DNA of 64,000 nt. It comes from Desulfobacterales bacterium. GTDB taxonomy: Bacteria > Desulfobacterota > Desulfobacteria > Desulfobacterales > JALSRD01. The stretch lies in assembly GCA_026984935.1 (NCBI GenBank), contig JALSRD010000035.1:143655-207654 (forward strand), read 5' to 3'. Positions 1 through 64,000 of the stretch are shown here, piece by piece. Made by a program: the position numbers and the translations under genes. Under the pieces are notes generated by a model. It saw nothing but the letters and a program-made list of their open reading frames with translations, was not told where the DNA came from and did not search any database. Numbering within the stretch: the stretch's first letter is position 1; every line of letters starts with the position of its first letter.

Positions 1-570
1 CTGCATAAATTTCAGGCTGATCGGCTGACCGTAAACAGCCAGCTTTTCGGCCGGCATGCCATATTGCAGGGCCTGTTGGCGGGCCGCTTGCGTGGGCACG
101 ATTAAGTGGTCCACTTCCGCGCAGATCCAGAAAGGATGGAGGCTGACCATGTCCGTGACCACGGTCACGAAAGGTGCGTCCAGCGCGGCGGCTTTCACCC
201 ATTTTACGCCCAAATGATTCATGACCGGATGCAGGGATACCACCAGGTGCGGCCGCAGGGCGATCAGGTGGCGGGCCATGGGGTTTTTCACCAACGGAAA
301 GATCATCCCGAAAAAGAAGCGTGGCAGATGCACGTGGGCGGTCAGTTTCCAGAGGACCTGCCAGACCGGTTTGCCGGCCCCGCTGAGCCAGCCGTAGGTG
401 CCGGGCAGTTTGCAAAACGGCCAGGGCATGTGGTTTTTCCAGATGTCGCTAATGATTACTGCATAGCAGCCGGGGTATCGGTATTCGATGGCCTCTGCGA
501 TGGCATTGGCCGCGGCGCGGTGCCCGCCGCCGGTATCGGAAATCAAAAAAAGGATGCGTTTCTTTTTCAT
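1..570 (-). CDS. MGDG synthase/MurG-like glycosyltransferase (C-terminus cut off by window edge)
   Basis: Reverse-strand reading frame from ATG at 570 gives MKKKRILFLISDTGGGHRAAANAIAEAIEYRYPG...; the SDTGGGHRAAA N-terminus is typical of MGDG synthase-like glycosyltransferases; open to the window edge. Confidence 0.75.
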   Translation of the reverse strand, partial: MKKKRILFLISDTGGGHRAAANAIAEAIEYRYPGCYAVIISDIWKNHMPWPFCKLPGTYGWLSGAGKPVWQVLWKLTAHVHLPRFFFGMIFPLVKNPMARHLIALRPHLVVSLHPVMNHLGVKWVKAAALDAPFVTVVTDMVSLHPFWICAEVDHLIVPTQAARQQALQYGMPAEKLAVYGQPISLKFMQ

Positions 571-1685
571 GCGCCGGGCCCTTTCCCGGCAGGCCGGGCG
601 GTGAAATCCGCCGGCCGCATGCGCTGCTGCTTTTTGTGGTAGAGAAATTCGAGCAGGCCGTCCGTGGCAAGTACCAGAATAAACAGTGCCAAAAGGATCT
701 GGCCGGCATAGATCTTACCCAGCGTACGCACATACAGCCCGGCAATGTTGAGGTATTTCTTGATGCCTTCAAAGGGTGTTTTGTGGCCGACCGGAACGAC
801 CTCGGTATGCACACCCTGATCCGAAACCGTGACCCGCACATAGTGATAAAAGGTATGCTTGGGGTCGCTGCCCACCAGTTCCGCGCCGGCCCCGCCGCTG
901 ATGATCGTTTTCAGCCCGCGCTGCGTGGTCTCGTAAAAGGCATGGATGTGAGAGCAGAAAAGCACGCTGATCTTGTACTTGACGAACAGGTCCTCAAGCT
1001 GGCGGGCCGTGTCCGCATCCCTGAGGCTGTGGGCGTAACGGATGCCGGCGCGGTTGTCGTCGCGCGGGTCCCACAGCGGAACGTGCATGAACACAAAACG
1101 GTATCTATCGTGCAGACCGTCCTTGAGCTGCCTTTCGAGCCAGGCGGTTTGCTGGTCACCGAGGCCGGTTTCATTGCTGTCGTCGAGCAGAATGAACTTG
1201 GCACCGCCCAGCTCAAAGGCATAATAAAACCGTCCGAAAATCTTGTAGTAAAAATCCATGTCTTCAAAAGCCACATCGTGATTGCCCGGCAGCACCAGGG
1301 TCGGGATCTGGATACTATTCAGCTGGGTTAAGAAAGATTCGTAAGTCTCCCGGGTGGGGTAGAGCACCGTGTCTCCCGCTAATATTGCAAAATCGAGCTT
1401 GGGATCGTGGTTGAGCCTTTTCACCAGCGTATTGAAAATCGGACTGTTTTTGTTGTCGCCCAGGAAAGCAAAGCAAAAAGGCAAGCCGTGGGCGCGTTTC
1501 TGGATCTCCTGCATGGCATGATAGTTCAGGTCATGCGCTTTAATGGGGAAAAAATCCGAGATTTCGAAATATCCCCCTAAACACAGGGTAACGATGATCA
1601 GCGCCAGCCGGAGCCAGGTGCGGCGCCGGAAATAGGCGGCCGCAATATTGCCCACTTTTTTCATCTGTCCATTCCCGTTGGCCAA
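567..1685 (-). CDS. Membrane-anchored metallophosphoesterase (calcineurin-like)
   Basis: Motifs FLGDN, LAGDTV, LPGNHDV, FMHVP, CSHIHAF; N-terminal TM segment; 4-bp overlap with the next gene. Confidence 0.85.
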   Translation of the reverse strand: MANGNGQMKKVGNIAAAYFRRRTWLRLALIIVTLCLGGYFEISDFFPIKAHDLNYHAMQEIQKRAHGLPFCFAFLGDNKNSPIFNTLVKRLNHDPKLDFAILAGDTVLYPTRETYESFLTQLNSIQIPTLVLPGNHDVAFEDMDFYYKIFGRFYYAFELGGAKFILLDDSNETGLGDQQTAWLERQLKDGLHDRYRFVFMHVPLWDPRDDNRAGIRYAHSLRDADTARQLEDLFVKYKISVLFCSHIHAFYETTQRGLKTIISGGAGAELVGSDPKHTFYHYVRVTVSDQGVHTEVVPVGHKTPFEGIKKYLNIAGLYVRTLGKIYAGQILLALFILVLATDGLLEFLYHKKQQRMRPADFTARPAGKGPGA

Positions 1686-1725
1686 TCGCCTCTATTATCC
1701 AAAATGTTCCCAACAACGCCGATCG

Positions 1726-2304
1726 TCAAACCTCCCGCCGGCCGGGGAAGACATCGAGCATTCCAACCAGACGTTCGTAAGCCGGCATCAGCCGCGGGCG
1801 CAGCCGCGTCAGCAGGACGAAACTGACTACCGCCACCGCCAGGGACCCGGCAATGTCAAAGGGGAAGTGCAGCCCGGTGTACACCCGGGCCCAGCTGCCG
1901 GCCAGGGCCAGGGCCAGCAGGAGCATTCCCTGCCGACGCCACAGGGGCCGTGACAGCAGCGACAGGGCCGCGGCAAAGAGCAGCGTGGCATGATCGCTGG
2001 GAAACGAGGTTTCCGGCGCATGCGGGATCAGCGGCCGGCAGAGACCGATCATAAACGGCCGCGGATGGGTGTAAAACAGGCCGATGGCCTGGTTGATCAA
2101 CAGGCCGACAGCCACGACCAGAACCGCTTCCAGGATTGCCGGTTTCTGGAAACGCTCGCAAGTCAGCCAGAAAAGCGCCAGCAGAACGATCACGGCATAC
2201 GGTGCACCCCTGGCAAAGACAACGGCCAGCAGATCCCATGCCGGATGCGTGCCGGCACCGGCATGTATCCAGCGAAACAGGTCGATATTCAGCGTGTCGG
2301 TCAT
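1726..2304 (-). CDS. PAP2 family phosphatase (undecaprenyl-PP phosphatase-like)
   Basis: PAP2 motifs HPRPFMIG, PSDHATLLF, GLHFPFDIAGS; multiple TM segments. Confidence 0.85.
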   Translation of the reverse strand: MTDTLNIDLFRWIHAGAGTHPAWDLLAVVFARGAPYAVIVLLALFWLTCERFQKPAILEAVLVVAVGLLINQAIGLFYTHPRPFMIGLCRPLIPHAPETSFPSDHATLLFAAALSLLSRPLWRRQGMLLLALALAGSWARVYTGLHFPFDIAGSLAVAVVSFVLLTRLRPRLMPAYERLVGMLDVFPGRREV

Positions 2305-2376
2305 GGTTTCCTCCGCTCAAGAGATCGCAGTGCGTTCATGCTGCTGCTATAGTTTGAATACAGAGCATAGCACACG

Positions 2377-2409
2377 AAGATGACCGCAAGATGACCGCAA
2401 GATTATCTT
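2377..2409. promoter_or_regulatory. Three 11-bp phased repeats (AAGATGACCGC, AAGATGACCGC, AAGATTATCTT): candidate response-regulator site upstream of the PAP2 gene
   Basis: Seen directly; 11-bp phasing is typical of OmpR/PhoB-family operators; lies between the histidine kinase stop and the PAP2 start. Confidence 0.45.
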
Positions 2410-2481
2410 TTGGTCATCTCGAAAGATTGCCTGTGGCGGTGGCAAATTGGATTTTGGCACTGTTGTACCGGATCTGGATGT

Positions 2482-3870
2482 TTACCCGGCGGGAGGCGTG
2501 ATACGCGGCAGGGCCACCAGAAAACGGCTGCCCATGTTGGGTTGGCTGGTAACGGTAATGCGACCGTGGTGGGCCGTTACGATGGCACGCGCCAGACTCA
2601 GGCCCAGGCCGCTGCCGGGGGTGGAGCGACTGGCATCGCCGCGGTAGAAGCGGTCGAAGACGTGCCGCATGGCATCTTCGTCGATCCCCACACCCGAATC
2701 GCTGACCATGAGCGTGACTTCGTCGGCAGAGGCGGACACCTGCAAATCGACCCTGCCGCCGGCCGGCGTGTACTTGACGGCGTTGTCCAGCAGGTTGGCC
2801 ACGACGCGCTGCATACCGCGGACATCGCCGCGGATGAAAAGCGGTTCAGTTGGAACCTGCCATTGCAGATCGATCCCGCGGTCTTCGCCGGCCGGCAAAA
2901 ACAGTTCCGCGGCTTCGCGGACCACCTGCGCCAGATCGACGACTTCGTCCGGCAACGGCAGTGTGCCGGCATCGATTTGCGCCAGTTCGAGGATCGTGTT
3001 GACCATGGCCACCAGCCGGTCGCTCTCCTCGATGACGGCAACCGCCATGTCGCGGAAGGCAGCCAGATTATTTTCTCCACTCAGGGTGGTTTCGGCCATG
3101 CCGCGGATGCGCGTGATCGGCATGCGCAGGTCGTGGGCCACGTTGTCGATGACCGTCGTAAGCTCGGCAATCAAGGCAGCGATGCGCCGCTGCATGGTGG
3201 CAAAAGCGGCGGCCAGATCTTCGATTTCCGCCCCCCGGTGGTTGCCCGGCGGCAGCGGCTGATCGAGATGTCCGGCGGCAATGGATGCGGCCGCAGCGGT
3301 GACCTGCCGTACGCCGGCCATGGCGCGGCGTGAGATGAAATAGGCACCCAGCCCACCGCAGGCCAGCAATATAAAAAAGGCTGTCGAGAAGGTCTCGCGG
3401 TAATCCTCCAGCAAATCCTGGTTTTCTTCGATCGTGGTGGCAATCTGAAGGACGCTGCCGTCGTTCAAGCGTTTGGAGAGCAGGCGCACGGCAGACTCTC
3501 GCCCGGGAATGTGCCGGGTTTCAATTTGCATGTTGCGAACAGGGTGCTGGGCTAAGGAGGCCACCAGGTTTTTCCAGGCACGCTCGTCGGAAGCCGCCCG
3601 CAGACCGCCGTCAGGCCCCACAAGACGGAAGAACACGCGCCGTTTGCCGGCGCCGTTGGCCTCGGTGGCAAACTCGATCTTCAGCCCCTGGGCCCCGCGC
3701 GTGCGGTAGGTACGTGCAAACTCGCGTGCTTTGGCCTGCAGGCGCTCATCCGTCTGCCGGTCAAGTCCCGCCGCAAGCTGCACGTACACAAAGAGAAAGG
3801 CGGCCAACGCAAGAATCGCAAACAGCAGGCTGTACCAGAGCGTCAGGCGCTGGGAAACGGTGCGCAACAT
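2482..3870 (-). CDS. Two-component sensor histidine kinase (HAMP, HisKA, HATPase_c)
   Basis: DNVAHDLRMPITRIRG H-box, NLLDNAVKYTP N-box, DSGVGID, GSGLGLSLA G-box; two TM segments. Confidence 0.93.
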   Translation of the reverse strand: MLRTVSQRLTLWYSLLFAILALAAFLFVYVQLAAGLDRQTDERLQAKAREFARTYRTRGAQGLKIEFATEANGAGKRRVFFRLVGPDGGLRAASDERAWKNLVASLAQHPVRNMQIETRHIPGRESAVRLLSKRLNDGSVLQIATTIEENQDLLEDYRETFSTAFFILLACGGLGAYFISRRAMAGVRQVTAAAASIAAGHLDQPLPPGNHRGAEIEDLAAAFATMQRRIAALIAELTTVIDNVAHDLRMPITRIRGMAETTLSGENNLAAFRDMAVAVIEESDRLVAMVNTILELAQIDAGTLPLPDEVVDLAQVVREAAELFLPAGEDRGIDLQWQVPTEPLFIRGDVRGMQRVVANLLDNAVKYTPAGGRVDLQVSASADEVTLMVSDSGVGIDEDAMRHVFDRFYRGDASRSTPGSGLGLSLARAIVTAHHGRITVTSQPNMGSRFLVALPRITPPAG

Positions 3871-4547
3871 CAGCGGCGCTCCCTGGCCACGTAGCCCACG
3901 CCGCGAACCGTGTGAATTAGGGGGGGATCGAAGCCGTGATCGATCTTATCGCGCAACCGGCAGATGCGGGCTTCGACCACATTGGTCTGGGGATCGAAGT
4001 CATAGCCCCAGACGTGCTCGAGGATCATGGTCTTGGAGACCACCCGACCCGCGTGGCGCAACAGGTACTCCAGCAGGGCGAACTCGCGCTGCTGGAGATC
4101 AATTTCCTGTCCGGCGCGGGTCACGTTGTGCGCAATGACATTCATCACCAGGTCGGCCAACTGCAGCACCGTCGGCTCGGCCGGACGCTGCCCGCGGCGC
4201 AGCAGGGCCCGCAAACGCGCCACGAGTTCGGCAAAAGAGAACGGCTTGACCAGGTAGTCGTCCCCACCGGCCTGCAGGCCGGCGATGCGGTCCTGCACAC
4301 TTTTTCGGGCGCTCAAAAACAGGACCGGCGTAGCAACTCCGGCACCCCGCAAGCGTTCGATCAGTGCCAGGCCATCGAGACCGGGCAGCATGATGTCCAG
4401 GATGGCGGCATCAAAAGATTGCTGCAAAAGAAACTGCAGACCGGCCTGTCCGTCCGCGCACCGCGTGACTTCAAAGCCCTCGCGCGTAAGCCCGCTGGTG
4501 ATAAAATCAGCGGTTTTGGTATCATCTTCAACGATCAGGATGCGCAT
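3870..4547 (-). CDS. OmpR-family two-component response regulator
   Basis: MRILIVEDDTKTADF receiver, DIMLPGLDG, KPFSFAELVARLRALLRR, winged-helix HAGRVVSKTMILEHVWGYDFDPQTNVVEARICRLRDKID; start taken at 4547 rather than the longer ORF. Confidence 0.93.
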   Translation of the reverse strand: MRILIVEDDTKTADFITSGLTREGFEVTRCADGQAGLQFLLQQSFDAAILDIMLPGLDGLALIERLRGAGVATPVLFLSARKSVQDRIAGLQAGGDDYLVKPFSFAELVARLRALLRRGQRPAEPTVLQLADLVMNVIAHNVTRAGQEIDLQQREFALLEYLLRHAGRVVSKTMILEHVWGYDFDPQTNVVEARICRLRDKIDHGFDPPLIHTVRGVGYVARERR

Positions 4548-4608
4548 GTCATTGTCCCTGCATATACGCTGTAGGCCCTCCGGCCGCAACCCGCCGCCGG
4601 CGATTTTC

Positions 4609-4784
4609 GGCACGTTAGGGCCACGGAAAGAAATAAATCCACAGATATCACGCCGGATTTTGGTTCGGCTACAAGGCGCGGCGGTTGTTTCATACTGGTT
4701 GTATGGGACCATCGACGCAACGCCGTAGCCGGGCCAAAAGACAAGTCAGAATGGGGATTTTATTTTTTCCGGGGCCCTTATGCC
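4609..4784. repeat. ~176 bp near-complete imperfect palindrome (MITE/REP-like element)
   Basis: Left arm GGCACGTTAGGGCCACGGAAAGAAATAAATCC...TTTTGGTTCGGCTAC pairs with right arm GTAGCCGGGCCAAAA...GGATTTTATTTTTTCCGGGGCCCTTATGCC; inner hairpin CATACTGGTTGTATG. Confidence 0.75.
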
Positions 4785-5323
4785 TCTTTGCGAAAGCGGC
4801 TGAAAATCACCACCCAGCACAGCGCCAGAGCGGCGCTGACGGCATTGAGCACCACGTCACTGTTCTGGTAATGCCGGCTGGGTTCGAAATACTGAATGAC
4901 CTCGTCGATCCATCCCAGTGCGATGGTGATCCCCAAAGCCACCGGCAGGGCGACACGCAAAGAACAACGAAAGCGCAACGCCCGGCAGATCAGAAAGGCC
5001 AGCAGACCGTACTCGATCAGATGTATCCGCTCCGCCGGAAACCGTATGAGATTCAGCGCACAAACATACAGCCCCACCAGTGCGCCGATGCAGACGTACA
5101 TCCATGGATTGTGCAAATCCAGGTGGTGCATTGCCAGGGCCGCCAGGAAGGCCAGGCCGGCGCTGACGGCCAAAAGGGTGATCAGGCCAAAGGGCGTGTT
5201 TTGGATCATGAAAACCACGACATCGTAGACCAGGGCGGACGTGCCGTAAATCGCAAGCGCCCAGGCCAGCGCCAGCAGCCAGTAAAACCCCGCGGTGAAG
5301 TTGTTCTGATCCACAATTTTCAT
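4778..5323 (-). CDS. VanZ-like family membrane protein
   Basis: Small multi-TM protein with a VanZ-like pattern (RIHLIEYGLLAFL, LGWIDEVIQYFEPSRHYQNSDVVLNAVSAAL). Confidence 0.75.
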   Translation of the reverse strand: MKIVDQNNFTAGFYWLLALAWALAIYGTSALVYDVVVFMIQNTPFGLITLLAVSAGLAFLAALAMHHLDLHNPWMYVCIGALVGLYVCALNLIRFPAERIHLIEYGLLAFLICRALRFRCSLRVALPVALGITIALGWIDEVIQYFEPSRHYQNSDVVLNAVSAALALCWVVIFSRFRKEA

Positions 5324-6201
5324 TTTTTTACGGTGATCGATTCCCCGTCACTTGCAAGCACCAGCGTGCCGTCTCGATCGGTGCGCCATACCGTCCCGTG
5401 GAGTCTGTGCAGCGTGGCCGTCAGCGGCAGGCCGTAGGGGTTTTTGCCGGTGGAGATGACGAAAACAGCCCCTCGAAAGGTTTCGGCCAGGCGCGCGCTG
5501 ATTTTCCCGCCGTGATGCGGAATCTGCACGCAGCGGATCGTTTGCGGGCTTTTGAGATGCCCGATGATGATATTCTGCACTTTTGGGCCCACGTCCGACA
5601 AAAACAAAAATCCCGTTTTTCCATATTGCAGCCGTGTTGTGACGGCCCGGTCATTGACCGTAAAATGCGGCCGCCGGATGCTTTGCATCGTCAGATGCAG
5701 GCCGGGCTGCGCCAAGGTTTCGGTTAGGGAGGTGTTTCTCAGGCAGCGGATCACAATTCCCCGGGCCCTGATCCGCCGGACCAGTTTTGCGTATTCCGGA
5801 TCCGTTCCCCGCTCTGCAGCGAGGATCATTTCTCTGACCTCAAAATCTTCGATGATCCGGAAAAAGCCGCCGAAATGGTTTGCATGCGGATGGGTAACGA
5901 TGGCGCGCTCGATGGTGCGCACGCCGTGTGCCCGCAGGTAGGCCGCCAGTGGACGGGAAGTCCGCCGGCCGCCGGCGTCGATCAACATATTGCGGCCGTA
6001 GGGAAGCTTGATCAAAATGGCATCCGCGCAACCCACATCGATAAAATGCACCTGGAGCATGGCTTTTCGCGCGCCCACGAGGGTCGCTGTCAGCAGCACG
6101 GCCAGGCTGCAGCACAAAATCATGCGGGCCGCCCGGCGGATGAATCGCGAAATGTTTTTCTGCCGGCCATCGCCCACAGGTGCGTGAAAGACCATCTTCA
6201 T
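5320..6201 (-). CDS. ComEC-like metallo-beta-lactamase-fold hydrolase
   Basis: VHFIDVGCADAILIKLPYGRNMLIDAGG, VTHPHANHFGGF, QIPHHGG; N-terminal TM. Confidence 0.82.
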   Translation of the reverse strand: MKMVFHAPVGDGRQKNISRFIRRAARMILCCSLAVLLTATLVGARKAMLQVHFIDVGCADAILIKLPYGRNMLIDAGGRRTSRPLAAYLRAHGVRTIERAIVTHPHANHFGGFFRIIEDFEVREMILAAERGTDPEYAKLVRRIRARGIVIRCLRNTSLTETLAQPGLHLTMQSIRRPHFTVNDRAVTTRLQYGKTGFLFLSDVGPKVQNIIIGHLKSPQTIRCVQIPHHGGKISARLAETFRGAVFVISTGKNPYGLPLTATLHRLHGTVWRTDRDGTLVLASDGESITVKK

Positions 6202-6446
6202 GTCCGTATGCCTGCCCGGAATTGCGGCACCGCTGCTGGATATTTCCCCACGCGCAAAAACAGTGTTTCACCCTCCTGCCGCGCCTGTCAAGACCTGCCC
6301 GTGGAAAGGCTCCGTTTAAAAAGTGCCCTTTGGCCTGGGGCACAGAATGTGATATGGGGAACCAGCACCGTTGCCCGCCCATCCGGCCAGCATTGTAAAA
6401 TGAAGGGCTTGTGCAAACATTTTATCGCCAAATGGAAGTGTCTGCC

Positions 6447-7310
6447 ATGAAAATCATCGAAAGCGTAAGCGCCATGCAGCAAGAATCCGACATCCTGCGG
6501 CGGAAGGGCCGCACCATCGCCTTTGTGCCCACCATGGGCTACCTGCACGGAGGGCATACGGCACTCATACGTGAGGCACGACGGCGCGGAGATTATCTGG
6601 TGGTCAGCGTTTTCGTCAATCCAACGCAGTTTTCCCCCGGCGAAGACCTGGACTCCTACCCGCGGGATATCGAGCGGGACATCCGCATCTGCCAAGAGGA
6701 GGCCGTGGATACGCTTTTCATGCCCGCACGGGAAGCGCTTTTCGGCCAGCGCTTTCAAACCGCCGTAATCCTGGAAGCCCTGCCCCGGCACCTGTGCGGC
6801 AGGTCGCGGCCCAACTTCTTTCAGGGCGTCGCCACCATCGTGACCAAACTTTTCAACATCGTCAAGCCGCACATCGCCGTTTTCGGCGAAAAGGACTACC
6901 AGCAGCTGCTGGTGGTGCGCCGCCTGGTGCGCGACCTGAATTTCGACATCGAAATCGTGGGAGTCCCCACGGTCAGGGAAGCCGACGGCCTGGCCATGAG
7001 TTCGCGAAATGCTTACCTGACCACCGCCGCACAGCGCCGGGCGGCGCTGAGCCTGCACCGGTCGCTTTACTACGCCGCCGAGCGCGTGGCCGGGGGGGAA
7101 ACCAGCGCCGCGGCCATTATCCGGGCCTGCCGGCAGCGCATCGCGGCGCACCCCGAAACCGACATCGATTACATCGCCATCTGCGACCCCGAGACGCTGG
7201 AGGACATGACGGTCATCGACCGGCCCGTTCGCATGGCTCTGGCGGTGACAGTGGGAAAGGCGCGCCTAATCGACAACATGCGCCTTACGCCCGGTTCGTC
7301 GGACGATTAG
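6447..7310 (+). CDS. panC: Pantoate--beta-alanine ligase
   Basis: FVPTMGYLHGGHTALI, SVFVNPTQF, FGEKDYQQLLVVRR, MSSRNAYLT; start set at MKIIESV. Confidence 0.96.
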   Translation: MKIIESVSAMQQESDILRRKGRTIAFVPTMGYLHGGHTALIREARRRGDYLVVSVFVNPTQFSPGEDLDSYPRDIERDIRICQEEAVDTLFMPAREALFGQRFQTAVILEALPRHLCGRSRPNFFQGVATIVTKLFNIVKPHIAVFGEKDYQQLLVVRRLVRDLNFDIEIVGVPTVREADGLAMSSRNAYLTTAAQRRAALSLHRSLYYAAERVAGGETSAAAIIRACRQRIAAHPETDIDYIAICDPETLEDMTVIDRPVRMALAVTVGKARLIDNMRLTPGSSDD

Positions 7311-7348
7311 CGCCGTCTTGCGACCCGGCCTGCCGGATGACGGCTTTT

Positions 7349-7375
7349 CGCGCGGCACGTATTTCGTGCCGCGCG
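7349..7375. terminator. Strong hairpin downstream of panC (terminator-like, no clear U-tract)
   Basis: CGCGCGGCACG-tattt-CGTGCCGCGCG, perfect 11-bp stem. Confidence 0.4.
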
Positions 7376-7473
7376 GTTCGGCATTCAAAGGAACTCGCCC
7401 TTTCGGCCGGTTCATCCTACCGCCGGCTCCCCGGCCGCGTTGCCGGCCCTTTTTTTCAGACCTGCGGCGCACC

Positions 7474-7660
7474 GTAAAAAGTCGGTTTTGAACAGGTTGC
7501 AAAACTTTTCGGTAAAAAGCGCTGTGCATCGTTTAGCACTAAAATCCCAGTCTGTTTGAGGAGCAAGGCGACGCGTTCCCGGGATTTGCCGCAAGCCGGC
7601 CCAGCTTCCGAAAAGGCTTGCGCAAGCGAACAGCCCGGACTTACTTATTATGAAATCATC
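7474..7660 (+). repeat. Dispersed intergenic repeat, copy 1
   Basis: Shares AAAAAGTCGGTTTTGA, CTTTTCGGTAAAAAGCGCTGTGCAT, TGTTTGAGGAGCAA, CCCGGGATTT and CCGAAAAGGCTT with segments at 26548 and 54211. Confidence 0.85.
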
Positions 7661-7809
7661 AAATGTAACGTAAGGCCGGCGCCGCTTAATTTCAGGTGAT
7701 CTTCGGGGCGGCCTCACGGCCCGTCGATGCCGTCCTGCGGCATCACGCTTGCCAACCTACCGCTTTTATGGCATGATTCGGGCAAACCATCCCCCAAAGG
7801 AGTCTGCCC

Positions 7810-9879
7810 ATGAAAGCGGCACACCTTGTCAGCCGTCGTTTGGCGGTACTTTTCGTGATTTTCTCGCTGGGCGGCCTGCTATCGTCGGCCGGCCGCACTG
7901 CCGCAGCCGAGCTTCCCGTTACCCGCGTGGTGCTTTTCTCAAGCGGCGTGGGCAATTTCATCCACAGCGGCCGCATCACCGGCGATGATGTCGTGACACT
8001 GCATTTCAGCGCCGACCAGATGAACGATGTGCTGAAATCGATGGTGGTCAACGATCTGGACGGCGGCAGTGTGGACGGCATCATCTATCCCTCCAAGGAG
8101 CCGCTGACGCGGGCGTTGCAACGCTTTGCCGTTGACCTGTCCGGCAACCCCCCGCTCGCCGGCCTGCTGAAGCAGATACGCGGGGCAGCCGTGCGTGTCT
8201 GGGCGCCGGATCTGGTCGCGGGCAGAATACTGAGCGTGGAGCGCCGCCTCCAAAAGACAACCGTGGCCGCCGGAACCTCGGAATTTGAGACATTCACGCT
8301 GAACCTGGACACCCGCAACGGTTTCAAGGCAATCCCGCTGGGCGCCATTTCCCGCCTGCAGCTGGATAACGCGAAACTCAACGCCGACTTGAACCGTGCT
8401 CTGGAAATGCTGGCAGGCGCCACAGACCGGACCGGCAAGCCGGTACAGATCCGGTTTCGCGGGCAGGGCCCCCGGCGGGTGCGCATTGCCTATCTCATCG
8501 AAACCCCGGTCTGGAAAACGAGCTATCGCCTGGACATGCGCGACAAGGACTTCTTTATGCAGGGTTGGGCCATCGTGGAAAACAGTTCGGACAGCGACTG
8601 GCACAATGTGCATCTCGTGCTGGTTTCCGGCCGCCCCATCTCCTTTATTCAGGATCTTTACACGCCGCTCTACCGGTCCAGGCCGGTGGTCAGGCCACGG
8701 GACTATGCGGCTCTGAGGCCCCGGCAGTACGCATCGGGCATGCCGGCACCAGATACCCGCATACGCAGTAAGGCGGCCGTTCGCAAGGCGCTGCAACCGG
8801 CGGCCAGGATGGAATACCGCCAGGCCCTTGCAGGCGGTGTCTCCGACAAGTTGGCCGCACCGGCTGAAAAAGAGGTGCCGCCGGCCATGGGCAGCGGCGT
8901 TTCGTCTGCCGTCGACACCGGCACCACCGGCGAACTGTTCTATTTCGCCGTCCAACAGCCGGTGGCCCTGGCACGGCATCAAAGCGCCCTTATCCCCATC
9001 GTCAACCGCCCCATTGCCGCACAGCGCGTATCCGTATACAACCGCGCGGTGCTGCCGCGGCATCCCTTAAACGGGGTCTGGCTGCGCAATAACACCGGCT
9101 TTACGCTGGCCGCGGGACCGGTAACCGTATACGCCCAAGGGACCTATGCCGGCGATGCGCGCCTCGGTAGCCTGGTTCCCGGCGACCGACGGCTGCTGAC
9201 CTACGGTGTCGACCTGGAAGTGCTGGTCGATGCAACCGTGAAAACCGAAACCCGCCGGGCCGTTTTGAAAATCGTAGACGGCATCCTCGAAGAGAAGCAT
9301 CTGAGCGTCTTTCAGTATGCCTACCACATGGAGAACAAATCGCCAAAACCGCGCCGGGTAGTTGTGGAGCACCCTTTCAATGGCCGGCGCAAACTGACGG
9401 CCCCGCAGCATTATGCCGAAAAGAGCGCCCGTTTCTACCGCTTCGAAAAGGCGCTGGCGCCGGGCGAGAAAACAACGCTCACGGTGAGAGAAGAACAGAT
9501 CCGGCTGCAGCGCCTCGGATTGCTGGACATGACCCTGGCGCAGCTGCTGGTCTATTCCTCAAACAGCGAAATTTCACCCGCCGTACGCAAAACTTTCAAA
9601 ACCCTGGCGACGCTCAAGCGCACACTGGTGTCGCTGAAGGCCAAACGAACGGATCAGAACGATCGCCTGCAGGCCATCTCCCGGGACCAGGACCGCCTGC
9701 GCAAGAATATTCGGACGGTGGGGACAGCTTCCGAACTGGGCAGGCGCTATCTGGCAAAGCTGAGCACCCAGGAAGACCGCATCGAGAGCATCCGGGGCAA
9801 AATCGCCGCGCTCGACCGCCAGATCGCCGAGAAGCGAAATGCACTCAAGGCTTACCTTGAAAACCTGAGCGTGGAATAA
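7810..9879 (+). CDS. DUF4139 domain-containing secreted protein
   Basis: Signal peptide, IAYLIETPVWKTSYRLD and FEKALAPGEKTTLTVREEQ; C-terminal coiled coil. Confidence 0.8.
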   Translation: MKAAHLVSRRLAVLFVIFSLGGLLSSAGRTAAAELPVTRVVLFSSGVGNFIHSGRITGDDVVTLHFSADQMNDVLKSMVVNDLDGGSVDGIIYPSKEPLTRALQRFAVDLSGNPPLAGLLKQIRGAAVRVWAPDLVAGRILSVERRLQKTTVAAGTSEFETFTLNLDTRNGFKAIPLGAISRLQLDNAKLNADLNRALEMLAGATDRTGKPVQIRFRGQGPRRVRIAYLIETPVWKTSYRLDMRDKDFFMQGWAIVENSSDSDWHNVHLVLVSGRPISFIQDLYTPLYRSRPVVRPRDYAALRPRQYASGMPAPDTRIRSKAAVRKALQPAARMEYRQALAGGVSDKLAAPAEKEVPPAMGSGVSSAVDTGTTGELFYFAVQQPVALARHQSALIPIVNRPIAAQRVSVYNRAVLPRHPLNGVWLRNNTGFTLAAGPVTVYAQGTYAGDARLGSLVPGDRRLLTYGVDLEVLVDATVKTETRRAVLKIVDGILEEKHLSVFQYAYHMENKSPKPRRVVVEHPFNGRRKLTAPQHYAEKSARFYRFEKALAPGEKTTLTVREEQIRLQRLGLLDMTLAQLLVYSSNSEISPAVRKTFKTLATLKRTLVSLKAKRTDQNDRLQAISRDQDRLRKNIRTVGTASELGRRYLAKLSTQEDRIESIRGKIAALDRQIAEKRNALKAYLENLSVE

Positions 9880-9902
9880 CCCGCAGCAAAAGGCCGGACA
9901 TC

Positions 9903-10649
9903 GTGGACCGCGAAAACACCGTTGCCTATTATTACCAGGTCGCCGAAACCCTGAAAGCGCGCATCGAATCCCAACAGTATCCGCCCGGTGAACTGCTGCC
10001 TTCCGACAGGGACCTTGCCCGCGCCTTTGGCGTCAGCAACATCACCATCCGCAGAGCCATGTCCTTGCTGGTCAGCCAGGGTCTGGTGGTTCGCCGACGC
10101 GGCGTAGGTACGCGTGTCCTGCCACTGGAAGATTCGCGCATCCCGTTGAAAATCACCGGCAACTTCAAAGACTGGGTCGACTCGGCCTTAAGCCGCAGCC
10201 AGAAACTGGCCGTCACCGTTCTCGGCACGGAGACCACGGCCTGCCCGCAGCGCGTGGCCAAGCAGCTGCAGCGTACGCCCGGCAGTGACATCTGGCGCAT
10301 GCAGCGCGTCCGCAGCCTGAAATCGGAGCCCATTTCCTACTATATCAATTACGTTCCGCCGGGCCTGCTGAGGGATGTTGCGCCGATGGATTTTGTCAAA
10401 AGGCGCTTTATCGAAGTTTTTCAGCAAAAGAGCGGCATCGCCATCGTCAGGATCGAACAGCAGGTGGAGGCCACCTGCGCCGATATGGACGTGGCCGGCG
10501 TGCTGGAGGTGGATTTCGGCGCACCGCTTTTCTTCATCACCAACATCTACTCTGACAGCCGCGGTGCACCGGTGGAAGTCACCCACATGTACTTCCGCGG
10601 GGACCGTTACATCTATAAAAACATCACTTCCATCGATGACGCCTCCTGA
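9903..10649 (+). CDS. GntR family transcriptional regulator (UTRA/HutC-type)
   Basis: LKARIESQQYPPGELLPSDRDLARAFGVSNITIRRAMSLLVSQGLVVRRRGVGTRV wHTH followed by a UTRA-like domain. Confidence 0.93.
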   Translation: MDRENTVAYYYQVAETLKARIESQQYPPGELLPSDRDLARAFGVSNITIRRAMSLLVSQGLVVRRRGVGTRVLPLEDSRIPLKITGNFKDWVDSALSRSQKLAVTVLGTETTACPQRVAKQLQRTPGSDIWRMQRVRSLKSEPISYYINYVPPGLLRDVAPMDFVKRRFIEVFQQKSGIAIVRIEQQVEATCADMDVAGVLEVDFGAPLFFITNIYSDSRGAPVEVTHMYFRGDRYIYKNITSIDDAS

Positions 10650-10673
10650 CCACCCGGCGGCGGCCCTTCCCCT

Positions 10674-11966
10674 CTACCCGGACATCATCTGCGGCAATAC
10701 CAACACGACCTGCGGGAAAAGCACCAGCACCACAATCACGAGAATGATCGGGATCAGAAAGGGCAGCAGCGACCGCACCACCTTTTCGAAAGGCATCCGC
10801 GTAATACCCACCAGGACGTAAATCACGTTGCCGAAAGGCGGCGTGATCACGCCCACGGAAAGCGAGATCACCATCAGCACCCCGAAAAACAGCGGATCGA
10901 TCCCCAGCACCTTGATCATCGGCACCATCACCGGCGTAAAGATCAGCACCGATTCGATGACCGACATGAAACAGCCCACCACCAGAAAAAAGAGCGTGAT
11001 CAGCAGCAGCAGAATGGTGGTATCGTTGGACAGGTGCATCACCAGTCCTGCCAGGGTAAGGGGAATTTGCAGACGCACCAGCAGCCAGCCATACAAAACG
11101 GCGATGGAAATGATAAACAGTACGATGGCGGTAAACTCGATGGTCGTATAGAAAACTTCCCGCAGATCCTGGAGAGAAATGTCCCGGTAGATCAAGAGCC
11201 CCAGCACCATGGCATAGGCACTGGCCACCACTCCGGACTCGGTGGGGGTGAAGATGCCCGACCAGATGCCGCCGACGATGATGACCGGCGTCATCAGCGA
11301 CAGCAGTGCCCGTCGGGACAGCCGCAGCACCTCTTTCAGCGGCAGCCGCGGCTGAATCGGCATGGAGATGCGAAAAGAAAGCAGGTAGGTGCTGAGCATC
11401 AGGCTGCCACCCAGCAGGATTCCGGGAATCACGCCGGCGATAAAAAGCGCCCCCACGCTGACGTCTCCCAGCCAGCCGTAAATCACCATGGCCACGCTGG
11501 GCGGGATGATGGGGCCGATCACCGAAGATGCGCCGGTGATGCCCGTGCTGTAGTCCAGGGGATAGCCCTGGTCCTGCATGGCCCGGATTTCGAGGCTGCC
11601 GAGACCGGCCGCATCGGCCACGGCCGTGCCGGACATACCGGCAAAGATCATGCTGGCCAGTACATTGACGTGCCCCAAACCGCCGCGCAGGTGCCCCACC
11701 AGTCCATTGGCGAAATCAAAGATGCGCGGCGTCACGCTGCCCTTGTTCATCACGTTGGCCGCCAGAATGAAAAAGGGAATCGCCAAAATGGGAAAGCTGT
11801 TGACACCGTGCATCATTTTGAGTGGGAAAAGGCTCAGGGGTATACTGATAAAGCTGTTTTCGACCCACAACACCGCCATGCAAGTCAGCCCGATGGCAAC
11901 GGCAACCGGCACGCCGATAATGAAAAAGAAAAGCAGCAACCCGATAAACAGGATCAGCATATCCAT
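10674..11966 (-). CDS. dctM: TRAP transporter large permease
   Basis: Multi-TM DctM family; NSFPILAIPFFILAANVMNKG, GITGASSVIGPIIPPSV, ESVLIFTPVMVPM. Confidence 0.95.
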   Translation of the reverse strand: MDMLILFIGLLLFFFIIGVPVAVAIGLTCMAVLWVENSFISIPLSLFPLKMMHGVNSFPILAIPFFILAANVMNKGSVTPRIFDFANGLVGHLRGGLGHVNVLASMIFAGMSGTAVADAAGLGSLEIRAMQDQGYPLDYSTGITGASSVIGPIIPPSVAMVIYGWLGDVSVGALFIAGVIPGILLGGSLMLSTYLLSFRISMPIQPRLPLKEVLRLSRRALLSLMTPVIIVGGIWSGIFTPTESGVVASAYAMVLGLLIYRDISLQDLREVFYTTIEFTAIVLFIISIAVLYGWLLVRLQIPLTLAGLVMHLSNDTTILLLLITLFFLVVGCFMSVIESVLIFTPVMVPMIKVLGIDPLFFGVLMVISLSVGVITPPFGNVIYVLVGITRMPFEKVVRSLLPFLIPIILVIVVLVLFPQVVLVLPQMMSG

Positions 11967-11970
11967 GGAG

Positions 11971-12456
11971 CTATTGTTTCTCCACTAAGCACTCGCGTCG
12001 GCCGGCCAGGGAACGAACCTGCTTCCAGGTGTTTTGCAGCTGGAAGACGAGCATGCCGCTGACGCCCACAAACAGGCCCAGATAAAAGTAGCTGATACTG
12101 ATCTCAAGAGCCGTGGTTTTGGAAGGATAACTGATTTTCATGATGAAAAGCGTGCCGATCCACACGCAGGCAAGGAAGAAAAGGCACAGCACGTCGGTTA
12201 TCAGGCGCAGGATGTGTTCGGCACGGCCCGCAAGGCGATCCACGACCACGTTGATGACAATATGCGCGCCCCGCCGCCAGGCGCTGGCCGCCCCCAGAAA
12301 AACACTCCATACGCACAGCAGCCGTGAGGACTCTTCGGCCCAGGTGGTCGGCAGGCTCAGCACGTTGCGGCTGAATACTTCAATCAGGATGCACAGCATC
12401 ATGCCGCAGAAGCATAGCAGTGCCCCGACATCGTAGGCGCGCAGGATATATTTCAT
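11971..12456 (-). CDS. dctQ: TRAP transporter small permease
   Basis: Four TM segments, RNVLSLPTTWAEESSRLLCVWSVFLGAASAWRRGAHI; start taken at 12456. Confidence 0.9.
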   Translation of the reverse strand: MKYILRAYDVGALLCFCGMMLCILIEVFSRNVLSLPTTWAEESSRLLCVWSVFLGAASAWRRGAHIVINVVVDRLAGRAEHILRLITDVLCLFFLACVWIGTLFIMKISYPSKTTALEISISYFYLGLFVGVSGMLVFQLQNTWKQVRSLAGRRECLVEKQ

Positions 12457-12563
12457 TACGCTCCCTTGCGATTGCGCTTTTCGCCATTGGGACAAAGGCG
12501 ACCGGCCGGGCCAAAGAACCCCAATGGGCAAATCAACCGCCGGGATCCAATGCCGCAAAAGCG

Positions 12564-12590
12564 GCCGGCCGGATGTGCTTTCCGGCCGGC
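12564..12590 (-). promoter_or_regulatory. Intercistronic hairpin between dctP and dctQ
   Basis: GCCGGCCGGA-tgtgctt-TCCGGCCGGC, perfect 10-bp stem. Confidence 0.6.
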
Positions 12591-12598
12591 ATGTTCGG

Positions 12599-13585
12599 CT
12601 ACTTCAATTTTGAGACCCGCTCGACTTCCTCAGCCACACCGGGGGCCAGCTTGCTGACCGCCCGCTGGATGGCCGGCATGGCCGCCTGGCGGATGGCGGG
12701 CACATCCGGTTTGACGAAGATCATGCCGTGCTTCTTCAACTCGCGCGCGTAAAAGGCATCCTTTTCATCTTCCACCCTGGAGCCGTAGGCCCGGGCTTCG
12801 GCAACGGCCTGGCGGATCAGTGCCTGGTCCTTTGCAGCGAGCTTGTCGAACCAGACCTTGCTGGCCACCCAGTGCCAGGGAAAATAGACGTGGTGCGTCA
12901 GGATGATATACTTCTGCACTTCCCACAATTTCCGCGAATACGGCGACACCAGCGAGTTTTCGTGGGCTTCCACCTGCCCCGTTTTCATGGCCAGGTAGAT
13001 CTGGGGCGCCGGAATGACCGTCGGCAGGGCGCCCAGCTGTTTCCAGACGTCCACCCAGATGGGGATGGCCGGCAGCCGCATCTTGAGCCCTTTGATATCC
13101 TTGGGCTCCACGATCTTGCGGTTGGCGGTCATATGCCGCGGCGCACGCTTCTGGGGACCGAAATCAATAATGCCCCCCTTTGCAGCGGCCAATTTGCGGA
13201 TTTTGTCCCCCATTGGCCCCTTCAGGTAAGCCACGATACTCTTCCAGGACGGCATATAGAAGGGAATCGTGATGGGATCGTACTGCTTGGCGAACATGGT
13301 GCGAAAAATCCCGCCGGTCAGCGCCATCTGGGTCTGGCCGATTTTCATCAGTTCCAGCACGGCCTTTTCCTTGCCCAGCTGACCGCTCATGAAGATCTTC
13401 ACCTTGATGCGCCCAGCAGATTTCTTTTCGACGATCTGTTTGAACTGCTTGATGGCCGCTTCCTCGGATCCGCCGGGCTTCATGGTGCAGTTGACATCGA
13501 TACTGATGTCGGCCGCCGGGGCGTAGCCGGGCATCAGAAAAAGCATCAAAACCGCTGCCGCCAGTAGAACCATTTTTCTTCTCAT
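12599..13585 (-). CDS. dctP: TRAP transporter solute-binding protein
   Basis: Signal peptide; GKEKAVLELMKIGQTQMALTGG, LKMRLPAIPIWVDVWKQLGALPTVIPAPQIYLAMKTGQVEAHEN. Confidence 0.94.
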   Translation of the reverse strand: MRRKMVLLAAAVLMLFLMPGYAPAADISIDVNCTMKPGGSEEAAIKQFKQIVEKKSAGRIKVKIFMSGQLGKEKAVLELMKIGQTQMALTGGIFRTMFAKQYDPITIPFYMPSWKSIVAYLKGPMGDKIRKLAAAKGGIIDFGPQKRAPRHMTANRKIVEPKDIKGLKMRLPAIPIWVDVWKQLGALPTVIPAPQIYLAMKTGQVEAHENSLVSPYSRKLWEVQKYIILTHHVYFPWHWVASKVWFDKLAAKDQALIRQAVAEARAYGSRVEDEKDAFYARELKKHGMIFVKPDVPAIRQAAMPAIQRAVSKLAPGVAEEVERVSKLK

Positions 13586-13631
13586 GGGAACCTCCTTTTG
13601 GTTTCTGTTGCACACGGGTTGGCAGACGTTG

Positions 13632-14804
13632 CTAAATTACTTTCTCTTCCCTGAATTTGGCAATCTCTTTCTCATCGAAGCCTGTTTCGATCAGAATTTC
13701 ACGGGTGTGCTGGCCCAGCTGCGGTGACGGCCGCCGGAGCCTTGCAGGGTTTTTGGTCATTTTGACGGCAAATCCCGGCATCTTGACCTTTTCCGTCGGT
13801 TGCTCGGATATCAGGAGCATTTCCTGATGCCGCACCTGGGGGTCGTCGAAAACTTCTTTCAGGTTGTTGATGGGGCCGCAGGGGACGCCCTCGCGGTTGA
13901 GCACCTCAATCCAGTAGGCCCGGGTATGTCGGCCGATGCGCCCCTGCACGATGCGGTTGATGGCCGCCCGGTTGCGGCAGCGCCTCTCATTGGTGGCAAA
14001 GCGCGGCTCTTTCATCACTTCCCCTATTTGGAGCACACGGCACAGATTCCGCCATGTTTTTTCAGTAGAGGGTGCAATCGCCAGCGGACCGTCAGCCGCA
14101 TGGTAAACCCCGTAAGGCGCGACGACCATGTGGTCGTTGCCGGTCCGCGGCGGCAACTGACCGGTAGCGAAAAAAGCGCCCGATGCGAAGGTAAACATGC
14201 TGATCAGGCTATCCACCATGGCCACATGGACCTCTTCGCCGCGGCCGCTGATCTCCCGGTTGCGCAGGGCCGCCAGGATACCGAAGGCAGCGTAAAGGCC
14301 GGCAATGGTATCCGATATGGGAATCCCTGCACGCAACGGCTCCATGTCTGCACTGCCGTTTAAGCTCATAAAGCCGGATACCGCCTGGGCGATGAAATCG
14401 AAAGCCGGTCGGCGGCAGTAGGGCCCGGTCTTGCCGAAACCCGAAACCGCCGCGTAAATCAGACGCGGGTTGATTTCGGCAAGCTTCGCGTAGCCCAGCC
14501 CCAGGCGCTCCATGACCCCCGGCCGGAAGTTTTCCACCAGAATGTCCACAGACTTGACCACGCGCCGGATGATGCTCTTGCCGCCCCTGGATTTCAGGTT
14601 GACGGTGATGCTGCGCTTGTTGCGGTTCAAATTGACGAAGTAGGGATTTTCCCCTTCAGCCACGATGCCGGTCACCCGGGAAGGGTCGCCGTCAAGTGAC
14701 TCCACCTTGATCACATCGGCACCGAAGTCGGCCAGCAGCATACTGCAAAACGGCCCGGAAACCACGCGCGTCATGTCCAGCACCTTTATTCCGGAAAGGG
14801 GCAT
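13632..14804 (-). CDS. CaiB/BaiF family (class III) CoA-transferase
   Basis: LSGIKVLDMTRVVSGPFCSMLLADFGADVIKVE, LNRNKRSITVNLKS, SGFGKTGPY. Confidence 0.95.
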   Translation of the reverse strand: MPLSGIKVLDMTRVVSGPFCSMLLADFGADVIKVESLDGDPSRVTGIVAEGENPYFVNLNRNKRSITVNLKSRGGKSIIRRVVKSVDILVENFRPGVMERLGLGYAKLAEINPRLIYAAVSGFGKTGPYCRRPAFDFIAQAVSGFMSLNGSADMEPLRAGIPISDTIAGLYAAFGILAALRNREISGRGEEVHVAMVDSLISMFTFASGAFFATGQLPPRTGNDHMVVAPYGVYHAADGPLAIAPSTEKTWRNLCRVLQIGEVMKEPRFATNERRCRNRAAINRIVQGRIGRHTRAYWIEVLNREGVPCGPINNLKEVFDDPQVRHQEMLLISEQPTEKVKMPGFAVKMTKNPARLRRPSPQLGQHTREILIETGFDEKEIAKFREEKVI

Positions 14805-14834
14805 TACCACCTCGTTGTTTGGGGTTTTCAGATA

Positions 14835-15782
14835 TCAATCGCCGTCATGGTGTCCACCCACCCCGCAAATGCGGGCCGCCAGGCGCGGATCACGCGGGCC
14901 GCTCTTCATGACCTGTCCCGGAAGGGTGAACCCCAGAATCTCCTCCAGCCGGCGGGCGGCGGCGATAAGCTTTTCCAGGTCCACGCCCGTGTCTATACCC
15001 ATCTCTGACAGCATGAAAACCACGTCGGCGGTGGCCAGGTTGCCGGCTGCCCGGGGCACGTAGGGGCAGCCGCCGATGCCCCCCAGGGACGTGTCGAAAC
15101 AGTCGGCCCCGGCCTGCAGCGCGGCCAGCAGGTTGGCCATGGCGATACCCCGGTTGTTGTGAAAATGCAGAATCAGACGTGTATCCGGAAAATGTTCCCG
15201 AAAGGTGCTCACGCGCTTCTCCACGCGTATGGGGTCGGCCATCCCGGTGGTGTCCGCCAGGATCACCGACTTGGCGCCGCGGCGCACATACTGCTCCACG
15301 ATGGCGAAAACATCCGCCTCGGGCACGTCCCCCTGAAAGGGGCAGCCGAAGGAGACGGCCACCGACCCGATGACGCGCACCCCTGCGGCCAGAGCGGTTT
15401 CGAAAACGTTGTCCAGCCCGGCTATGGATTCGTCGATGCTGCGCCGGATGTTCTCCCGGTTATGGGCCTCGCTGGCGGAAATCACCACGACGATCTCGTC
15501 GGTGCCGGCGGCCACGGCATCCTGTGCTCCGCGCAGGTTGGGCACCAGCGCGGTGTAAACGGCCTTGTCCCTGGGCACGCCGGCCATCACCGCGGCGGCA
15601 TCCCGCAATTGGGGCACGGCCCTGGGGCTTACAAAGGATGTGGCCTCCACTTGGCGGATGCCGGCGGCCACCAGAGCGGCGATGATTTCCAGTTTCTGTG
15701 CCGTGGGCACGAAGCGCTCCAGGGACTGCAACCCGTCCCGCAGCGCCACCTCCCGCAGCATCACTTTCTCCGGCAGTTTCAT
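14835..15782 (-). CDS. Hydroxymethylglutaryl-CoA lyase-like enzyme (HMGL-like family)
   Basis: LREVALRDGLQSLERFVPT, EATSFVSPRAVPQL, LILHFHNNRGIAMANLLAALQAGADCFDTSLGGIGGCPYVPRAAGNLATADVV. Confidence 0.93.
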   Translation of the reverse strand: MKLPEKVMLREVALRDGLQSLERFVPTAQKLEIIAALVAAGIRQVEATSFVSPRAVPQLRDAAAVMAGVPRDKAVYTALVPNLRGAQDAVAAGTDEIVVVISASEAHNRENIRRSIDESIAGLDNVFETALAAGVRVIGSVAVSFGCPFQGDVPEADVFAIVEQYVRRGAKSVILADTTGMADPIRVEKRVSTFREHFPDTRLILHFHNNRGIAMANLLAALQAGADCFDTSLGGIGGCPYVPRAAGNLATADVVFMLSEMGIDTGVDLEKLIAAARRLEEILGFTLPGQVMKSGPRDPRLAARICGVGGHHDGD

Positions 15783-15825
15783 AGCTGTCCTTTTGACCTG
15801 CATGTATGCGGTACGCCAATGTTCA

Positions 15826-17685
15826 TCATGCCACCGTGACGGATTCCGGTCGCATCCTGGTGAAGCACCACAGGCCTGCCCCCGCCGCGACACCGGCCGC
15901 CGTCAGGGGCGGTGACGGCAGCAGGATCAGGATTCCGGCTGCCGCCAGCAGCAATCGCTGGCCCATAACCAGGCGCCGGTTGAAATACCCCATGAAGCCC
16001 GCCGACAGCAGGGTCAGGGCCGCGGCCGCGCGCGCCACGCCCAGCACCACCTGCCACCAGGAGCCGATAAGCACCAGACCCGGGTAGTAAGCGAACAAAA
16101 ACGGCAGCAGGAAGGCCGCGAAACTCAGCTTCAACCCGAAGCGGGCCGTCTCCACCCAGCTGGCTTCGGCCATGCCGGCGGCAATGAAAATGGCGCCGCA
16201 CACCGGCGGCGTCACGGCCGACAGAATGGCCATGTAAAAAACAAACAGGTGCGCCGCCATGGGCGGCACCCCCAGTTCGATGAGCACCGGTCCGCCCACC
16301 ACCACGGCCACGATGTAGGCGGCCGTGGTGGGCACTTCCATGCCCAGCAGAATGCTGGCCAGTCCCGTCAGCAGCAGCGCCGCGAACAGGCTGTTCTGGC
16401 TGAAGGCCAGGATGCCGGCGCTGACCTTGACGCCCAGACCCGTAAAGGCGATAATGGCGATAATCACCTGGGCGCTGGCGCAGATGCTGGCGATCAGGGC
16501 CGCCTGCCGGGCGCCGTTTAACACCGCCTTTTCCAGCTTTCCCGGCACGGTGCGCACCTCGAATTTCAATTCTTCATCCAGCAGCGCCAGAGGCAGCGTC
16601 GCCATCACGGCCCAAAAGGCGGCATACTGGGGCGTATAGCCGCGAAACAGCCAGAAGGTCAGCATGCCGAAAGGCACCAGGAAAAACCCGCTGACTTTCA
16701 GGGTGTCGCTCCAGCTGGGGATATCCCCCGGCTGCATGCGGCCGTAACCGCTGCGCAGAGCATAAAAGTGAATGCCCAGACCCACGGTGAAAAAATACAG
16801 CAGGGCCGGCAACAACGCGCTCAGGGCAATGGTCAGATAGGGCGTCTGGATCAGTTCGGCCATGATAAAGGCGCCGGCACCCATGATGGGTGGCATGATC
16901 TGTCCACCGGTGCTGGCCACCGCCTCCACCGCCGCCGCCAGGGCGGGCGCATATCCCAGCCGCTTCATCATGGGGATGGTGAAAGCCCCGGTGGAGGCCA
17001 CGTTGGCGCTGGCACTGCCCGACACCGACCCGAACAGGGCGCTGGAAACCGTGGCCACCTTGGCAGGACCGCCGGTGTAGCGCCCCGCCAGGCGCAGCGA
17101 GATCCTCAGGAAACCGGTGCCACCGCCGGTGTGCACGATAAAAGCGCCCAGAAAGACGAAGATGGCGATGATGTTGGCGCTCACGCCCAGCAGCTGACCC
17201 CAGATGCCGCCGGTGGTCAGGTACAGCATGCTTGACAAGGTGGCCAGGCTGTATGGCGGATGGCCGAAACGACCCGGAATGAGGTGCCCGAAAACCGCGT
17301 ACAGCAAAAACAAAAGCGCAATGACGGGCAGCGCCGGGCGCACCATGCGCCGGGCCGCCTCCAGTACGATAAGTGTCAGCAAGAGGCCGGCCCAGACCTG
17401 AAAAGGCCCCGTGGCCGTGCCGTACTGGTCGATAATGGCATGGTATTGAAAAAAAACATAAAGCGACAGGCCCACTCCCACCAGGCACAGCAGCACGTCC
17501 CACAGCCGGCGCCGGGCCGTACGCACAGCGCCGCCGCCCAGGAAAATCAGGATCAGCGCCAGGCTCAGATGAATGGAGCGCTCGCGCATGTTGGGCATAA
17601 AGGCGTACACCGGCAGCAGGACCTGGTATACGGCAAAAATCACCGAAACCGTCAGCACGAACCTTCTGCCGGTCGCTGCAGCCAA
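15826..17685 (-). CDS. TRAP transporter fused permease (TAXI-type 4TM/12TM)
   Basis: Long multi-TM protein; GSVSGSASANVASTGAFTIPMMKRLGY, STGGQIMPPIMGAGAFIMAE. Confidence 0.94.
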   Translation of the reverse strand: MAAATGRRFVLTVSVIFAVYQVLLPVYAFMPNMRERSIHLSLALILIFLGGGAVRTARRRLWDVLLCLVGVGLSLYVFFQYHAIIDQYGTATGPFQVWAGLLLTLIVLEAARRMVRPALPVIALLFLLYAVFGHLIPGRFGHPPYSLATLSSMLYLTTGGIWGQLLGVSANIIAIFVFLGAFIVHTGGGTGFLRISLRLAGRYTGGPAKVATVSSALFGSVSGSASANVASTGAFTIPMMKRLGYAPALAAAVEAVASTGGQIMPPIMGAGAFIMAELIQTPYLTIALSALLPALLYFFTVGLGIHFYALRSGYGRMQPGDIPSWSDTLKVSGFFLVPFGMLTFWLFRGYTPQYAAFWAVMATLPLALLDEELKFEVRTVPGKLEKAVLNGARQAALIASICASAQVIIAIIAFTGLGVKVSAGILAFSQNSLFAALLLTGLASILLGMEVPTTAAYIVAVVVGGPVLIELGVPPMAAHLFVFYMAILSAVTPPVCGAIFIAAGMAEASWVETARFGLKLSFAAFLLPFLFAYYPGLVLIGSWWQVVLGVARAAAALTLLSAGFMGYFNRRLVMGQRLLLAAAGILILLPSPPLTAAGVAAGAGLWCFTRMRPESVTVA

Positions 17686-17732
17686 TTTGACATCCTCCGA
17701 TCATGCTCTCCAAGACAGGCACCCTGCTTCAG

Positions 17733-18707
17733 CTACTTCAACGCATCCGCCACTTTAAAGCCGATTTCACGGTAATAGCGCAACGCGCCGGGATGAACCT
17801 TGGCGCGAAGTCCGTTGAGGCCCTCCATCTTTACCAGCTTCATGGCCGGATGGGATTTTTCCCACACCTTGCGGTTCTCCCAGAATGCCTTGGTGATGGC
17901 ATAGGCCACCTCATCGGGCAGGCTGGCAACGGTGTAGGTGCCCACCAGCAGGCTGATGGTTTTGACGTCCCTGTCCACGCCCTTGTAAAGCCCGGCCGGA
18001 ATGACGTAGCGGGCGAACTTTTTGGACACCTTCCGGTAGTCGGCGTCTTTGAGCTCCAGCAGCCGGACAGGCGTGGTGGCGGCAATCTCGGAAACCAGCG
18101 AGGCCGGTGCCGAACTGGCCGTGGAAAAGCCCACGGCACGGCGGTTCTTGACCGCCTGGACACCCTCGTTGAGGTCCACCTGCAGCAGCGTGACTTTGTC
18201 CTTGACGCCGATCACGTCCAGGATCTGCATGGTGAAGCGGGCCCCGGCGGAACCGGCCCCGCCCGGGATGAAGCGTTTGCCCGCCAGGCCGCGCAACGTG
18301 GTCACCCCGCTGTCTTTGCGCACCACCCAGTGCATCACCAGACCGGGGATGGGCCATAGGGAACGGATATTGTCGTAGCCGCCGTCCTTGAACTTGCCCT
18401 TGCCGGCCACGGCCGCGGCGATGAGCACCGGCGGTGAGGTGAACAGGTAGTTGGTGCGCCCCTTGCTCTGCTTGACGTTGACCATGGAGCCGGGGCTGTC
18501 TTCGACGGTCACCTCCACGTCCGGGTCACCGGCCATGATGGCGTTGGCCTGGCCCACGGCAAAGGTGTAGTAGGTCGATGTCTGGCGGGCGCTTTTGAGC
18601 ACCAGCCGTGTCTTGGCAACGGCGGCTCCGGGAATCAGGCTCGCGCAGGCCAGCGCGATGACCAGGCCGAACATCCATCCTTTCTTCAACATCCATTCTT
18701 TCTTCAT
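17733..18707 (-). CDS. TAXI family TRAP transporter solute-binding protein
   Basis: Signal peptide; YYTFAVGQANAIMAGDPDVEVTVEDSPGSMVNVKQ, LAGKRFIPGGAGSA. Confidence 0.92.
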   Translation of the reverse strand: MKKEWMLKKGWMFGLVIALACASLIPGAAVAKTRLVLKSARQTSTYYTFAVGQANAIMAGDPDVEVTVEDSPGSMVNVKQSKGRTNYLFTSPPVLIAAAVAGKGKFKDGGYDNIRSLWPIPGLVMHWVVRKDSGVTTLRGLAGKRFIPGGAGSAGARFTMQILDVIGVKDKVTLLQVDLNEGVQAVKNRRAVGFSTASSAPASLVSEIAATTPVRLLELKDADYRKVSKKFARYVIPAGLYKGVDRDVKTISLLVGTYTVASLPDEVAYAITKAFWENRKVWEKSHPAMKLVKMEGLNGLRAKVHPGALRYYREIGFKVADALK

Positions 18708-18750
18708 GGTGGCACTCCTTCGGCCGATGCAGGCGAAACCCACAAACGGG

Positions 18751-19548
18751 CTACTGCGCAATCCATTTCTGTTTGAGTTTGGCGAACTCGCCCTTGGCCT
18801 TCATCCGGTGGACGAAGAGGTTCATCCAGTTCAGGAAAGGCTGATCGTCACGCGGTACCATGTAGCCGAAATCGTCGTGGGTAAAGGGCGTGTCCGGCGT
18901 CACAGCGTAGAGCTTGTCATTGTGCGCGGCCACCAGCATGGCCTCCACGTTGTCGGTGATCATGACGTCCACCTCGCCGGCGGCAATCTTGGCGGGAATA
19001 TCCAGGTTCTTGGGGATCACCACGATTTGGGCCTTCTTGATGTGGGTCTTGACGAATTTCTCGTTGGTGCCGCCGGGGTTGACGGCCACCTTGACGCCCG
19101 GACGATCGATGTCGGAGAGCGTTTTGAACTTGTCTTTATCGGCCTTGCGGATCAGCGGCGACTTACCCACGTTGATGTATGGGTCGGTAAGTCCGACTTT
19201 TTTCTGCCGCGACAGGTTGCGGGTGATACCGCACATGGCCACGTCGTACTTGCCTTCCTGAACGCCCTGCACCAGGGTCTTCCAGGTGGTTTTGACGAAG
19301 CGCACCTCGACACCCATGGCCTCGCCCAGTTTTCTGGCCACGTCGATGTCGTGGCCCTCGTATTTGCCGGTGTCGGGATTGAGGAAACTGAACGGTTTGT
19401 AGTCTCCGGTGGTGCCCACCAGGATGTAGCCCCGCTCCGCTATAGTGTCCAGCCGCGAAGTCTGGGCCGCCGGCAGGGCGGCCGGCAGCACCAGCGCAAA
19501 GATGATTACCGCAAGGATAAAGATACCGAGCCTGCCTGAACGTTTCAT
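18751..19548 (-). CDS. ABC-type amino-acid substrate-binding protein (SBP_bac_3)
   Basis: Signal peptide; IAERGYILVGTTGDYKPFSFLNPDTGKYEGHDIDVARKLGEAMGVEVRFVKTTWKTLVQGVQEGKYDVAMCGITRN. Confidence 0.93.
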   Translation of the reverse strand: MKRSGRLGIFILAVIIFALVLPAALPAAQTSRLDTIAERGYILVGTTGDYKPFSFLNPDTGKYEGHDIDVARKLGEAMGVEVRFVKTTWKTLVQGVQEGKYDVAMCGITRNLSRQKKVGLTDPYINVGKSPLIRKADKDKFKTLSDIDRPGVKVAVNPGGTNEKFVKTHIKKAQIVVIPKNLDIPAKIAAGEVDVMITDNVEAMLVAAHNDKLYAVTPDTPFTHDDFGYMVPRDDQPFLNWMNLFVHRMKAKGEFAKLKQKWIAQ

Positions 19549-19617
19549 GGGTTTCCTCCTTTTTGGTGTGATGAAATGACAAGCGCCACCCAACGTCGCC
19601 AGATCCGGCAGTGCAGC

Positions 19618-20685
19618 TTAAAGCGCCGCCAAGTGCGCCACAACGCGGTCCCCCACCTCGCGGGTGCCCAGCCCCATTTTGCCGGCCTCCATGCCCTGCA
19701 TGTCCTGTTCAATGGTCTGCATGACGGCGCGTTCGACACGGACCGCGGCGTCAGACTCCCCCAGATGCGCCAGCATCATCTGGCCGGCCATAATGGCGGC
19801 CAGCGGGTTAATGACATTCCTGCCGCTGTATTTGGGGGCCGAACCGCCGATGGGCTCGAACATGGCGACACCCTGCGGGTTGATGTTGCCGCCGGCGGCG
19901 ATGCCCATGCCGCCCTGGATCATGGCACCCAGATCGGTGATGATGTCGCCGAACATGTTGTCGGTGACGATGACGTCGAACCATTCGGGATTTTTAACCA
20001 TCCACATGCAGATGGCATCCACATGGGCGTAGTCTCTTTGGATGTCCGGATATTCCGCGCCGACCTCGTGGAAGGCTCTCTCCCACAAATCGAAGGCAAA
20101 GGTCAGGACGTTGGTCTTGCCGCACAGGGTCAGCTTCTTGCGGCGGTTTCTGCGGCGGCAGTAGTCAAATGCGTATCGCAGGCACCGCTCCACGCCTTTG
20201 CGCGTGTTGATGGACTCCTGAATGGCGACTTCGTCCGGGGTACCCTTTTTCAGGCACCCACCGGCACCGGCATACAGCCCCTCGGTGTTTTCGCGTACGA
20301 CATCGAAGTCGATCTGCTGCGGGCCCTTGTCCCTCAAGGGCGTGGCCACACCCGGATAAAGCCGGATGGGCCGCAGGTTGATGTACAGATCCAGGGAAAA
20401 GCGCAGCTTCAGCAAAATCTCTTTTTCCAGGATACCGGGCGGGACATCCGGGTGGCCGATGGCCCCCAGGTAGATGGCATCCAGCTGCCGCATTTCCTCG
20501 ATCGCCGTATCGGGCAGCGTCTCACCGGTTTTCAGGTAGCGCTGGGCGCCGAAATCGTAGTGCACGAGATCGTAGTCAAACCCCGTTTGTTCGGCGGCCG
20601 CCTGCAGCACCTTGAGACCCTCGGCAATCACCTCGGGACCGGTGCCGTCCCCCGGCAGCACACCAATCCGGTATTTTTTCTTCAT
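19618..20685 (-). CDS. Isopropylmalate/tartrate/isocitrate dehydrogenase-family beta-decarboxylating dehydrogenase (LeuB-like)
   Basis: IGVLPGDGTGPEVIAEG, YINLRPIRLYPGV, VRENTEGLYAG, VTDNMFGDIITDLGAMIQGGMGIA, EPIGGSAPKYSG. Confidence 0.93.
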   Translation of the reverse strand: MKKKYRIGVLPGDGTGPEVIAEGLKVLQAAAEQTGFDYDLVHYDFGAQRYLKTGETLPDTAIEEMRQLDAIYLGAIGHPDVPPGILEKEILLKLRFSLDLYINLRPIRLYPGVATPLRDKGPQQIDFDVVRENTEGLYAGAGGCLKKGTPDEVAIQESINTRKGVERCLRYAFDYCRRRNRRKKLTLCGKTNVLTFAFDLWERAFHEVGAEYPDIQRDYAHVDAICMWMVKNPEWFDVIVTDNMFGDIITDLGAMIQGGMGIAAGGNINPQGVAMFEPIGGSAPKYSGRNVINPLAAIMAGQMMLAHLGESDAAVRVERAVMQTIEQDMQGMEAGKMGLGTREVGDRVVAHLAAL

Positions 20686-20716
20686 CGGGCGCTCCTTTGC
20701 AATTTGCTGACTATAT

Positions 20717-20734
20717 TGGTATATTAATATACCA
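20717..20734. promoter_or_regulatory. 18-bp perfect palindrome TGGTATATTAATATACCA upstream of the catabolic operon; candidate GntR operator
   Basis: Seen directly; 32 bp upstream of the 19618-20685 gene start; flanking 10-mer TATATTGGTA (20712-20721) recurs inverted at 20822-20831. Confidence 0.6.
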
Positions 20735-21129
20735 TTATAAATTATGTCAAGCTTGAAGTTGCCGGCATCCGCCGGGCGACAAATTCGTATGCACAGATCG
20801 CCCGCGCAAAGGGAACTAAATTACCAATATATGAAGTATTTTCCATAACTATTGAGTAGAACTGTGCCTATTTCGGTGGGCCTTGAAAATCAAGACGGCG
20901 TAAAATCGCATGAATTCAATAAAATAGAAAAAACAGGCCGCATGCATGAATCTTGCATGTATTAAAATGGTCCTTGAAACGTTCGTGGCCAGGGGCGGCC
21001 ATTTTTGGGGCGAAATTCTTACCATTTGGAGTCCGTTTATCCATGCACACCGGCATATCTCAGGGCCGTAGGAGTTTATCCGATTTTTCAGACCATGGAC
21101 GATACAGGAAATTACGAAAGGCCTTTGCT

Positions 21130-22131
21130 GTGAAAAAAGCCCTCCTGATTATCGGAATCCTCTCCCTTTTGGCCGCCATCGGTGTTGCCGCTGTGATCAT
21201 TTACATGGGGCTGAGCACCCGCACAAACAGCCACAGCCAGCGCTATTCCAACTCGGACTGGCTGATTGCGCAGTTTGGCGACCCATCTTTCGGCGAGGCC
21301 TTTGCCGCGCATCCCGGCTCCATGCTTGGTGATGCCGAAACCGGCGCGGGGCTTGCCGGCGGCCCTGAAATCGAACCGCTATTTTCGCGGCCGGCACCCC
21401 AAGCCAGCCTCAAAATTCTGCTGAGCCGCGATGCGCTGCCCGGCGCAGCCGGCCGCAAACAGCATCCGTCAGCGCCTGTGCCCGGACACAAAAAGCACGC
21501 CTCTTCAAGCGCCGACAAAAGCGCATCGAATCCCACAGCGCCCTTTAACCCGGAGGCTTTCCCCAAAAGTCGGTTCTCCGGGACAGACCATCTGCCTGCC
21601 GCCGGAGCGCCAGCATTCGAGGCGCCGCCGATCGCCGACGGTTTTTTGTCTCCGGCAGGCGCCGAAAACGCCTCTCCGCCAACCCTTGCAGCAGCCGGCA
21701 ACACCCGGCCTTTCACAGTTCCGGACGGCCGCTTTCCGAGTATCGATATGCCTGGCGAACCAACCGAATTCCCGACACCCCCGGGTGAAATCCCGGGTAT
21801 GAACCCGCGCATGCCCCCGATTCTTGCCACATCCCTGCTGCCGCCGGATTTTGCACCGCTCGGCGGGCACATAGACCTGCCACACCCGGCGGACGCGCCC
21901 GACGCGGCCCCCCGCTTAAAACAGCGCTTTGGGCGCAAGTCCCCGCAGATCCCCCGGCCTGCTGGAAAACAACCGCCCGTGGCCGTGCCGGAGCCGGATA
22001 TGGCTTTTCTTTTGGGCGCAGGTCTGTTAGTTCTAGCTGTTTTAAAAAAGACCCTTTCAACCGGACCTGATGACAGACGCCCGAACAACGATTTTATGCC
22101 CCAAGTGCCGGCAGCTGATCGCCCGCGATGA
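21130..22131 (+). CDS. Pro/Ala-rich membrane-anchored protein with PEP-CTERM-like C-terminal sorting signal
   Basis: N-terminal hydrophobic segment VKKALLIIGILSLLAAIGVAAVIIYMGL; low-complexity Pro-rich middle; C-terminal VPEPDMAFLLGAGLLVLAVLKK. GTG start at 21130 proposed (ORF is open from 20953). Confidence 0.65.
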   Translation: MKKALLIIGILSLLAAIGVAAVIIYMGLSTRTNSHSQRYSNSDWLIAQFGDPSFGEAFAAHPGSMLGDAETGAGLAGGPEIEPLFSRPAPQASLKILLSRDALPGAAGRKQHPSAPVPGHKKHASSSADKSASNPTAPFNPEAFPKSRFSGTDHLPAAGAPAFEAPPIADGFLSPAGAENASPPTLAAAGNTRPFTVPDGRFPSIDMPGEPTEFPTPPGEIPGMNPRMPPILATSLLPPDFAPLGGHIDLPHPADAPDAAPRLKQRFGRKSPQIPRPAGKQPPVAVPEPDMAFLLGAGLLVLAVLKKTLSTGPDDRRPNNDFMPQVPAADRPR

Positions 22132-22915
22132 AGTCCGCTGCCCGCATTGCGGGCTGCGGCGCCCCGCATCCGGGCTGCAGCGCCTGCTGCAGGCCGGCGG
22201 TGGCGCCGCCAGCGCTTCGAGCTGGATGCGCGCCATTCTCTTTACCAACATCGGGATGTTTCTGATCTCGCTTCTGATCAGTCCCAAAGGCATCCGTTTT
22301 TCCGCCAATCCGCTGTACTTCCTGTCTCCGGACAATGGCAGTCTGTTTCTGCTGGGCGCCAGCGGGGCCATTCCTTTCTACCGTTATCACCGCTGGTGGA
22401 CGCTGGTTGCGGCCAACTATCTGCACGGCGGTATGCTGCATATCTTCTTCAATATGGCGGCGTTCTGGCAGCTGGCGCCGTTGATTTTGCGGGAATTCGG
22501 CCCCTGGCGCATGTTTGCCATCTACACCATCAGCGGCATCGTCGGCTTCTGGGTGTCCTGCCTGGCCGGCGTACCCCTGACCATCGGGGCTTCGGCTGCT
22601 GTCTGCGGTTTGATCGGTGCCGCCATCTACTTCGGCAGGGCGCGTGGAGGCGCCTACGGACGCGCCGTCTTCCGCCAGCTCGGCGGATGGGCCATCGGTA
22701 TTCTTCTCTTCGGCCTGCTCATCCCGGGCATCAACAACTGGGGACACGTGGCCGGATTTGCCGCGGGGGTGCTTCTGGGGTACTTCCTGGGGTACACGGA
22801 AAGGAGAGCCCAAACAAGCCTGCACAAGGCCCTGGGTATTTTCTGTGCACTGCTGACGGTCCTGGTGCTGGGCGCAGATATTGTCTTTGCCCTTATGTAC
22901 CGCATGGCCGGATAG
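22070..22915 (+). CDS. Rhomboid family intramembrane serine protease with N-terminal zinc ribbon
   Basis: CPKC...CPHC zinc ribbon; GASAAVCGLIG catalytic Ser motif; NNWGHVAGFAAGVLLG catalytic His helix. Confidence 0.9.
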   Translation: MTDARTTILCPKCRQLIARDEVRCPHCGLRRPASGLQRLLQAGGGAASASSWMRAILFTNIGMFLISLLISPKGIRFSANPLYFLSPDNGSLFLLGASGAIPFYRYHRWWTLVAANYLHGGMLHIFFNMAAFWQLAPLILREFGPWRMFAIYTISGIVGFWVSCLAGVPLTIGASAAVCGLIGAAIYFGRARGGAYGRAVFRQLGGWAIGILLFGLLIPGINNWGHVAGFAAGVLLGYFLGYTERRAQTSLHKALGIFCALLTVLVLGADIVFALMYRMAG

Positions 22916-23061
22916 CGCCCACTTTCCGGATGGTTCTCCCCACCGCAACAGAAGTCCAGGCTCACGCAAAAATAACTTCACATTTTAATTGCCGGTACAT
23001 CCCGCCCGGCTGTGTTATGAAAGCTCGGGCTATTCCCGATATGCCGAAGTTTGTACGCCTT

Positions 23062-23103
23062 GCCAGGCGGATGCCTTGACGGCATCGGTGCGTCACCGTT
23101 TTT
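23062..23103 (+). terminator. Possible rho-independent terminator after the rhomboid gene
   Basis: Tandem hairpins ending in CGGTG-cgt-CACCG-TTTTT. Confidence 0.35.
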
Positions 23104-23117
23104 CAGAATCGGACCAC

Positions 23118-23375
23118 TTAGCGGCCCTCCTTCAGCAGGGCCCGTGCCAGCGTCAGGTCATAAACCTGCGTAGGGTCGAAGCCGGCGGCGTTCCTGTAGC
23201 CGCTGGAGGCCTGTAAAATGGCGCGGTGGGCCACCCAACCGTGCGCCTGCCAGAGAGAGGGATCGTCGGCGTGCCAAAGCCGGAAGCAGATTTCGCCCCC
23301 CACCTGCCGCACATAGGCGCGCAGGCGTTTGTCGGCCGGCAACGGATAGTAGAAAAGCCCCCTTTCGTCTTTCAT
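23118..23375 (-). CDS. Hypothetical small protein
   Basis: 85-aa ORF with plausible composition; stop-start overlap with the htpX 3' end. Confidence 0.45.
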   Translation of the reverse strand: MKDERGLFYYPLPADKRLRAYVRQVGGEICFRLWHADDPSLWQAHGWVAHRAILQASSGYRNAAGFDPTQVYDLTLARALLKEGR

Positions 23376-24295
23376 GGTGACAGCCGGTCCCAGAAGTCGC
23401 TGCCCCGGGAAGGAGGCGGCCCCGGCGGGTTGCGCGTGACGCCAGGCCCGCCACTGCCACGCTGCCCCCGAAGGCGTGCGATACGCTCCTCAAGCGGCGG
23501 ATGGGTGGAAAAAAGGCTCATCAGGCTTTTGCCGGACAGGGGGTTGACGATGAACATGTGGGCCGTCGACGGGCTGGCATTCATGGGGATCTGCTTTGCA
23601 TAGGCACCCAGTTTTTCCAGTGCGCTGGCAAGCCCCTCGGGATGGCCGGTAAAGCCGGCACCGGTGGCATCAGCCAGATATTCGCGGGAGCGCGAGATGG
23701 CCATTTGAATGACCATGGCGCCCAGGGGCGCCAAAATGGACATCACGATCAGGCCGATGGTCCCCAGCCCGCCTTCATCGTCGTCCCCACCGCCAAAAAA
23801 GGCCGACCAGCGGGCCATGGTGGCCAGCATCATGACCGCACCGGCCATGGTGGCGGCCACGGAACCGATGAGGATGTCGCGGTTCTTGACATGGGCCAGT
23901 TCATGGGAAAGCACACCCCGGACCTCCTCTTGATCCATGAGGTTGACCAGCCCTTGTGTCACCGCCACCACCGCATGTTCAGGGTTTCGGCCGGTGGCAA
24001 AGGCATTGGGTGCCTGCTGGGGAATCAGGAAAATACGGGGCATCGGCAGGCCGGCCCGCTGTGTCAGGTCCTGGACAAGGGCATAGATCTGCGGTGCCTG
24101 TTGCGCCGTGATTTCGCTGGCACGGTACATTTTCAGCACCATCTTGTCCGAAAACCAGTAGCTGAAAAAATTCATGCCGGCTGCCAGAACAAAGGCAATG
24201 ACCATCCCCTGCCGGCCGCCGATCAGGCGGCCGATGAAAATCAGAAAAAGCGTCATGGCCGTCAGCAGGACGGCAGTACGCACCTGATTACCCAT
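23372..24295 (-). CDS. htpX: M48 zinc metalloprotease HtpX
   Basis: VLSHELAHVKNRDIL zinc motif, MPRIFLIPQQAPNAFATGRNPEHAVVAVTQG, FSTHPPLEERI. Confidence 0.95.
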   Translation of the reverse strand: MGNQVRTAVLLTAMTLFLIFIGRLIGGRQGMVIAFVLAAGMNFFSYWFSDKMVLKMYRASEITAQQAPQIYALVQDLTQRAGLPMPRIFLIPQQAPNAFATGRNPEHAVVAVTQGLVNLMDQEEVRGVLSHELAHVKNRDILIGSVAATMAGAVMMLATMARWSAFFGGGDDDEGGLGTIGLIVMSILAPLGAMVIQMAISRSREYLADATGAGFTGHPEGLASALEKLGAYAKQIPMNASPSTAHMFIVNPLSGKSLMSLFSTHPPLEERIARLRGQRGSGGPGVTRNPPGPPPSRGSDFWDRLSP

Positions 24296-24393
24296 TTCCC
24301 TGTCTTCTCCTGTGCACCGGATAGCCTGATTGCGGAAAACAGCCCGCAAACCGCGGATGCTGCGCTGTGGTCCCAGGCGCCGGCGGGCATGCT

Positions 24394-25743
24394 TCAGACC
24401 ACGCCCTGGTCGAGCATGGCGTCGACGACCTTGACAAACCCGGCGATGTTGGCGCCCACCATGTAGTTGCCCGCATGCCCGTACCGGGCGGCCGCATCCA
24501 GGCAGGTCTGGTGAATATTGGCCATGATCATCTTCAGACGGTTGTCCACCTCATCCCGGTTCCAGGACAGGCGCATGCTGTTCTGCGTCATCTCCAGGCC
24601 CGACACCGATACGCCGCCGGCATTGGCCGCCTTGCCCGGTCCGTACAAAAGGCCGCTGTCGATGAAAATGTCAATGCCTTCCGGTGTGGTGGGCATATTG
24701 GCGCCCTCGCAGACCACCTGCACCTTGTTGTTGACCAGGTTCCGGGCATCCTTGGCGTTGATTTCGTTCTGCGTGGCACTGGGAAAGGCGCAATCCGCCG
24801 CGTGGTTCCACAGCGGGTTGTAGTCCAGGGCCGGGTCCACCGGGGTGTAAACGGCCTGTGGATATTTTTCGGCATACTCCTTGATCCGGCCGCGACGGAT
24901 GTTTTTCAGGGTTTTGACAAACTCCAGTTTCTCACGGTCAATGCCGCTCTCATCGAAAATATAACCGGACGAATCGGAAAGCGTCACCACCTTCGCATCG
25001 AGTTCGATGAGCTTTTCCGCCGTGTACTGGGCCACGTTGCCCGAACCGGAAACCAGACAGGTGGTGCCCTCCAGCGTCTTGCTGCGGGTCGCCAGCATCT
25101 CGGCGCAAAAATACACCGACCCGTAGCCCGTCGCCTCGGGGCGCACCAGACTGCCGCCCCAGTTCAGGCTCTTGCCCGTCAACACACCGGTAAATTCGTT
25201 GCGCAGCTTCTTGTACATCCCGAAGAGGTAGCCGATTTCCCGGGCCCCCACCCCGATATCACCAGCCGGTACATCGGTGTTGGCGCCGATGTGCCGGTAG
25301 AGTTCGGCCATGAAGCTGTGGCAGAAACGCATGACCTCATTTTCCGATTTCCCCTTGGGGTCGAAATCCGAGCCACCCTTGCCGCCGCCCATGGGCAGCG
25401 TGGTGAGAGCATTCTTGAAGACCTGTTCAAAGGCCAGAAACTTCAGGATCCCCAGGTTGACCGACGGATGAAAGCGCAGCCCTCCCTTGTACGGCCCGAT
25501 GGCGCTGTTCATCTCGACACGGAAACCGCGGTTGACCTGGATTTCACCGCGATCATCCACCCACGGCACCCGAAATACGATCAGCCGTTCGGGCTCTACC
25601 AGACGCTCAAGGATCTTGGCCTCGCGATAAACGGGATTCTGTTCCAGGACCGGCTCAATGGAAATAAGAACTTCCTTGACCGCCTGATGAAACTCCCGCT
25701 GTTCAGGATCCTTGCGCCGGATCAGCTCCATGATGTCCTGCAT
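24394..25743 (-). CDS. gdhA: Glutamate dehydrogenase (NADP-type, hexameric)
   Basis: YKGGLRFHPSVNLGILKFLAFEQVFKNALTTLPMGGGKGGSDFDPKGKS, VPAGDIGVGAREIGYLFGMYKKL. Confidence 0.96.
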   Translation of the reverse strand: MQDIMELIRRKDPEQREFHQAVKEVLISIEPVLEQNPVYREAKILERLVEPERLIVFRVPWVDDRGEIQVNRGFRVEMNSAIGPYKGGLRFHPSVNLGILKFLAFEQVFKNALTTLPMGGGKGGSDFDPKGKSENEVMRFCHSFMAELYRHIGANTDVPAGDIGVGAREIGYLFGMYKKLRNEFTGVLTGKSLNWGGSLVRPEATGYGSVYFCAEMLATRSKTLEGTTCLVSGSGNVAQYTAEKLIELDAKVVTLSDSSGYIFDESGIDREKLEFVKTLKNIRRGRIKEYAEKYPQAVYTPVDPALDYNPLWNHAADCAFPSATQNEINAKDARNLVNNKVQVVCEGANMPTTPEGIDIFIDSGLLYGPGKAANAGGVSVSGLEMTQNSMRLSWNRDEVDNRLKMIMANIHQTCLDAAARYGHAGNYMVGANIAGFVKVVDAMLDQGVV

Positions 25744-25953
25744 TGCATTTCCTCCTAGGTGTTGGTTGTCTGTGATCGGGCCCGGATGTGACCGCAGTGT
25801 CACCCCCTCCGACGGCACAGTTTTATCCTTCCGGATTACGATCTGATACGTTCCTGCGATACACCGCTGCCACGACAAATGCAAACAGAAAAACACTTTC
25901 GGTGGCTTTCCCGTCTAGCCCCGAAACCCGCAAAATCCCCCGCCCTGCCGTGG

Positions 25954-26460
25954 TCAGTCCTCCAGGTCGAACTCCTTGATACCGAGCCAATAACCGCTGC
26001 CGCTCAGATAATCCAGTTCCGCCTGCACGACATCGATATGCCCGTCTTCGATTTCGAGAAACCGCGCAAACATCCGGCTGGCTTCAGCGTCCGTTTGTGC
26101 CACCATCCGGCGGTAAAACCGGCTGGTTTCGATTTCGGCTCTCAGGGCACGGCTTAAAATCTGCTTTTCGTCGCCGCGGTCCTGCCCGGACATGCGGCTT
26201 TCGATCTTGGCGGTCTCGCCGGCCAGCCGGTTGCGCCGCGGCACGGCGGATGTCAGTTTCTCTACGCTCAGTTTCCCGGTCTGCCGCCACTTTTCCAGGC
26301 GGTCCTGCAGGTATTCCACATGGTGCTGCTCATCATCTCCCAACAGCTGCAGGATCCGGATACCCGCCGGGTCCCTGACTTCACCGGCCGCCTGCCTGTA
26401 AATATCCCGAATCTTCGTTTCATACGCGATGGCGGTTTTAATGGCCGTCTCAATGTCCAT
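25954..26460 (-). CDS. Ferritin-like/rubrerythrin-family protein
   Basis: MDIETAIKTAIAYETKIRDIYRQAAG, DDEQHHVEYLQDRLEKW, EIETSRFYRRMVAQTD, FLEIEDGHIDVVQAELDYL: repeated E..H helices. The longer ORF upstream of 26460 runs into repeat copy 2. Confidence 0.8.
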   Translation of the reverse strand: MDIETAIKTAIAYETKIRDIYRQAAGEVRDPAGIRILQLLGDDEQHHVEYLQDRLEKWRQTGKLSVEKLTSAVPRRNRLAGETAKIESRMSGQDRGDEKQILSRALRAEIETSRFYRRMVAQTDAEASRMFARFLEIEDGHIDVVQAELDYLSGSGYWLGIKEFDLED

Positions 26461-26547
26461 GACTTCTCCTCTCCGCTGCATGTGCCCTGTTGGCACGCCC
26501 GTAACTTGGGCAGTGCACGACTCCTTCGACAAAAACCTTGACAGACC

Positions 26548-26738
26548 CCTAAAAAGGCGGTTTCGGGCAGATTCCAAGGCTTTTCGTCGAAAAGCGCTGC
26601 GCAGGGTTGGTTTGGTATTAAAAATCCCAAATTGTTTGAGGAGAAAAGCGACGCCTTTCCCGGGATTTAGCCAAACGGCGCCCAACTTCCGAAAAGGCTT
26701 TTCGCCAGCGGGAAGCCCTGACTTTTTAGGAAATCATC
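26548..26738 (+). repeat. Dispersed intergenic repeat, copy 2
   Basis: Homologous to 7474-7660 and 54211-54382; ends CCTAAAAAGGC ... GACTTTTTAGG form terminal inverted repeats. Confidence 0.85.
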
Positions 26739-26746
26739 GACCTTCC

Positions 26747-27499
26747 TCAAACAGTCCCGGCGTATTTCAGGCCCGGATCGCCGGGAGCATGGAAGCACAT
26801 CAGGTAGTTTACGCTCAGGTCTGCACAAAGCGCATACCGGCGCGTGAAAGGATTGTACCGCATCCCCCGGGCCTGCAGCAGAGAAAGCCTCTCAGCCGCC
26901 GCCCAGTCAATCAGTTCCGGAGGCCGGATAAATTTGGCATGCCGGTGCGTCCCCGCCGGCAGCAGCCGCAACACATATTCGGCACCCACGATGGCAAACA
27001 GGAATGACTTGATGTTACGGTTCAGCGTCGCAAAAAACAGGCGGCCGCCCGGTTTCAGCAGTTGGCTGCAGGCATGTACCACCGACGGCGGCCGGGGGAC
27101 ATGCTCCAACAGTTCCATGCATGTCACGACGTCAAACTTGCGGCGGTGGTCGACGGCAAATTCTTCGGCCGTGGCCTGTCGGTATTCCACCGTCAGTGCG
27201 CTTCGCCGGAGATGCAGCCTGGCCGCCGCAAGGCAGCTTTGGGCCATATCGATACCGGTTACGCGGCCGCCCAAGGCCGCCATGGATTCACTCAGGATGC
27301 CTCCACCACAGCCAACGTCAAGCACCTGTTTGCCGTCAAGATCCGCATGCGCCCTGATGAACTCCAGCCGGATGGGGTTGATATCGTGCAGCGATCCATA
27401 AGGGCCGTGTGGATCCCACCACGTTGCGGCCACCGATTCAAATCTGGCAATTTCACGGTCATCGACGTTGCTGGACTTGCACGGCATCCTGAATCCCAA
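26747..27499 (-). CDS. ubiG: 3-demethylubiquinol 3-O-methyltransferase-like SAM methyltransferase
   Basis: WWDPHGPYGSLHDINPIRLEFI, VLDVGCGGGILSESMAALGGRVTGIDMAQ, TCMELLEHVPRP. Confidence 0.92.
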   Translation of the reverse strand: MGFRMPCKSSNVDDREIARFESVAATWWDPHGPYGSLHDINPIRLEFIRAHADLDGKQVLDVGCGGGILSESMAALGGRVTGIDMAQSCLAAARLHLRRSALTVEYRQATAEEFAVDHRRKFDVVTCMELLEHVPRPPSVVHACSQLLKPGGRLFFATLNRNIKSFLFAIVGAEYVLRLLPAGTHRHAKFIRPPELIDWAAAERLSLLQARGMRYNPFTRRYALCADLSVNYLMCFHAPGDPGLKYAGTV

Positions 27500-27546
27500 A
27501 AGGCAGCTGCGGCAAAGCTTATCCGCTGATCTTATTCACCCATCCT

Positions 27547-27966
27547 TTACGGAAATTTAATGGTAATTTTTTCCCCGCCATCTTCGGGCTTGATTTTGAT
27601 CTGCAGTTCCGTACTGTGATCACGGATGCCCAAAGCCAGCGGCGTTTCCCCCTTGTCGCCTTCCAGGTGGGTGATTTCCCGGACCGCTTCGATAACTTTC
27701 GCCCCGACCGCAGGCCCCGGCGAGGGGAGCTGCGCCTCGCGGTACTTGGCGGTAACCGTCACCTGGCCGTCCGGGGCACGTGATATGGAAATTTTTTTAG
27801 CGTTGCTGTTGATCGCGTGCAGTGCCGCCAGCGCCAGCCATTTCAGCGCCGCTTCGTCCTGATCGGGGTCTCCCTGCAGCATGGACATCTCTTTGAGCGG
27901 ATCGTTGGCCGCCAGGCAGTCGATGTGCTCCTGAACTTTTAGATGCAAGCTTCCGACGTCTTTCAT
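27547..27966 (-). CDS. Conserved-looking hypothetical protein
   Basis: 139-aa soluble ORF with good coding character (MKDVGSLHLKVQEHIDCLAAND...EKITIKFP). Confidence 0.6.
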   Translation of the reverse strand: MKDVGSLHLKVQEHIDCLAANDPLKEMSMLQGDPDQDEAALKWLALAALHAINSNAKKISISRAPDGQVTVTAKYREAQLPSPGPAVGAKVIEAVREITHLEGDKGETPLALGIRDHSTELQIKIKPEDGGEKITIKFP

Positions 27967-28088
27967 AATGTCAAACTCCTTTCGCGGCTGTGGGTTGCAT
28001 GGGGATTTTCGCTCCCCGCCTCGGAACACCCGGGCGAAATCAACGCGGCTGTATCATGCACAGATCGGGAAGTTCCCCGGGGTCTTCA

Positions 28089-28649
28089 TTAGCGCCGGTA
28101 GTACCGGCCGTACGAAAAGCCGTACGGGTAGTGGTGATAATGCAGTCCCCAGTAATAGTGTCCGTAAAACCAGGGGCCATAATAATAGGGGTATGGAGCG
28201 CTAGATTCATATTTGGGCCAAAGATGGATTTCGATGCTCTGAAGGACCGGGTAACGGTAACGCATCTGCGCTTCAGGCTCCACACGGCTGCCGGCAACCT
28301 TGCCGGCGACCGTAATACGCCGGTCTTTGCTGTACACTTCCGGGTCCAGAAACCCCTTGGCCGACACGATGAAGCGGCCCCGGGAGGCATCCCTGGAACC
28401 CGGCTCTTCCCCCAGTCCCAGCGGTGACTGCAACACAAAAATCAGCGTGCCACCCCCCTGATTGCAGGTTTTGATTACGTACCCGCCCAGAATCACCGTT
28501 TTCCCCAGATATGCATCGGGATTTTGCAAAAGATCTTCGAAGGCGATCGGCGGGTAGGCCTGGGAGCGGACCTGGCGGGAGATCACCGCGCAAGCGGAAA
28601 GTGCCAGCGTGCCCACAAGCACTGCCATCCAGAGAAGTACCGGTCGCAT
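28089..28649 (-). CDS. Slp family outer-membrane lipoprotein
   Basis: Lipobox LSAC; FEDLLQNPDAYLGKTVILGGYVIKTCNQGGGTLIFVLQSPLG; Tyr/His-rich C-terminal tail. Confidence 0.82.
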   Translation of the reverse strand: MRPVLLWMAVLVGTLALSACAVISRQVRSQAYPPIAFEDLLQNPDAYLGKTVILGGYVIKTCNQGGGTLIFVLQSPLGLGEEPGSRDASRGRFIVSAKGFLDPEVYSKDRRITVAGKVAGSRVEPEAQMRYRYPVLQSIEIHLWPKYESSAPYPYYYGPWFYGHYYWGLHYHHYPYGFSYGRYYRR

Positions 28650-28813
28650 ATCCGAACCTTATTCCTTGTTGAAATGGCGATCCGCAAAGAGGAAGCCTTC
28701 TACAATATAAGAACGCTTCGGGCCGGATTCAATCGCCACCGTTTTTTCCGGTGGCAACCCGCTTCAAAAAAAGTGATCCGCTCCGCTGCCGGCCACATCC
28801 GGCGACATTTTGT

Positions 28814-30739
28814 TCATCCGCCCGCCAGGCAGCTGCGGATACGATCCCAGCGTCCGGCCGACACCCACTCGAATTTTTCACGGTAGAGCCGGTCGCTGGT
28901 AAACCACTTGCGCCGGCGGCGGCGCTGAGGGTACTGCTGCAGTTCCCGCGGTCCGCCATTGTACAGGGCATACACAAAACCGCTCAGGTACGCGCTGCCT
29001 GTCTGATGCCCGGCTCGACGCCGGCCCCTGTTCCGCAGCACATAACGCGTCAGGTAAAGTGCCAGGATGTCGCAGCCGGCACCGGCGTTGTAGCGGATAT
29101 TCCAGCGCAGGCGACTCAAGGCATAGATACCGCGCCAGACGCGCTCATTGATCTGCATCAAGCCCACTGAGCTGCCGTTGTAAGACCGCAGGAAAGTGAT
29201 CCTGCGGTCCTTGACAATGAACTGCCGATAGCAGCTCTCCTGCCAGGCCGTGGCCAGAACGGTACGGCGGAACAAATCGTGATAACGCGCCGCGATCTTA
29301 TTTTTCCTGAGCCGTTGGCGAATCACGGAATTTAACAGCTGACGCACACGCCGCACATCTTCTTTCAGGTGATCAGGCCGGATCATCCATTTCTTCAGGT
29401 CGGCCAGCGATGACCGGTTCGGCTTTTTGGCCGCCCGGGCATTGGCAACTGCGAAAAAGCCCCCGGTCCGCCATAGGCGGCCGGGTGAAAAAAGCGACGA
29501 TCCGCGCCTGTCCTCGTGAGGCGCCCGTCGGCGTTTGTCTTTCCCCGTGGGTGCCGGCACAGCGTCCGGCAACGCTTCCAGGCCCAGCACCTGCCGCAGT
29601 CCGGTGTCGATTTCGGGACGATAGGCCAGGGTCGCCGCATCTTCGAGGTCCAACAGCCTGGCCAGCCGGATCAGCCCGTTGCGGCTGATTTCAATCCCCA
29701 TGGTGGGGCCGACCTTGTCCAGGATCTCCAGTGCCTGGGTCGCACTGAAAAAGGCCAGGTACCCCAGACGCGTATCAGCAGGGTTATGCTGCAGGTAATG
29801 CGTGAAAAGAGGCCTGATTTTTTTCCAGGTACGGATGAACTGCGTGCGTACAAAACCCCTCTTCAAGGTGCCTGTGGACAGTGCCGCGCTGAACTCATAA
29901 CGGGTTTGCAAAAGAGCATCCAGCAGGGTCCGGCGGTCGTCGGCGCTGAGGTTTCGGCCGGCCAGGGTGCGAATTGTCGAAACCAGAAAGACATCCCAGG
30001 TCTGCCAGACTTCAGTAAGCCCGGCCAGGGCCTTCCCGCTGACAGGTTCCCGGGTTGCGCGTTCAGAGGCCCTGTAAACCGTGCGGACATCGGCCAGAAT
30101 TTCCAGGTGCAGCCCGTCGGGCATCACGCGCACGCGCCCCGGCCGCATGCTGTCGAGCATGCGCTGTGTACCTTTGCGCAGATCATCCGGAAAAAACGGC
30201 AGGATAAAAGATTTAAATTCCGAAACCGGCGGTGCCAACTGCAGCTCGATGCGGTGCATCGCAGCCGCCACCAGGGACTTGACAAGGTTCCAGGCGGTGC
30301 CGGTCACGGCATGATGGTCATGATCGTACAGCATCACGTCCCGTGTCTCGAAGACGAGCCCCCAGTTTTGCAGCAGTACCGGATGCTGGGTAAACGCGAC
30401 ATAGCCGTGCCACACAAAGGGGGTTACACAGTTTCCCGCCAGGGAAGCTCCCAGTACAACGGCTGCGCGGGCCTCCAGATGCAGCCCTTGCCCATCCTGG
30501 CTGAAGGCCGGTTTGGAGAGGGTCACATGGCGGCAGGCATCGGTGGCGTCCTGCAGTTCGAGGGTATGGCCGGGGCCGTTGAAAACCGTTTCGCCAACCA
30601 GGGATTCGAGGATGCTGTACGGCAGGCTCAACGGCAGGGAAACGGTCTCGGCGGCCAGGGGCATCACCGGCAGCAGGGCAACCACCAGCAAAACAATGGA
30701 AATGCGCCTTCGACAAGGAAATGGTGAATCGGAAGCCAT
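28814..30739 (-). CDS. Lytic transglycosylase (SLT domain at C-terminus, large uncharacterised N-terminal region)
   Basis: ATAWQESCYRQF, SSVGLMQINERVWRGIY, YNAGAGCDILALYL, VYALYNGG; signal peptide. Confidence 0.85.
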   Translation of the reverse strand: MASDSPFPCRRRISIVLLVVALLPVMPLAAETVSLPLSLPYSILESLVGETVFNGPGHTLELQDATDACRHVTLSKPAFSQDGQGLHLEARAAVVLGASLAGNCVTPFVWHGYVAFTQHPVLLQNWGLVFETRDVMLYDHDHHAVTGTAWNLVKSLVAAAMHRIELQLAPPVSEFKSFILPFFPDDLRKGTQRMLDSMRPGRVRVMPDGLHLEILADVRTVYRASERATREPVSGKALAGLTEVWQTWDVFLVSTIRTLAGRNLSADDRRTLLDALLQTRYEFSAALSTGTLKRGFVRTQFIRTWKKIRPLFTHYLQHNPADTRLGYLAFFSATQALEILDKVGPTMGIEISRNGLIRLARLLDLEDAATLAYRPEIDTGLRQVLGLEALPDAVPAPTGKDKRRRAPHEDRRGSSLFSPGRLWRTGGFFAVANARAAKKPNRSSLADLKKWMIRPDHLKEDVRRVRQLLNSVIRQRLRKNKIAARYHDLFRRTVLATAWQESCYRQFIVKDRRITFLRSYNGSSVGLMQINERVWRGIYALSRLRWNIRYNAGAGCDILALYLTRYVLRNRGRRRAGHQTGSAYLSGFVYALYNGGPRELQQYPQRRRRRKWFTSDRLYREKFEWVSAGRWDRIRSCLAGG

Positions 30740-30963
30740 TTGCCCCGCAGCATAGAGAAAAGCGTATCGACCTGTCAAGGCCCTTAGCCTGCGGAAAAAG
30801 TTTGTGATTCGGGCGGCGGACTGCTAATGGGATGGCTTGGGTTTGTTGGGCAATGCGGTTGTGGACGGGCGGATGCGTGAGATGGTCTTCTCATCTGTTG
30901 GATTTCCGGACCGCCGGATCGGGGCTTGCCAGGAATTGGATCCACACCGCCGTTTGTCGCAAA

Positions 30964-33900
30964 ATGAAGCGATCTGTCATGCAACCTACGCCTGCAAATG
31001 ATCACTCTGCCGTTGATCCCGGCCGCAGCCGCCGGATTGTCAAACGCCTCCTGCTCACCGGCACAGCGTTGGTTTTGTTTGCGCTGTCGATGCTGGCACT
31101 GGCGCTGATCTACTACAGCCGACACCCGCAAGCCGTGAAGACCCTGCTTGAAAAGGCGGTCGCCGGCGCCATCCACGGCAGCTGCAGCATTGACGATTTG
31201 TCCTATTCCATCCGCCGGGGTTACGTTCGTGCCCGTGGCATCCATCTGAAATCGGAGTCAGAAAACAGATCATTCGACCTGCAGGCCGCAAACTTCGCGG
31301 CCGGTCTCGCGCTAAACGGTCCTTTCGGTGCCCGCCGCCTGGTGATCCGGTCCGTGTCGGTGGAAAATTTTGCCATCGTGCTCAACCTCCCCTGGCACTG
31401 GCCAAACCCCTCTGCCGGCAAAGCGACCCGCATGCAGCACCTGTTGACCCGGCTGCGGCGTTTCTGGCTGTTTAAAGAAGCCGTTCTGTCATCGGCTTTT
31501 GCCACGTCCGGCAGCTTACGGCTGGGCGCATCCGGCTGGAAGCTGACCACCGACAACCTCAACGCCTGGTTGGATACAAAATGGCGCCTGCGTCTCGGCG
31601 GCAGTGCCGCTGTGCAAAGCGCTGCCGGTGCTATACGGGCCGTCGTGCCGCAATTTTTGATCACGACCGGCAGCCTTCGGGACACCGGTACGCGGCCGCT
31701 GTCCGCACAACTGCAGATCTCGGCAGCCAACCTGCACTCGGCTGCCGGTACGCTGGAAACGGTGACGGCCGCCATACAGTTAAGCTACCTGCCCCGGCGC
31801 CGGCGGGCATCCTGGGAAATCCGGCGGCTGGACTGCCGCCGCGCTGCCATCCACACCCAACGGGCACTTTCTTTCAAAACCCTTTCGCTGCAGGCCCACG
31901 GCACCTGGGATGCCGCGGCCGCCAGGCTGCGGATTTTGCGCTGGAATCTAAAGGCCGGCACGCTGGCCGCCTTGACGGGAAACGCCGCGGCAACCCTCAA
32001 ACCGCCGGGCATGCTGTATGTCGGGCTCCAAACGGGTTCGCTGCACATCACAAACCTTGTCCGTCTGCTGGGGCCGCAGGCGGCCGGCCAGCCGCCGGGG
32101 CTGCGGATATCGAAACCCATGGCGCTCGGCGGATGGCTGCGGCTGTCGGGCCTCGGACAGAAGCAACGGACGGCAATCCACCTGACAGGTCGTCTGCCCA
32201 CGGCACAGGTGCACTACACAAACGCCCGCCGTGGGGAAATCCTGCGCAGCCTTCTGAGCAGCACGATCCGGATGGACGGCGCGCTCGGCAACCCGCGGAT
32301 CTCGCTCACGGCCGACCTGCAGCAGGCTGTGTTCGGCAGCCGCCCGCATCAGGCCATCCATTTCAGCGCCGCCCTGCGCGCCAGCGGGCATTACCCGGGT
32401 TTTGAGCTTTCACAACTGACGGCCGCCGGCACGACCCCGGCCCTACCGATCGGGCGCCGCTTTCTTCCGCGGATGGGCTTCGAACTTTCCCTGGCGCGCG
32501 GCCGGATCGACGTCCAACGCCGGCAACTGGACCTGCCGGATGTCGCCGTGGCGCTCGATACGCTGAAAAATCTTCATCTGGCCGTTTCCGGCGGGCCGGC
32601 ACACCTCCGGATCACACTGCATGGCGCCGGCAGCCGATTGCTGCATGCGGCCGCCACGCTGCACCTGCTGCCGCCGGCCTGGCAATTTAAAGCCACCGAC
32701 CGGTTTGCAGCCAGGGCTGTTTACACCCACGGCAACTGGCAGGCGGCATCCGTACGCTTGAATCTGCACGATTTCAGTTTCGCAAGCCCCGACGGCCAGG
32801 CCGGCGCCGAAAAAATCGATACGGAAATTACCGGCCGGCTCAGCCGCAGCCCCGACGGGCAGGGCGCCATACTGCGTGTAAAGGCAGCGGCGGACAACGG
32901 TGAGATTCTATGGGGTCGCTTCTACGCCGACATGGTCCGTCGCCGGCCGCGGCTGTCTGCAGCGCTCGCGTACAACCCGCATACCCGGACAGTGGCGCTC
33001 ACAAAGCTGCGCCTGTCACTGAAGGATCTTCTGCAGGTGCAGGCCCACGGGACCATTGCTGCGCCCCCCCGGGCTCCGGAACTGACACTCGGGCTGAAAG
33101 TACCGCCCACCGCCGCGGCCCCGCTTTTTAAATGGCTGGCCGTGGATCCTTTTCGATTTGACCTGCCGGTGCTCGCCTCACTTCAGATCGGAGGCCGGCT
33201 GGGACTCGATCTGAACCTGTCCCGGCGGCAGCGGCGATGGCGGATGAAAGGCCGGCTTCTATGGCAAAGGGGCCGGCTGGCCACGAAAGATAAGCGCGTG
33301 GATCTTCAGGACATCAACCTGGACCTGCCCTTCTGGGATGCCGGCGCCGGGCCGGCCGGCAACAATGCGGCGCTTTCCGGCCATCTGCGGATCCGCCGCC
33401 TGCGTATGCCATATCTGCACCCGCAGCCGCTGTCACTCCGGCTGCTGGCCGCACCCGGCCGGATTTCAGCCAGCGGGTTTACACTCGAAACAGCCGGCGG
33501 GAAACTGCACCTGGACCGCCTGACCGCGGACCACATCTGCGGTACGCAGCCCGTCATCGAGACCAGCCTGACGATTCCAGCGCTTCAAGTGGAAGGGCTG
33601 GCGGCCCGCGCGCACATCCCGGCAGCAAATGCCATTGCCAGCGGCAAACTGGCCCCTCTGGTGATGGACTTCGCGCACGGCCGCCTGAGCGGACGGGGAA
33701 CCATTCGCATCGCCGCCTATGGCGGCACAATCAAGCTGCACAACCCGGCCGTCGTATCTCTCTTCAGCCCGCCCCCGGCGCTGATGCTCGATGTTGCATT
33801 CGGCGGCATCAACCTCGACAAACTCACGGCCGGCACTTCCTTTGGCCGCATCGAGGGGATTTTAAACGGCCACATCCGCCACCTGGAAATTGTCGACGGC

Positions 33901-34278
33901 CAGCCGCAACGCTTCGATCTGCTGGCCGAGACCGTGAAACGCAAGGGCGTACCTCAGAAAATCAGCGTCAAGGCAGTGGAAAACATTTCGCGCATCGGCG
34001 GCGTACCGAGCCCTTTTGTGGGACTGGCGGGTGTATTCGCCGGCCTTTTGAAATCGTTTGGCTACCGCAAAATAGGTGTCAGGGCGACCCTTAAAAACGA
34101 CGTTTTCCACATCAACGGCACCATCAGAGAGGGCGGTAGGGAATACCTCGTCAAAAGAGGTGGCCTTTCGGGCGTGGATGTTGTAAACTGGAACCCTGAC
34201 AATCGGATCAGCTTCACGGATATGCTCAAAAGGCTGGAGCGCATCCGGTCTGCGTACGGGCGGCCGGTAGTCAAATAA
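30964..34278 (+). CDS. AsmA-like/YdbH-like intermembrane-bridge protein
   Basis: N-terminal TM then ~1050 aa of beta-rich repetitive sequence; C-terminal VSLFSPPPALMLDVAFGGINLDKLTAGTSFGRIEGILNGHIRHLEIVDGQPQRFDL resembles YdbH-type domains; followed by a DUF1318 gene. Start taken at 30964. Confidence 0.72.
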   Translation: MKRSVMQPTPANDHSAVDPGRSRRIVKRLLLTGTALVLFALSMLALALIYYSRHPQAVKTLLEKAVAGAIHGSCSIDDLSYSIRRGYVRARGIHLKSESENRSFDLQAANFAAGLALNGPFGARRLVIRSVSVENFAIVLNLPWHWPNPSAGKATRMQHLLTRLRRFWLFKEAVLSSAFATSGSLRLGASGWKLTTDNLNAWLDTKWRLRLGGSAAVQSAAGAIRAVVPQFLITTGSLRDTGTRPLSAQLQISAANLHSAAGTLETVTAAIQLSYLPRRRRASWEIRRLDCRRAAIHTQRALSFKTLSLQAHGTWDAAAARLRILRWNLKAGTLAALTGNAAATLKPPGMLYVGLQTGSLHITNLVRLLGPQAAGQPPGLRISKPMALGGWLRLSGLGQKQRTAIHLTGRLPTAQVHYTNARRGEILRSLLSSTIRMDGALGNPRISLTADLQQAVFGSRPHQAIHFSAALRASGHYPGFELSQLTAAGTTPALPIGRRFLPRMGFELSLARGRIDVQRRQLDLPDVAVALDTLKNLHLAVSGGPAHLRITLHGAGSRLLHAAATLHLLPPAWQFKATDRFAARAVYTHGNWQAASVRLNLHDFSFASPDGQAGAEKIDTEITGRLSRSPDGQGAILRVKAAADNGEILWGRFYADMVRRRPRLSAALAYNPHTRTVALTKLRLSLKDLLQVQAHGTIAAPPRAPELTLGLKVPPTAAAPLFKWLAVDPFRFDLPVLASLQIGGRLGLDLNLSRRQRRWRMKGRLLWQRGRLATKDKRVDLQDINLDLPFWDAGAGPAGNNAALSGHLRIRRLRMPYLHPQPLSLRLLAAPGRISASGFTLETAGGKLHLDRLTADHICGTQPVIETSLTIPALQVEGLAARAHIPAANAIASGKLAPLVMDFAHGRLSGRGTIRIAAYGGTIKLHNPAVVSLFSPPPALMLDVAFGGINLDKLTAGTSFGRIEGILNGHIRHLEIVDGQPQRFDLLAETVKRKGVPQKISVKAVENISRIGGVPSPFVGLAGVFAGLLKSFGYRKIGVRATLKNDVFHINGTIREGGREYLVKRGGLSGVDVVNWNPDNRISFTDMLKRLERIRSAYGRPVVK

Positions 34279-34322
34279 CCCGGTCGGCATTCGGCATTTA
34301 TGGGAAATTCAGGGAGAATCAC

Positions 34323-34871
34323 ATGCATCGTAAACGTGCGCCACTGAAACTTGTTTTCCTGTTCTCGGTTCTTTTTATTTTTGCCTGTGTCACCATCAAT
34401 ATTTATTTCCCGGCTGAGAAAGTGGAGTCCGTGGCCGACAAAATCGTGCATGAGATCAGAGGCAAGACACCGCCGCAGGGTGCGCCCGCAAAGACCGGGG
34501 GAAAGCATTCCGGGATTGAAAAGGCACTGCAGATCTTTTCGCCGGCCGTGGCCCAGGCCGCCGAAGTGACCGACGTTTCCAATCCGACCATCCGCGCTTT
34601 AAAAAAGCGCATGCGCAAACGCTACGCGCAGATGAAGCCCTATTACACGAAGGGACTTTTCAAAGAAGGCGACGACGGATACGTCGCGCTGGGAAATGCC
34701 GGCGGCCTGAACCTCAAAACCCGCCGTCTGCTGAACGCCCTGGCCGAAGCGGAAAACAAAGACCGCCAGACGCTTTACAGTGAAGTCGCCAAGGCCCTCA
34801 AGATCAGCCCCGACCAGGTGGACAAGGTGGCTACGATATTTGCCAAGCAGTGGCAGCAGTCGGTTCGCTAG
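34323..34871 (+). CDS. Lipoprotein with YdbL-like DUF1318 domain
   Basis: Lipobox FIFAC followed by VTINIYFPAEKVE; C-terminal NPTIRALKKRMRKRYAQMKPYYTKGLFKEGDDGYVAL typical of DUF1318. Confidence 0.8.
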   Translation: MHRKRAPLKLVFLFSVLFIFACVTINIYFPAEKVESVADKIVHEIRGKTPPQGAPAKTGGKHSGIEKALQIFSPAVAQAAEVTDVSNPTIRALKKRMRKRYAQMKPYYTKGLFKEGDDGYVALGNAGGLNLKTRRLLNALAEAENKDRQTLYSEVAKALKISPDQVDKVATIFAKQWQQSVR

Positions 34872-34977
34872 ACGCACATGCGATAACTCAACACTCCCTG
34901 GGGACCTTTCCCGGCAAGCTGAGCGGCTTGCCCCGCCGCTTTTCCCCAAAAAACCGCCGGCCGCCGGCAAAGAGTCG

Positions 34978-35967
34978 TCAAGCTTCTTTCAGCAGTTCAG
35001 GAGGCAGTTCGCAGGTTTCCGCCCTGCCGGCTTTTTTGTTTTCCACATAGTGGGCAGCGGCCAGGGCGGCCGTACTGCCCTCGGCAGCGGCAATCACGAT
35101 CTGGCGCGCGTATTTTTCCTTCAAGTCCCCCACCACAAAGATTCCCGGCGTGTTGGTTTCACACTTTTCGTCCGCCACCACATAGCCATCGGCATTCATC
35201 TTGATACCGGCCGGAACCAACTGGTTATTGGGGTTAAACCCGATGAAGATGAAAATTCCCTCCGCGGCCAGTTCACGGGGTGCGCCGTTTTGCGTATCTT
35301 TGAGCCGCACCGCGCAAACACCGTTTTTGTCGGCCAGGATTTCGGTGGCCACGGCATTCCAGACGATTTCGATGTTGCAGTCGTCCTTAAGGCGCTGCTG
35401 CAGAATCATGCTGGCCCGCAGCGCATCGCGGCGGTGGACCAGGTAAACCTTGCGGGCCAGCTTCGCCAGGTAGAGCGCCTCTTCAGCAGCGGTATCGCCG
35501 CCGCCGACAACCACCACGGTGCGGCCTTTGAAAAAAAATCCGTCACACACCGCACAGTAGGAAACGCCCCTGCCGTGATATTCCGATTCCCCCGGGATGT
35601 TCAATTTGCGCGGCGAACCTCCCATGGCCAGAATAATACTGTATGCCCGCAGGCTTTCCCCGCCGGCCAGCCGCAGGGTGTGAAACTCCATTCCGGGCTC
35701 GACGGCCACAGCTTCCTGCGCCAGCATCTGCAATCCATAGGACTGGGCGTGCTGGGAGAATTTCATGGAGAGTTCAGCACCGGAAATATGCTCAAATCCC
35801 GGGTAATTTTCGACTTCATCGGACAGCATCATCTGCCCGCCCGGTGAACCCATTTCCACCAGAACCGTTTTCAGTGCCGCTCGCATGGCATAAATGCCGG
35901 CGCTCAACCCCCCGGGTCCACCGCCGACGATAATCAGATCGTAAATGTCATTTCCCTTTTCGCCCAT
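34978..35967 (-). CDS. trxB: Thioredoxin reductase
   Basis: DLIIVGGGPGGLSAGIYAMRA, YCAVCDGFFFKGRTVVVVGGGDTAAEEALYL, GIFVVGDL. Confidence 0.95.
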   Translation of the reverse strand: MGEKGNDIYDLIIVGGGPGGLSAGIYAMRAALKTVLVEMGSPGGQMMLSDEVENYPGFEHISGAELSMKFSQHAQSYGLQMLAQEAVAVEPGMEFHTLRLAGGESLRAYSIILAMGGSPRKLNIPGESEYHGRGVSYCAVCDGFFFKGRTVVVVGGGDTAAEEALYLAKLARKVYLVHRRDALRASMILQQRLKDDCNIEIVWNAVATEILADKNGVCAVRLKDTQNGAPRELAAEGIFIFIGFNPNNQLVPAGIKMNADGYVVADEKCETNTPGIFVVGDLKEKYARQIVIAAAEGSTAALAAAHYVENKKAGRAETCELPPELLKEA

Positions 35968-36024
35968 CGTCCGATCACTCCTAAAGATGAATGTTTGGCC
36001 TGTAAAAATGCCCTCTTGCAACCG

Positions 36025-37473
36025 CTATTTCTTGTGCGACAGCGCCCGGCGCAGTTTTTCCCCCAGGTCGCTGACGTTCGCCGCACTGTCTCCGGCAAAG
36101 GGCCGCCAGTCGCCGGCATCCTGCGAAGCCGCCGGCGACAGTACCAGTTTGCGTTCGGCCGGCCGGATTTCTTCCACCGTTACGGCAATCCGGTCTCCTG
36201 CTTTCAGTTTCTGGGCCTGTGCCGGGTCCTCGAAGCGGTCAAATTTCGATTTCGGCATAAGGCCGGTGACGCCCGGTTCCAGCTTTACGAAAAGCCCGAA
36301 ACGCTCCTTTTTTTCAACACTGCCCATGACCACTTTCCCCGCACTGTATTTTTCGGGGGCATCGCGCCACGGGTCGCCTTCGGCATCCTTGATGCTCAGT
36401 GAAACGCGGCGGTTTTGGACGTCGATGGACTTGATCATGACGTAAACCGCCTGTCCGGGATGAACGACTTCTTCGGCCCTGTGAATGCGCCTTGCATAGC
36501 TCATTTCGCTGAGATGCACCAGGCCCTCCACACCGGGCAGCAGTTCGACGAAGGCTCCGAATTTGGCCAAACGGGTCACCACCCCCTTGACCTTGTCTCC
36601 CTCATGGAGCCTGGCGGAGACCCGCTCCCAGGGATCGCCGGAAAGCGCTTTGGCGGAGAGGGCGATGCGCACCCTTTTGCCGTCGGCCGCCTTTTCAACA
36701 TCCGTCACTTTGACCGTCAGCGTTTCGCCTACGGTCAGAACGTCCCGGGGTTCGACGACCCGTGACCAGCTCATTTCGGAAATATGCAGCATGCCCTCCA
36801 GGCCCGGCACCAGTTCCACAAAGGCACCGTAAGGCATCAACCGCCTGACCGTCCCTTCCACGACGTCGCCGACGTGCAGGGTTTCCAGAAAGGCGCGCTG
36901 CGCCTCCTTTTGCTCTTTCTCAATGAGGCTGCGGCGCGACAGCACGATGTTACGGCCGTTTTCTTCAAAGCGCACGATCAGAAACGCAAATGTCTGGCCG
37001 ACATAATCTTCCGGCGTTTCCACATAGGTGACATCCATCTGGCTGACCGGGCAGAAGGCGCTTTGGCCCATGACGTCCACCCGAAAGCCGCCCTTGCACG
37101 TGGCGCTGACCCTGCCCTCGACGGGAACCGCCTTGGCATGCGCTTCTTCCAACAGTGCTGCATTGCCGGCCCCCGAAAGGGCCCTGGAGAGCCGGATTTC
37201 ACTGTCATCCGCGCCAACAACGTACAGATCGAGGGGATCCCCGACGCTGCAGGCAAGTTGTCCGTCATCATCCAACAGTTCTTCGCGGCTGACCACACCG
37301 TCGACCTTGCTGCCGGCATCCACGAAGACGCTGTCAGCACCAATGGCAATCACCTTGGCCGTGATTTGGTCGCCGACCTGCAGATCCTGGACCATTTCCG
37401 GGGTATAGGATTCGAACAGTTCCGCGAAAGTAGGCTCTTCCCCCCCAGAGGGCTCTTCAGTATTTTCGGCCAT
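36025..37473 (-). CDS. S1 RNA-binding domain protein (ribosomal protein S1-like, about five S1 repeats)
   Basis: GDVVEGTVRRLMPYGAFVELVPGLEGMLHISEMSW, GDKVKGVVTRLAKFGAFVELLPGVEGLVHLSEMSY. Confidence 0.92.
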   Translation of the reverse strand: MAENTEEPSGGEEPTFAELFESYTPEMVQDLQVGDQITAKVIAIGADSVFVDAGSKVDGVVSREELLDDDGQLACSVGDPLDLYVVGADDSEIRLSRALSGAGNAALLEEAHAKAVPVEGRVSATCKGGFRVDVMGQSAFCPVSQMDVTYVETPEDYVGQTFAFLIVRFEENGRNIVLSRRSLIEKEQKEAQRAFLETLHVGDVVEGTVRRLMPYGAFVELVPGLEGMLHISEMSWSRVVEPRDVLTVGETLTVKVTDVEKAADGKRVRIALSAKALSGDPWERVSARLHEGDKVKGVVTRLAKFGAFVELLPGVEGLVHLSEMSYARRIHRAEEVVHPGQAVYVMIKSIDVQNRRVSLSIKDAEGDPWRDAPEKYSAGKVVMGSVEKKERFGLFVKLEPGVTGLMPKSKFDRFEDPAQAQKLKAGDRIAVTVEEIRPAERKLVLSPAASQDAGDWRPFAGDSAANVSDLGEKLRRALSHKK

Positions 37474-37487
37474 CCTGCACTCCATTT

Positions 37488-37688
37488 TCAGCGCTGCAGC
37501 CAGTGCAACACCAGCGGCAGCATCAGGGCCAGCAGAATCAGCAGTCCGGGCAGCGTCAGATACGCTGCATACCAGGGCTTGCCCTGTGCGCGCGCGGCCT
37601 TGAATTCCGCCAGAAACCAATTGCCGATCAGGGCCGCAGCCGCCAAAACGGCGCCAACTCTTATCAAATTTCTAAACAAGACGGTCAA
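37488..37688 (-). CDS. Small membrane protein
   Basis: 66 aa with two predicted TM segments; just upstream of the S1-protein gene on the same strand. Confidence 0.45.
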   Translation of the reverse strand: MTVLFRNLIRVGAVLAAAALIGNWFLAEFKAARAQGKPWYAAYLTLPGLLILLALMLPLVLHWLQR

Positions 37689-38139
37689 TGCTCCAGTGCC
37701 ATGGCTGGCTCAATGGATTGAATGCGACCTTCCAGATCGCGTCCATCCCTACAGGTTATGGCGACACCGATGCACAGACGCGAAAACAGACAACCGCGGT
37801 TTGCGCCACCCAGGCCGCCGGGTCCGGAATGGCGCCGACGCATGGCAGCCGTCCGGCCGTCATCTGTTTTCTTGTACAATAACCGGCACACCGTGCCTGA
37901 ATCTCTTCAACGCTTGTATGTGTTCCGCAAAATTTCGTCAATGCTTTTTAAGCCCGGCAGCCGGCCTTATTTACCAGTCGTTGACATCCACCCCGGTTTC
38001 CGCTATTTTTCTGTATCTGATTAAATCTGACCGCTTGCACCACGCCCGGCCAATGGGGACATACATGACACCGGCTTGACAATTTGCGAATGCTTGGTCA
38101 TTTTATGATCACAGGTGAGATCACTTTAAGCGAGCAGAC

Positions 38140-39135
38140 ATGACACCTCGATGCTGCATCATCGGTACGGGATCGGCTGTACCCGAACGAATCCTTTCCA
38201 ATGCCGAACTGGAGTCCATCGTCGAGACTTCCGACGAGTGGATTACCCGCCGTACGGGTATAAAGGCACGACGGATAGCCTCCAACCTGCGCCCGGAAAC
38301 GTCTACCGATCTGGGCACCCTGGCGGCACGCAAAGCCCTGGAAATGGCGCACACAGCGCCCGAAAACCTGGATATGATCGTTGTCGGTACGGTCACTCCG
38401 GACCAGCAGTTCCCCTCGACAGCCTGTATGATCCAGAAAGAGATCAACGCCACCCGGGCGGCGGCTTTTGACGTCTCCGCCGGGTGCTCCGGTTTCTTAT
38501 ATGCACTGGCAATCGTCGACAACGCCGTACGCGCCGGCACCTGCCGTCACGCGCTGGTCGCCGGCGTCGAACGCCTGTCCAGTATCGTCAACTGGCAGGA
38601 CCGCAGCACCTGCGTGCTGCTGGCTGACGGGGCCGGTGCCGTGATTATCGAAGCGCACACCGGCTCCGGCGGTATCCGCTCGGCACACATCAGATCAGAC
38701 GGAAACTTCGGTGAACTGCTCTATGCGCGGTACGGTAACCTGAATCCGCCGCAGCCACTCGAAGATGTCGACATCAAGCCTTTTCACTTGATCATGGAGG
38801 GCAACCGGCTTTTCAAACGTGCCGTCAACTTTCTGACATCGATTGCCAAAGACGCGCTGAAGAGCAATGGGCTTGCGGCTGCAGACATTGCCCTCATGAT
38901 TCCCCACCAGGCCAACATCCGTATCATCGAAGCCCTGGCAAAAAACCTGGGCATTCCCATGCAACGGGTCTATACAAACGTTCACAAATACGGTAACACC
39001 TCATCGGCATCCATCCCCATTGCACTGGATGAAGCCCACCGCGCCGGATTGCTGAAAAGTGGTCAGTACGTGCTGCTGGTCACCTTCGGCGCGGGACTGA
39101 CATGGGCATCCGTGCTGCTCAAATGGTCCATATGA
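38140..39135 (+). CDS. fabH: Beta-ketoacyl-ACP synthase III
   Basis: IIGTGSAVPERILSN, WITRRTGIKAR, FDVSAGCSGFLYAL, IPHQANIRIIEALAKNLG, KYGNTSSASIPIAL. Confidence 0.97.
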   Translation: MTPRCCIIGTGSAVPERILSNAELESIVETSDEWITRRTGIKARRIASNLRPETSTDLGTLAARKALEMAHTAPENLDMIVVGTVTPDQQFPSTACMIQKEINATRAAAFDVSAGCSGFLYALAIVDNAVRAGTCRHALVAGVERLSSIVNWQDRSTCVLLADGAGAVIIEAHTGSGGIRSAHIRSDGNFGELLYARYGNLNPPQPLEDVDIKPFHLIMEGNRLFKRAVNFLTSIAKDALKSNGLAAADIALMIPHQANIRIIEALAKNLGIPMQRVYTNVHKYGNTSSASIPIALDEAHRAGLLKSGQYVLLVTFGAGLTWASVLLKWSI

Positions 39136-39275
39136 GGGTTTGAGGGTGCCTGTTGAACATCGGGGCGCCAAGTGGGATTGTCTATCCGCTGAACCGCTTT
39201 GCCCGGAGAATAATGGGCCGAGGTTGAAAATCTCGTGCTGAAACACGCATGGCCGGCCGGCCGGGCCGCTTGATC

Positions 39276-39821
39276 ATGAGACGATTTGCCATCACCGTTG
39301 CCGCCCTGCTGCTGTGGTCAGGGGCTTTCGGCCTTCCCCGCGCGGCCGCCACGCCGCCGGATACCGCGGCATCCCGCCAAAAAGAGCTGGAAAGCGCCGC
39401 CAGACGCAGTTTTCGCCGTCTACAGCAGGATATCAAGAGAAACGGATTCTACAATGCGCGCGCAGCGCTGAATATCTGGCGCTGCGATGCCATCGAGGCC
39501 GGCACCTTCGACGCTGCGCTGTTCGAGCAGATTAAAAGGAAGCTGTATCAATCCTCCATTGAAAAGAACCGCGCCTGTTTCAACGAGTACCTGCTTCGGA
39601 AAAGCTTCCGCGACGCCAAGATGTGCCTCGAGATCTGGCGCCTGCACGCGCAGGAAATCGGCGTTTTCGACGCCAGCCGATACGAGGGAATGCGCAAACA
39701 GCTGCAAATGGCCATCACCAGGGCAAGATCCGGTGCTGCAGGCAAAAAAGCCACAGCATTAAAATCCCGCCCAAAAAGCGTTAAAAAGAGCACTGCCGCT
39801 GACCACCCGCCAAACCCCTGA
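39276..39821 (+). CDS. Secreted hypothetical protein with an internal tandem duplication
   Basis: Signal peptide MRRFAITVAALLLWSGAFGLPRAAA; two ~41-aa repeats NGFYNARAALNIWRCDAIEAGTFDAALFEQIKRKL / KSFRDAKMCLEIWRLHAQEIGVFDASRYEGMRKQL. Confidence 0.65.
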   Translation: MRRFAITVAALLLWSGAFGLPRAAATPPDTAASRQKELESAARRSFRRLQQDIKRNGFYNARAALNIWRCDAIEAGTFDAALFEQIKRKLYQSSIEKNRACFNEYLLRKSFRDAKMCLEIWRLHAQEIGVFDASRYEGMRKQLQMAITRARSGAAGKKATALKSRPKSVKKSTAADHPPNP

Positions 39822-40148
39822 TCCTGCCAATCGCGCCACATGCCGACCGTGGCCGGCAAGCTCCTTTTGTTCACGCCACCGCGTGTTCCCGGGCTTGTTT
39901 TGCGCGTTCTCAACGAGTTCGGGCAGCCCCTTGCCATGCGGGCTTTAGCTGCGCCTCCGTGTACATCCGAGGCGCCCCGGATACACCATTTCGCCTCACC
40001 GAACAATGCCTGGCGGTCCTTTGGTGCTATCGCCGGAGGTTTTTGGCCAGTTACCTTGTTTTTCATCAAATCGGTATTATGGTTGGATAGCACACAACAA
40101 CCGTTTTTGATAAGCGCCCGACAGCGCCGAAGATAAGGAGAAAGCAAT

Positions 40149-40334
40149 ATGGACACCCAACAAATGCCGCATCCGGAACACGACAAGCACCTGTGTTACC
40201 TGGAAAATATCGGCTATATCAAATCGAACCTGGAAACATACAAGGAACTGGTACGCCAACCGCAATATGTCTGCCGGAAATGTGGGCGGGCGGCGGCCGG
40301 CAAGAACAGACTCTGCAAACCCGAAAAGCTTTAG
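40149..40334 (+). CDS. Small cysteine-rich (probable zinc-binding) protein
   Basis: 61 aa; HPEHDKHLC...YVCRKCGRAAAGKNRLCKPEKL; well-placed upstream AAGGAG RBS. Confidence 0.65.
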   Translation: MDTQQMPHPEHDKHLCYLENIGYIKSNLETYKELVRQPQYVCRKCGRAAAGKNRLCKPEKL

Positions 40335-40424
40335 TCGGTTGCGGGCGGCGGCATTCCTGCCGGACTCTGCCCAGCGGACTGCTGATCTCAATTTCAGATG
40401 ACGCCATTTAAGGAGGTTAGGGGA

Positions 40425-40970
40425 ATGTTAAGTGACAAGGTACTTGCTGAACTCAACGAGCAGCTCAATCGGGAAATGTACTCGGCCTATCTGTACATGG
40501 CCATGTCGGCGCATGCCAAGAATGCCGGATTAAATGGCTTTGCCAACTGGTTCATGGTCCAGTACCATGAAGAGATGTTTCACGCCATGAAGATCTACGA
40601 ATATATTCAACAGCAGGGGGGCAAGGTCGAGCTGAAGGCCATCCAGCAGCCACCGGCGGATTTCGAGTCGCCACTGGACATGTTCAAAAAGACCCTGGCA
40701 CATGAACAGTTCATCACCCGGTCCTTAAACAACCTGATGGAAACGGCGATTGCGGAAAAAGACCACGCCACGCAGATTTTTCTGCAGTGGTATATCACCG
40801 AACAGGTGGAAGAGGAAGACAACGACAACGAAATCATTCACCAGTTGGAGATGATCCAGGATCACCCCCACGGTCTGATGATGATCGACCGCGAACTGGG
40901 AAGCCGCGCTGCCCACGTACCCACCGACTTCAGCAAGGGCCTTGAAGCAGCTGAAGCGCCCGCGGCCTAG
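40425..40970 (+). CDS. ftnA: Ferritin
   Basis: LNEQLNREMYSAYLYMAMSAHAKNAGLNGFANWFMVQYHEEMFHAMKIYEYIQQQGGKVELKAI. Confidence 0.96.
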   Translation: MLSDKVLAELNEQLNREMYSAYLYMAMSAHAKNAGLNGFANWFMVQYHEEMFHAMKIYEYIQQQGGKVELKAIQQPPADFESPLDMFKKTLAHEQFITRSLNNLMETAIAEKDHATQIFLQWYITEQVEEEDNDNEIIHQLEMIQDHPHGLMMIDRELGSRAAHVPTDFSKGLEAAEAPAA

Positions 40971-41019
40971 CCCGGCGATTTCTAACCCGAATGGCACGCC
41001 GCCTGGAGGTGACGGAGTA

Positions 41020-41481
41020 ATGCGCATCTATCTCGTGCAGCACGGTAAAAGCTTGAGCCCGGAAAAAGATCCGCACAAGGGATTGTCCGAGGCCGGCAGG
41101 ACCGAAACCCGGCGCATTGCCGAGGTCGCGCAGGGGTACGATGTCCCGGTGGAGGCCATCTGGCACAGCGGCAAGACGCGCGCCCGTCAGACAGCGGAGA
41201 TCTTCGCCCGGCACCTCCGACCGGCCGGCGGCGTGCGCCAGGTTGCAGGCCTGCAGCCGCTGGACGACGTGGAACCCTTTGCAGCGAACCTGGCTGCAGC
41301 GGACAAACTCATGCTCGTCGGCCATCTGCCGTTCATGTCCCGCATGGCGGCCTACCTGGTCACCGGCAGAGACGCACCACCGGTTTTCAGGTTCCAGAAC
41401 AGCGGAATCGTCTGTCTCGAACACGATGCGAGTCAAAACCAATGGGTCATCCGCTGGTCCCTGATGCCCAACATCGGATAG
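41020..41481 (+). CDS. sixA: Phosphohistidine phosphatase SixA
   Basis: MRIYLVQHGKSL RHG-like motif, WHSGKTRARQTAEIF, MLVGHLPFMSRM. Confidence 0.9.
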   Translation: MRIYLVQHGKSLSPEKDPHKGLSEAGRTETRRIAEVAQGYDVPVEAIWHSGKTRARQTAEIFARHLRPAGGVRQVAGLQPLDDVEPFAANLAAADKLMLVGHLPFMSRMAAYLVTGRDAPPVFRFQNSGIVCLEHDASQNQWVIRWSLMPNIG

Positions 41482-41512
41482 TACTTCAAGCGCGGCAGCT
41501 TTAGCGGGGCGC

Positions 41513-41549
41513 AAAAGACCCCGCCGGTATATCACCGGCGGGGTCTTTT
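41513..41549. terminator. Bidirectional rho-independent terminator between convergent genes
   Basis: AAAAGACCCCGCCGGT-atatc-ACCGGCGGGGTCTTTT, perfect 16-bp stem. Confidence 0.92.
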
Positions 41550-41576
41550 GGCGTTTAAAGCGCGCGCCGGACAGGT

Positions 41577-42530
41577 TCAGGTACTGACAAAAACGATGGT
41601 CGGGCGCTGGCATTTATGGGAAACGACCCGGCACACGTGGCCGATGAACATCTCAGACACCGGGTTGGTGCCGCGCCGGCCCATAAAAATGATGTCGATG
41701 TCCCGTTTATCGGTCTCTTCCCAGATGGCTTCGGCAGGATCGCCGAATTTTTCTAGCCTGACAATCTTGGGTGCCAGCTCTCTTCCGGGATTCAACACAT
41801 TCAGGGCGGCATCGATCTGGGCCTTGGCTTGCTGTTCAGGCTTTTCGCCGTTTGCAACCCGCTCCCCGTAGGTCGCGGCATTCACCACGCGCAGCAGCAC
41901 CAGTTCCTGAATGCCGGCTCCGAAGCGGTTGGCCAGGATACCGGCTTCGGCGGCGGCCTGCAGCGCATCCGCAGAGCCGTCCACCGCCACCAGCATCCTG
42001 GGCAGCGGGCAGGCCAGATCTTTATGAATGTCCTGTCCGACAAGATACACCGAGGAGGGGACATTGCGCTGCAAAAGGCTTTCGCTGACGCTTCCCAGAA
42101 AAAACTGCTTCAGGCGCGACAGCTCTCTTTTTTCCATCAAAATGGTGGAATAGTGCCCCTCGACGGCCAGCTTGAGGATCTGATCCACGGGTTTTCCATC
42201 GGCGACTTTTTTTTCAACCCGGCAGGCCGCACAGTACTGTCGCAGCTGCTTTGCCGCCTGGTCCAGAAGCGGCTGTACTTCATTTTCGATATGCTGACTT
42301 TTGAGACGTTTAAAGGTTTCACTTTCAAGGATATAATCGGTGCGGACATCGATGTTGGCCATGTGGCGGCTCAGGTACCTTCCCGCCATGATGTGCAGCA
42401 GCGTGATGGCTTCTATCCGCTCGTCCAGCACCGACGCCAGGCACCCGGCCATTTTGGTGGCCCGCTGAAAAGAGTCCGGTTTGCCGATGGGCAACAAAAA
42501 TCGGGTCAGCGGTTCGAATTTTTTCGTCAT
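41577..42530 (-). CDS. Universal stress protein (UspA family, tandem domains)
   Basis: Two-domain architecture, RMLVAVDGSADALQAAAEAGILA, IIFMGRRGTNPVSEMFIGHVCRVV. Confidence 0.85.
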   Translation of the reverse strand: MTKKFEPLTRFLLPIGKPDSFQRATKMAGCLASVLDERIEAITLLHIMAGRYLSRHMANIDVRTDYILESETFKRLKSQHIENEVQPLLDQAAKQLRQYCAACRVEKKVADGKPVDQILKLAVEGHYSTILMEKRELSRLKQFFLGSVSESLLQRNVPSSVYLVGQDIHKDLACPLPRMLVAVDGSADALQAAAEAGILANRFGAGIQELVLLRVVNAATYGERVANGEKPEQQAKAQIDAALNVLNPGRELAPKIVRLEKFGDPAEAIWEETDKRDIDIIFMGRRGTNPVSEMFIGHVCRVVSHKCQRPTIVFVST

Positions 42531-42545
42531 GGTCTCATCCCCCTT

Positions 42546-44369
42546 TTAATAGAAGAGCAGGAGCCATACATTGGCAATGGCAACACTGATGATCATGAAT
42601 GGGAATGCCTGCTTCATGAACCCTATAAAGCTGATATGATGCCCGGCGGATTCGGCGATGCCGAGGGTCACCACGTTGGCGGAGGCGCCGATCATGGTGC
42701 CGTTGCCGCCGAAGCAGGCGCCGAAGGCCAAGGCCCACCAGAGCACCCCGCTTTCGGCGCCTGGTATGACCTTTGTCAGGTAGGCGACAATGGGCAGCAT
42801 GGTGGCCGTAAACGGAATGTTGTCGATAAACGCACTGGCCAGGGCCGAAACCCACAGGATCAGACAAACCGATATCACCAGGCTGCCGTGGGACAGGTGC
42901 AGTACCCAGTTGGCGATGATGTCCAGCAGGCCGGCCTCTTCAACGGATCCCACCAGCATGAAGAGAAAAATGAAAAACAGGAGCGTGGCCCATTCGATGT
43001 CCTTTTCGATCAGCTCCAGCAGGTCCACCTTTTTGGTGATCAGCCCGTAGGTAAACAGCAGGGCGGCGCCGAACAGCGCGGCAATGCTCACCTCCATGTG
43101 CCAGAAACCGTGGGTGAGGAACATGGCGATGACGATGGACATGATGATCAGCCCCACCGTGAGCAGGTTGGAATCGGTGATCTGGTATTCCTGCCTCAAT
43201 TTATCGATAAAGGCCTGGATGTCGGTGACATGGGCCTTTTTGTACTCCTTGTTGTAGACAAACTTGGCGTAAACGAACAGGATGACCATGACGATGCCGC
43301 ACACCGGCGCCAGGTTCTTGACGAAATCGATGAAAGTCAGGCCCGCGTACGAACCGATCATGATGTTGGGCGGGTCGCCGATGAGCGTGGCCGTGCCGCC
43401 GATGTTGGACGCCAGCACTTCCGGCATCAGCAGCGTCAGGGGGTTGATGCCCAGTGAAAGGGCGATTTCGATGCTCACCGGCGTGAGCAGCAGCATGGTG
43501 GTCACGTTGTCCAGAAATGCGGAGGCCACGGCCGTAAAGCTCATCAGGATAATCGCCAGGATGATGATGTTGCCCCTGGCCAGCTGGTAGCATTTGTAGG
43601 CGCACCACTGGAAGACACCGGTGTGTTTGAGGATTCCCACGATGATCATCATGCCCATCAGCAGAAAGATGACGTTCATGTCGATGGACTGGACCGCCCT
43701 TTCATAGGTCAGGATATGAAATTCCGGGTTGAGTGTTCCCGCGGTGTAGCTGACCACCAGCATGAGCGCCGCCCCCAGCATGGCGGCCAGCGTGCGGTGC
43801 AGCAGCTCAAATGAGATGAGGACGTAAGCCAGGATGAAGACAACCGTCGCAATCCAGAACGCCGGCCCCTGACGGCGTTCGATTTCAAAGTCCTCTTTGA
43901 TCGTATGTTCATCGCCGCTGGAAAGAATCCTGCCTTTGTCCAGCGTGATAACCTTCTGTTTATAGCTGGGCTTGAAAAGCCTGAGCTGCAGGGTGGATCG
44001 GTCCACCGTGCCCCGGGGCAGCGACAGGATGACCTGGAAGGTGCCGTCGGCTTCGGTCTGGAATACGGGGGCACCATGCTCCCCATGCCCGTGGGCGGCT
44101 GGCTCAATTTTTTCCCCGTCGGCAAGCACCTCGATTTCCACCTCGTCTACGCCCACCTGATGGGGATTGACAATTTTGCCGAAAATTTCCAGAGACTCCA
44201 TCGGACCGGATGCGGTCGCGGTTTTTTTCGCATCTGTTCCCGAAGCCGCCATTGCGATTCCGGCAACCCCGATCAAAAAGAAAAAAACCGCCAGCATGCA
44301 GATCGATCGCATGGCGTCGGTTTTCATCGCCCTGAAGTGGGTTTTATGCATGCGAACACCGTTTCCCAT
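42546..44369 (-). CDS. ArsB/NhaD/SLC13-type ion transporter with N-terminal extracytoplasmic beta domain
   Basis: FLDNVTTMLLLTPVSIEIALSLGINPLTLLMPEVLASNIGGTATLIGDPPNIMIGS; SAFIDNIPFTATMLPIV; FGACFGGNGTMIGASANVV. Confidence 0.88.
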   Translation of the reverse strand: MGNGVRMHKTHFRAMKTDAMRSICMLAVFFFLIGVAGIAMAASGTDAKKTATASGPMESLEIFGKIVNPHQVGVDEVEIEVLADGEKIEPAAHGHGEHGAPVFQTEADGTFQVILSLPRGTVDRSTLQLRLFKPSYKQKVITLDKGRILSSGDEHTIKEDFEIERRQGPAFWIATVVFILAYVLISFELLHRTLAAMLGAALMLVVSYTAGTLNPEFHILTYERAVQSIDMNVIFLLMGMMIIVGILKHTGVFQWCAYKCYQLARGNIIILAIILMSFTAVASAFLDNVTTMLLLTPVSIEIALSLGINPLTLLMPEVLASNIGGTATLIGDPPNIMIGSYAGLTFIDFVKNLAPVCGIVMVILFVYAKFVYNKEYKKAHVTDIQAFIDKLRQEYQITDSNLLTVGLIIMSIVIAMFLTHGFWHMEVSIAALFGAALLFTYGLITKKVDLLELIEKDIEWATLLFFIFLFMLVGSVEEAGLLDIIANWVLHLSHGSLVISVCLILWVSALASAFIDNIPFTATMLPIVAYLTKVIPGAESGVLWWALAFGACFGGNGTMIGASANVVTLGIAESAGHHISFIGFMKQAFPFMIISVAIANVWLLLFY

Positions 44370-44659
44370 TGGAAATCCTCCCTCATGCCCGAACCGGGCG
44401 TTTACCGGGTTCTCCTGTGGATGTGGCCAGGGTTCCAGCCGAAAGGCCGCTTCCTGCATTGTAGCACAGGCATTCTGTTTATCGGCAACACCGGTGGAAA
44501 CTTAAAGTCCCGCCCATCGGCTGGATTCTCTGCCCTCATGCATTCATGGCATACAAATCCGTGCCCCAAGCCGCCCGGTCGCGGATTGCTGTCGTCTTGT
44601 AGCAAATCATGGCAGTCTGGGCAAACAAATAATTTCGGGAATTAAATCTACTCGTTATG

Positions 44660-44688
44660 TTGACAAGCGCTGCGAACTGTTTTAGTCT
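44660..44688 (+). promoter_or_regulatory. Candidate sigma70 promoter for the metK operon
   Basis: TTGACA - 17 nt - TAGTCT, 72 bp upstream of the metK start. Confidence 0.35.
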
Positions 44689-44759
44689 GTCGGTGAAAAT
44701 CCGAACGACGGGCGGTTACCGCAGATTTGAATTCTGAAACACAAACACTGGGGAGTTTC

Positions 44760-45929
44760 ATGGATAAAGAACATTTTTTCTTCACTTCCGAATCCGTTAC
44801 CGAGGGACATCCCGACAAAGTCGCCGATGCCATATCCGATTCCATCCTGGATGCCATCATGGCCCAAGACAAGAACTGCCGGGTGGCCTGTGAGACACTG
44901 GTCACCACCGGCCTGGCGTTCATTGCCGGCGAAATCACAACCGACTGCTATGTCGACATGCCGCAGATCGTACGCGATACGATCCATGAAATCGGCTACT
45001 GCTCGTCGCAGATGGGTTTTGACTGCCAAACCTGTTCGGTGATCACCAGCATCGACCATCAGAGCCCCGACATCGCCCTGGGGGTAAACCGGGGCGAGGG
45101 CCTTTTCAAAGACCAAGGCGCCGGTGACCAGGGGCTGATGTTCGGCTTTGCCAGCGATGAAACCCCTGAACTGATGCCCATGCCCATCATGTACGCTCAT
45201 AAGCTGTGTCGACGCCTGGCAAAGGTCCGCAAAAACGGCGCTCTCGATTTTCTGCGGCCGGACGGCAAGTCCCAGGTCACCATCGAATACGAAAACGGCT
45301 GCCCCAAGCGGGTGGACGCCGTAGTTATCTCCTCCCAGCACAAACCGGACGTCACCCACGACAGGCTGCGTGAGGCGATCATCGAGGAGGTGATCAAAAA
45401 AGTGATCCCGGCAGAAATGACCGACGGCGACACCCGTTATTTTATCAATCCCACGGGACGCTTCGTCGTCGGCGGGCCCATGGGCGACTGCGGCCTGACC
45501 GGCCGTAAGATCATCGTAGACACCTATGGCGGCCAGGGCAGCCATGGCGGCGGCTGTTTTTCGGGGAAAGACCCTTCCAAGGTGGACCGCAGCGCCTCGT
45601 ACATGGGCCGGCATATCGCCAAGAATATCGTTGCCGCCGGACTGGCCAAAAAGTGCGAAGTCCAGATCGCATATGCCATTGGCGTCGCCGAACCGGTTTC
45701 CATCATGATCGATCTGATGGGGACCGGCGTCGTACCCAAGGGGCGCGTCAAAGAAATCGTGCGCGAAGCTTTCGATCTCCGGCCGGCCGCGATTATCGAA
45801 TATCTCGACCTGTTGCGCCCTATCTATCGCCAGACATCCGCTTACGGGCATTTCGGGCGCAACGAACCGGGATTTACATGGGAAAAAACCAACATGGCGC
45901 CGGTAATCCGTGAAAAAGCCGGCCTATAG
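44760..45929 (+). CDS. metK: Methionine adenosyltransferase
   Basis: [86 protein letters not shown]. Confidence 0.97.
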
Positions 45930-45971
45930 CGCCGCAAGCGCCCTTTCCAACAACAACCGGAGTATCATAAA

Positions 45972-47426
45972 ATGTCTTTCGCGAAACTCAAAGAGAGCGG
46001 TGCAGGGATCGAAGATATTGACCTGTCCCTGCCCTACAAGGTAGCCGACCTTTCGCTGGCGGATTTTGGCATCCGCGAAATGGAACTATCGCAAAAAGAA
46101 ATGCCGGGCCTGATGGCTGTCCGAAAAAAGTACGGCCCACGCAAGCCGCTCAAGGGGAAGAAAATTATGGGCAGCCTGCACATGACCATCCAGACCGCCA
46201 TGCTCATCGAAACCCTCAAGGAACTGGGCGCCGATATCCGCTGGGCCACGTGCAACATTTTTTCCACCCAGGACCACGCGGCCGCCGCCGTGGCCCGAAA
46301 AGGACTGGCCGCCGTGTTCGCCTGGAAGGAGGAAACCCTGGACGAATTCTGGTGGTGCACCGAACAGGCGCTGACCTGGCCGGACGGCAGCGGGCCCGAC
46401 CTGATCGTGGATGACGGCGGCGACGCCACCCTTTTCGTCCACCAGGGGGTACGGGTCGAACGGGACCCCGACCTGCTGGAAAAAACCTACGACAGTCCGG
46501 ACATGCGCTGCCTGATGGCACGCCTGAAGCTGAGCTACCAGCGCGACCCTAAACAATGGACGCGCATTGCCGCCGCCATTCGCGGCGTGTCCGAGGAAAC
46601 CACCACCGGCGTGCACCGCCTGTACCACCTGGCGCGCCAGGGGGAACTGCTCTTTCCGGCTTTCAACGTCAATGACTCCGTGACCAAATCCAAATTCGAC
46701 AACCTCTACGGCTGCCGTGAATCCCTGGCCGACGGCATCAAACGGGCCACCGACGTCATGATCGCCGGCAAAGTCGTGGTGGTCTGCGGGTACGGTGACG
46801 TTGGCAAGGGGTGCGCTCGTTCCATGCGCGGCTTCGGCGCCCGGGTGATCGTCACCGAAATCGATCCCATCTGCGCGCTGCAGGCGGCCATGGAGGGCTA
46901 TGAAGTCATGACCATGGAGGACGCCGCGCCGCTGGGGGATATTTTCGTGACCGCCACCGGGAATTATCACGTCATCACCGGCCGGCACATGGAGCGGATG
47001 AAAGACGAATCGATCCTGTGCAACATCGGGCATTTCGATAACGAAATCGAAATGGCCTATCTTGAGGAAACCGCGGAGTGCAGAAAGACGTCCATCAAGC
47101 CGCAGGTGGACAAGTGGACGCTCAAATCCGGCAATTCGATTGTCGTACTGGCCGAAGGGCGTCTGGTGAACCTGGGCTGTGCCACGGGGCACCCCAGTTT
47201 TGTCATGAGCAACAGCTTTACCAACCAGTGCCTGGCGCAGATGGAGCTGGCCGGCGGCAACTATGAAAAGAAAGTCTACACCCTGCCGAAAAAGCTCGAC
47301 GAGGAAGTCGCCCGGCTGCATCTGGACCGCCTGGGGGTCAAGCTCACCCGGCTGACGCAGGAACAGGCGGATTACATCGGCGTGCCCGTGGAAGGGCCGT
47401 TCAAGCCGGATCAGTACCGCTACTAA
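45972..47426 (+). CDS. ahcY: Adenosylhomocysteinase
   Basis: [83 protein letters not shown]-terminal KPDQYRY. Confidence 0.97.
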
Positions 47427-47555
47427 AACGATTGCTTGGATTCTTTGGGTTTGTTGGGTTGGACGGCGGCGCGGAGTGCCGAGAGTGCTTCCGGCATCCG
47501 GATACCCGACACCTAAATCACCGACACACGATCACCAACCGTCTCGATCCGCCCC

Positions 47556-48806
47556 ATGAAAACATCCCACCGGATCTACTTTCAAAACGCCGCGCACATG
47601 CGGCCCCTAGACGACCGGAGCGTCGATCTGGTGGTCACCTCGCCGCCTTACCCCATGATCGCCATGTGGGACGAGGTTTTCTGTTCCCAGGATGCCGCCA
47701 TCGGCAGGCTGCTCAAAGGCGGTGACGGCATGGCGGCCTTCGAACGCATGCACCGGCGGCTGGACAGGGTGTGGGACGAGCTGCGGCGGGTCGTCAAACC
47801 CGGCGGGATCGTGTGCATCAACATCGGCGATGCCACACGCACGCTGAAAGAAAATTTCCGGCTGTATCCAAACCACGCCCGCACGCTGCAGTACCTGCAG
47901 CAGCTGGGTTTCCATGCACTGCCGGATATCTTATGGCGCAAGCAGACCAACGCACCCAACAAGTTCATGGGCTCGGGCATGCTGCCGGCGGGGGCTTACG
48001 TCACCCTCGAGCACGAATACATCCTCGTTTTGCGCAAGGGCGGCAAACGGGTCTTTCAGACCGCCGCCCAGCAACAGAACCGCCGCGAAAGCGCCTTTTT
48101 CTGGGAAGAGCGCAACGCCTGGTTCTCCGACGTCTGGTTCGACCTCAAGGGATCGCGCCAGGCACTGGGCCGGCCGGAAGTGCGTGCGCGCAGCGGCGCA
48201 TTCCCCTTCGAGCTGGCCTACCGCCTGATCTGCATGTACTCGGTGAAAGGGGATTTGGTGCTGGACCCCTTTGCCGGTACCGGCACCACCCTGGCCGCCG
48301 CCATGGCCGGCGCCCGAAACAGTATCGGTTTTGAAATCGACCCGGGGCTGGCCGGTGAAGCCACCGCCCTGCTCAGCGCCACGGGGGATTTTGCCAACGC
48401 CCGTATTCACGCCCGGCTGGCCCGGCACATGGATTTTTGTACAGCCCGCGCGCAGGCCGCAAAGCCGTTCAAGCACACCAACGTCCATTACGGCTTCCCC
48501 GTCATCACGGCCCAGGAAAAACAGCTTCTGCTCAACGACCTGCAGACCGTCGTAGCGTGCGGCAGCAACGCATTCGAGGCAACCTACGCGCTAGCGCCCC
48601 AGGCCCGCTTTTGCCAAAGCGGCGATGCCCCGGGCCCGCAGGCTGTTTCCGCGCATGCACCGGTGCCGGGCTCCTGCAGTCCCCGGCTGTCCGAACCGCG
48701 GGGCACGTCCACCTGTCAGATGCCGCTGTTTTCAGAGCCCGCCAAAAGCGCCTTGGCTGTCAGGCCGCCGGCAGAGGCCGGGGATTATCACTCGGCAAAA
48801 CCATAG
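47556..48806 (+). CDS. Site-specific DNA methyltransferase (beta-class amino-methyltransferase, probable N4-cytosine type)
   Basis: Motif IV SVDLVVTSPPYPM precedes motif I DPFAGTGTTLAAAMAGARNSIGFEID; LEHEYILVLRKGG. Confidence 0.88.
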   Translation: MKTSHRIYFQNAAHMRPLDDRSVDLVVTSPPYPMIAMWDEVFCSQDAAIGRLLKGGDGMAAFERMHRRLDRVWDELRRVVKPGGIVCINIGDATRTLKENFRLYPNHARTLQYLQQLGFHALPDILWRKQTNAPNKFMGSGMLPAGAYVTLEHEYILVLRKGGKRVFQTAAQQQNRRESAFFWEERNAWFSDVWFDLKGSRQALGRPEVRARSGAFPFELAYRLICMYSVKGDLVLDPFAGTGTTLAAAMAGARNSIGFEIDPGLAGEATALLSATGDFANARIHARLARHMDFCTARAQAAKPFKHTNVHYGFPVITAQEKQLLLNDLQTVVACGSNAFEATYALAPQARFCQSGDAPGPQAVSAHAPVPGSCSPRLSEPRGTSTCQMPLFSEPAKSALAVRPPAEAGDYHSAKP

Positions 48807-49084
48807 TGGTACATCTCATAGGCCGTATTGCCGCCGAGCAGGGCGTCGATCTCCTTTTGCATCTCCTGCCGGGTCTTGCTCAACAGCCATTTTTCCCAGT
48901 GCTCCGAGGACTGCCAGGTGCTGATGACCAGGAACAGATCCGGCTGATCGAGGCTTTTCAGCGTCTCGCCGGAAATGTAGCCGGCCTGCTGGGTGGCATG
49001 GGCGCGCATTTTTCTGAAAAGCGGGATCATCTGCTTGGCTTTGCTCGGCGGCACGCTGCGCTTGATGAGGATTTTGACTGCCAT
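48788..49084 (-). CDS. Antibiotic biosynthesis monooxygenase (ABM)-domain protein
   Basis: Small dimeric alpha/beta-type protein: SGETLKSLDQPDLFLVISTWQSSEHWEKWLLSKTRQ. Confidence 0.75.
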   Translation of the reverse strand: MAVKILIKRSVPPSKAKQMIPLFRKMRAHATQQAGYISGETLKSLDQPDLFLVISTWQSSEHWEKWLLSKTRQEMQKEIDALLGGNTAYEMYHYGFAE

Positions 49085-49138
49085 GTGAAGCTCCTTCCAT
49101 GGTATGCAGTTTTATTGGAGTTTTGTCAGCACCACAAA

Positions 49139-49936
49139 TCAGGAGTTGCCCGTTAAATAGCCCTTCAGCTTCGACAACAGTGGTTTCCTGATTTTGACTT
49201 TCAGGTAAAGATCGCCGGGCGGTCCCTGGCCTCTTCCGGCGGCACCCATGCCGGCCAGGCGGATCTGCTGGCCGTCCCGGATGCCCGCCGGGATCTGGAC
49301 CACGAGTTTTTTCCCACGTTTGCGGACAAAGTAGGCATAGGCGCCGCCCTGCCGTGCATGTTGCATACTGATGTGAATAACGTCCTGAACATCCGCACCT
49401 CTCTGGGGGATGCGCACGCCGCTCACCTTTTCCAGCAGATAGCGTGAAAATCGGCCCAGATGCCGATGGCTACCCGGCGACGGCTGCCGCGGCTTGCCGG
49501 CAAAGGGGCCGGAAAAGATAAACCCGCCGGCGAAAAAGCCCGGCCGCCGGGCCCCAAACGGCTGATGATCATGGCCGTAAAATTCCTTGAAAATGTCATC
49601 GAAGCCCCGGAAGCCGAAGCTCTTGGCCATTTCCTCGAAAACGTGTTGAATGTCCGATCCGCTGAAGATATCCTGCTCGCTGTAGCTTTTACGGAACCGG
49701 CTGTAGGCCGTAGATCCGTATTGCCGCCGCAGGGCGTCGTATCGGCGGCGTTTGGCCGGATCGGACAGCACGGCATAGGCTTCGTTGAGCACCTTCATCT
49801 GCTCGGCCGCCGCAGGGTTGTCCCGGTTGCGGTCGGGATGATATTGAAAGGCCCGGTGGCGATAGGCTTCCTTTATGGTCCGCACATCAGCCTGTACGTC
49901 GATCCCTAAAACCTTATAGTAGTCCGTGTTTCCCAT
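49139..49936 (-). CDS. DnaJ-domain co-chaperone (CbpA-like)
   Basis: DYYKVLGIDVQADVRTIKEAYRHRAFQYHPDRNRDNPAAAEQMKVLNEAYAVLSDPAKRRRYD; truncated DnaJ C-terminal region. Confidence 0.9.
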   Translation of the reverse strand: MGNTDYYKVLGIDVQADVRTIKEAYRHRAFQYHPDRNRDNPAAAEQMKVLNEAYAVLSDPAKRRRYDALRRQYGSTAYSRFRKSYSEQDIFSGSDIQHVFEEMAKSFGFRGFDDIFKEFYGHDHQPFGARRPGFFAGGFIFSGPFAGKPRQPSPGSHRHLGRFSRYLLEKVSGVRIPQRGADVQDVIHISMQHARQGGAYAYFVRKRGKKLVVQIPAGIRDGQQIRLAGMGAAGRGQGPPGDLYLKVKIRKPLLSKLKGYLTGNS

Positions 49937-49987
49937 GGCCCGTCCACTCATCGACGAAACGGATTGCCCTTTTCGTCGACAAGGCGC

Positions 49988-50893
49988 CTATCCGCTTTCT
50001 TTGTATCGAGCGTAAACCCGGCAGGCCGCTTTGTAACCCAGGCTGCAGGCCTTTTTCGCATCTTGCAGCGCCAGCTTACGCCTGCCGCGCTTAAAGTAGA
50101 TATGTCCCCGATTGTAGTAGGCCCATCCGTTGGCCGGTTTCAACTGGATAGACCGATTCAGATACCGCAGGCTTTCATCAAGTGCACCCCGCTGCATGGC
50201 CAGCCACCCCAGGTTGTCGTAGGCTTCACTGTAGGCGGGATTCAGTTTGACCGCCATGGCGAAATCGCCGGCAGCTTCCGCGTACTGTTTTTTTTTGATG
50301 TACGTGCGGCCTCTCCAGAAATGGGCCGATGCACTTCCGGGGTCCTGTTGCACGGCGCTGCTGAAAACCTGCAGCGCCTTGTCGAACTGCCCGTTTTTAT
50401 AAAGCTGAAAACCTTTGCGAATGTATGCATCCGACTGCTGCCCCGGTTTGTGGGCAGCCGCGGTGCGCTGCAAGGGGGTATGGGACGCCGCAGGGCGCTG
50501 TTTCGCGACGGCCGTTCGCAGTGCCGGACCCGTTTTCGCCGGCCTGGAAGTAAAAAACGCACCCATGCCACCCGCCAGGTAAAACAGCGCCACGACAAAA
50601 GCTGCAATCACCGCTGCCAACATTCCCGGTGCCAGAAAATCCCTTTTCCCGCTTTGAGCCGGCGGGGAAAAGGCCCTAAAAGGTGTGACGGGCCGGCTTT
50701 TGCCAGTGGAATCATCCGTTGCATCCACCGCCGCTGCATGTGCCGGCTTTCTGGTGGCTGCGACCACGCCGGTTTTCCGGTTCAAAGACAGTTCACTGCC
50801 GCAGTTGCGGCAGATGCTCCGGGCCACCGGTTTGATGAACCTCTCGTCGTCGATGCGATAAACGGTCTGGCAAACGGGGCAGGCAAACTTCAT
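49988..50893 (-). CDS. Zinc-ribbon + TM + TPR-repeat protein
   Basis: MKFACPVCQTVYRID...CRNCGSEL zinc finger; TPR units LYKNGQFDKALQVFSSAVQQDPGSASAHFWRGRTYIKKKQYAEAAGDFAMAVKLNPAYSEAYDNLGWL. Confidence 0.82.
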   Translation of the reverse strand: MKFACPVCQTVYRIDDERFIKPVARSICRNCGSELSLNRKTGVVAATRKPAHAAAVDATDDSTGKSRPVTPFRAFSPPAQSGKRDFLAPGMLAAVIAAFVVALFYLAGGMGAFFTSRPAKTGPALRTAVAKQRPAASHTPLQRTAAAHKPGQQSDAYIRKGFQLYKNGQFDKALQVFSSAVQQDPGSASAHFWRGRTYIKKKQYAEAAGDFAMAVKLNPAYSEAYDNLGWLAMQRGALDESLRYLNRSIQLKPANGWAYYNRGHIYFKRGRRKLALQDAKKACSLGYKAACRVYARYKESG

Positions 50894-51034
50894 GTTTCGC
50901 TATTTCCCAATTAATTACAGCGCATGCGTGCAACACGCATTTTATCTAACATGCACCGGCACGGCGCGCAATCGGAATTGTCGAACCGTTTCCCGACCGC
51001 TCCCTCTTTCCGGCGCAGTATCGTGTCAGCGGCC

Positions 51035-51937
51035 CTACGACGTCTGATCGACCCGGATGCGGCTGGAGACGCAGGCATGGCAGGACCCCGACCGCGCTCT
51101 GGCCGCATCGGTGAGCGACAGGACACCGATGACCTGTGCCGGGTCTCGGCGATGCACAAACAGGCGGTGTACGTCCGAAAAGATCATCCGCTGAATGGCC
51201 CCGGAAAGCGGCTCGTCCACATCACAGGACTGCACCGGTGAGGCCATGGCCGCGGCAGCCCGCGTACCGGGATCCATGCCGCGCATATACGCCAGCACGA
51301 GATCGCTTTTGGAAAGCACCCCCACCGGGAGATCCGCACGGTTGCGGATCAGAACGGCACCAAAACGATAGGCCGACAGCCCCTCCATCACTTCCACCAG
51401 GCTCTGGGTGTCACCGTGGGACACCACCGAGGGCGTCATGACTTCCCGCACGCTGATCGCCCGCCGCATCTGATCCTCGTCACGTTCGGGCCGTCGCTGA
51501 AAAACGCTCATCTCACAGTTGCGGCAGAACCGGTAAAGCAGCCCCACAATGTCCGGGTATGCCAGCACACCGGTCACCGGTTCAGAATCACCCGGGCGCA
51601 CATAGAGGCGGTGGACGCGGGTGCTGTACATGGTATCGAGCGCAGACTCCAGATAGTCGTCCGGGCGGCAGAAAATCGGCGGCCCGACCATGACGGACGA
51701 CAGCGGCGTCGAAATCGGCAAATCCGCGTAGTAAGCGCCCATGAGATCGGTCTTTGAAACCACCCCTAGGGGGCTTCCGGCCGCATCGGTGACCAAAACC
51801 GCGTTGATTTTGAATTTGATGCACTGGCGGATGCACTGCTCCAGGGAGGCCTCCTGCGGCAGCCGCACCACCTGGCGCCGCATGGCCGCACTGACTTTCA
51901 GACCGCTTAGCACGTTGCGTTTTCCCGGAATCGACAT
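51035..51937 (-). CDS. CBS-domain protein (four CBS motifs)
   Basis: Repeated INAVLVTDAAGSPLGVVSKTDLM, RFGAVLIRNRADLPVGVLSKSDLV, HRLFVHRRDPAQVIGVLSLTD. Confidence 0.88.
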   Translation of the reverse strand: MSIPGKRNVLSGLKVSAAMRRQVVRLPQEASLEQCIRQCIKFKINAVLVTDAAGSPLGVVSKTDLMGAYYADLPISTPLSSVMVGPPIFCRPDDYLESALDTMYSTRVHRLYVRPGDSEPVTGVLAYPDIVGLLYRFCRNCEMSVFQRRPERDEDQMRRAISVREVMTPSVVSHGDTQSLVEVMEGLSAYRFGAVLIRNRADLPVGVLSKSDLVLAYMRGMDPGTRAAAAMASPVQSCDVDEPLSGAIQRMIFSDVHRLFVHRRDPAQVIGVLSLTDAARARSGSCHACVSSRIRVDQTS

Positions 51938-51945
51938 GCCGCCCC

Positions 51946-52434
51946 CTACGTCCGGTCCGGATCACCCCGGGACAGGTCTTTGAAAAAGAACGTAAAGACA
52001 TCCGAAATATAAATCATACCCACAATGCGCTGATCCTCCAGTACGGGTATTCTGCGGACATGTTTTTTGATCATGACATCCAGCACCATCATCAGGTGGG
52101 TATCCGGCCGCACCGTGACCAGGTCTGTGCTCATGATGTCGCCCACCTGAATGTTGCGCGCCTTTTTAAACGCGGTCTCCAGCAGACCGCCCAGTTCGAT
52201 GTCTTCCATCTCACCCCATATGTGCACGTGCTTGGGGCGCATGAAAAGCAGGATGTCGTACATGGAGAGCATACCCCGCAGGTGGCCGTCGTCATCGGTC
52301 ACCATCATTCCGAAAATGCGCTTACCCTCCTTGCGGCTCGCGCGCCGGAAAAGATTGACAGCTTCGGCGATCGTATCGCGGGGGGAAAGGGTGTGATAGT
52401 GGGTATCCATCACATCCCGGGCTGTGATTCCCAT
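51946..52434 (-). CDS. CBS-domain pair protein
   Basis: MGITARDVMDTHYHTLSPRDTIAEAVNLFRRA..., VGDIMSTDLVTVRPDTHLMMVLDVMIKKHVRRIPVLEDQRIVGMIYISDV. Confidence 0.92.
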   Translation of the reverse strand: MGITARDVMDTHYHTLSPRDTIAEAVNLFRRASRKEGKRIFGMMVTDDDGHLRGMLSMYDILLFMRPKHVHIWGEMEDIELGGLLETAFKKARNIQVGDIMSTDLVTVRPDTHLMMVLDVMIKKHVRRIPVLEDQRIVGMIYISDVFTFFFKDLSRGDPDRT

Positions 52435-52627
52435 GTATGCTCCTTTCCTTCCAGAGGGTCTGAAAACCAGCGAAAGGCCCACTGTGTCCTGTTACTTATA
52501 AAACTTAGCCGCCGATTTTGCAACCTCCGGACACCTGGGAAGTATTTTACTTTTTTTCGGGACCGGCGCTCGAAGCGGCCCGCAAGGGACGTTAAGCACC
52601 GAAAAGTCCTTCCTTGCAAGACAGGCG

Positions 52628-52647
52628 TGTTGGTTCCGGAACCAACA
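52628..52647. promoter_or_regulatory. 20-bp perfect palindrome TGTTGGTTCCGGAACCAACA in a divergent intergenic region
   Basis: Seen directly; TCCGGAAC recurs at 52648-52655 immediately downstream. Confidence 0.65.
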
Positions 52648-52694
52648 TCCGGAACATCGCCGCGCACCGTCTCTTGCACGGGTTTACGAGATAT

Positions 52695-52724
52695 TTGACA
52701 TCCGGCAGGTTTTTCAATATAGAT
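52695..52724 (+). promoter_or_regulatory. Candidate sigma70 promoter for the PilZ-domain gene
   Basis: TTGACA - 17 nt - TATAGAT. Confidence 0.45.
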
Positions 52725-52872
52725 TTCTGAACTGAGTCCCTGTCGATCGTTTTTGCGTAGAAGCTCTTGAACGACGGATACAAAAGGCAGGCGTGCCTTG
52801 TCACTGCGGCGCCTTCACGCGAGATAAGGGATACCTTACGGCCCGGCGCGCGGTGGGAAAGGATGGGACACA

Positions 52873-53280
52873 TTGGAGGAAAGCGAACAAGGCCTACGGG
52901 AGCAGCTGATTGCCGCCATCGACGCAATGTCCGCGGATGAGCAGCGCATTCTCTTGCAGAAACTCGGGGAGCAGCCTCCGCGGGAAAGGCGCCGTCATCC
53001 CCGCAAGCCATACTTCACCGATGTGAAATATGCTGGCGGCAGCCACATCTACCAGGATCTTGTCAAAAACATCAGCCTGGGCGGCGTACTGATCGAAACC
53101 CGCCGGCCCCGCGCAGATCTTTCCATAGGGCAGGAAATCACATTGTCAGTCCCCTTTTCCAGGCATAAAAATTACATGCGTATCATCGGGGAAATCGTCA
53201 GGATCAGCCCGCATGAAATCGGGATCAAGTTTAAAAAGGTGCTCAGGTATCCGGATGATCAACCCGCACCGGCCGGATAA
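52873..53280 (+). CDS. PilZ-domain protein (c-di-GMP effector)
   Basis: RERRRHPRKPYFTDVKY (RxxxR) and NISLGGVLIET (D/NxSxxG); TTG start proposed. Confidence 0.82.
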   Translation: MEESEQGLREQLIAAIDAMSADEQRILLQKLGEQPPRERRRHPRKPYFTDVKYAGGSHIYQDLVKNISLGGVLIETRRPRADLSIGQEITLSVPFSRHKNYMRIIGEIVRISPHEIGIKFKKVLRYPDDQPAPAG

Positions 53281-53506
53281 GCAGGTCTACCTGACCTGCA
53301 CGCGGCGCAAGGGCCGTCCCAGAAAGCACGTTGCCGTGTGTCGCCGCTGCCGCTGGAAAAACAGCTGCCGTACTTTTCTTAACTACCGCCAGCCTGAATT
53401 GCCTTTCGGGTTGCGGGCCGGCGGCTTTCCGCTTTCGACAGCTGAAACCGGCACGGCACGGCGGAAGAACTGCATTGTAAACGCTACCCGAAACAGCCGG
53501 CTGTGA
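53255..53506 (+). CDS. Small Cys/Arg-rich protein overlapping the PilZ gene end
   Basis: MINPHRPDKQVYLTCTRRKGRPRKHVAVCRRCRWKNSCRTFLNYRQPELPF; CxxC...C metal-binding-like pattern. Confidence 0.4.
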   Translation: MINPHRPDKQVYLTCTRRKGRPRKHVAVCRRCRWKNSCRTFLNYRQPELPFGLRAGGFPLSTAETGTARRKNCIVNATRNSRL

Positions 53507-53531
53507 GTCAATCGATTTTGCAGCTGGCCGT

Positions 53532-54176
53532 TCAGGGCATCTTTTTGACCGGACGGAAAGCGATGTTCTCATGCCGTACGCTGGCCCCTGTCCGGATCAT
53601 CCCCGAAACATCCTGTCCGCCGGCCTTCCAGGCCGCAATCCACAAATCGACGATTTCATCGACGGCTGCCGTGTAGCGGTGCTGTATGTCACGGTGGTCT
53701 AGTTTGCCGCCCATGGAGCGGCGGTACCGGCCGACAAGATACTGAACGCGCATTTTCAGGTCCGGCATCTTGGAGTATCCCGGATACCGCACTGTCCTGG
53801 GTATATAGGCTCCGGTGGAATAAAGCGATCCCGGAAAGATCGTTTCCGCGGCAAAACAGGCCAGCACGCCGAACCGCTTGGCGGTCTGATAGGCGTTCAT
53901 GCGCGGGCCTTTCAAATCATTAACCAGTGCGTTGTAAACTTCCGTCAGTTCGTAGGGATCAATGCGCTCCCGGTTCCAGCGGTCAGCGAAAGACATGCCA
54001 TACTGCACGGTCTGCCGGTGCTGCTGGAGATAAGCTTTCAAAGCCGGCGGACAGAACCGGACCGCATCTCCAAGCATGCTGGCACGTATGTCGTGGTTAA
54101 ACGCAGAGCCAGTCGGAACCCATCCAAGCATCATAAGTCCCAGCAGCAGGAAAAACAGCGTTTCTTTTTTCGGCAT
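53532..54176 (-). CDS. Secreted hypothetical protein
   Basis: Signal peptide FFLLLGLMMLGWVPTGSAF; 214 aa; H/D-rich (NHDIR, ADRWNRE, LDHRDIQHRY) but no family confidently recognised. Confidence 0.6.
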   Translation of the reverse strand: MPKKETLFFLLLGLMMLGWVPTGSAFNHDIRASMLGDAVRFCPPALKAYLQQHRQTVQYGMSFADRWNRERIDPYELTEVYNALVNDLKGPRMNAYQTAKRFGVLACFAAETIFPGSLYSTGAYIPRTVRYPGYSKMPDLKMRVQYLVGRYRRSMGGKLDHRDIQHRYTAAVDEIVDLWIAAWKAGGQDVSGMIRTGASVRHENIAFRPVKKMP

Positions 54177-54210
54177 GATCGGTCCCTCCTATAAAGTTTG
54201 ACAGGCGCGC

Positions 54211-54382
54211 AAAAAGTCGGTTTTGAGCGGATTTCAAGACTTTTCGGTAAAAAGCGCTGTGCATAGCCGGGCGTTGAAAAACCCAAGCTGTTTGAGGAGC
54301 AAAGCGACAACGTTGCCCGGATTTGGCCAAACGGCGCACAGCACCCGAAAAGGCTTGCGAAGCGGGAAGTCCGGACTTTTTA
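54211..54382 (+). repeat. Dispersed intergenic repeat, copy 3
   Basis: AAAAAGTCGGTTTTGAGCGG...TGTTTGAGGAGCAAAGCGAC...CCGAAAAGGCTTGCGAAGCGGGAAGTCCGGACTTTTT; terminal inverted repeats. Confidence 0.85.
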
Positions 54383-54495
54383 CACAATCAAAGTTTACAT
54401 TGCGCAAGCTGTATTCGTGCTGAAAAGAACTGAAGTCGTCCAGGAGGAATCCGCGCTGCGCCGCAAGCAAGCGTTTCTGGCCGCAAAACCGGGCG

Positions 54496-55962
54496 TCAGC
54501 GGGCCGGCACGGCCTGCAGATCATCCGCGGGCTGTTGTTGTTCGCCAGGAGACCTCCCCACGGTCTTGACAGGGTCGTGGCCAGCCGCAGCCAGTTCATT
54601 CAGTGCTTCCCGAATCTCGCGCGATCCCTTGTCATAAACCATTTTGACACTGGCATAATTCCGGCGCACCTCACCATAGGAAAACCTCCCGCCGGTTTTC
54701 TTCAGAAAATTCGCCACGAGCGCTTTTACCGCCTGCCAGCTATCGCGCCGGGTCTGATTGTCCAGTGGCGTCAAGTCATCCAGATTTTCCATTTGCCGGT
54801 GGTGAAAGCGGCCTTTGAAAAACTTCTGCACCACGGCCAACCAGAAAAGAAAGGCCAGCAAAGCCACGGCACCGCCGCCGCCGATCATCATGTACAGGTC
54901 CATTCCGGGCAGAACGCCGGTCGCCATGGCCGCGCCCAGTGCCCCGGCGCCGGCCAGCAGGCTGATGAAAAACCCAGCGACAAAAAATTTTATCCGGAAA
55001 AGGCGCAACCTGCGGCGATAACTGGCCAACCCCTCCAGAAAATGGGACAGCCGCTCGCCATGTGTTTCCACAAAGGTTGCCAGGTGGTCCAAACGATGGC
55101 GCGGTGCCTGCAAAATGGCCGCCTTGATCTCATCGCGCTGGTTTTCCAGGTAGCGCAGATAGCTGGTGTCGCGTTCCGGGGATTTCGCCGAGGCAGCGGC
55201 TTTTGGTGCATACGTCAGGCGAATCATGGGGATATCTTTACGCCCGGTCATCTGCGACAGATTCCAGCACAGCGTACCGTAAACGCGGATCAGGTCTACC
55301 AGCGAAGCACATTCATCGATGCGGTTTAAAACAAACAGCATGCGGTCCTCGAAGGTCTTCATGGGGAGCGTCTCGCGCAGGCTCTCATGGGCTTCACGCA
55401 CCGTACCGGCTTTGTGGGGATCGAAAAGGACCAGCACCAGATCGGCAATCTGTGCCAGATCGCCGATAATCTCCTGGTATTTATATCCCCGGTCACGCTC
55501 GGTAATGCTGTCGAGCATACCGGGCGTATCGATGATGGCCAGTGTTTTCAAAAATGGGGAATTGACTTTTTTTAACCGAAAATGCGCGATAAAGCGCTGG
55601 CCGTGTTTTTTCAGATTTTCGAACGGGTACTCGGGATCGTTGAGCAGGAATTTCCCGTCACGCTCTTCAGTGACCCGGATCTGCCCATCATCATCCGCGG
55701 ATTCATCGTAAGTGATCACCGTAAAAGAATCATCTGTCGGTGCCTGCCCCGTGGCCTGAACATCCGATCCCAGGAACTCATTGATCAATGTGGACTTGCC
55801 GGACGAGTAGTTCCCCAGGAAAAGGACCAGGGGCCGCCATTTGATGTTGGTCTCCAGCGGCACCTCGCTGTAGCCGTACTTTATGGCCACCGGCGTCAGG
55901 TAGTCCCGAACCATATCCAGAAGTTCGTTTCTCAGCGAATTGATGTAATCTTCGCGGTACAT
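54496..55962 (-). CDS. Dynamin-like membrane-associated GTPase
   Basis: LFLGNYSSGKSTLINEFLG P-loop, DTPGM, VLNRIDE; C-terminal TM pair and coiled coil. Confidence 0.87.
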   Translation of the reverse strand: MYREDYINSLRNELLDMVRDYLTPVAIKYGYSEVPLETNIKWRPLVLFLGNYSSGKSTLINEFLGSDVQATGQAPTDDSFTVITYDESADDDGQIRVTEERDGKFLLNDPEYPFENLKKHGQRFIAHFRLKKVNSPFLKTLAIIDTPGMLDSITERDRGYKYQEIIGDLAQIADLVLVLFDPHKAGTVREAHESLRETLPMKTFEDRMLFVLNRIDECASLVDLIRVYGTLCWNLSQMTGRKDIPMIRLTYAPKAAASAKSPERDTSYLRYLENQRDEIKAAILQAPRHRLDHLATFVETHGERLSHFLEGLASYRRRLRLFRIKFFVAGFFISLLAGAGALGAAMATGVLPGMDLYMMIGGGGAVALLAFLFWLAVVQKFFKGRFHHRQMENLDDLTPLDNQTRRDSWQAVKALVANFLKKTGGRFSYGEVRRNYASVKMVYDKGSREIREALNELAAAGHDPVKTVGRSPGEQQQPADDLQAVPAR

Positions 55963-56026
55963 AAAAAAATCTCCACTTACATTATCGCCAAATTCGGCGC
56001 ATCCGTGAGGCAAATCTCAATCCGGC

Positions 56027-56650
56027 TCATGAAGTGTGCTCCACGTCGACCAAGGCAGCCGCGGCATGGTAAGACTGAAGCGCCCGCCGGTATGCATCAG
56101 CCGAGAGGCGACCGCCGAGATCGTCCGGCGAAAAGGCCAGATTGCTGAAAATCTGTCGCTCCAGCTCCCTGGTTCTTTCCCACAGCAAGGAGATCCGATG
56201 CATATCTTCGGCACTTTTGCAGTACCGCTCGGTGATGTATTGCATGCGCCTGGCCAGTGACACCACGTTATCGTTGAGTACGCGTTTGTCCGCATAATTG
56301 ACAAGGACGGCCTCGTTCAGACAGCGGCCGGATGCTGTTGCATATACGTCCAGCCTGACATGCTGCCGGATGATGCTGGCAACCGCGGGATAGCCCAGGT
56401 CTTCAAGCAGCCGGCCACCGGTTTCCGCGTGATTTTCATGGGTTTCAAAGCTTCGGGTCTTGGTGATGTCATGCAGCAGCGCGCCAGCCTGTATCAGATT
56501 CCGGTCCATACAGCGCCGGCTTTCCTCCAGTGCGTCGGTCAACGCCAGGGCCACCTGGCAGACACGCAGGGAGTGCGCCACGATGTGATCCATCATTTTC
56601 ATCCGGCGGATGAGCGCAAAACAGGTGTTTTTGGAAGGAGCCGGCTGCAT
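56027..56650 (-). CDS. HD-domain phosphohydrolase
   Basis: VAHSLRVCQVALAL, AGALLHDITKTRSFETHENHAETGGRLLEDLGYPAVASIIRQHV. Confidence 0.87.
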   Translation of the reverse strand: MQPAPSKNTCFALIRRMKMMDHIVAHSLRVCQVALALTDALEESRRCMDRNLIQAGALLHDITKTRSFETHENHAETGGRLLEDLGYPAVASIIRQHVRLDVYATASGRCLNEAVLVNYADKRVLNDNVVSLARRMQYITERYCKSAEDMHRISLLWERTRELERQIFSNLAFSPDDLGGRLSADAYRRALQSYHAAAALVDVEHTS

Positions 56651-56811
56651 ACGGCCATTTTTCTACCAGATATGGCCCCAAAAGAACAGCGGAATTTACA
56701 ATGACTCACGGATGGGCAGGCAAAAGAATTTCAGAGGCTGATGCCGGACGGCCGGACACTGGCGGAACGTTTTCAAAGGCCGCCGGCGTATGGGTACGGT
56801 CTGCTGTTGCT

Positions 56812-57669
56812 TTACCGTGTCACCTGACGCTTCCCGTGTATTCCGGACTCAACGATGAACCAGGGATTCAGGAGGTTCTCTTTATTGTAGCGCAGTGGCT
56901 CATGGTTGTCGTACCGCACCACCTGAAAGCCCGCGCCCTCAACGACCGCCTGGCCGGCCGCCGTATCCCACTCCATCGTGGGCGCCAGCCGCGGGTAGAT
57001 ATCGGCTGCACCCTCGGCCACCCGGCAGAACTTCAGCGAACTGCCGGCCGAGAGATACTGAATCTCACCATACTGCCGGCGCAAATTTTCGATATAGGCG
57101 CCAAGATCAGGGCCTCTGTGCGACCGGCTGCCGATGACGGTGTAAACCGGAGGTGAAGTTGCGCCCGGCAGCCGTACGGCCTGCGCAAGCAGGCCGTCCA
57201 CGATGCCATCCGCCCTTAGACCGGGTTGACTTTCGATCGGCAATGGCACTTTCGACGCGCTGTCGATGCGAAAAGCACCCATACCCCGGGCGCCGAAATA
57301 GAGCACGTCCAGCACCGGCACATAGATAACGCCCATGATGGGCCGCCGGCCTTCTACCAAAGCAATGTTGACGGTAAACTCGCCGTTGCGCTTGACAAAT
57401 TCCTTGGTACCGTCCAGCGGGTCCACCAGCCAGAATAACTGCCATGCCCGCCGCTCGCTGAAGGGAATATCCACTCCCTCTTCGCTCAGCACCGGCAGCT
57501 TGAAAGCGGCCAGGCCGGACGCGATGATCGCGTGGGATCGGCGGTCAGCCAGCGTCAATGGCGAATCATCGGCCTTGTACTGCACCTCGAAATCCGAGTG
57601 ATAAACATCCAGAATCGCCCTGCCCGCCGCCAATGAGGCGGCAATCGATGTTAGGAGATACGTCTTCAA
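56812..57669 (-). CDS. cysQ: 3'(2'),5'-bisphosphate nucleotidase
   Basis: DDSPLTLADRRSHAII, PVLSEEG, WLVDPLDGTKEFVKRNGEFTVNIALVEG, EWDTAAGQAVVEGAG. Confidence 0.95.
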   Translation of the reverse strand: MKTYLLTSIAASLAAGRAILDVYHSDFEVQYKADDSPLTLADRRSHAIIASGLAAFKLPVLSEEGVDIPFSERRAWQLFWLVDPLDGTKEFVKRNGEFTVNIALVEGRRPIMGVIYVPVLDVLYFGARGMGAFRIDSASKVPLPIESQPGLRADGIVDGLLAQAVRLPGATSPPVYTVIGSRSHRGPDLGAYIENLRRQYGEIQYLSAGSSLKFCRVAEGAADIYPRLAPTMEWDTAAGQAVVEGAGFQVVRYDNHEPLRYNKENLLNPWFIVESGIHGKRQVTR

Positions 57670-57914
57670 AACAAGTCATCCTGAGCTGCTGAGCGTCGTC
57701 GGAACCACTGAGCGCTGAAAGTCAAGAACCGCCCGTGACCATCGGCAACGGGAAATGGGCACTTGACCCGTTTGGCCATGGGCAGACCAGAATATGATAC
57801 CATGTAGCCTAACGATCCCGCCAGTTTTTCCCCGCAAACGCCAACCGGCCGACTCCCTGCTCCACCCCTTCGCAAACCTCCTGTGTCAACCGAAAACTGC
57901 AAGCCGCAACCGTC

Positions 57915-59630
57915 CTAAATAAAACCCTTCTGTCCCAGGAACAGCAGAATCTCCTGGGCAGCCTCGTCCGGCGTCAAACCTGTCGTGTCGATGCGCACCT
58001 CCGGCGATTCCGGAACTTCGTATGGATCGTCCACGCCGGTAAAGCCCTTAATCAAACCGGCCCTGGCCTTGGCATACATCCCCTTGCGGTCCCGCTTTTC
58101 GCAGACCTCGATGGGAGTTGCCACATAAACCTCCACAAAACCGCCCCAGCGTTCGATATTTTCACGAATCTCCCTTCTGGTTCCGGCATACGGTGCAATG
58201 GGCGCACAGATGGCGATGCCGCGGTTTTTGGTGATTTCCGATGCCACGAAACCGATGCGCCGCACGTTGATGTCCCGATCCTCCTTGGTAAAGCCCAGGT
58301 TGCTGGAAAGGTTGTGTCGCACGATATCGCCGTCCAGCAGTGTGACCGGACGATCCCCCATTTCCAAAGCCTTGGAATACAGCACCTTGGCAATGGTTGA
58401 CTTACCGGCCCCCGAAAGGCCGGTCAGAAAAATCGTAAAGCCCTGCCTGGCCGGCGGCGGGTAAGCTTTCAGAAGTTCGTGGACAACTTCCGGAAATGTC
58501 GCCCAATCGGGTATTTTGCGCCCGGTTCTGACACGTTCACGGATATCGGACCCTGAAAGCGCAAGGCAGTTGACACCTTCAGGTACCCGGCTTGCCGGGC
58601 GGTACTCATCTTCGAAGGGCAGATAGACCATCTGTTCAAAGGAGAGGATTTCGATACCGATTTCGTTGCTGCAGCGCTCAACCGTCTCCCGGATATGGCT
58701 GTTTCGATAAAAAGGCTGCGCCCCTTTTCCGATGCCGGGGCTCGAATGGTCGTAACCAACAATAAAATGGGTGCAGCCGTAGTTTCTGGCAATGATGGCG
58801 TCCAGAACCGCATCCCGTGGCCCCGCAAGGCGTTTTGCCAGGGGAAGCAGGCTGATGATAAACGAGTCCGGTGGGTAATGGCGGGCAACCCCCCGGTAGC
58901 AGCGCACGCGCGTATAATGGTCGAAATCGCCCGGCCGGGTCATGCCGGCAACCGGCAGAATCAGCAGGTTGGCCCTGGCCCGGCGCATGGCACGGATGGT
59001 GACTTCGAACTGCGGCCGATGGATCGGCTGGCGTGTCTGAAATCCAGCCACCCGCTGCCAACCGAGTTTTTTGTATATGCGCCGCACTTCCATGGGCGCC
59101 AGGCGAAGCTGTTTGAAATCGAAATGCAGGGGAGGACTCAGGACCTCCAGTGCACCACCCATGTAATACGCATCGACCTTTTCCAGAAGATGCTGCACCC
59201 CCGGATGTGACCTGTCGCGGGTGCCGTACACCGCTTCGGCCTCTTTGCGGTGGTCCACCGGCCAAATGTCGGCAATGTGCATCACCGCCAGCAAGAACCC
59301 TTCCGGATCCCTCAAAGCCACGGATTGCCCGCCTTCCAGACCGCGGGCCTGGGTTTCGGCGATATCCAGGCAAACCGGTATGGGCCACAGCGTACCGTCC
59401 TGCAAGTGCATGCGATCCAGGACCGATTCGTAGTCCGACCGCACCATGAAACCCGTCAGTGGTGAAAAAGCACCTTCTGCCAACAATTCCAGGTCACACA
59501 TCTGCCGATTGTTCAAGGCAATGTCCGGCAGGTTCACGGCAATTTCCCTGAGCAGCGCCTGCCGCTTTCTGTCCACCAGCAGATTTACCATTGTCCCGCC
59601 ATGGGGCTTGACCCAACCGGAATCGCTCAT
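57915..59630 (-). CDS. Bifunctional sulfate adenylyltransferase/adenylylsulfate kinase
   Basis: N-terminal ATP sulfurylase (GAFSPLTGFM, GFQTRQPIHRPQFE, FIVGYDHSSPGIG) fused to C-terminal APS kinase (GLSGAGKSTIAKVLYSKALE, LDGDIVRHNLSSNLGFTKEDRDINVRRIGFVA). Confidence 0.95.
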   Translation of the reverse strand: MSDSGWVKPHGGTMVNLLVDRKRQALLREIAVNLPDIALNNRQMCDLELLAEGAFSPLTGFMVRSDYESVLDRMHLQDGTLWPIPVCLDIAETQARGLEGGQSVALRDPEGFLLAVMHIADIWPVDHRKEAEAVYGTRDRSHPGVQHLLEKVDAYYMGGALEVLSPPLHFDFKQLRLAPMEVRRIYKKLGWQRVAGFQTRQPIHRPQFEVTIRAMRRARANLLILPVAGMTRPGDFDHYTRVRCYRGVARHYPPDSFIISLLPLAKRLAGPRDAVLDAIIARNYGCTHFIVGYDHSSPGIGKGAQPFYRNSHIRETVERCSNEIGIEILSFEQMVYLPFEDEYRPASRVPEGVNCLALSGSDIRERVRTGRKIPDWATFPEVVHELLKAYPPPARQGFTIFLTGLSGAGKSTIAKVLYSKALEMGDRPVTLLDGDIVRHNLSSNLGFTKEDRDINVRRIGFVASEITKNRGIAICAPIAPYAGTRREIRENIERWGGFVEVYVATPIEVCEKRDRKGMYAKARAGLIKGFTGVDDPYEVPESPEVRIDTTGLTPDEAAQEILLFLGQKGFI

Positions 59631-59875
59631 CTCTGTAGACCTCCTCCGCGCCTCATGCCCCATAATGCTTCAGGATGCGTTGCACGTAAAGGCGGGCACT
59701 TTCCATCAAAATTGTTTAGCATGTCTTTTTTCAGCCGGCCGCGCAGGGCATCGATGCTCATATTTATGTGGAAGTATACGCGAAATCAAGAAAATTAAAT
59801 CGGACATGGACATTTGATTTGGCCTGCAAAAACGCTAATTGGCTGGGCGTCAACAAACATCCCGGAATACGCCAG

Positions 59876-59917
59876 GTAAAAAAATCAGCCGCCGATGGAG
59901 TATCGTGCGGCTGATTT
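59876..59917 (-). terminator. Rho-independent terminator for the HhH-protein gene
   Basis: AAATCAGCCGC/GCGGCTGATTT stem with inner CGAT/ATCG; minus-strand U-tract. Confidence 0.78.
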
Positions 59918-59964
59918 GGCCTGCTGCCGAAGATTTCAGGTCAGACGAGCGTGAGTTCCCACGC

Positions 59965-60246
59965 CTACTTAATCGTTATCCTGTCCTTGTTGGCCTCCCA
60001 TGTCTTTGGGCCAATGCCCGGCACTTTGGTGATATCTTCCGCCGTTTTGAAGGCCCCGTTTTGCGTGCGGTAATCGACAATCTTTTGCGCATATTTGGGG
60101 CCGACCCTTTTCAGGGTGACCAGTTCCTCTACCGAAGCCTTGTTGATGTTCACCTTGGCGGCATCGTCCGCCCATGTCGTTGCGGAAAAAGCCAGCACAA
60201 CCATTAAGATCATCCCGATGGTAAAGATAAAATTCAGCTTTTTCAT
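59965..60246 (-). CDS. ComEA-like secreted helix-hairpin-helix protein
   Basis: Signal peptide; VNINKASVEELVTLKRVGPKYAQKIVDYRTQNGAFKTAEDITKVPGIGPKTWEANKDRI. Confidence 0.9.
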   Translation of the reverse strand: MKKLNFIFTIGMILMVVLAFSATTWADDAAKVNINKASVEELVTLKRVGPKYAQKIVDYRTQNGAFKTAEDITKVPGIGPKTWEANKDRITIK

Positions 60247-60286
60247 GTCTGCACCTCCTTGAACTGGATAAAGGGAGTCGAAAAGC

Positions 60287-60325
60287 AAAAAAACGCCTTT
60301 GGGCCATATGCACCCCAAGGCGTTT
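60287..60325 (-). terminator. Rho-independent terminator downstream of the sugar transferase gene
   Basis: AAAAACGCCTTTGGG ... CCCCAAGGCGTTTTT hairpin with flanking A/T tracts. Confidence 0.75.
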
Positions 60326-60487
60326 TTGCGTTTTCGGCCTTCGGCAGCCCGGCTATCTCAAGCCCTTTTCAAAGGCCTGAAACCCGTGGCGTTGCGCAAC
60401 TGTCGATCCAGACAGTCTTGCCCTTTCGTGGCTTTCCTTTTATTTGTTATATGATAACCACGGCAACCGGTTCGCGTCAACCCTTTT

Positions 60488-62179
60488 TTAGTAGGCTCCT
60501 TTTTTCCCGAAAACGACAAATATCGTTTCGTACAGAATCGTCAGGTCCATTCCCAGGCTGCGGTTGTATATGTAGTAAAGGTCGAGCAGGATCATCTCCT
60601 CGAATGAGACCTCGCTGCGTCCGGTGACCTGCCAGAGACCGGTGATTCCCGGGCGGACACTGCTGCGTTTCTTATGCCAGTCTTTGTAGATTGCATATTC
60701 GTAGGGCAGACACGGTCTGGGGCCCACTAAGCTCATCTCACCCTTCAATACGTTGATCAGTTGCGGCAGCTCATCCAGGCTCAACTTTCTCAACACCCTG
60801 CCGACCCTGGTGATCCTGGGGTCGTCAGCGATTTTCAAGGGCACCTTGCCATTGCTCTCCCTTTTAAATTCACCTTTGATTAACTTCGTAACATAATTCC
60901 TGTGGATATCCGCTGATTGATTCACCCGCATCGTTCGGAATTTGAACATCTGAAATTTTCGGCCATTTTTCCCCACGGCTTCCGCTTTGTAAAAAACCGG
61001 GCCTTCAGAGTCGAACTTGATGGCCAATGCAATTACCAAGAACAACGGCAACTGCAACAGGAACAAGGGCAGTGCGGCCAGCGCATCCAAAGCATGTTTA
61101 ATCTTTGTAACGAGGCTGCTTTTTTTCTGGGAGCACATTCGAACCATGCTCAAGCCGCAAAAATTGTCGATATGGAGTTTCATTTCTATAATCGGCATGA
61201 GCTGCGGCGGGAACCAGACAGTGACACCGGCAGAAATACAGTAATCCAACAGCGATATCAGCATGCGTTTATCCATCGCCTCGTCAGTTACGATAAGCTC
61301 ATCCAGCTGGTTGTCGTGTATGATCTGCGGCAAATTTCTCACAGGTCCGAGAGAGGTTTTGGGCACAAGCACGGAATCAATGCTGGACCGTATCGCACCT
61401 CCAATGATCCCGGCAACCCAGAAAGGTGTATCGAATCGGATGATGTGATTTACGATTCTCTCAGCCTCTTTGTTTGTGCCGATCACGGCTATCTGTCTTC
61501 TGAAGCGTCGACGCATCCATACATTATAAACCACGTACACCAGGAAATACCTGACCATCCCCATTGACAGCATCGATAGCGGGACAGCTATTAAGAGAAT
61601 TTTTGGCTCAGCAAATAAAGCCAGCTGATCATTTTTCAAAAGTAAACCTGCCAGGCCGACAACGATAAAACTCAAGCCCAATGTTTTAAAAAAATTAACG
61701 ATGTGGTCCCCAAAAAACCGCCCAAGAACCAGGAGACCGGATGCCGAGAGGACAAGGAGCCCCCCGGTGATCAGCGAATACCTCTTGATCACAATGGGCC
61801 AATCATAAATAAAATCAACAACGCAGAACATTAAAATGCTCCAGCAAAATGCTTTTATCAAATTCTTCAGATGATTTTTCTTCGAAAATATCAGGTGATA
61901 GCTGTATAACCGGTATGTGGGGAAAAAAGCGATCAGCATACCGGCAAAAAGGGCCAGCATTGCCCAGTACGCAGGCTCTGCCCGTAAATGCAGCAAATTG
62001 CCGGTCATTATGTAAATGCAAGCAAAAAAGGCCAGCCCGCTAAAAAAAACATCGCTGAGAAAGAGGTTTACCTGGTACGGCGAAAAGGGAACAATTCGCT
62101 TTTTGGGAACCGCCACTTTAATATTTTTAGGAAACAGCTCAAATTTCAGCGCCGTTTTAGCACCTTTATCGGGATCCAT
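60488..62179 (-). CDS. Exopolysaccharide polyprenyl glycosylphosphotransferase (WbaP/undecaprenyl-P sugar transferase family)
   Basis: Multi-TM N-terminus; FDSEGPVFYKAEAVGKNGRKFQMFKFRTMRVN, RKLSLDELPQLINVLKGEMSLVGPRPCLPYE, RPGITGLWQVTGRSEVSFEEMILLDLYY. Confidence 0.95.
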   Translation of the reverse strand: MDPDKGAKTALKFELFPKNIKVAVPKKRIVPFSPYQVNLFLSDVFFSGLAFFACIYIMTGNLLHLRAEPAYWAMLALFAGMLIAFFPTYRLYSYHLIFSKKNHLKNLIKAFCWSILMFCVVDFIYDWPIVIKRYSLITGGLLVLSASGLLVLGRFFGDHIVNFFKTLGLSFIVVGLAGLLLKNDQLALFAEPKILLIAVPLSMLSMGMVRYFLVYVVYNVWMRRRFRRQIAVIGTNKEAERIVNHIIRFDTPFWVAGIIGGAIRSSIDSVLVPKTSLGPVRNLPQIIHDNQLDELIVTDEAMDKRMLISLLDYCISAGVTVWFPPQLMPIIEMKLHIDNFCGLSMVRMCSQKKSSLVTKIKHALDALAALPLFLLQLPLFLVIALAIKFDSEGPVFYKAEAVGKNGRKFQMFKFRTMRVNQSADIHRNYVTKLIKGEFKRESNGKVPLKIADDPRITRVGRVLRKLSLDELPQLINVLKGEMSLVGPRPCLPYEYAIYKDWHKKRSSVRPGITGLWQVTGRSEVSFEEMILLDLYYIYNRSLGMDLTILYETIFVVFGKKGAY

Positions 62180-62219
62180 TGTGTTTCACCCCTCTTGAAA
62201 CCATTTGAGCTCGCGTGAA

Positions 62220-62252
62220 ATCAGTGATAGATCAGTGATAGATCAGTTAAAG
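62220..62252. repeat. Short tandem repeat, ATCAGTGATAG x2 plus ATCAGTTAAAG
   Basis: Seen directly in the ~600-bp AT-rich region upstream of the sugar transferase. Confidence 0.65.
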
Positions 62253-62786
62253 AGTTTACAAGAAAATACGCTACAAGAAATATGCCAGAGACATCAACAC
62301 AGATAGAACCAGATGATCTATGACCTGAATTTTGCAGGCATTGAGTTTGCCGCATATACGAGGCACAAAGCACGCAGCTGCAACAGGCTGCCGCCAATGC
62401 CTTGCAACATCCCGTCGTTTCAGGATAAAATCGGCACTCCCGGCTTGTCGATACGTAGCTGAAAACGCGCCTGAAGGGCGGACCAGCTTGGGGCAATACG
62501 AGATGGTCCTTGCCTGACTCAGATTTGAAACAAGCCCACTACACAAAATAATTGGGAAAAGCTTTTAAAATTAATGAAAATAATGAAAAAAATTCGCGGA
62601 ATGTGGTATTTTTTTTCATAAAAAGGGAGCCTTGTTTCACATTTTTGCGCTGTCTATTGGCGCCTGACAGCAAAGAATACAAAATTTACCTCTTAGGACC
62701 GTCTATGTACAATAGAGTAGCGCTGCATGGACCATCGCCCGACGGACTTGAACGGGATTATGCCGAATTCGCAGGCTTATCCCGAT

Positions 62787-63653
62787 TCATTTTGCTCTGC
62801 GATTCGCTGCACCATTGTTTTCGGTCTTCTTAAGGCCCCACAATAGGGGGGCTAAAAGCATGAGTGCAAATAAAAAAAATACGATCCCCCCGCTCCTGTG
62901 AAGCCAACTGTCGGTCAGAAATTGTTTATCCACATACAAGGCCAGCAGCGTGATTGTGGTGATGCGTATGGCATTTTTGAAGATTGCCACGGGGAAAACA
63001 GACAGAACCAGGACAAATTTCTTCCATCCGCTTTTAAGAAACATATGGCCGGCGATGATAGCGGTAAGTGTCAGTGCCAATGAAGAACGAATGCCGCTGC
63101 ATTCTTTGGCAACTTCGATCGTCACGTCGGTAAACTCGAACACCATGCCATGTCGAAAATAGGGAATACCAAGAATCCGGAGGATCGCACCCGCGGCATG
63201 CGCCGAGCTGACCTGCAGAAACCGGATAACGGGCTCCAAGACAACGAGCGGCATTGGAACCATTGCGACCAGAAACATAAGGGGGAAAAGCGCCTTCTTA
63301 AACGCCTGCATGCCGTAGAACGTAATGAAATCCCCGATAAACCAAGTTACTGCGCCCAGCATACAAAAAAACAAAAAATCGTTTTGGTTGATATCCTCGA
63401 CTTTGAAAATCCCGATTGCATACAACAACAATCCGGAAACAACCACGCTCAATCCGATAAAGGGAGAATAGCCGATATCCTCGAAAATGCGCCGGCGTTC
63501 GGCTGCCATAAAAAAAAGGCTGACCAAGGGAACCAATAAAAAGTGCGAATACAACTGATTATGAAAAGAAAGCCTGACTAACACCTTGAGCGGTTTATAG
63601 TAAATTAACAACCCAATCAGGTTAAACAGTATGAAGTAGAGTTTTTTTGCCAC
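62787..63653 (-). CDS. Exosortase
   Basis: Multi-TM protein with catalytic-type motifs EVAKECSGIRSSLAL (Cys), FKNAIRITTI (Arg) and SWLHRSGGIVFF (His). Confidence 0.93.
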   Translation of the reverse strand: MAKKLYFILFNLIGLLIYYKPLKVLVRLSFHNQLYSHFLLVPLVSLFFMAAERRRIFEDIGYSPFIGLSVVVSGLLLYAIGIFKVEDINQNDFLFFCMLGAVTWFIGDFITFYGMQAFKKALFPLMFLVAMVPMPLVVLEPVIRFLQVSSAHAAGAILRILGIPYFRHGMVFEFTDVTIEVAKECSGIRSSLALTLTAIIAGHMFLKSGWKKFVLVLSVFPVAIFKNAIRITTITLLALYVDKQFLTDSWLHRSGGIVFFLFALMLLAPLLWGLKKTENNGAANRRAK

Positions 63654-63773
63654 TTTTCAGTTATTCTCACTTATGCAGGTTCATGAAAAATCTCTAGTAC
63701 CCTCTGTTTTGCCTCAGATGGAATTGGATTTTTCCTCAAAATGTGATAATCTTCACAGTAAGGAGGAAGAACC

Positions 63774-64000
63774 ATGGCCAGAAAACGCAGACATTTCACG
63801 CCCGAACAGAAAGTCCAAATCATTAAAAAGCATCTTGTGGATAAAGTGCCGCTATCCGACCTTTGTGACCAGCACGGACTCCAGCCCACGGTTTTTTACC
63901 GCTGGCAGAAGGCCTTTTTCGAAAACGGCGCCAAAGCCTTCGATAGGCGCAAGGACACCGAGAAGCTGCGCCTGGAGAAAAAAGTCGCGGCCCTGCAAGG
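63774..64000 (+). mobile_element. IS3-family-type transposase N-terminal subunit/HTH domain (cut off by window edge)
   Basis: MARKRRHFTPEQKVQIIKKHLVDKVPLSDLCDQHGLQPTVFYRWQKAFFENGAKAFDRRKDTEKLRLEKKVAALQ; HTH_Tnp_1-like; AGGAGG RBS upstream. Confidence 0.82.

Follow-up and report, generated by a model that had tools for sequence, protein, structure and literature searches.

The 64,000-nucleotide stretch of Desulfobacterales DNA analysed here (the window) carries three full-length copies of a MITE, each lying between genes; these copies, their neighbours (from Pfam) and the features that mark their ends are as follows.

7465..7660, plus strand: MITE copy 1, full length with a decayed 5' end (profile match and alignment), between panC (6411-7310, plus strand) and a DUF4139-like gene (7810-9879, plus strand)
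26534..26539, plus strand: left target-site duplication of copy 2, AACCTT, 5/6 identical to 26739-26744
26540..26738, plus strand: MITE copy 2, full length (BLASTN and profile), flanked by two minus-strand genes, one rubrerythrin-like and one for a methyltransferase
26540..26558, plus strand: left terminal inverted repeat of copy 2, GACAGACCCCTAAAAAGGC (pattern search)
26720..26738, minus strand: right terminal inverted repeat of copy 2, GATGATTTCCTAAAAAGTC (pattern search)
26739..26744, plus strand: right target-site duplication of copy 2, GACCTT
54194..54199, plus strand: left target-site duplication of copy 3, AAGTTT, identical to 54391-54396
54200..54390, plus strand: MITE copy 3, full length (sequence and profile), directly upstream of an unannotated gene (53532-54176, minus strand) and with a dynamin-like gene as its other neighbour
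54391..54396, plus strand: right target-site duplication of copy 3, AAGTTT

We find that the three segments, which the original prediction had grouped together, are homologous over their whole length and form one family, far beyond chance (BLASTN; 41 profile copies). Their true ends lie ~10 bp beyond the limits first drawn for them (7474-7660, 26548-26738 and 54211-54382). The inverted-repeat pattern matches four times in the window against 0.5 expected; copy 1, which has a decayed 5' end, is without a clear target duplication. A search in and around copy 2 gave no promoter-like site, and terminator-like sites there are at chance level, so we claim no effect of this copy on its neighbour genes. 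Elsewhere in the window, positions 60340-60432 of the minus strand hold a c-di-GMP-I (GEMM) riboswitch (42.2 bits).

The host assembly is a 3.89-Mb draft in 112 contigs, in which BLASTN with copy 2 as the query finds 40 places, 33 of them with E <= 4.9e-12, and an iterated profile search recovers at least 41 distinct full-length copies. These measure 177-203 bp, with a unit of ~193 bp that is too short to encode a transposase, and their mean pairwise identity is 0.71 (range 0.58-0.88, 41 copies). They are dispersed at about one per 95 kb genome-wide, and the density of one per 20 kb given earlier holds for the window only. Copies lie in both orientations on the contigs, and the common strand that had been remarked on means little for a near-palindrome. 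The family is mostly intergenic, but not strictly so, since 3 of 35 copies tested fall within a long open frame.

Similarity in a flank-inclusive alignment ends on the left at GACAGAC(T)CGTAAAAAGTCGG and on the right at CCGGACTTTTTACGAAATCATC, and the terminal inverted repeat, GAYRRNYTCGTAAAAAGTC, is present at both ends over ~19 bp rather than the ~11 bp proposed at first. The element as a whole forms an imperfect palindrome, its left half aligning over the full length with the reverse complement of its right half (score 74 versus 32.5 +/- 6.6 shuffled). A looser inverted-repeat pattern matches 182 times in the host, compared with 70 for the reversed control. The host also contains deletion derivatives, one of 81 bp with the perfect duplication ATCGTT/ATCGTT, and a smallest one of 58 bp (L168:1965-2022) that is hardly more than two inverted repeats, flanked by the perfect duplication AAAATT/AAAATT. 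In the genome of one congener and in 38 others from the order, BLASTN finds no match to the MITE body, which is therefore specific to the host lineage at that sensitivity; a search of plasmids likewise gave no MITE match. A second host MITE family of ~120 bp (L166:278-399, L167:236-355) has another body between the same inverted repeats.

The inverted repeat itself is found well outside the host. An exact scan for GATGAYNTCGTAAAAAGTC returns at least 117 stretches, and among the matches listed nearly all are in Deltaproteobacteria/Desulfobacterota assemblies, with the inverted partner mostly 100-260 bp away and peaks near 133 and 152 bp. Allowing up to one mismatch, the repeat is present in 90 of 146 genomes of the host's order, where a reversed control gives almost zero, and some of these genomes have more than 200 inverted-repeat ends, with a maximum of 317. 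Between the common inverted repeats lie other elements of 100-260 bp, the bodies of which differ in sequence and length. Those of ~133 bp (L225:2316-2448, L043:1832-1964, L048, L088) often contain GTCATTCC..GGAATCCAG, a common proteobacterial module that occurs in 24 of 165 elements, 16 of these exactly 133 bp long, and is ~40 times denser in the elements than in the surrounding DNA. Viral contigs yield 13 inverted-repeat matches, none of them in a clear long pair.

The target duplications of the host copies are 6 bp long and decayed, and in the sister elements they are sharp. The left and right 6-bp flanks of a host copy agree at 3.46 of 6 positions on average (41 copies), compared with 2.61 +/- 0.15 after random re-pairing (maximum 3.07 in 300). 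In 57 sister elements from GTDB contigs the 6-bp flank match is 0.746 versus 0.510 +/- 0.020, and flanks of 3-5 or 8-12 bp show nothing comparable; 27 of the 57 have an exact 6-bp duplication, and the target consensus is AANNTT. The spacer orthologous to that of copy 2 in a genome of the same genus (G001) is ~30 bp long and lacks the element, compared with ~320 bp in the host, and is too diverged to give a base-exact empty site.

The search for an autonomous partner covered the DDE_Tnp_1 loci of ten genomes, all from the order and rich in these ends. The insertion sequence at L225:417-2309 has the ends GACAGCTTCGTAAAAAGTC and (reverse complement) GACACGCTGGTAAAAAGTC, lies between two copies of AACCTT, and codes for a 577-aa transposase with DUF772 and DDE_Tnp_1_6 domains. 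One of the 133-bp MITEs (2316-2448) abuts it, beginning right after the right duplication and closing with another AACCTT. Of 390 genomes of the order, 46 encode a homologue of this transposase, and one distant homologue (37% identity) was found on a Microvirga plasmid in the plasmid search. These partner insertion sequences are ~1.9 kb long, with transposases of 530-600 aa. Among 30 inspected transposase loci, which include L249, the L225 element again, 24 have the inverted repeat at both ends with up to three mismatches (L225 and 23 further loci) and span 1.88-2.09 kb; an exact 6-bp duplication flanks 11 and a 7-bp one flanks 3.

The architecture of DUF772 plus DDE_Tnp_1_6 is typical of IS1182. 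The best NCBIfam model for nine partner proteins is likewise that of the IS1182 family (NF033551), with scores of 142-174 bits that stay below its curated cut-off of 270, and we accordingly call the partner IS1182-like without filing it as a member. The host assembly, a draft from which an insertion sequence could be missing through gaps or collapse, yields no homologue of the L225 transposase and no DDE_Tnp_1_6 match, so the partner is deduced from relatives. Apart from its inverted repeats, the MITE does not detectably resemble any of the insertion sequences sampled, and is thus not a simple internal deletion of one of them. Two other candidates were set aside. A RAYT (Y1 transposase) partner has one PF01797 match in the host, and the ends and duplications do not fit its mechanism. 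Inverted repeats in other genomes also enclose stretches of 0.8-3.3 kb; these were rejected as autonomous elements, since their recognisable open frames are ordinary genes (PHP phosphoesterase, purine nucleoside phosphorylase, NadA, MFS and others), and we read these stretches as chance pairs of MITEs.

Taken together, the repeats very likely represent an ancient ~193-bp MITE family that was mobilised in trans by an IS1182-like transposase and is now orphaned. The proposal of a non-autonomous, MITE-like element finds support in the inverted repeats, the 6-bp duplications, the many dispersed copies and the absence from the congener's orthologous spacer, and it gains further backing from an autonomous insertion sequence with equal ends and duplication length in related genomes. 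An IS1182-like transposase would once have been present in an ancestor of the host, where it would have bound the MITE inverted repeats in trans, cut out or copied the MITE, and inserted it at AANNTT sites via a 6-bp staggered cut; its gene would later have been lost, leaving the copies to drift. An old burst followed by transposase loss is the simplest reading of ~71% identity and decayed duplications, and with the transposase gene apparently lost and the copies diverged, the family is probably now immobile in the host genome.

An alternative is that a different, unsampled transposase, sharing the inverted repeat by chance, mobilised the family. This would agree with a MITE body that resembles none of the sampled insertion sequences, and several genomes with more than 100 inverted-repeat ends (G020, G096) are not among the 46 with an L225-transposase homologue; however, the inverted repeat, the 6-bp duplication and the AANNTT-type target all coincide with those of the IS1182-like elements, which makes two unrelated transposases unlikely, and we rate this alternative as improbable. 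It is scarcely plausible that an ERIC- or REP-like palindromic repeat spread here through gene conversion or recombination instead of transposition. The full-length imperfect palindrome and the mostly intergenic, divergent copies would suit such a repeat, but target-site duplications are detected in the host and are far clearer in the sister elements, for which exact duplications refute this origin, and elements of other bodies and lengths lie between identical inverted repeats.

The original prediction had also allowed for a structured RNA family, a cis-regulatory or small RNA that spread or was kept since its transcript forms a hairpin, and this we consider very unlikely. The MITE consensus does form a long hairpin (-64.6 kcal/mol), 82.2% of the cells of its consensus structure are paired (81.2% in shuffles), and covariation is 0.165 versus 0.150 shuffled, a value reached by 2 of 500 shuffles. 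A long hairpin is nonetheless expected from a palindrome, and the inherited DNA palindrome explains the pairing; the covariation excess is slight, and because related sequences often exceed shuffles, relatedness alone could give it. Rfam shows no match overlapping or close to the elements, the fold of copy 2 does not surpass those of its dinucleotide shuffles (z -0.62), and RNAalifold finds almost no consensus fold, with five pairs only at -1.8 kcal/mol. Target duplications and diverse bodies between common inverted repeats are signs of transposition and argue against an RNA.

Geobacter uraniireducens belongs to the same broad group as the host. Its Chunjie MITE, of 178-235 bp, with 38 copies plus partial ones that are mostly intergenic (PMC10969869), is comparable to the family described here in size, copy number and intergenic preference, a likeness drawn from its description. 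The Correia, ERIC and QMITE elements (PMC10969869) are similar in being non-coding and palindromic, with inverted repeats, dozens of copies, decayed duplications and truncated derivatives, but differ in their hosts and in having different or unknown parent transposases, a distinction again drawn from descriptions. The Thiomargarita hupL MITE has a 19-bp inverted repeat and a 10-bp direct repeat (PMC4853749), and was rejected as a member of the same family since the direct repeat here is 6 bp. On the transposase side, IS1272, an IS1182-family member, reportedly replaces inverted repeats and makes no duplication (PMC5678879), whereas the partner described here duplicates 6(-7) bp at its AANNTT-type targets. 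A search of a limited literature collection found no paper describing the inverted repeat GAYRRNYTCGTAAAAAGTC, and this is apparently a new, undescribed MITE family of a known kind, with a probable transposase identified in relatives.

A wider proposal, on which we are evenly divided, is that these elements make up a Desulfobacterota MITE superfamily of order- to phylum-wide extent, in which a single transposase end-specificity, GATGRNYTCGTAAAAAGTC, with 6-bp AANNTT duplications, would have been retained as bodies were repeatedly replaced, including by capture of the GTCATTCC..GGAATCCAG palindrome module, giving ~100 or more copies per genome, often without a detectable transposase. This would put a name to a widespread, seemingly undescribed superfamily together with its likely transposase, the piece usually missing for bacterial MITEs, and one transposase serving many unrelated bodies would offer a clean system for studying how MITEs arise and survive past their parents. 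Annotators could also have these repeats masked. In metagenome assemblies of sulfate reducers and their kin they often lie at contig ends: many inverted-repeat matches are within ~150 bp of a contig end (among the matches listed, L044, L054, L065, L073 and L093), suggesting that such repeats break metagenome assemblies.
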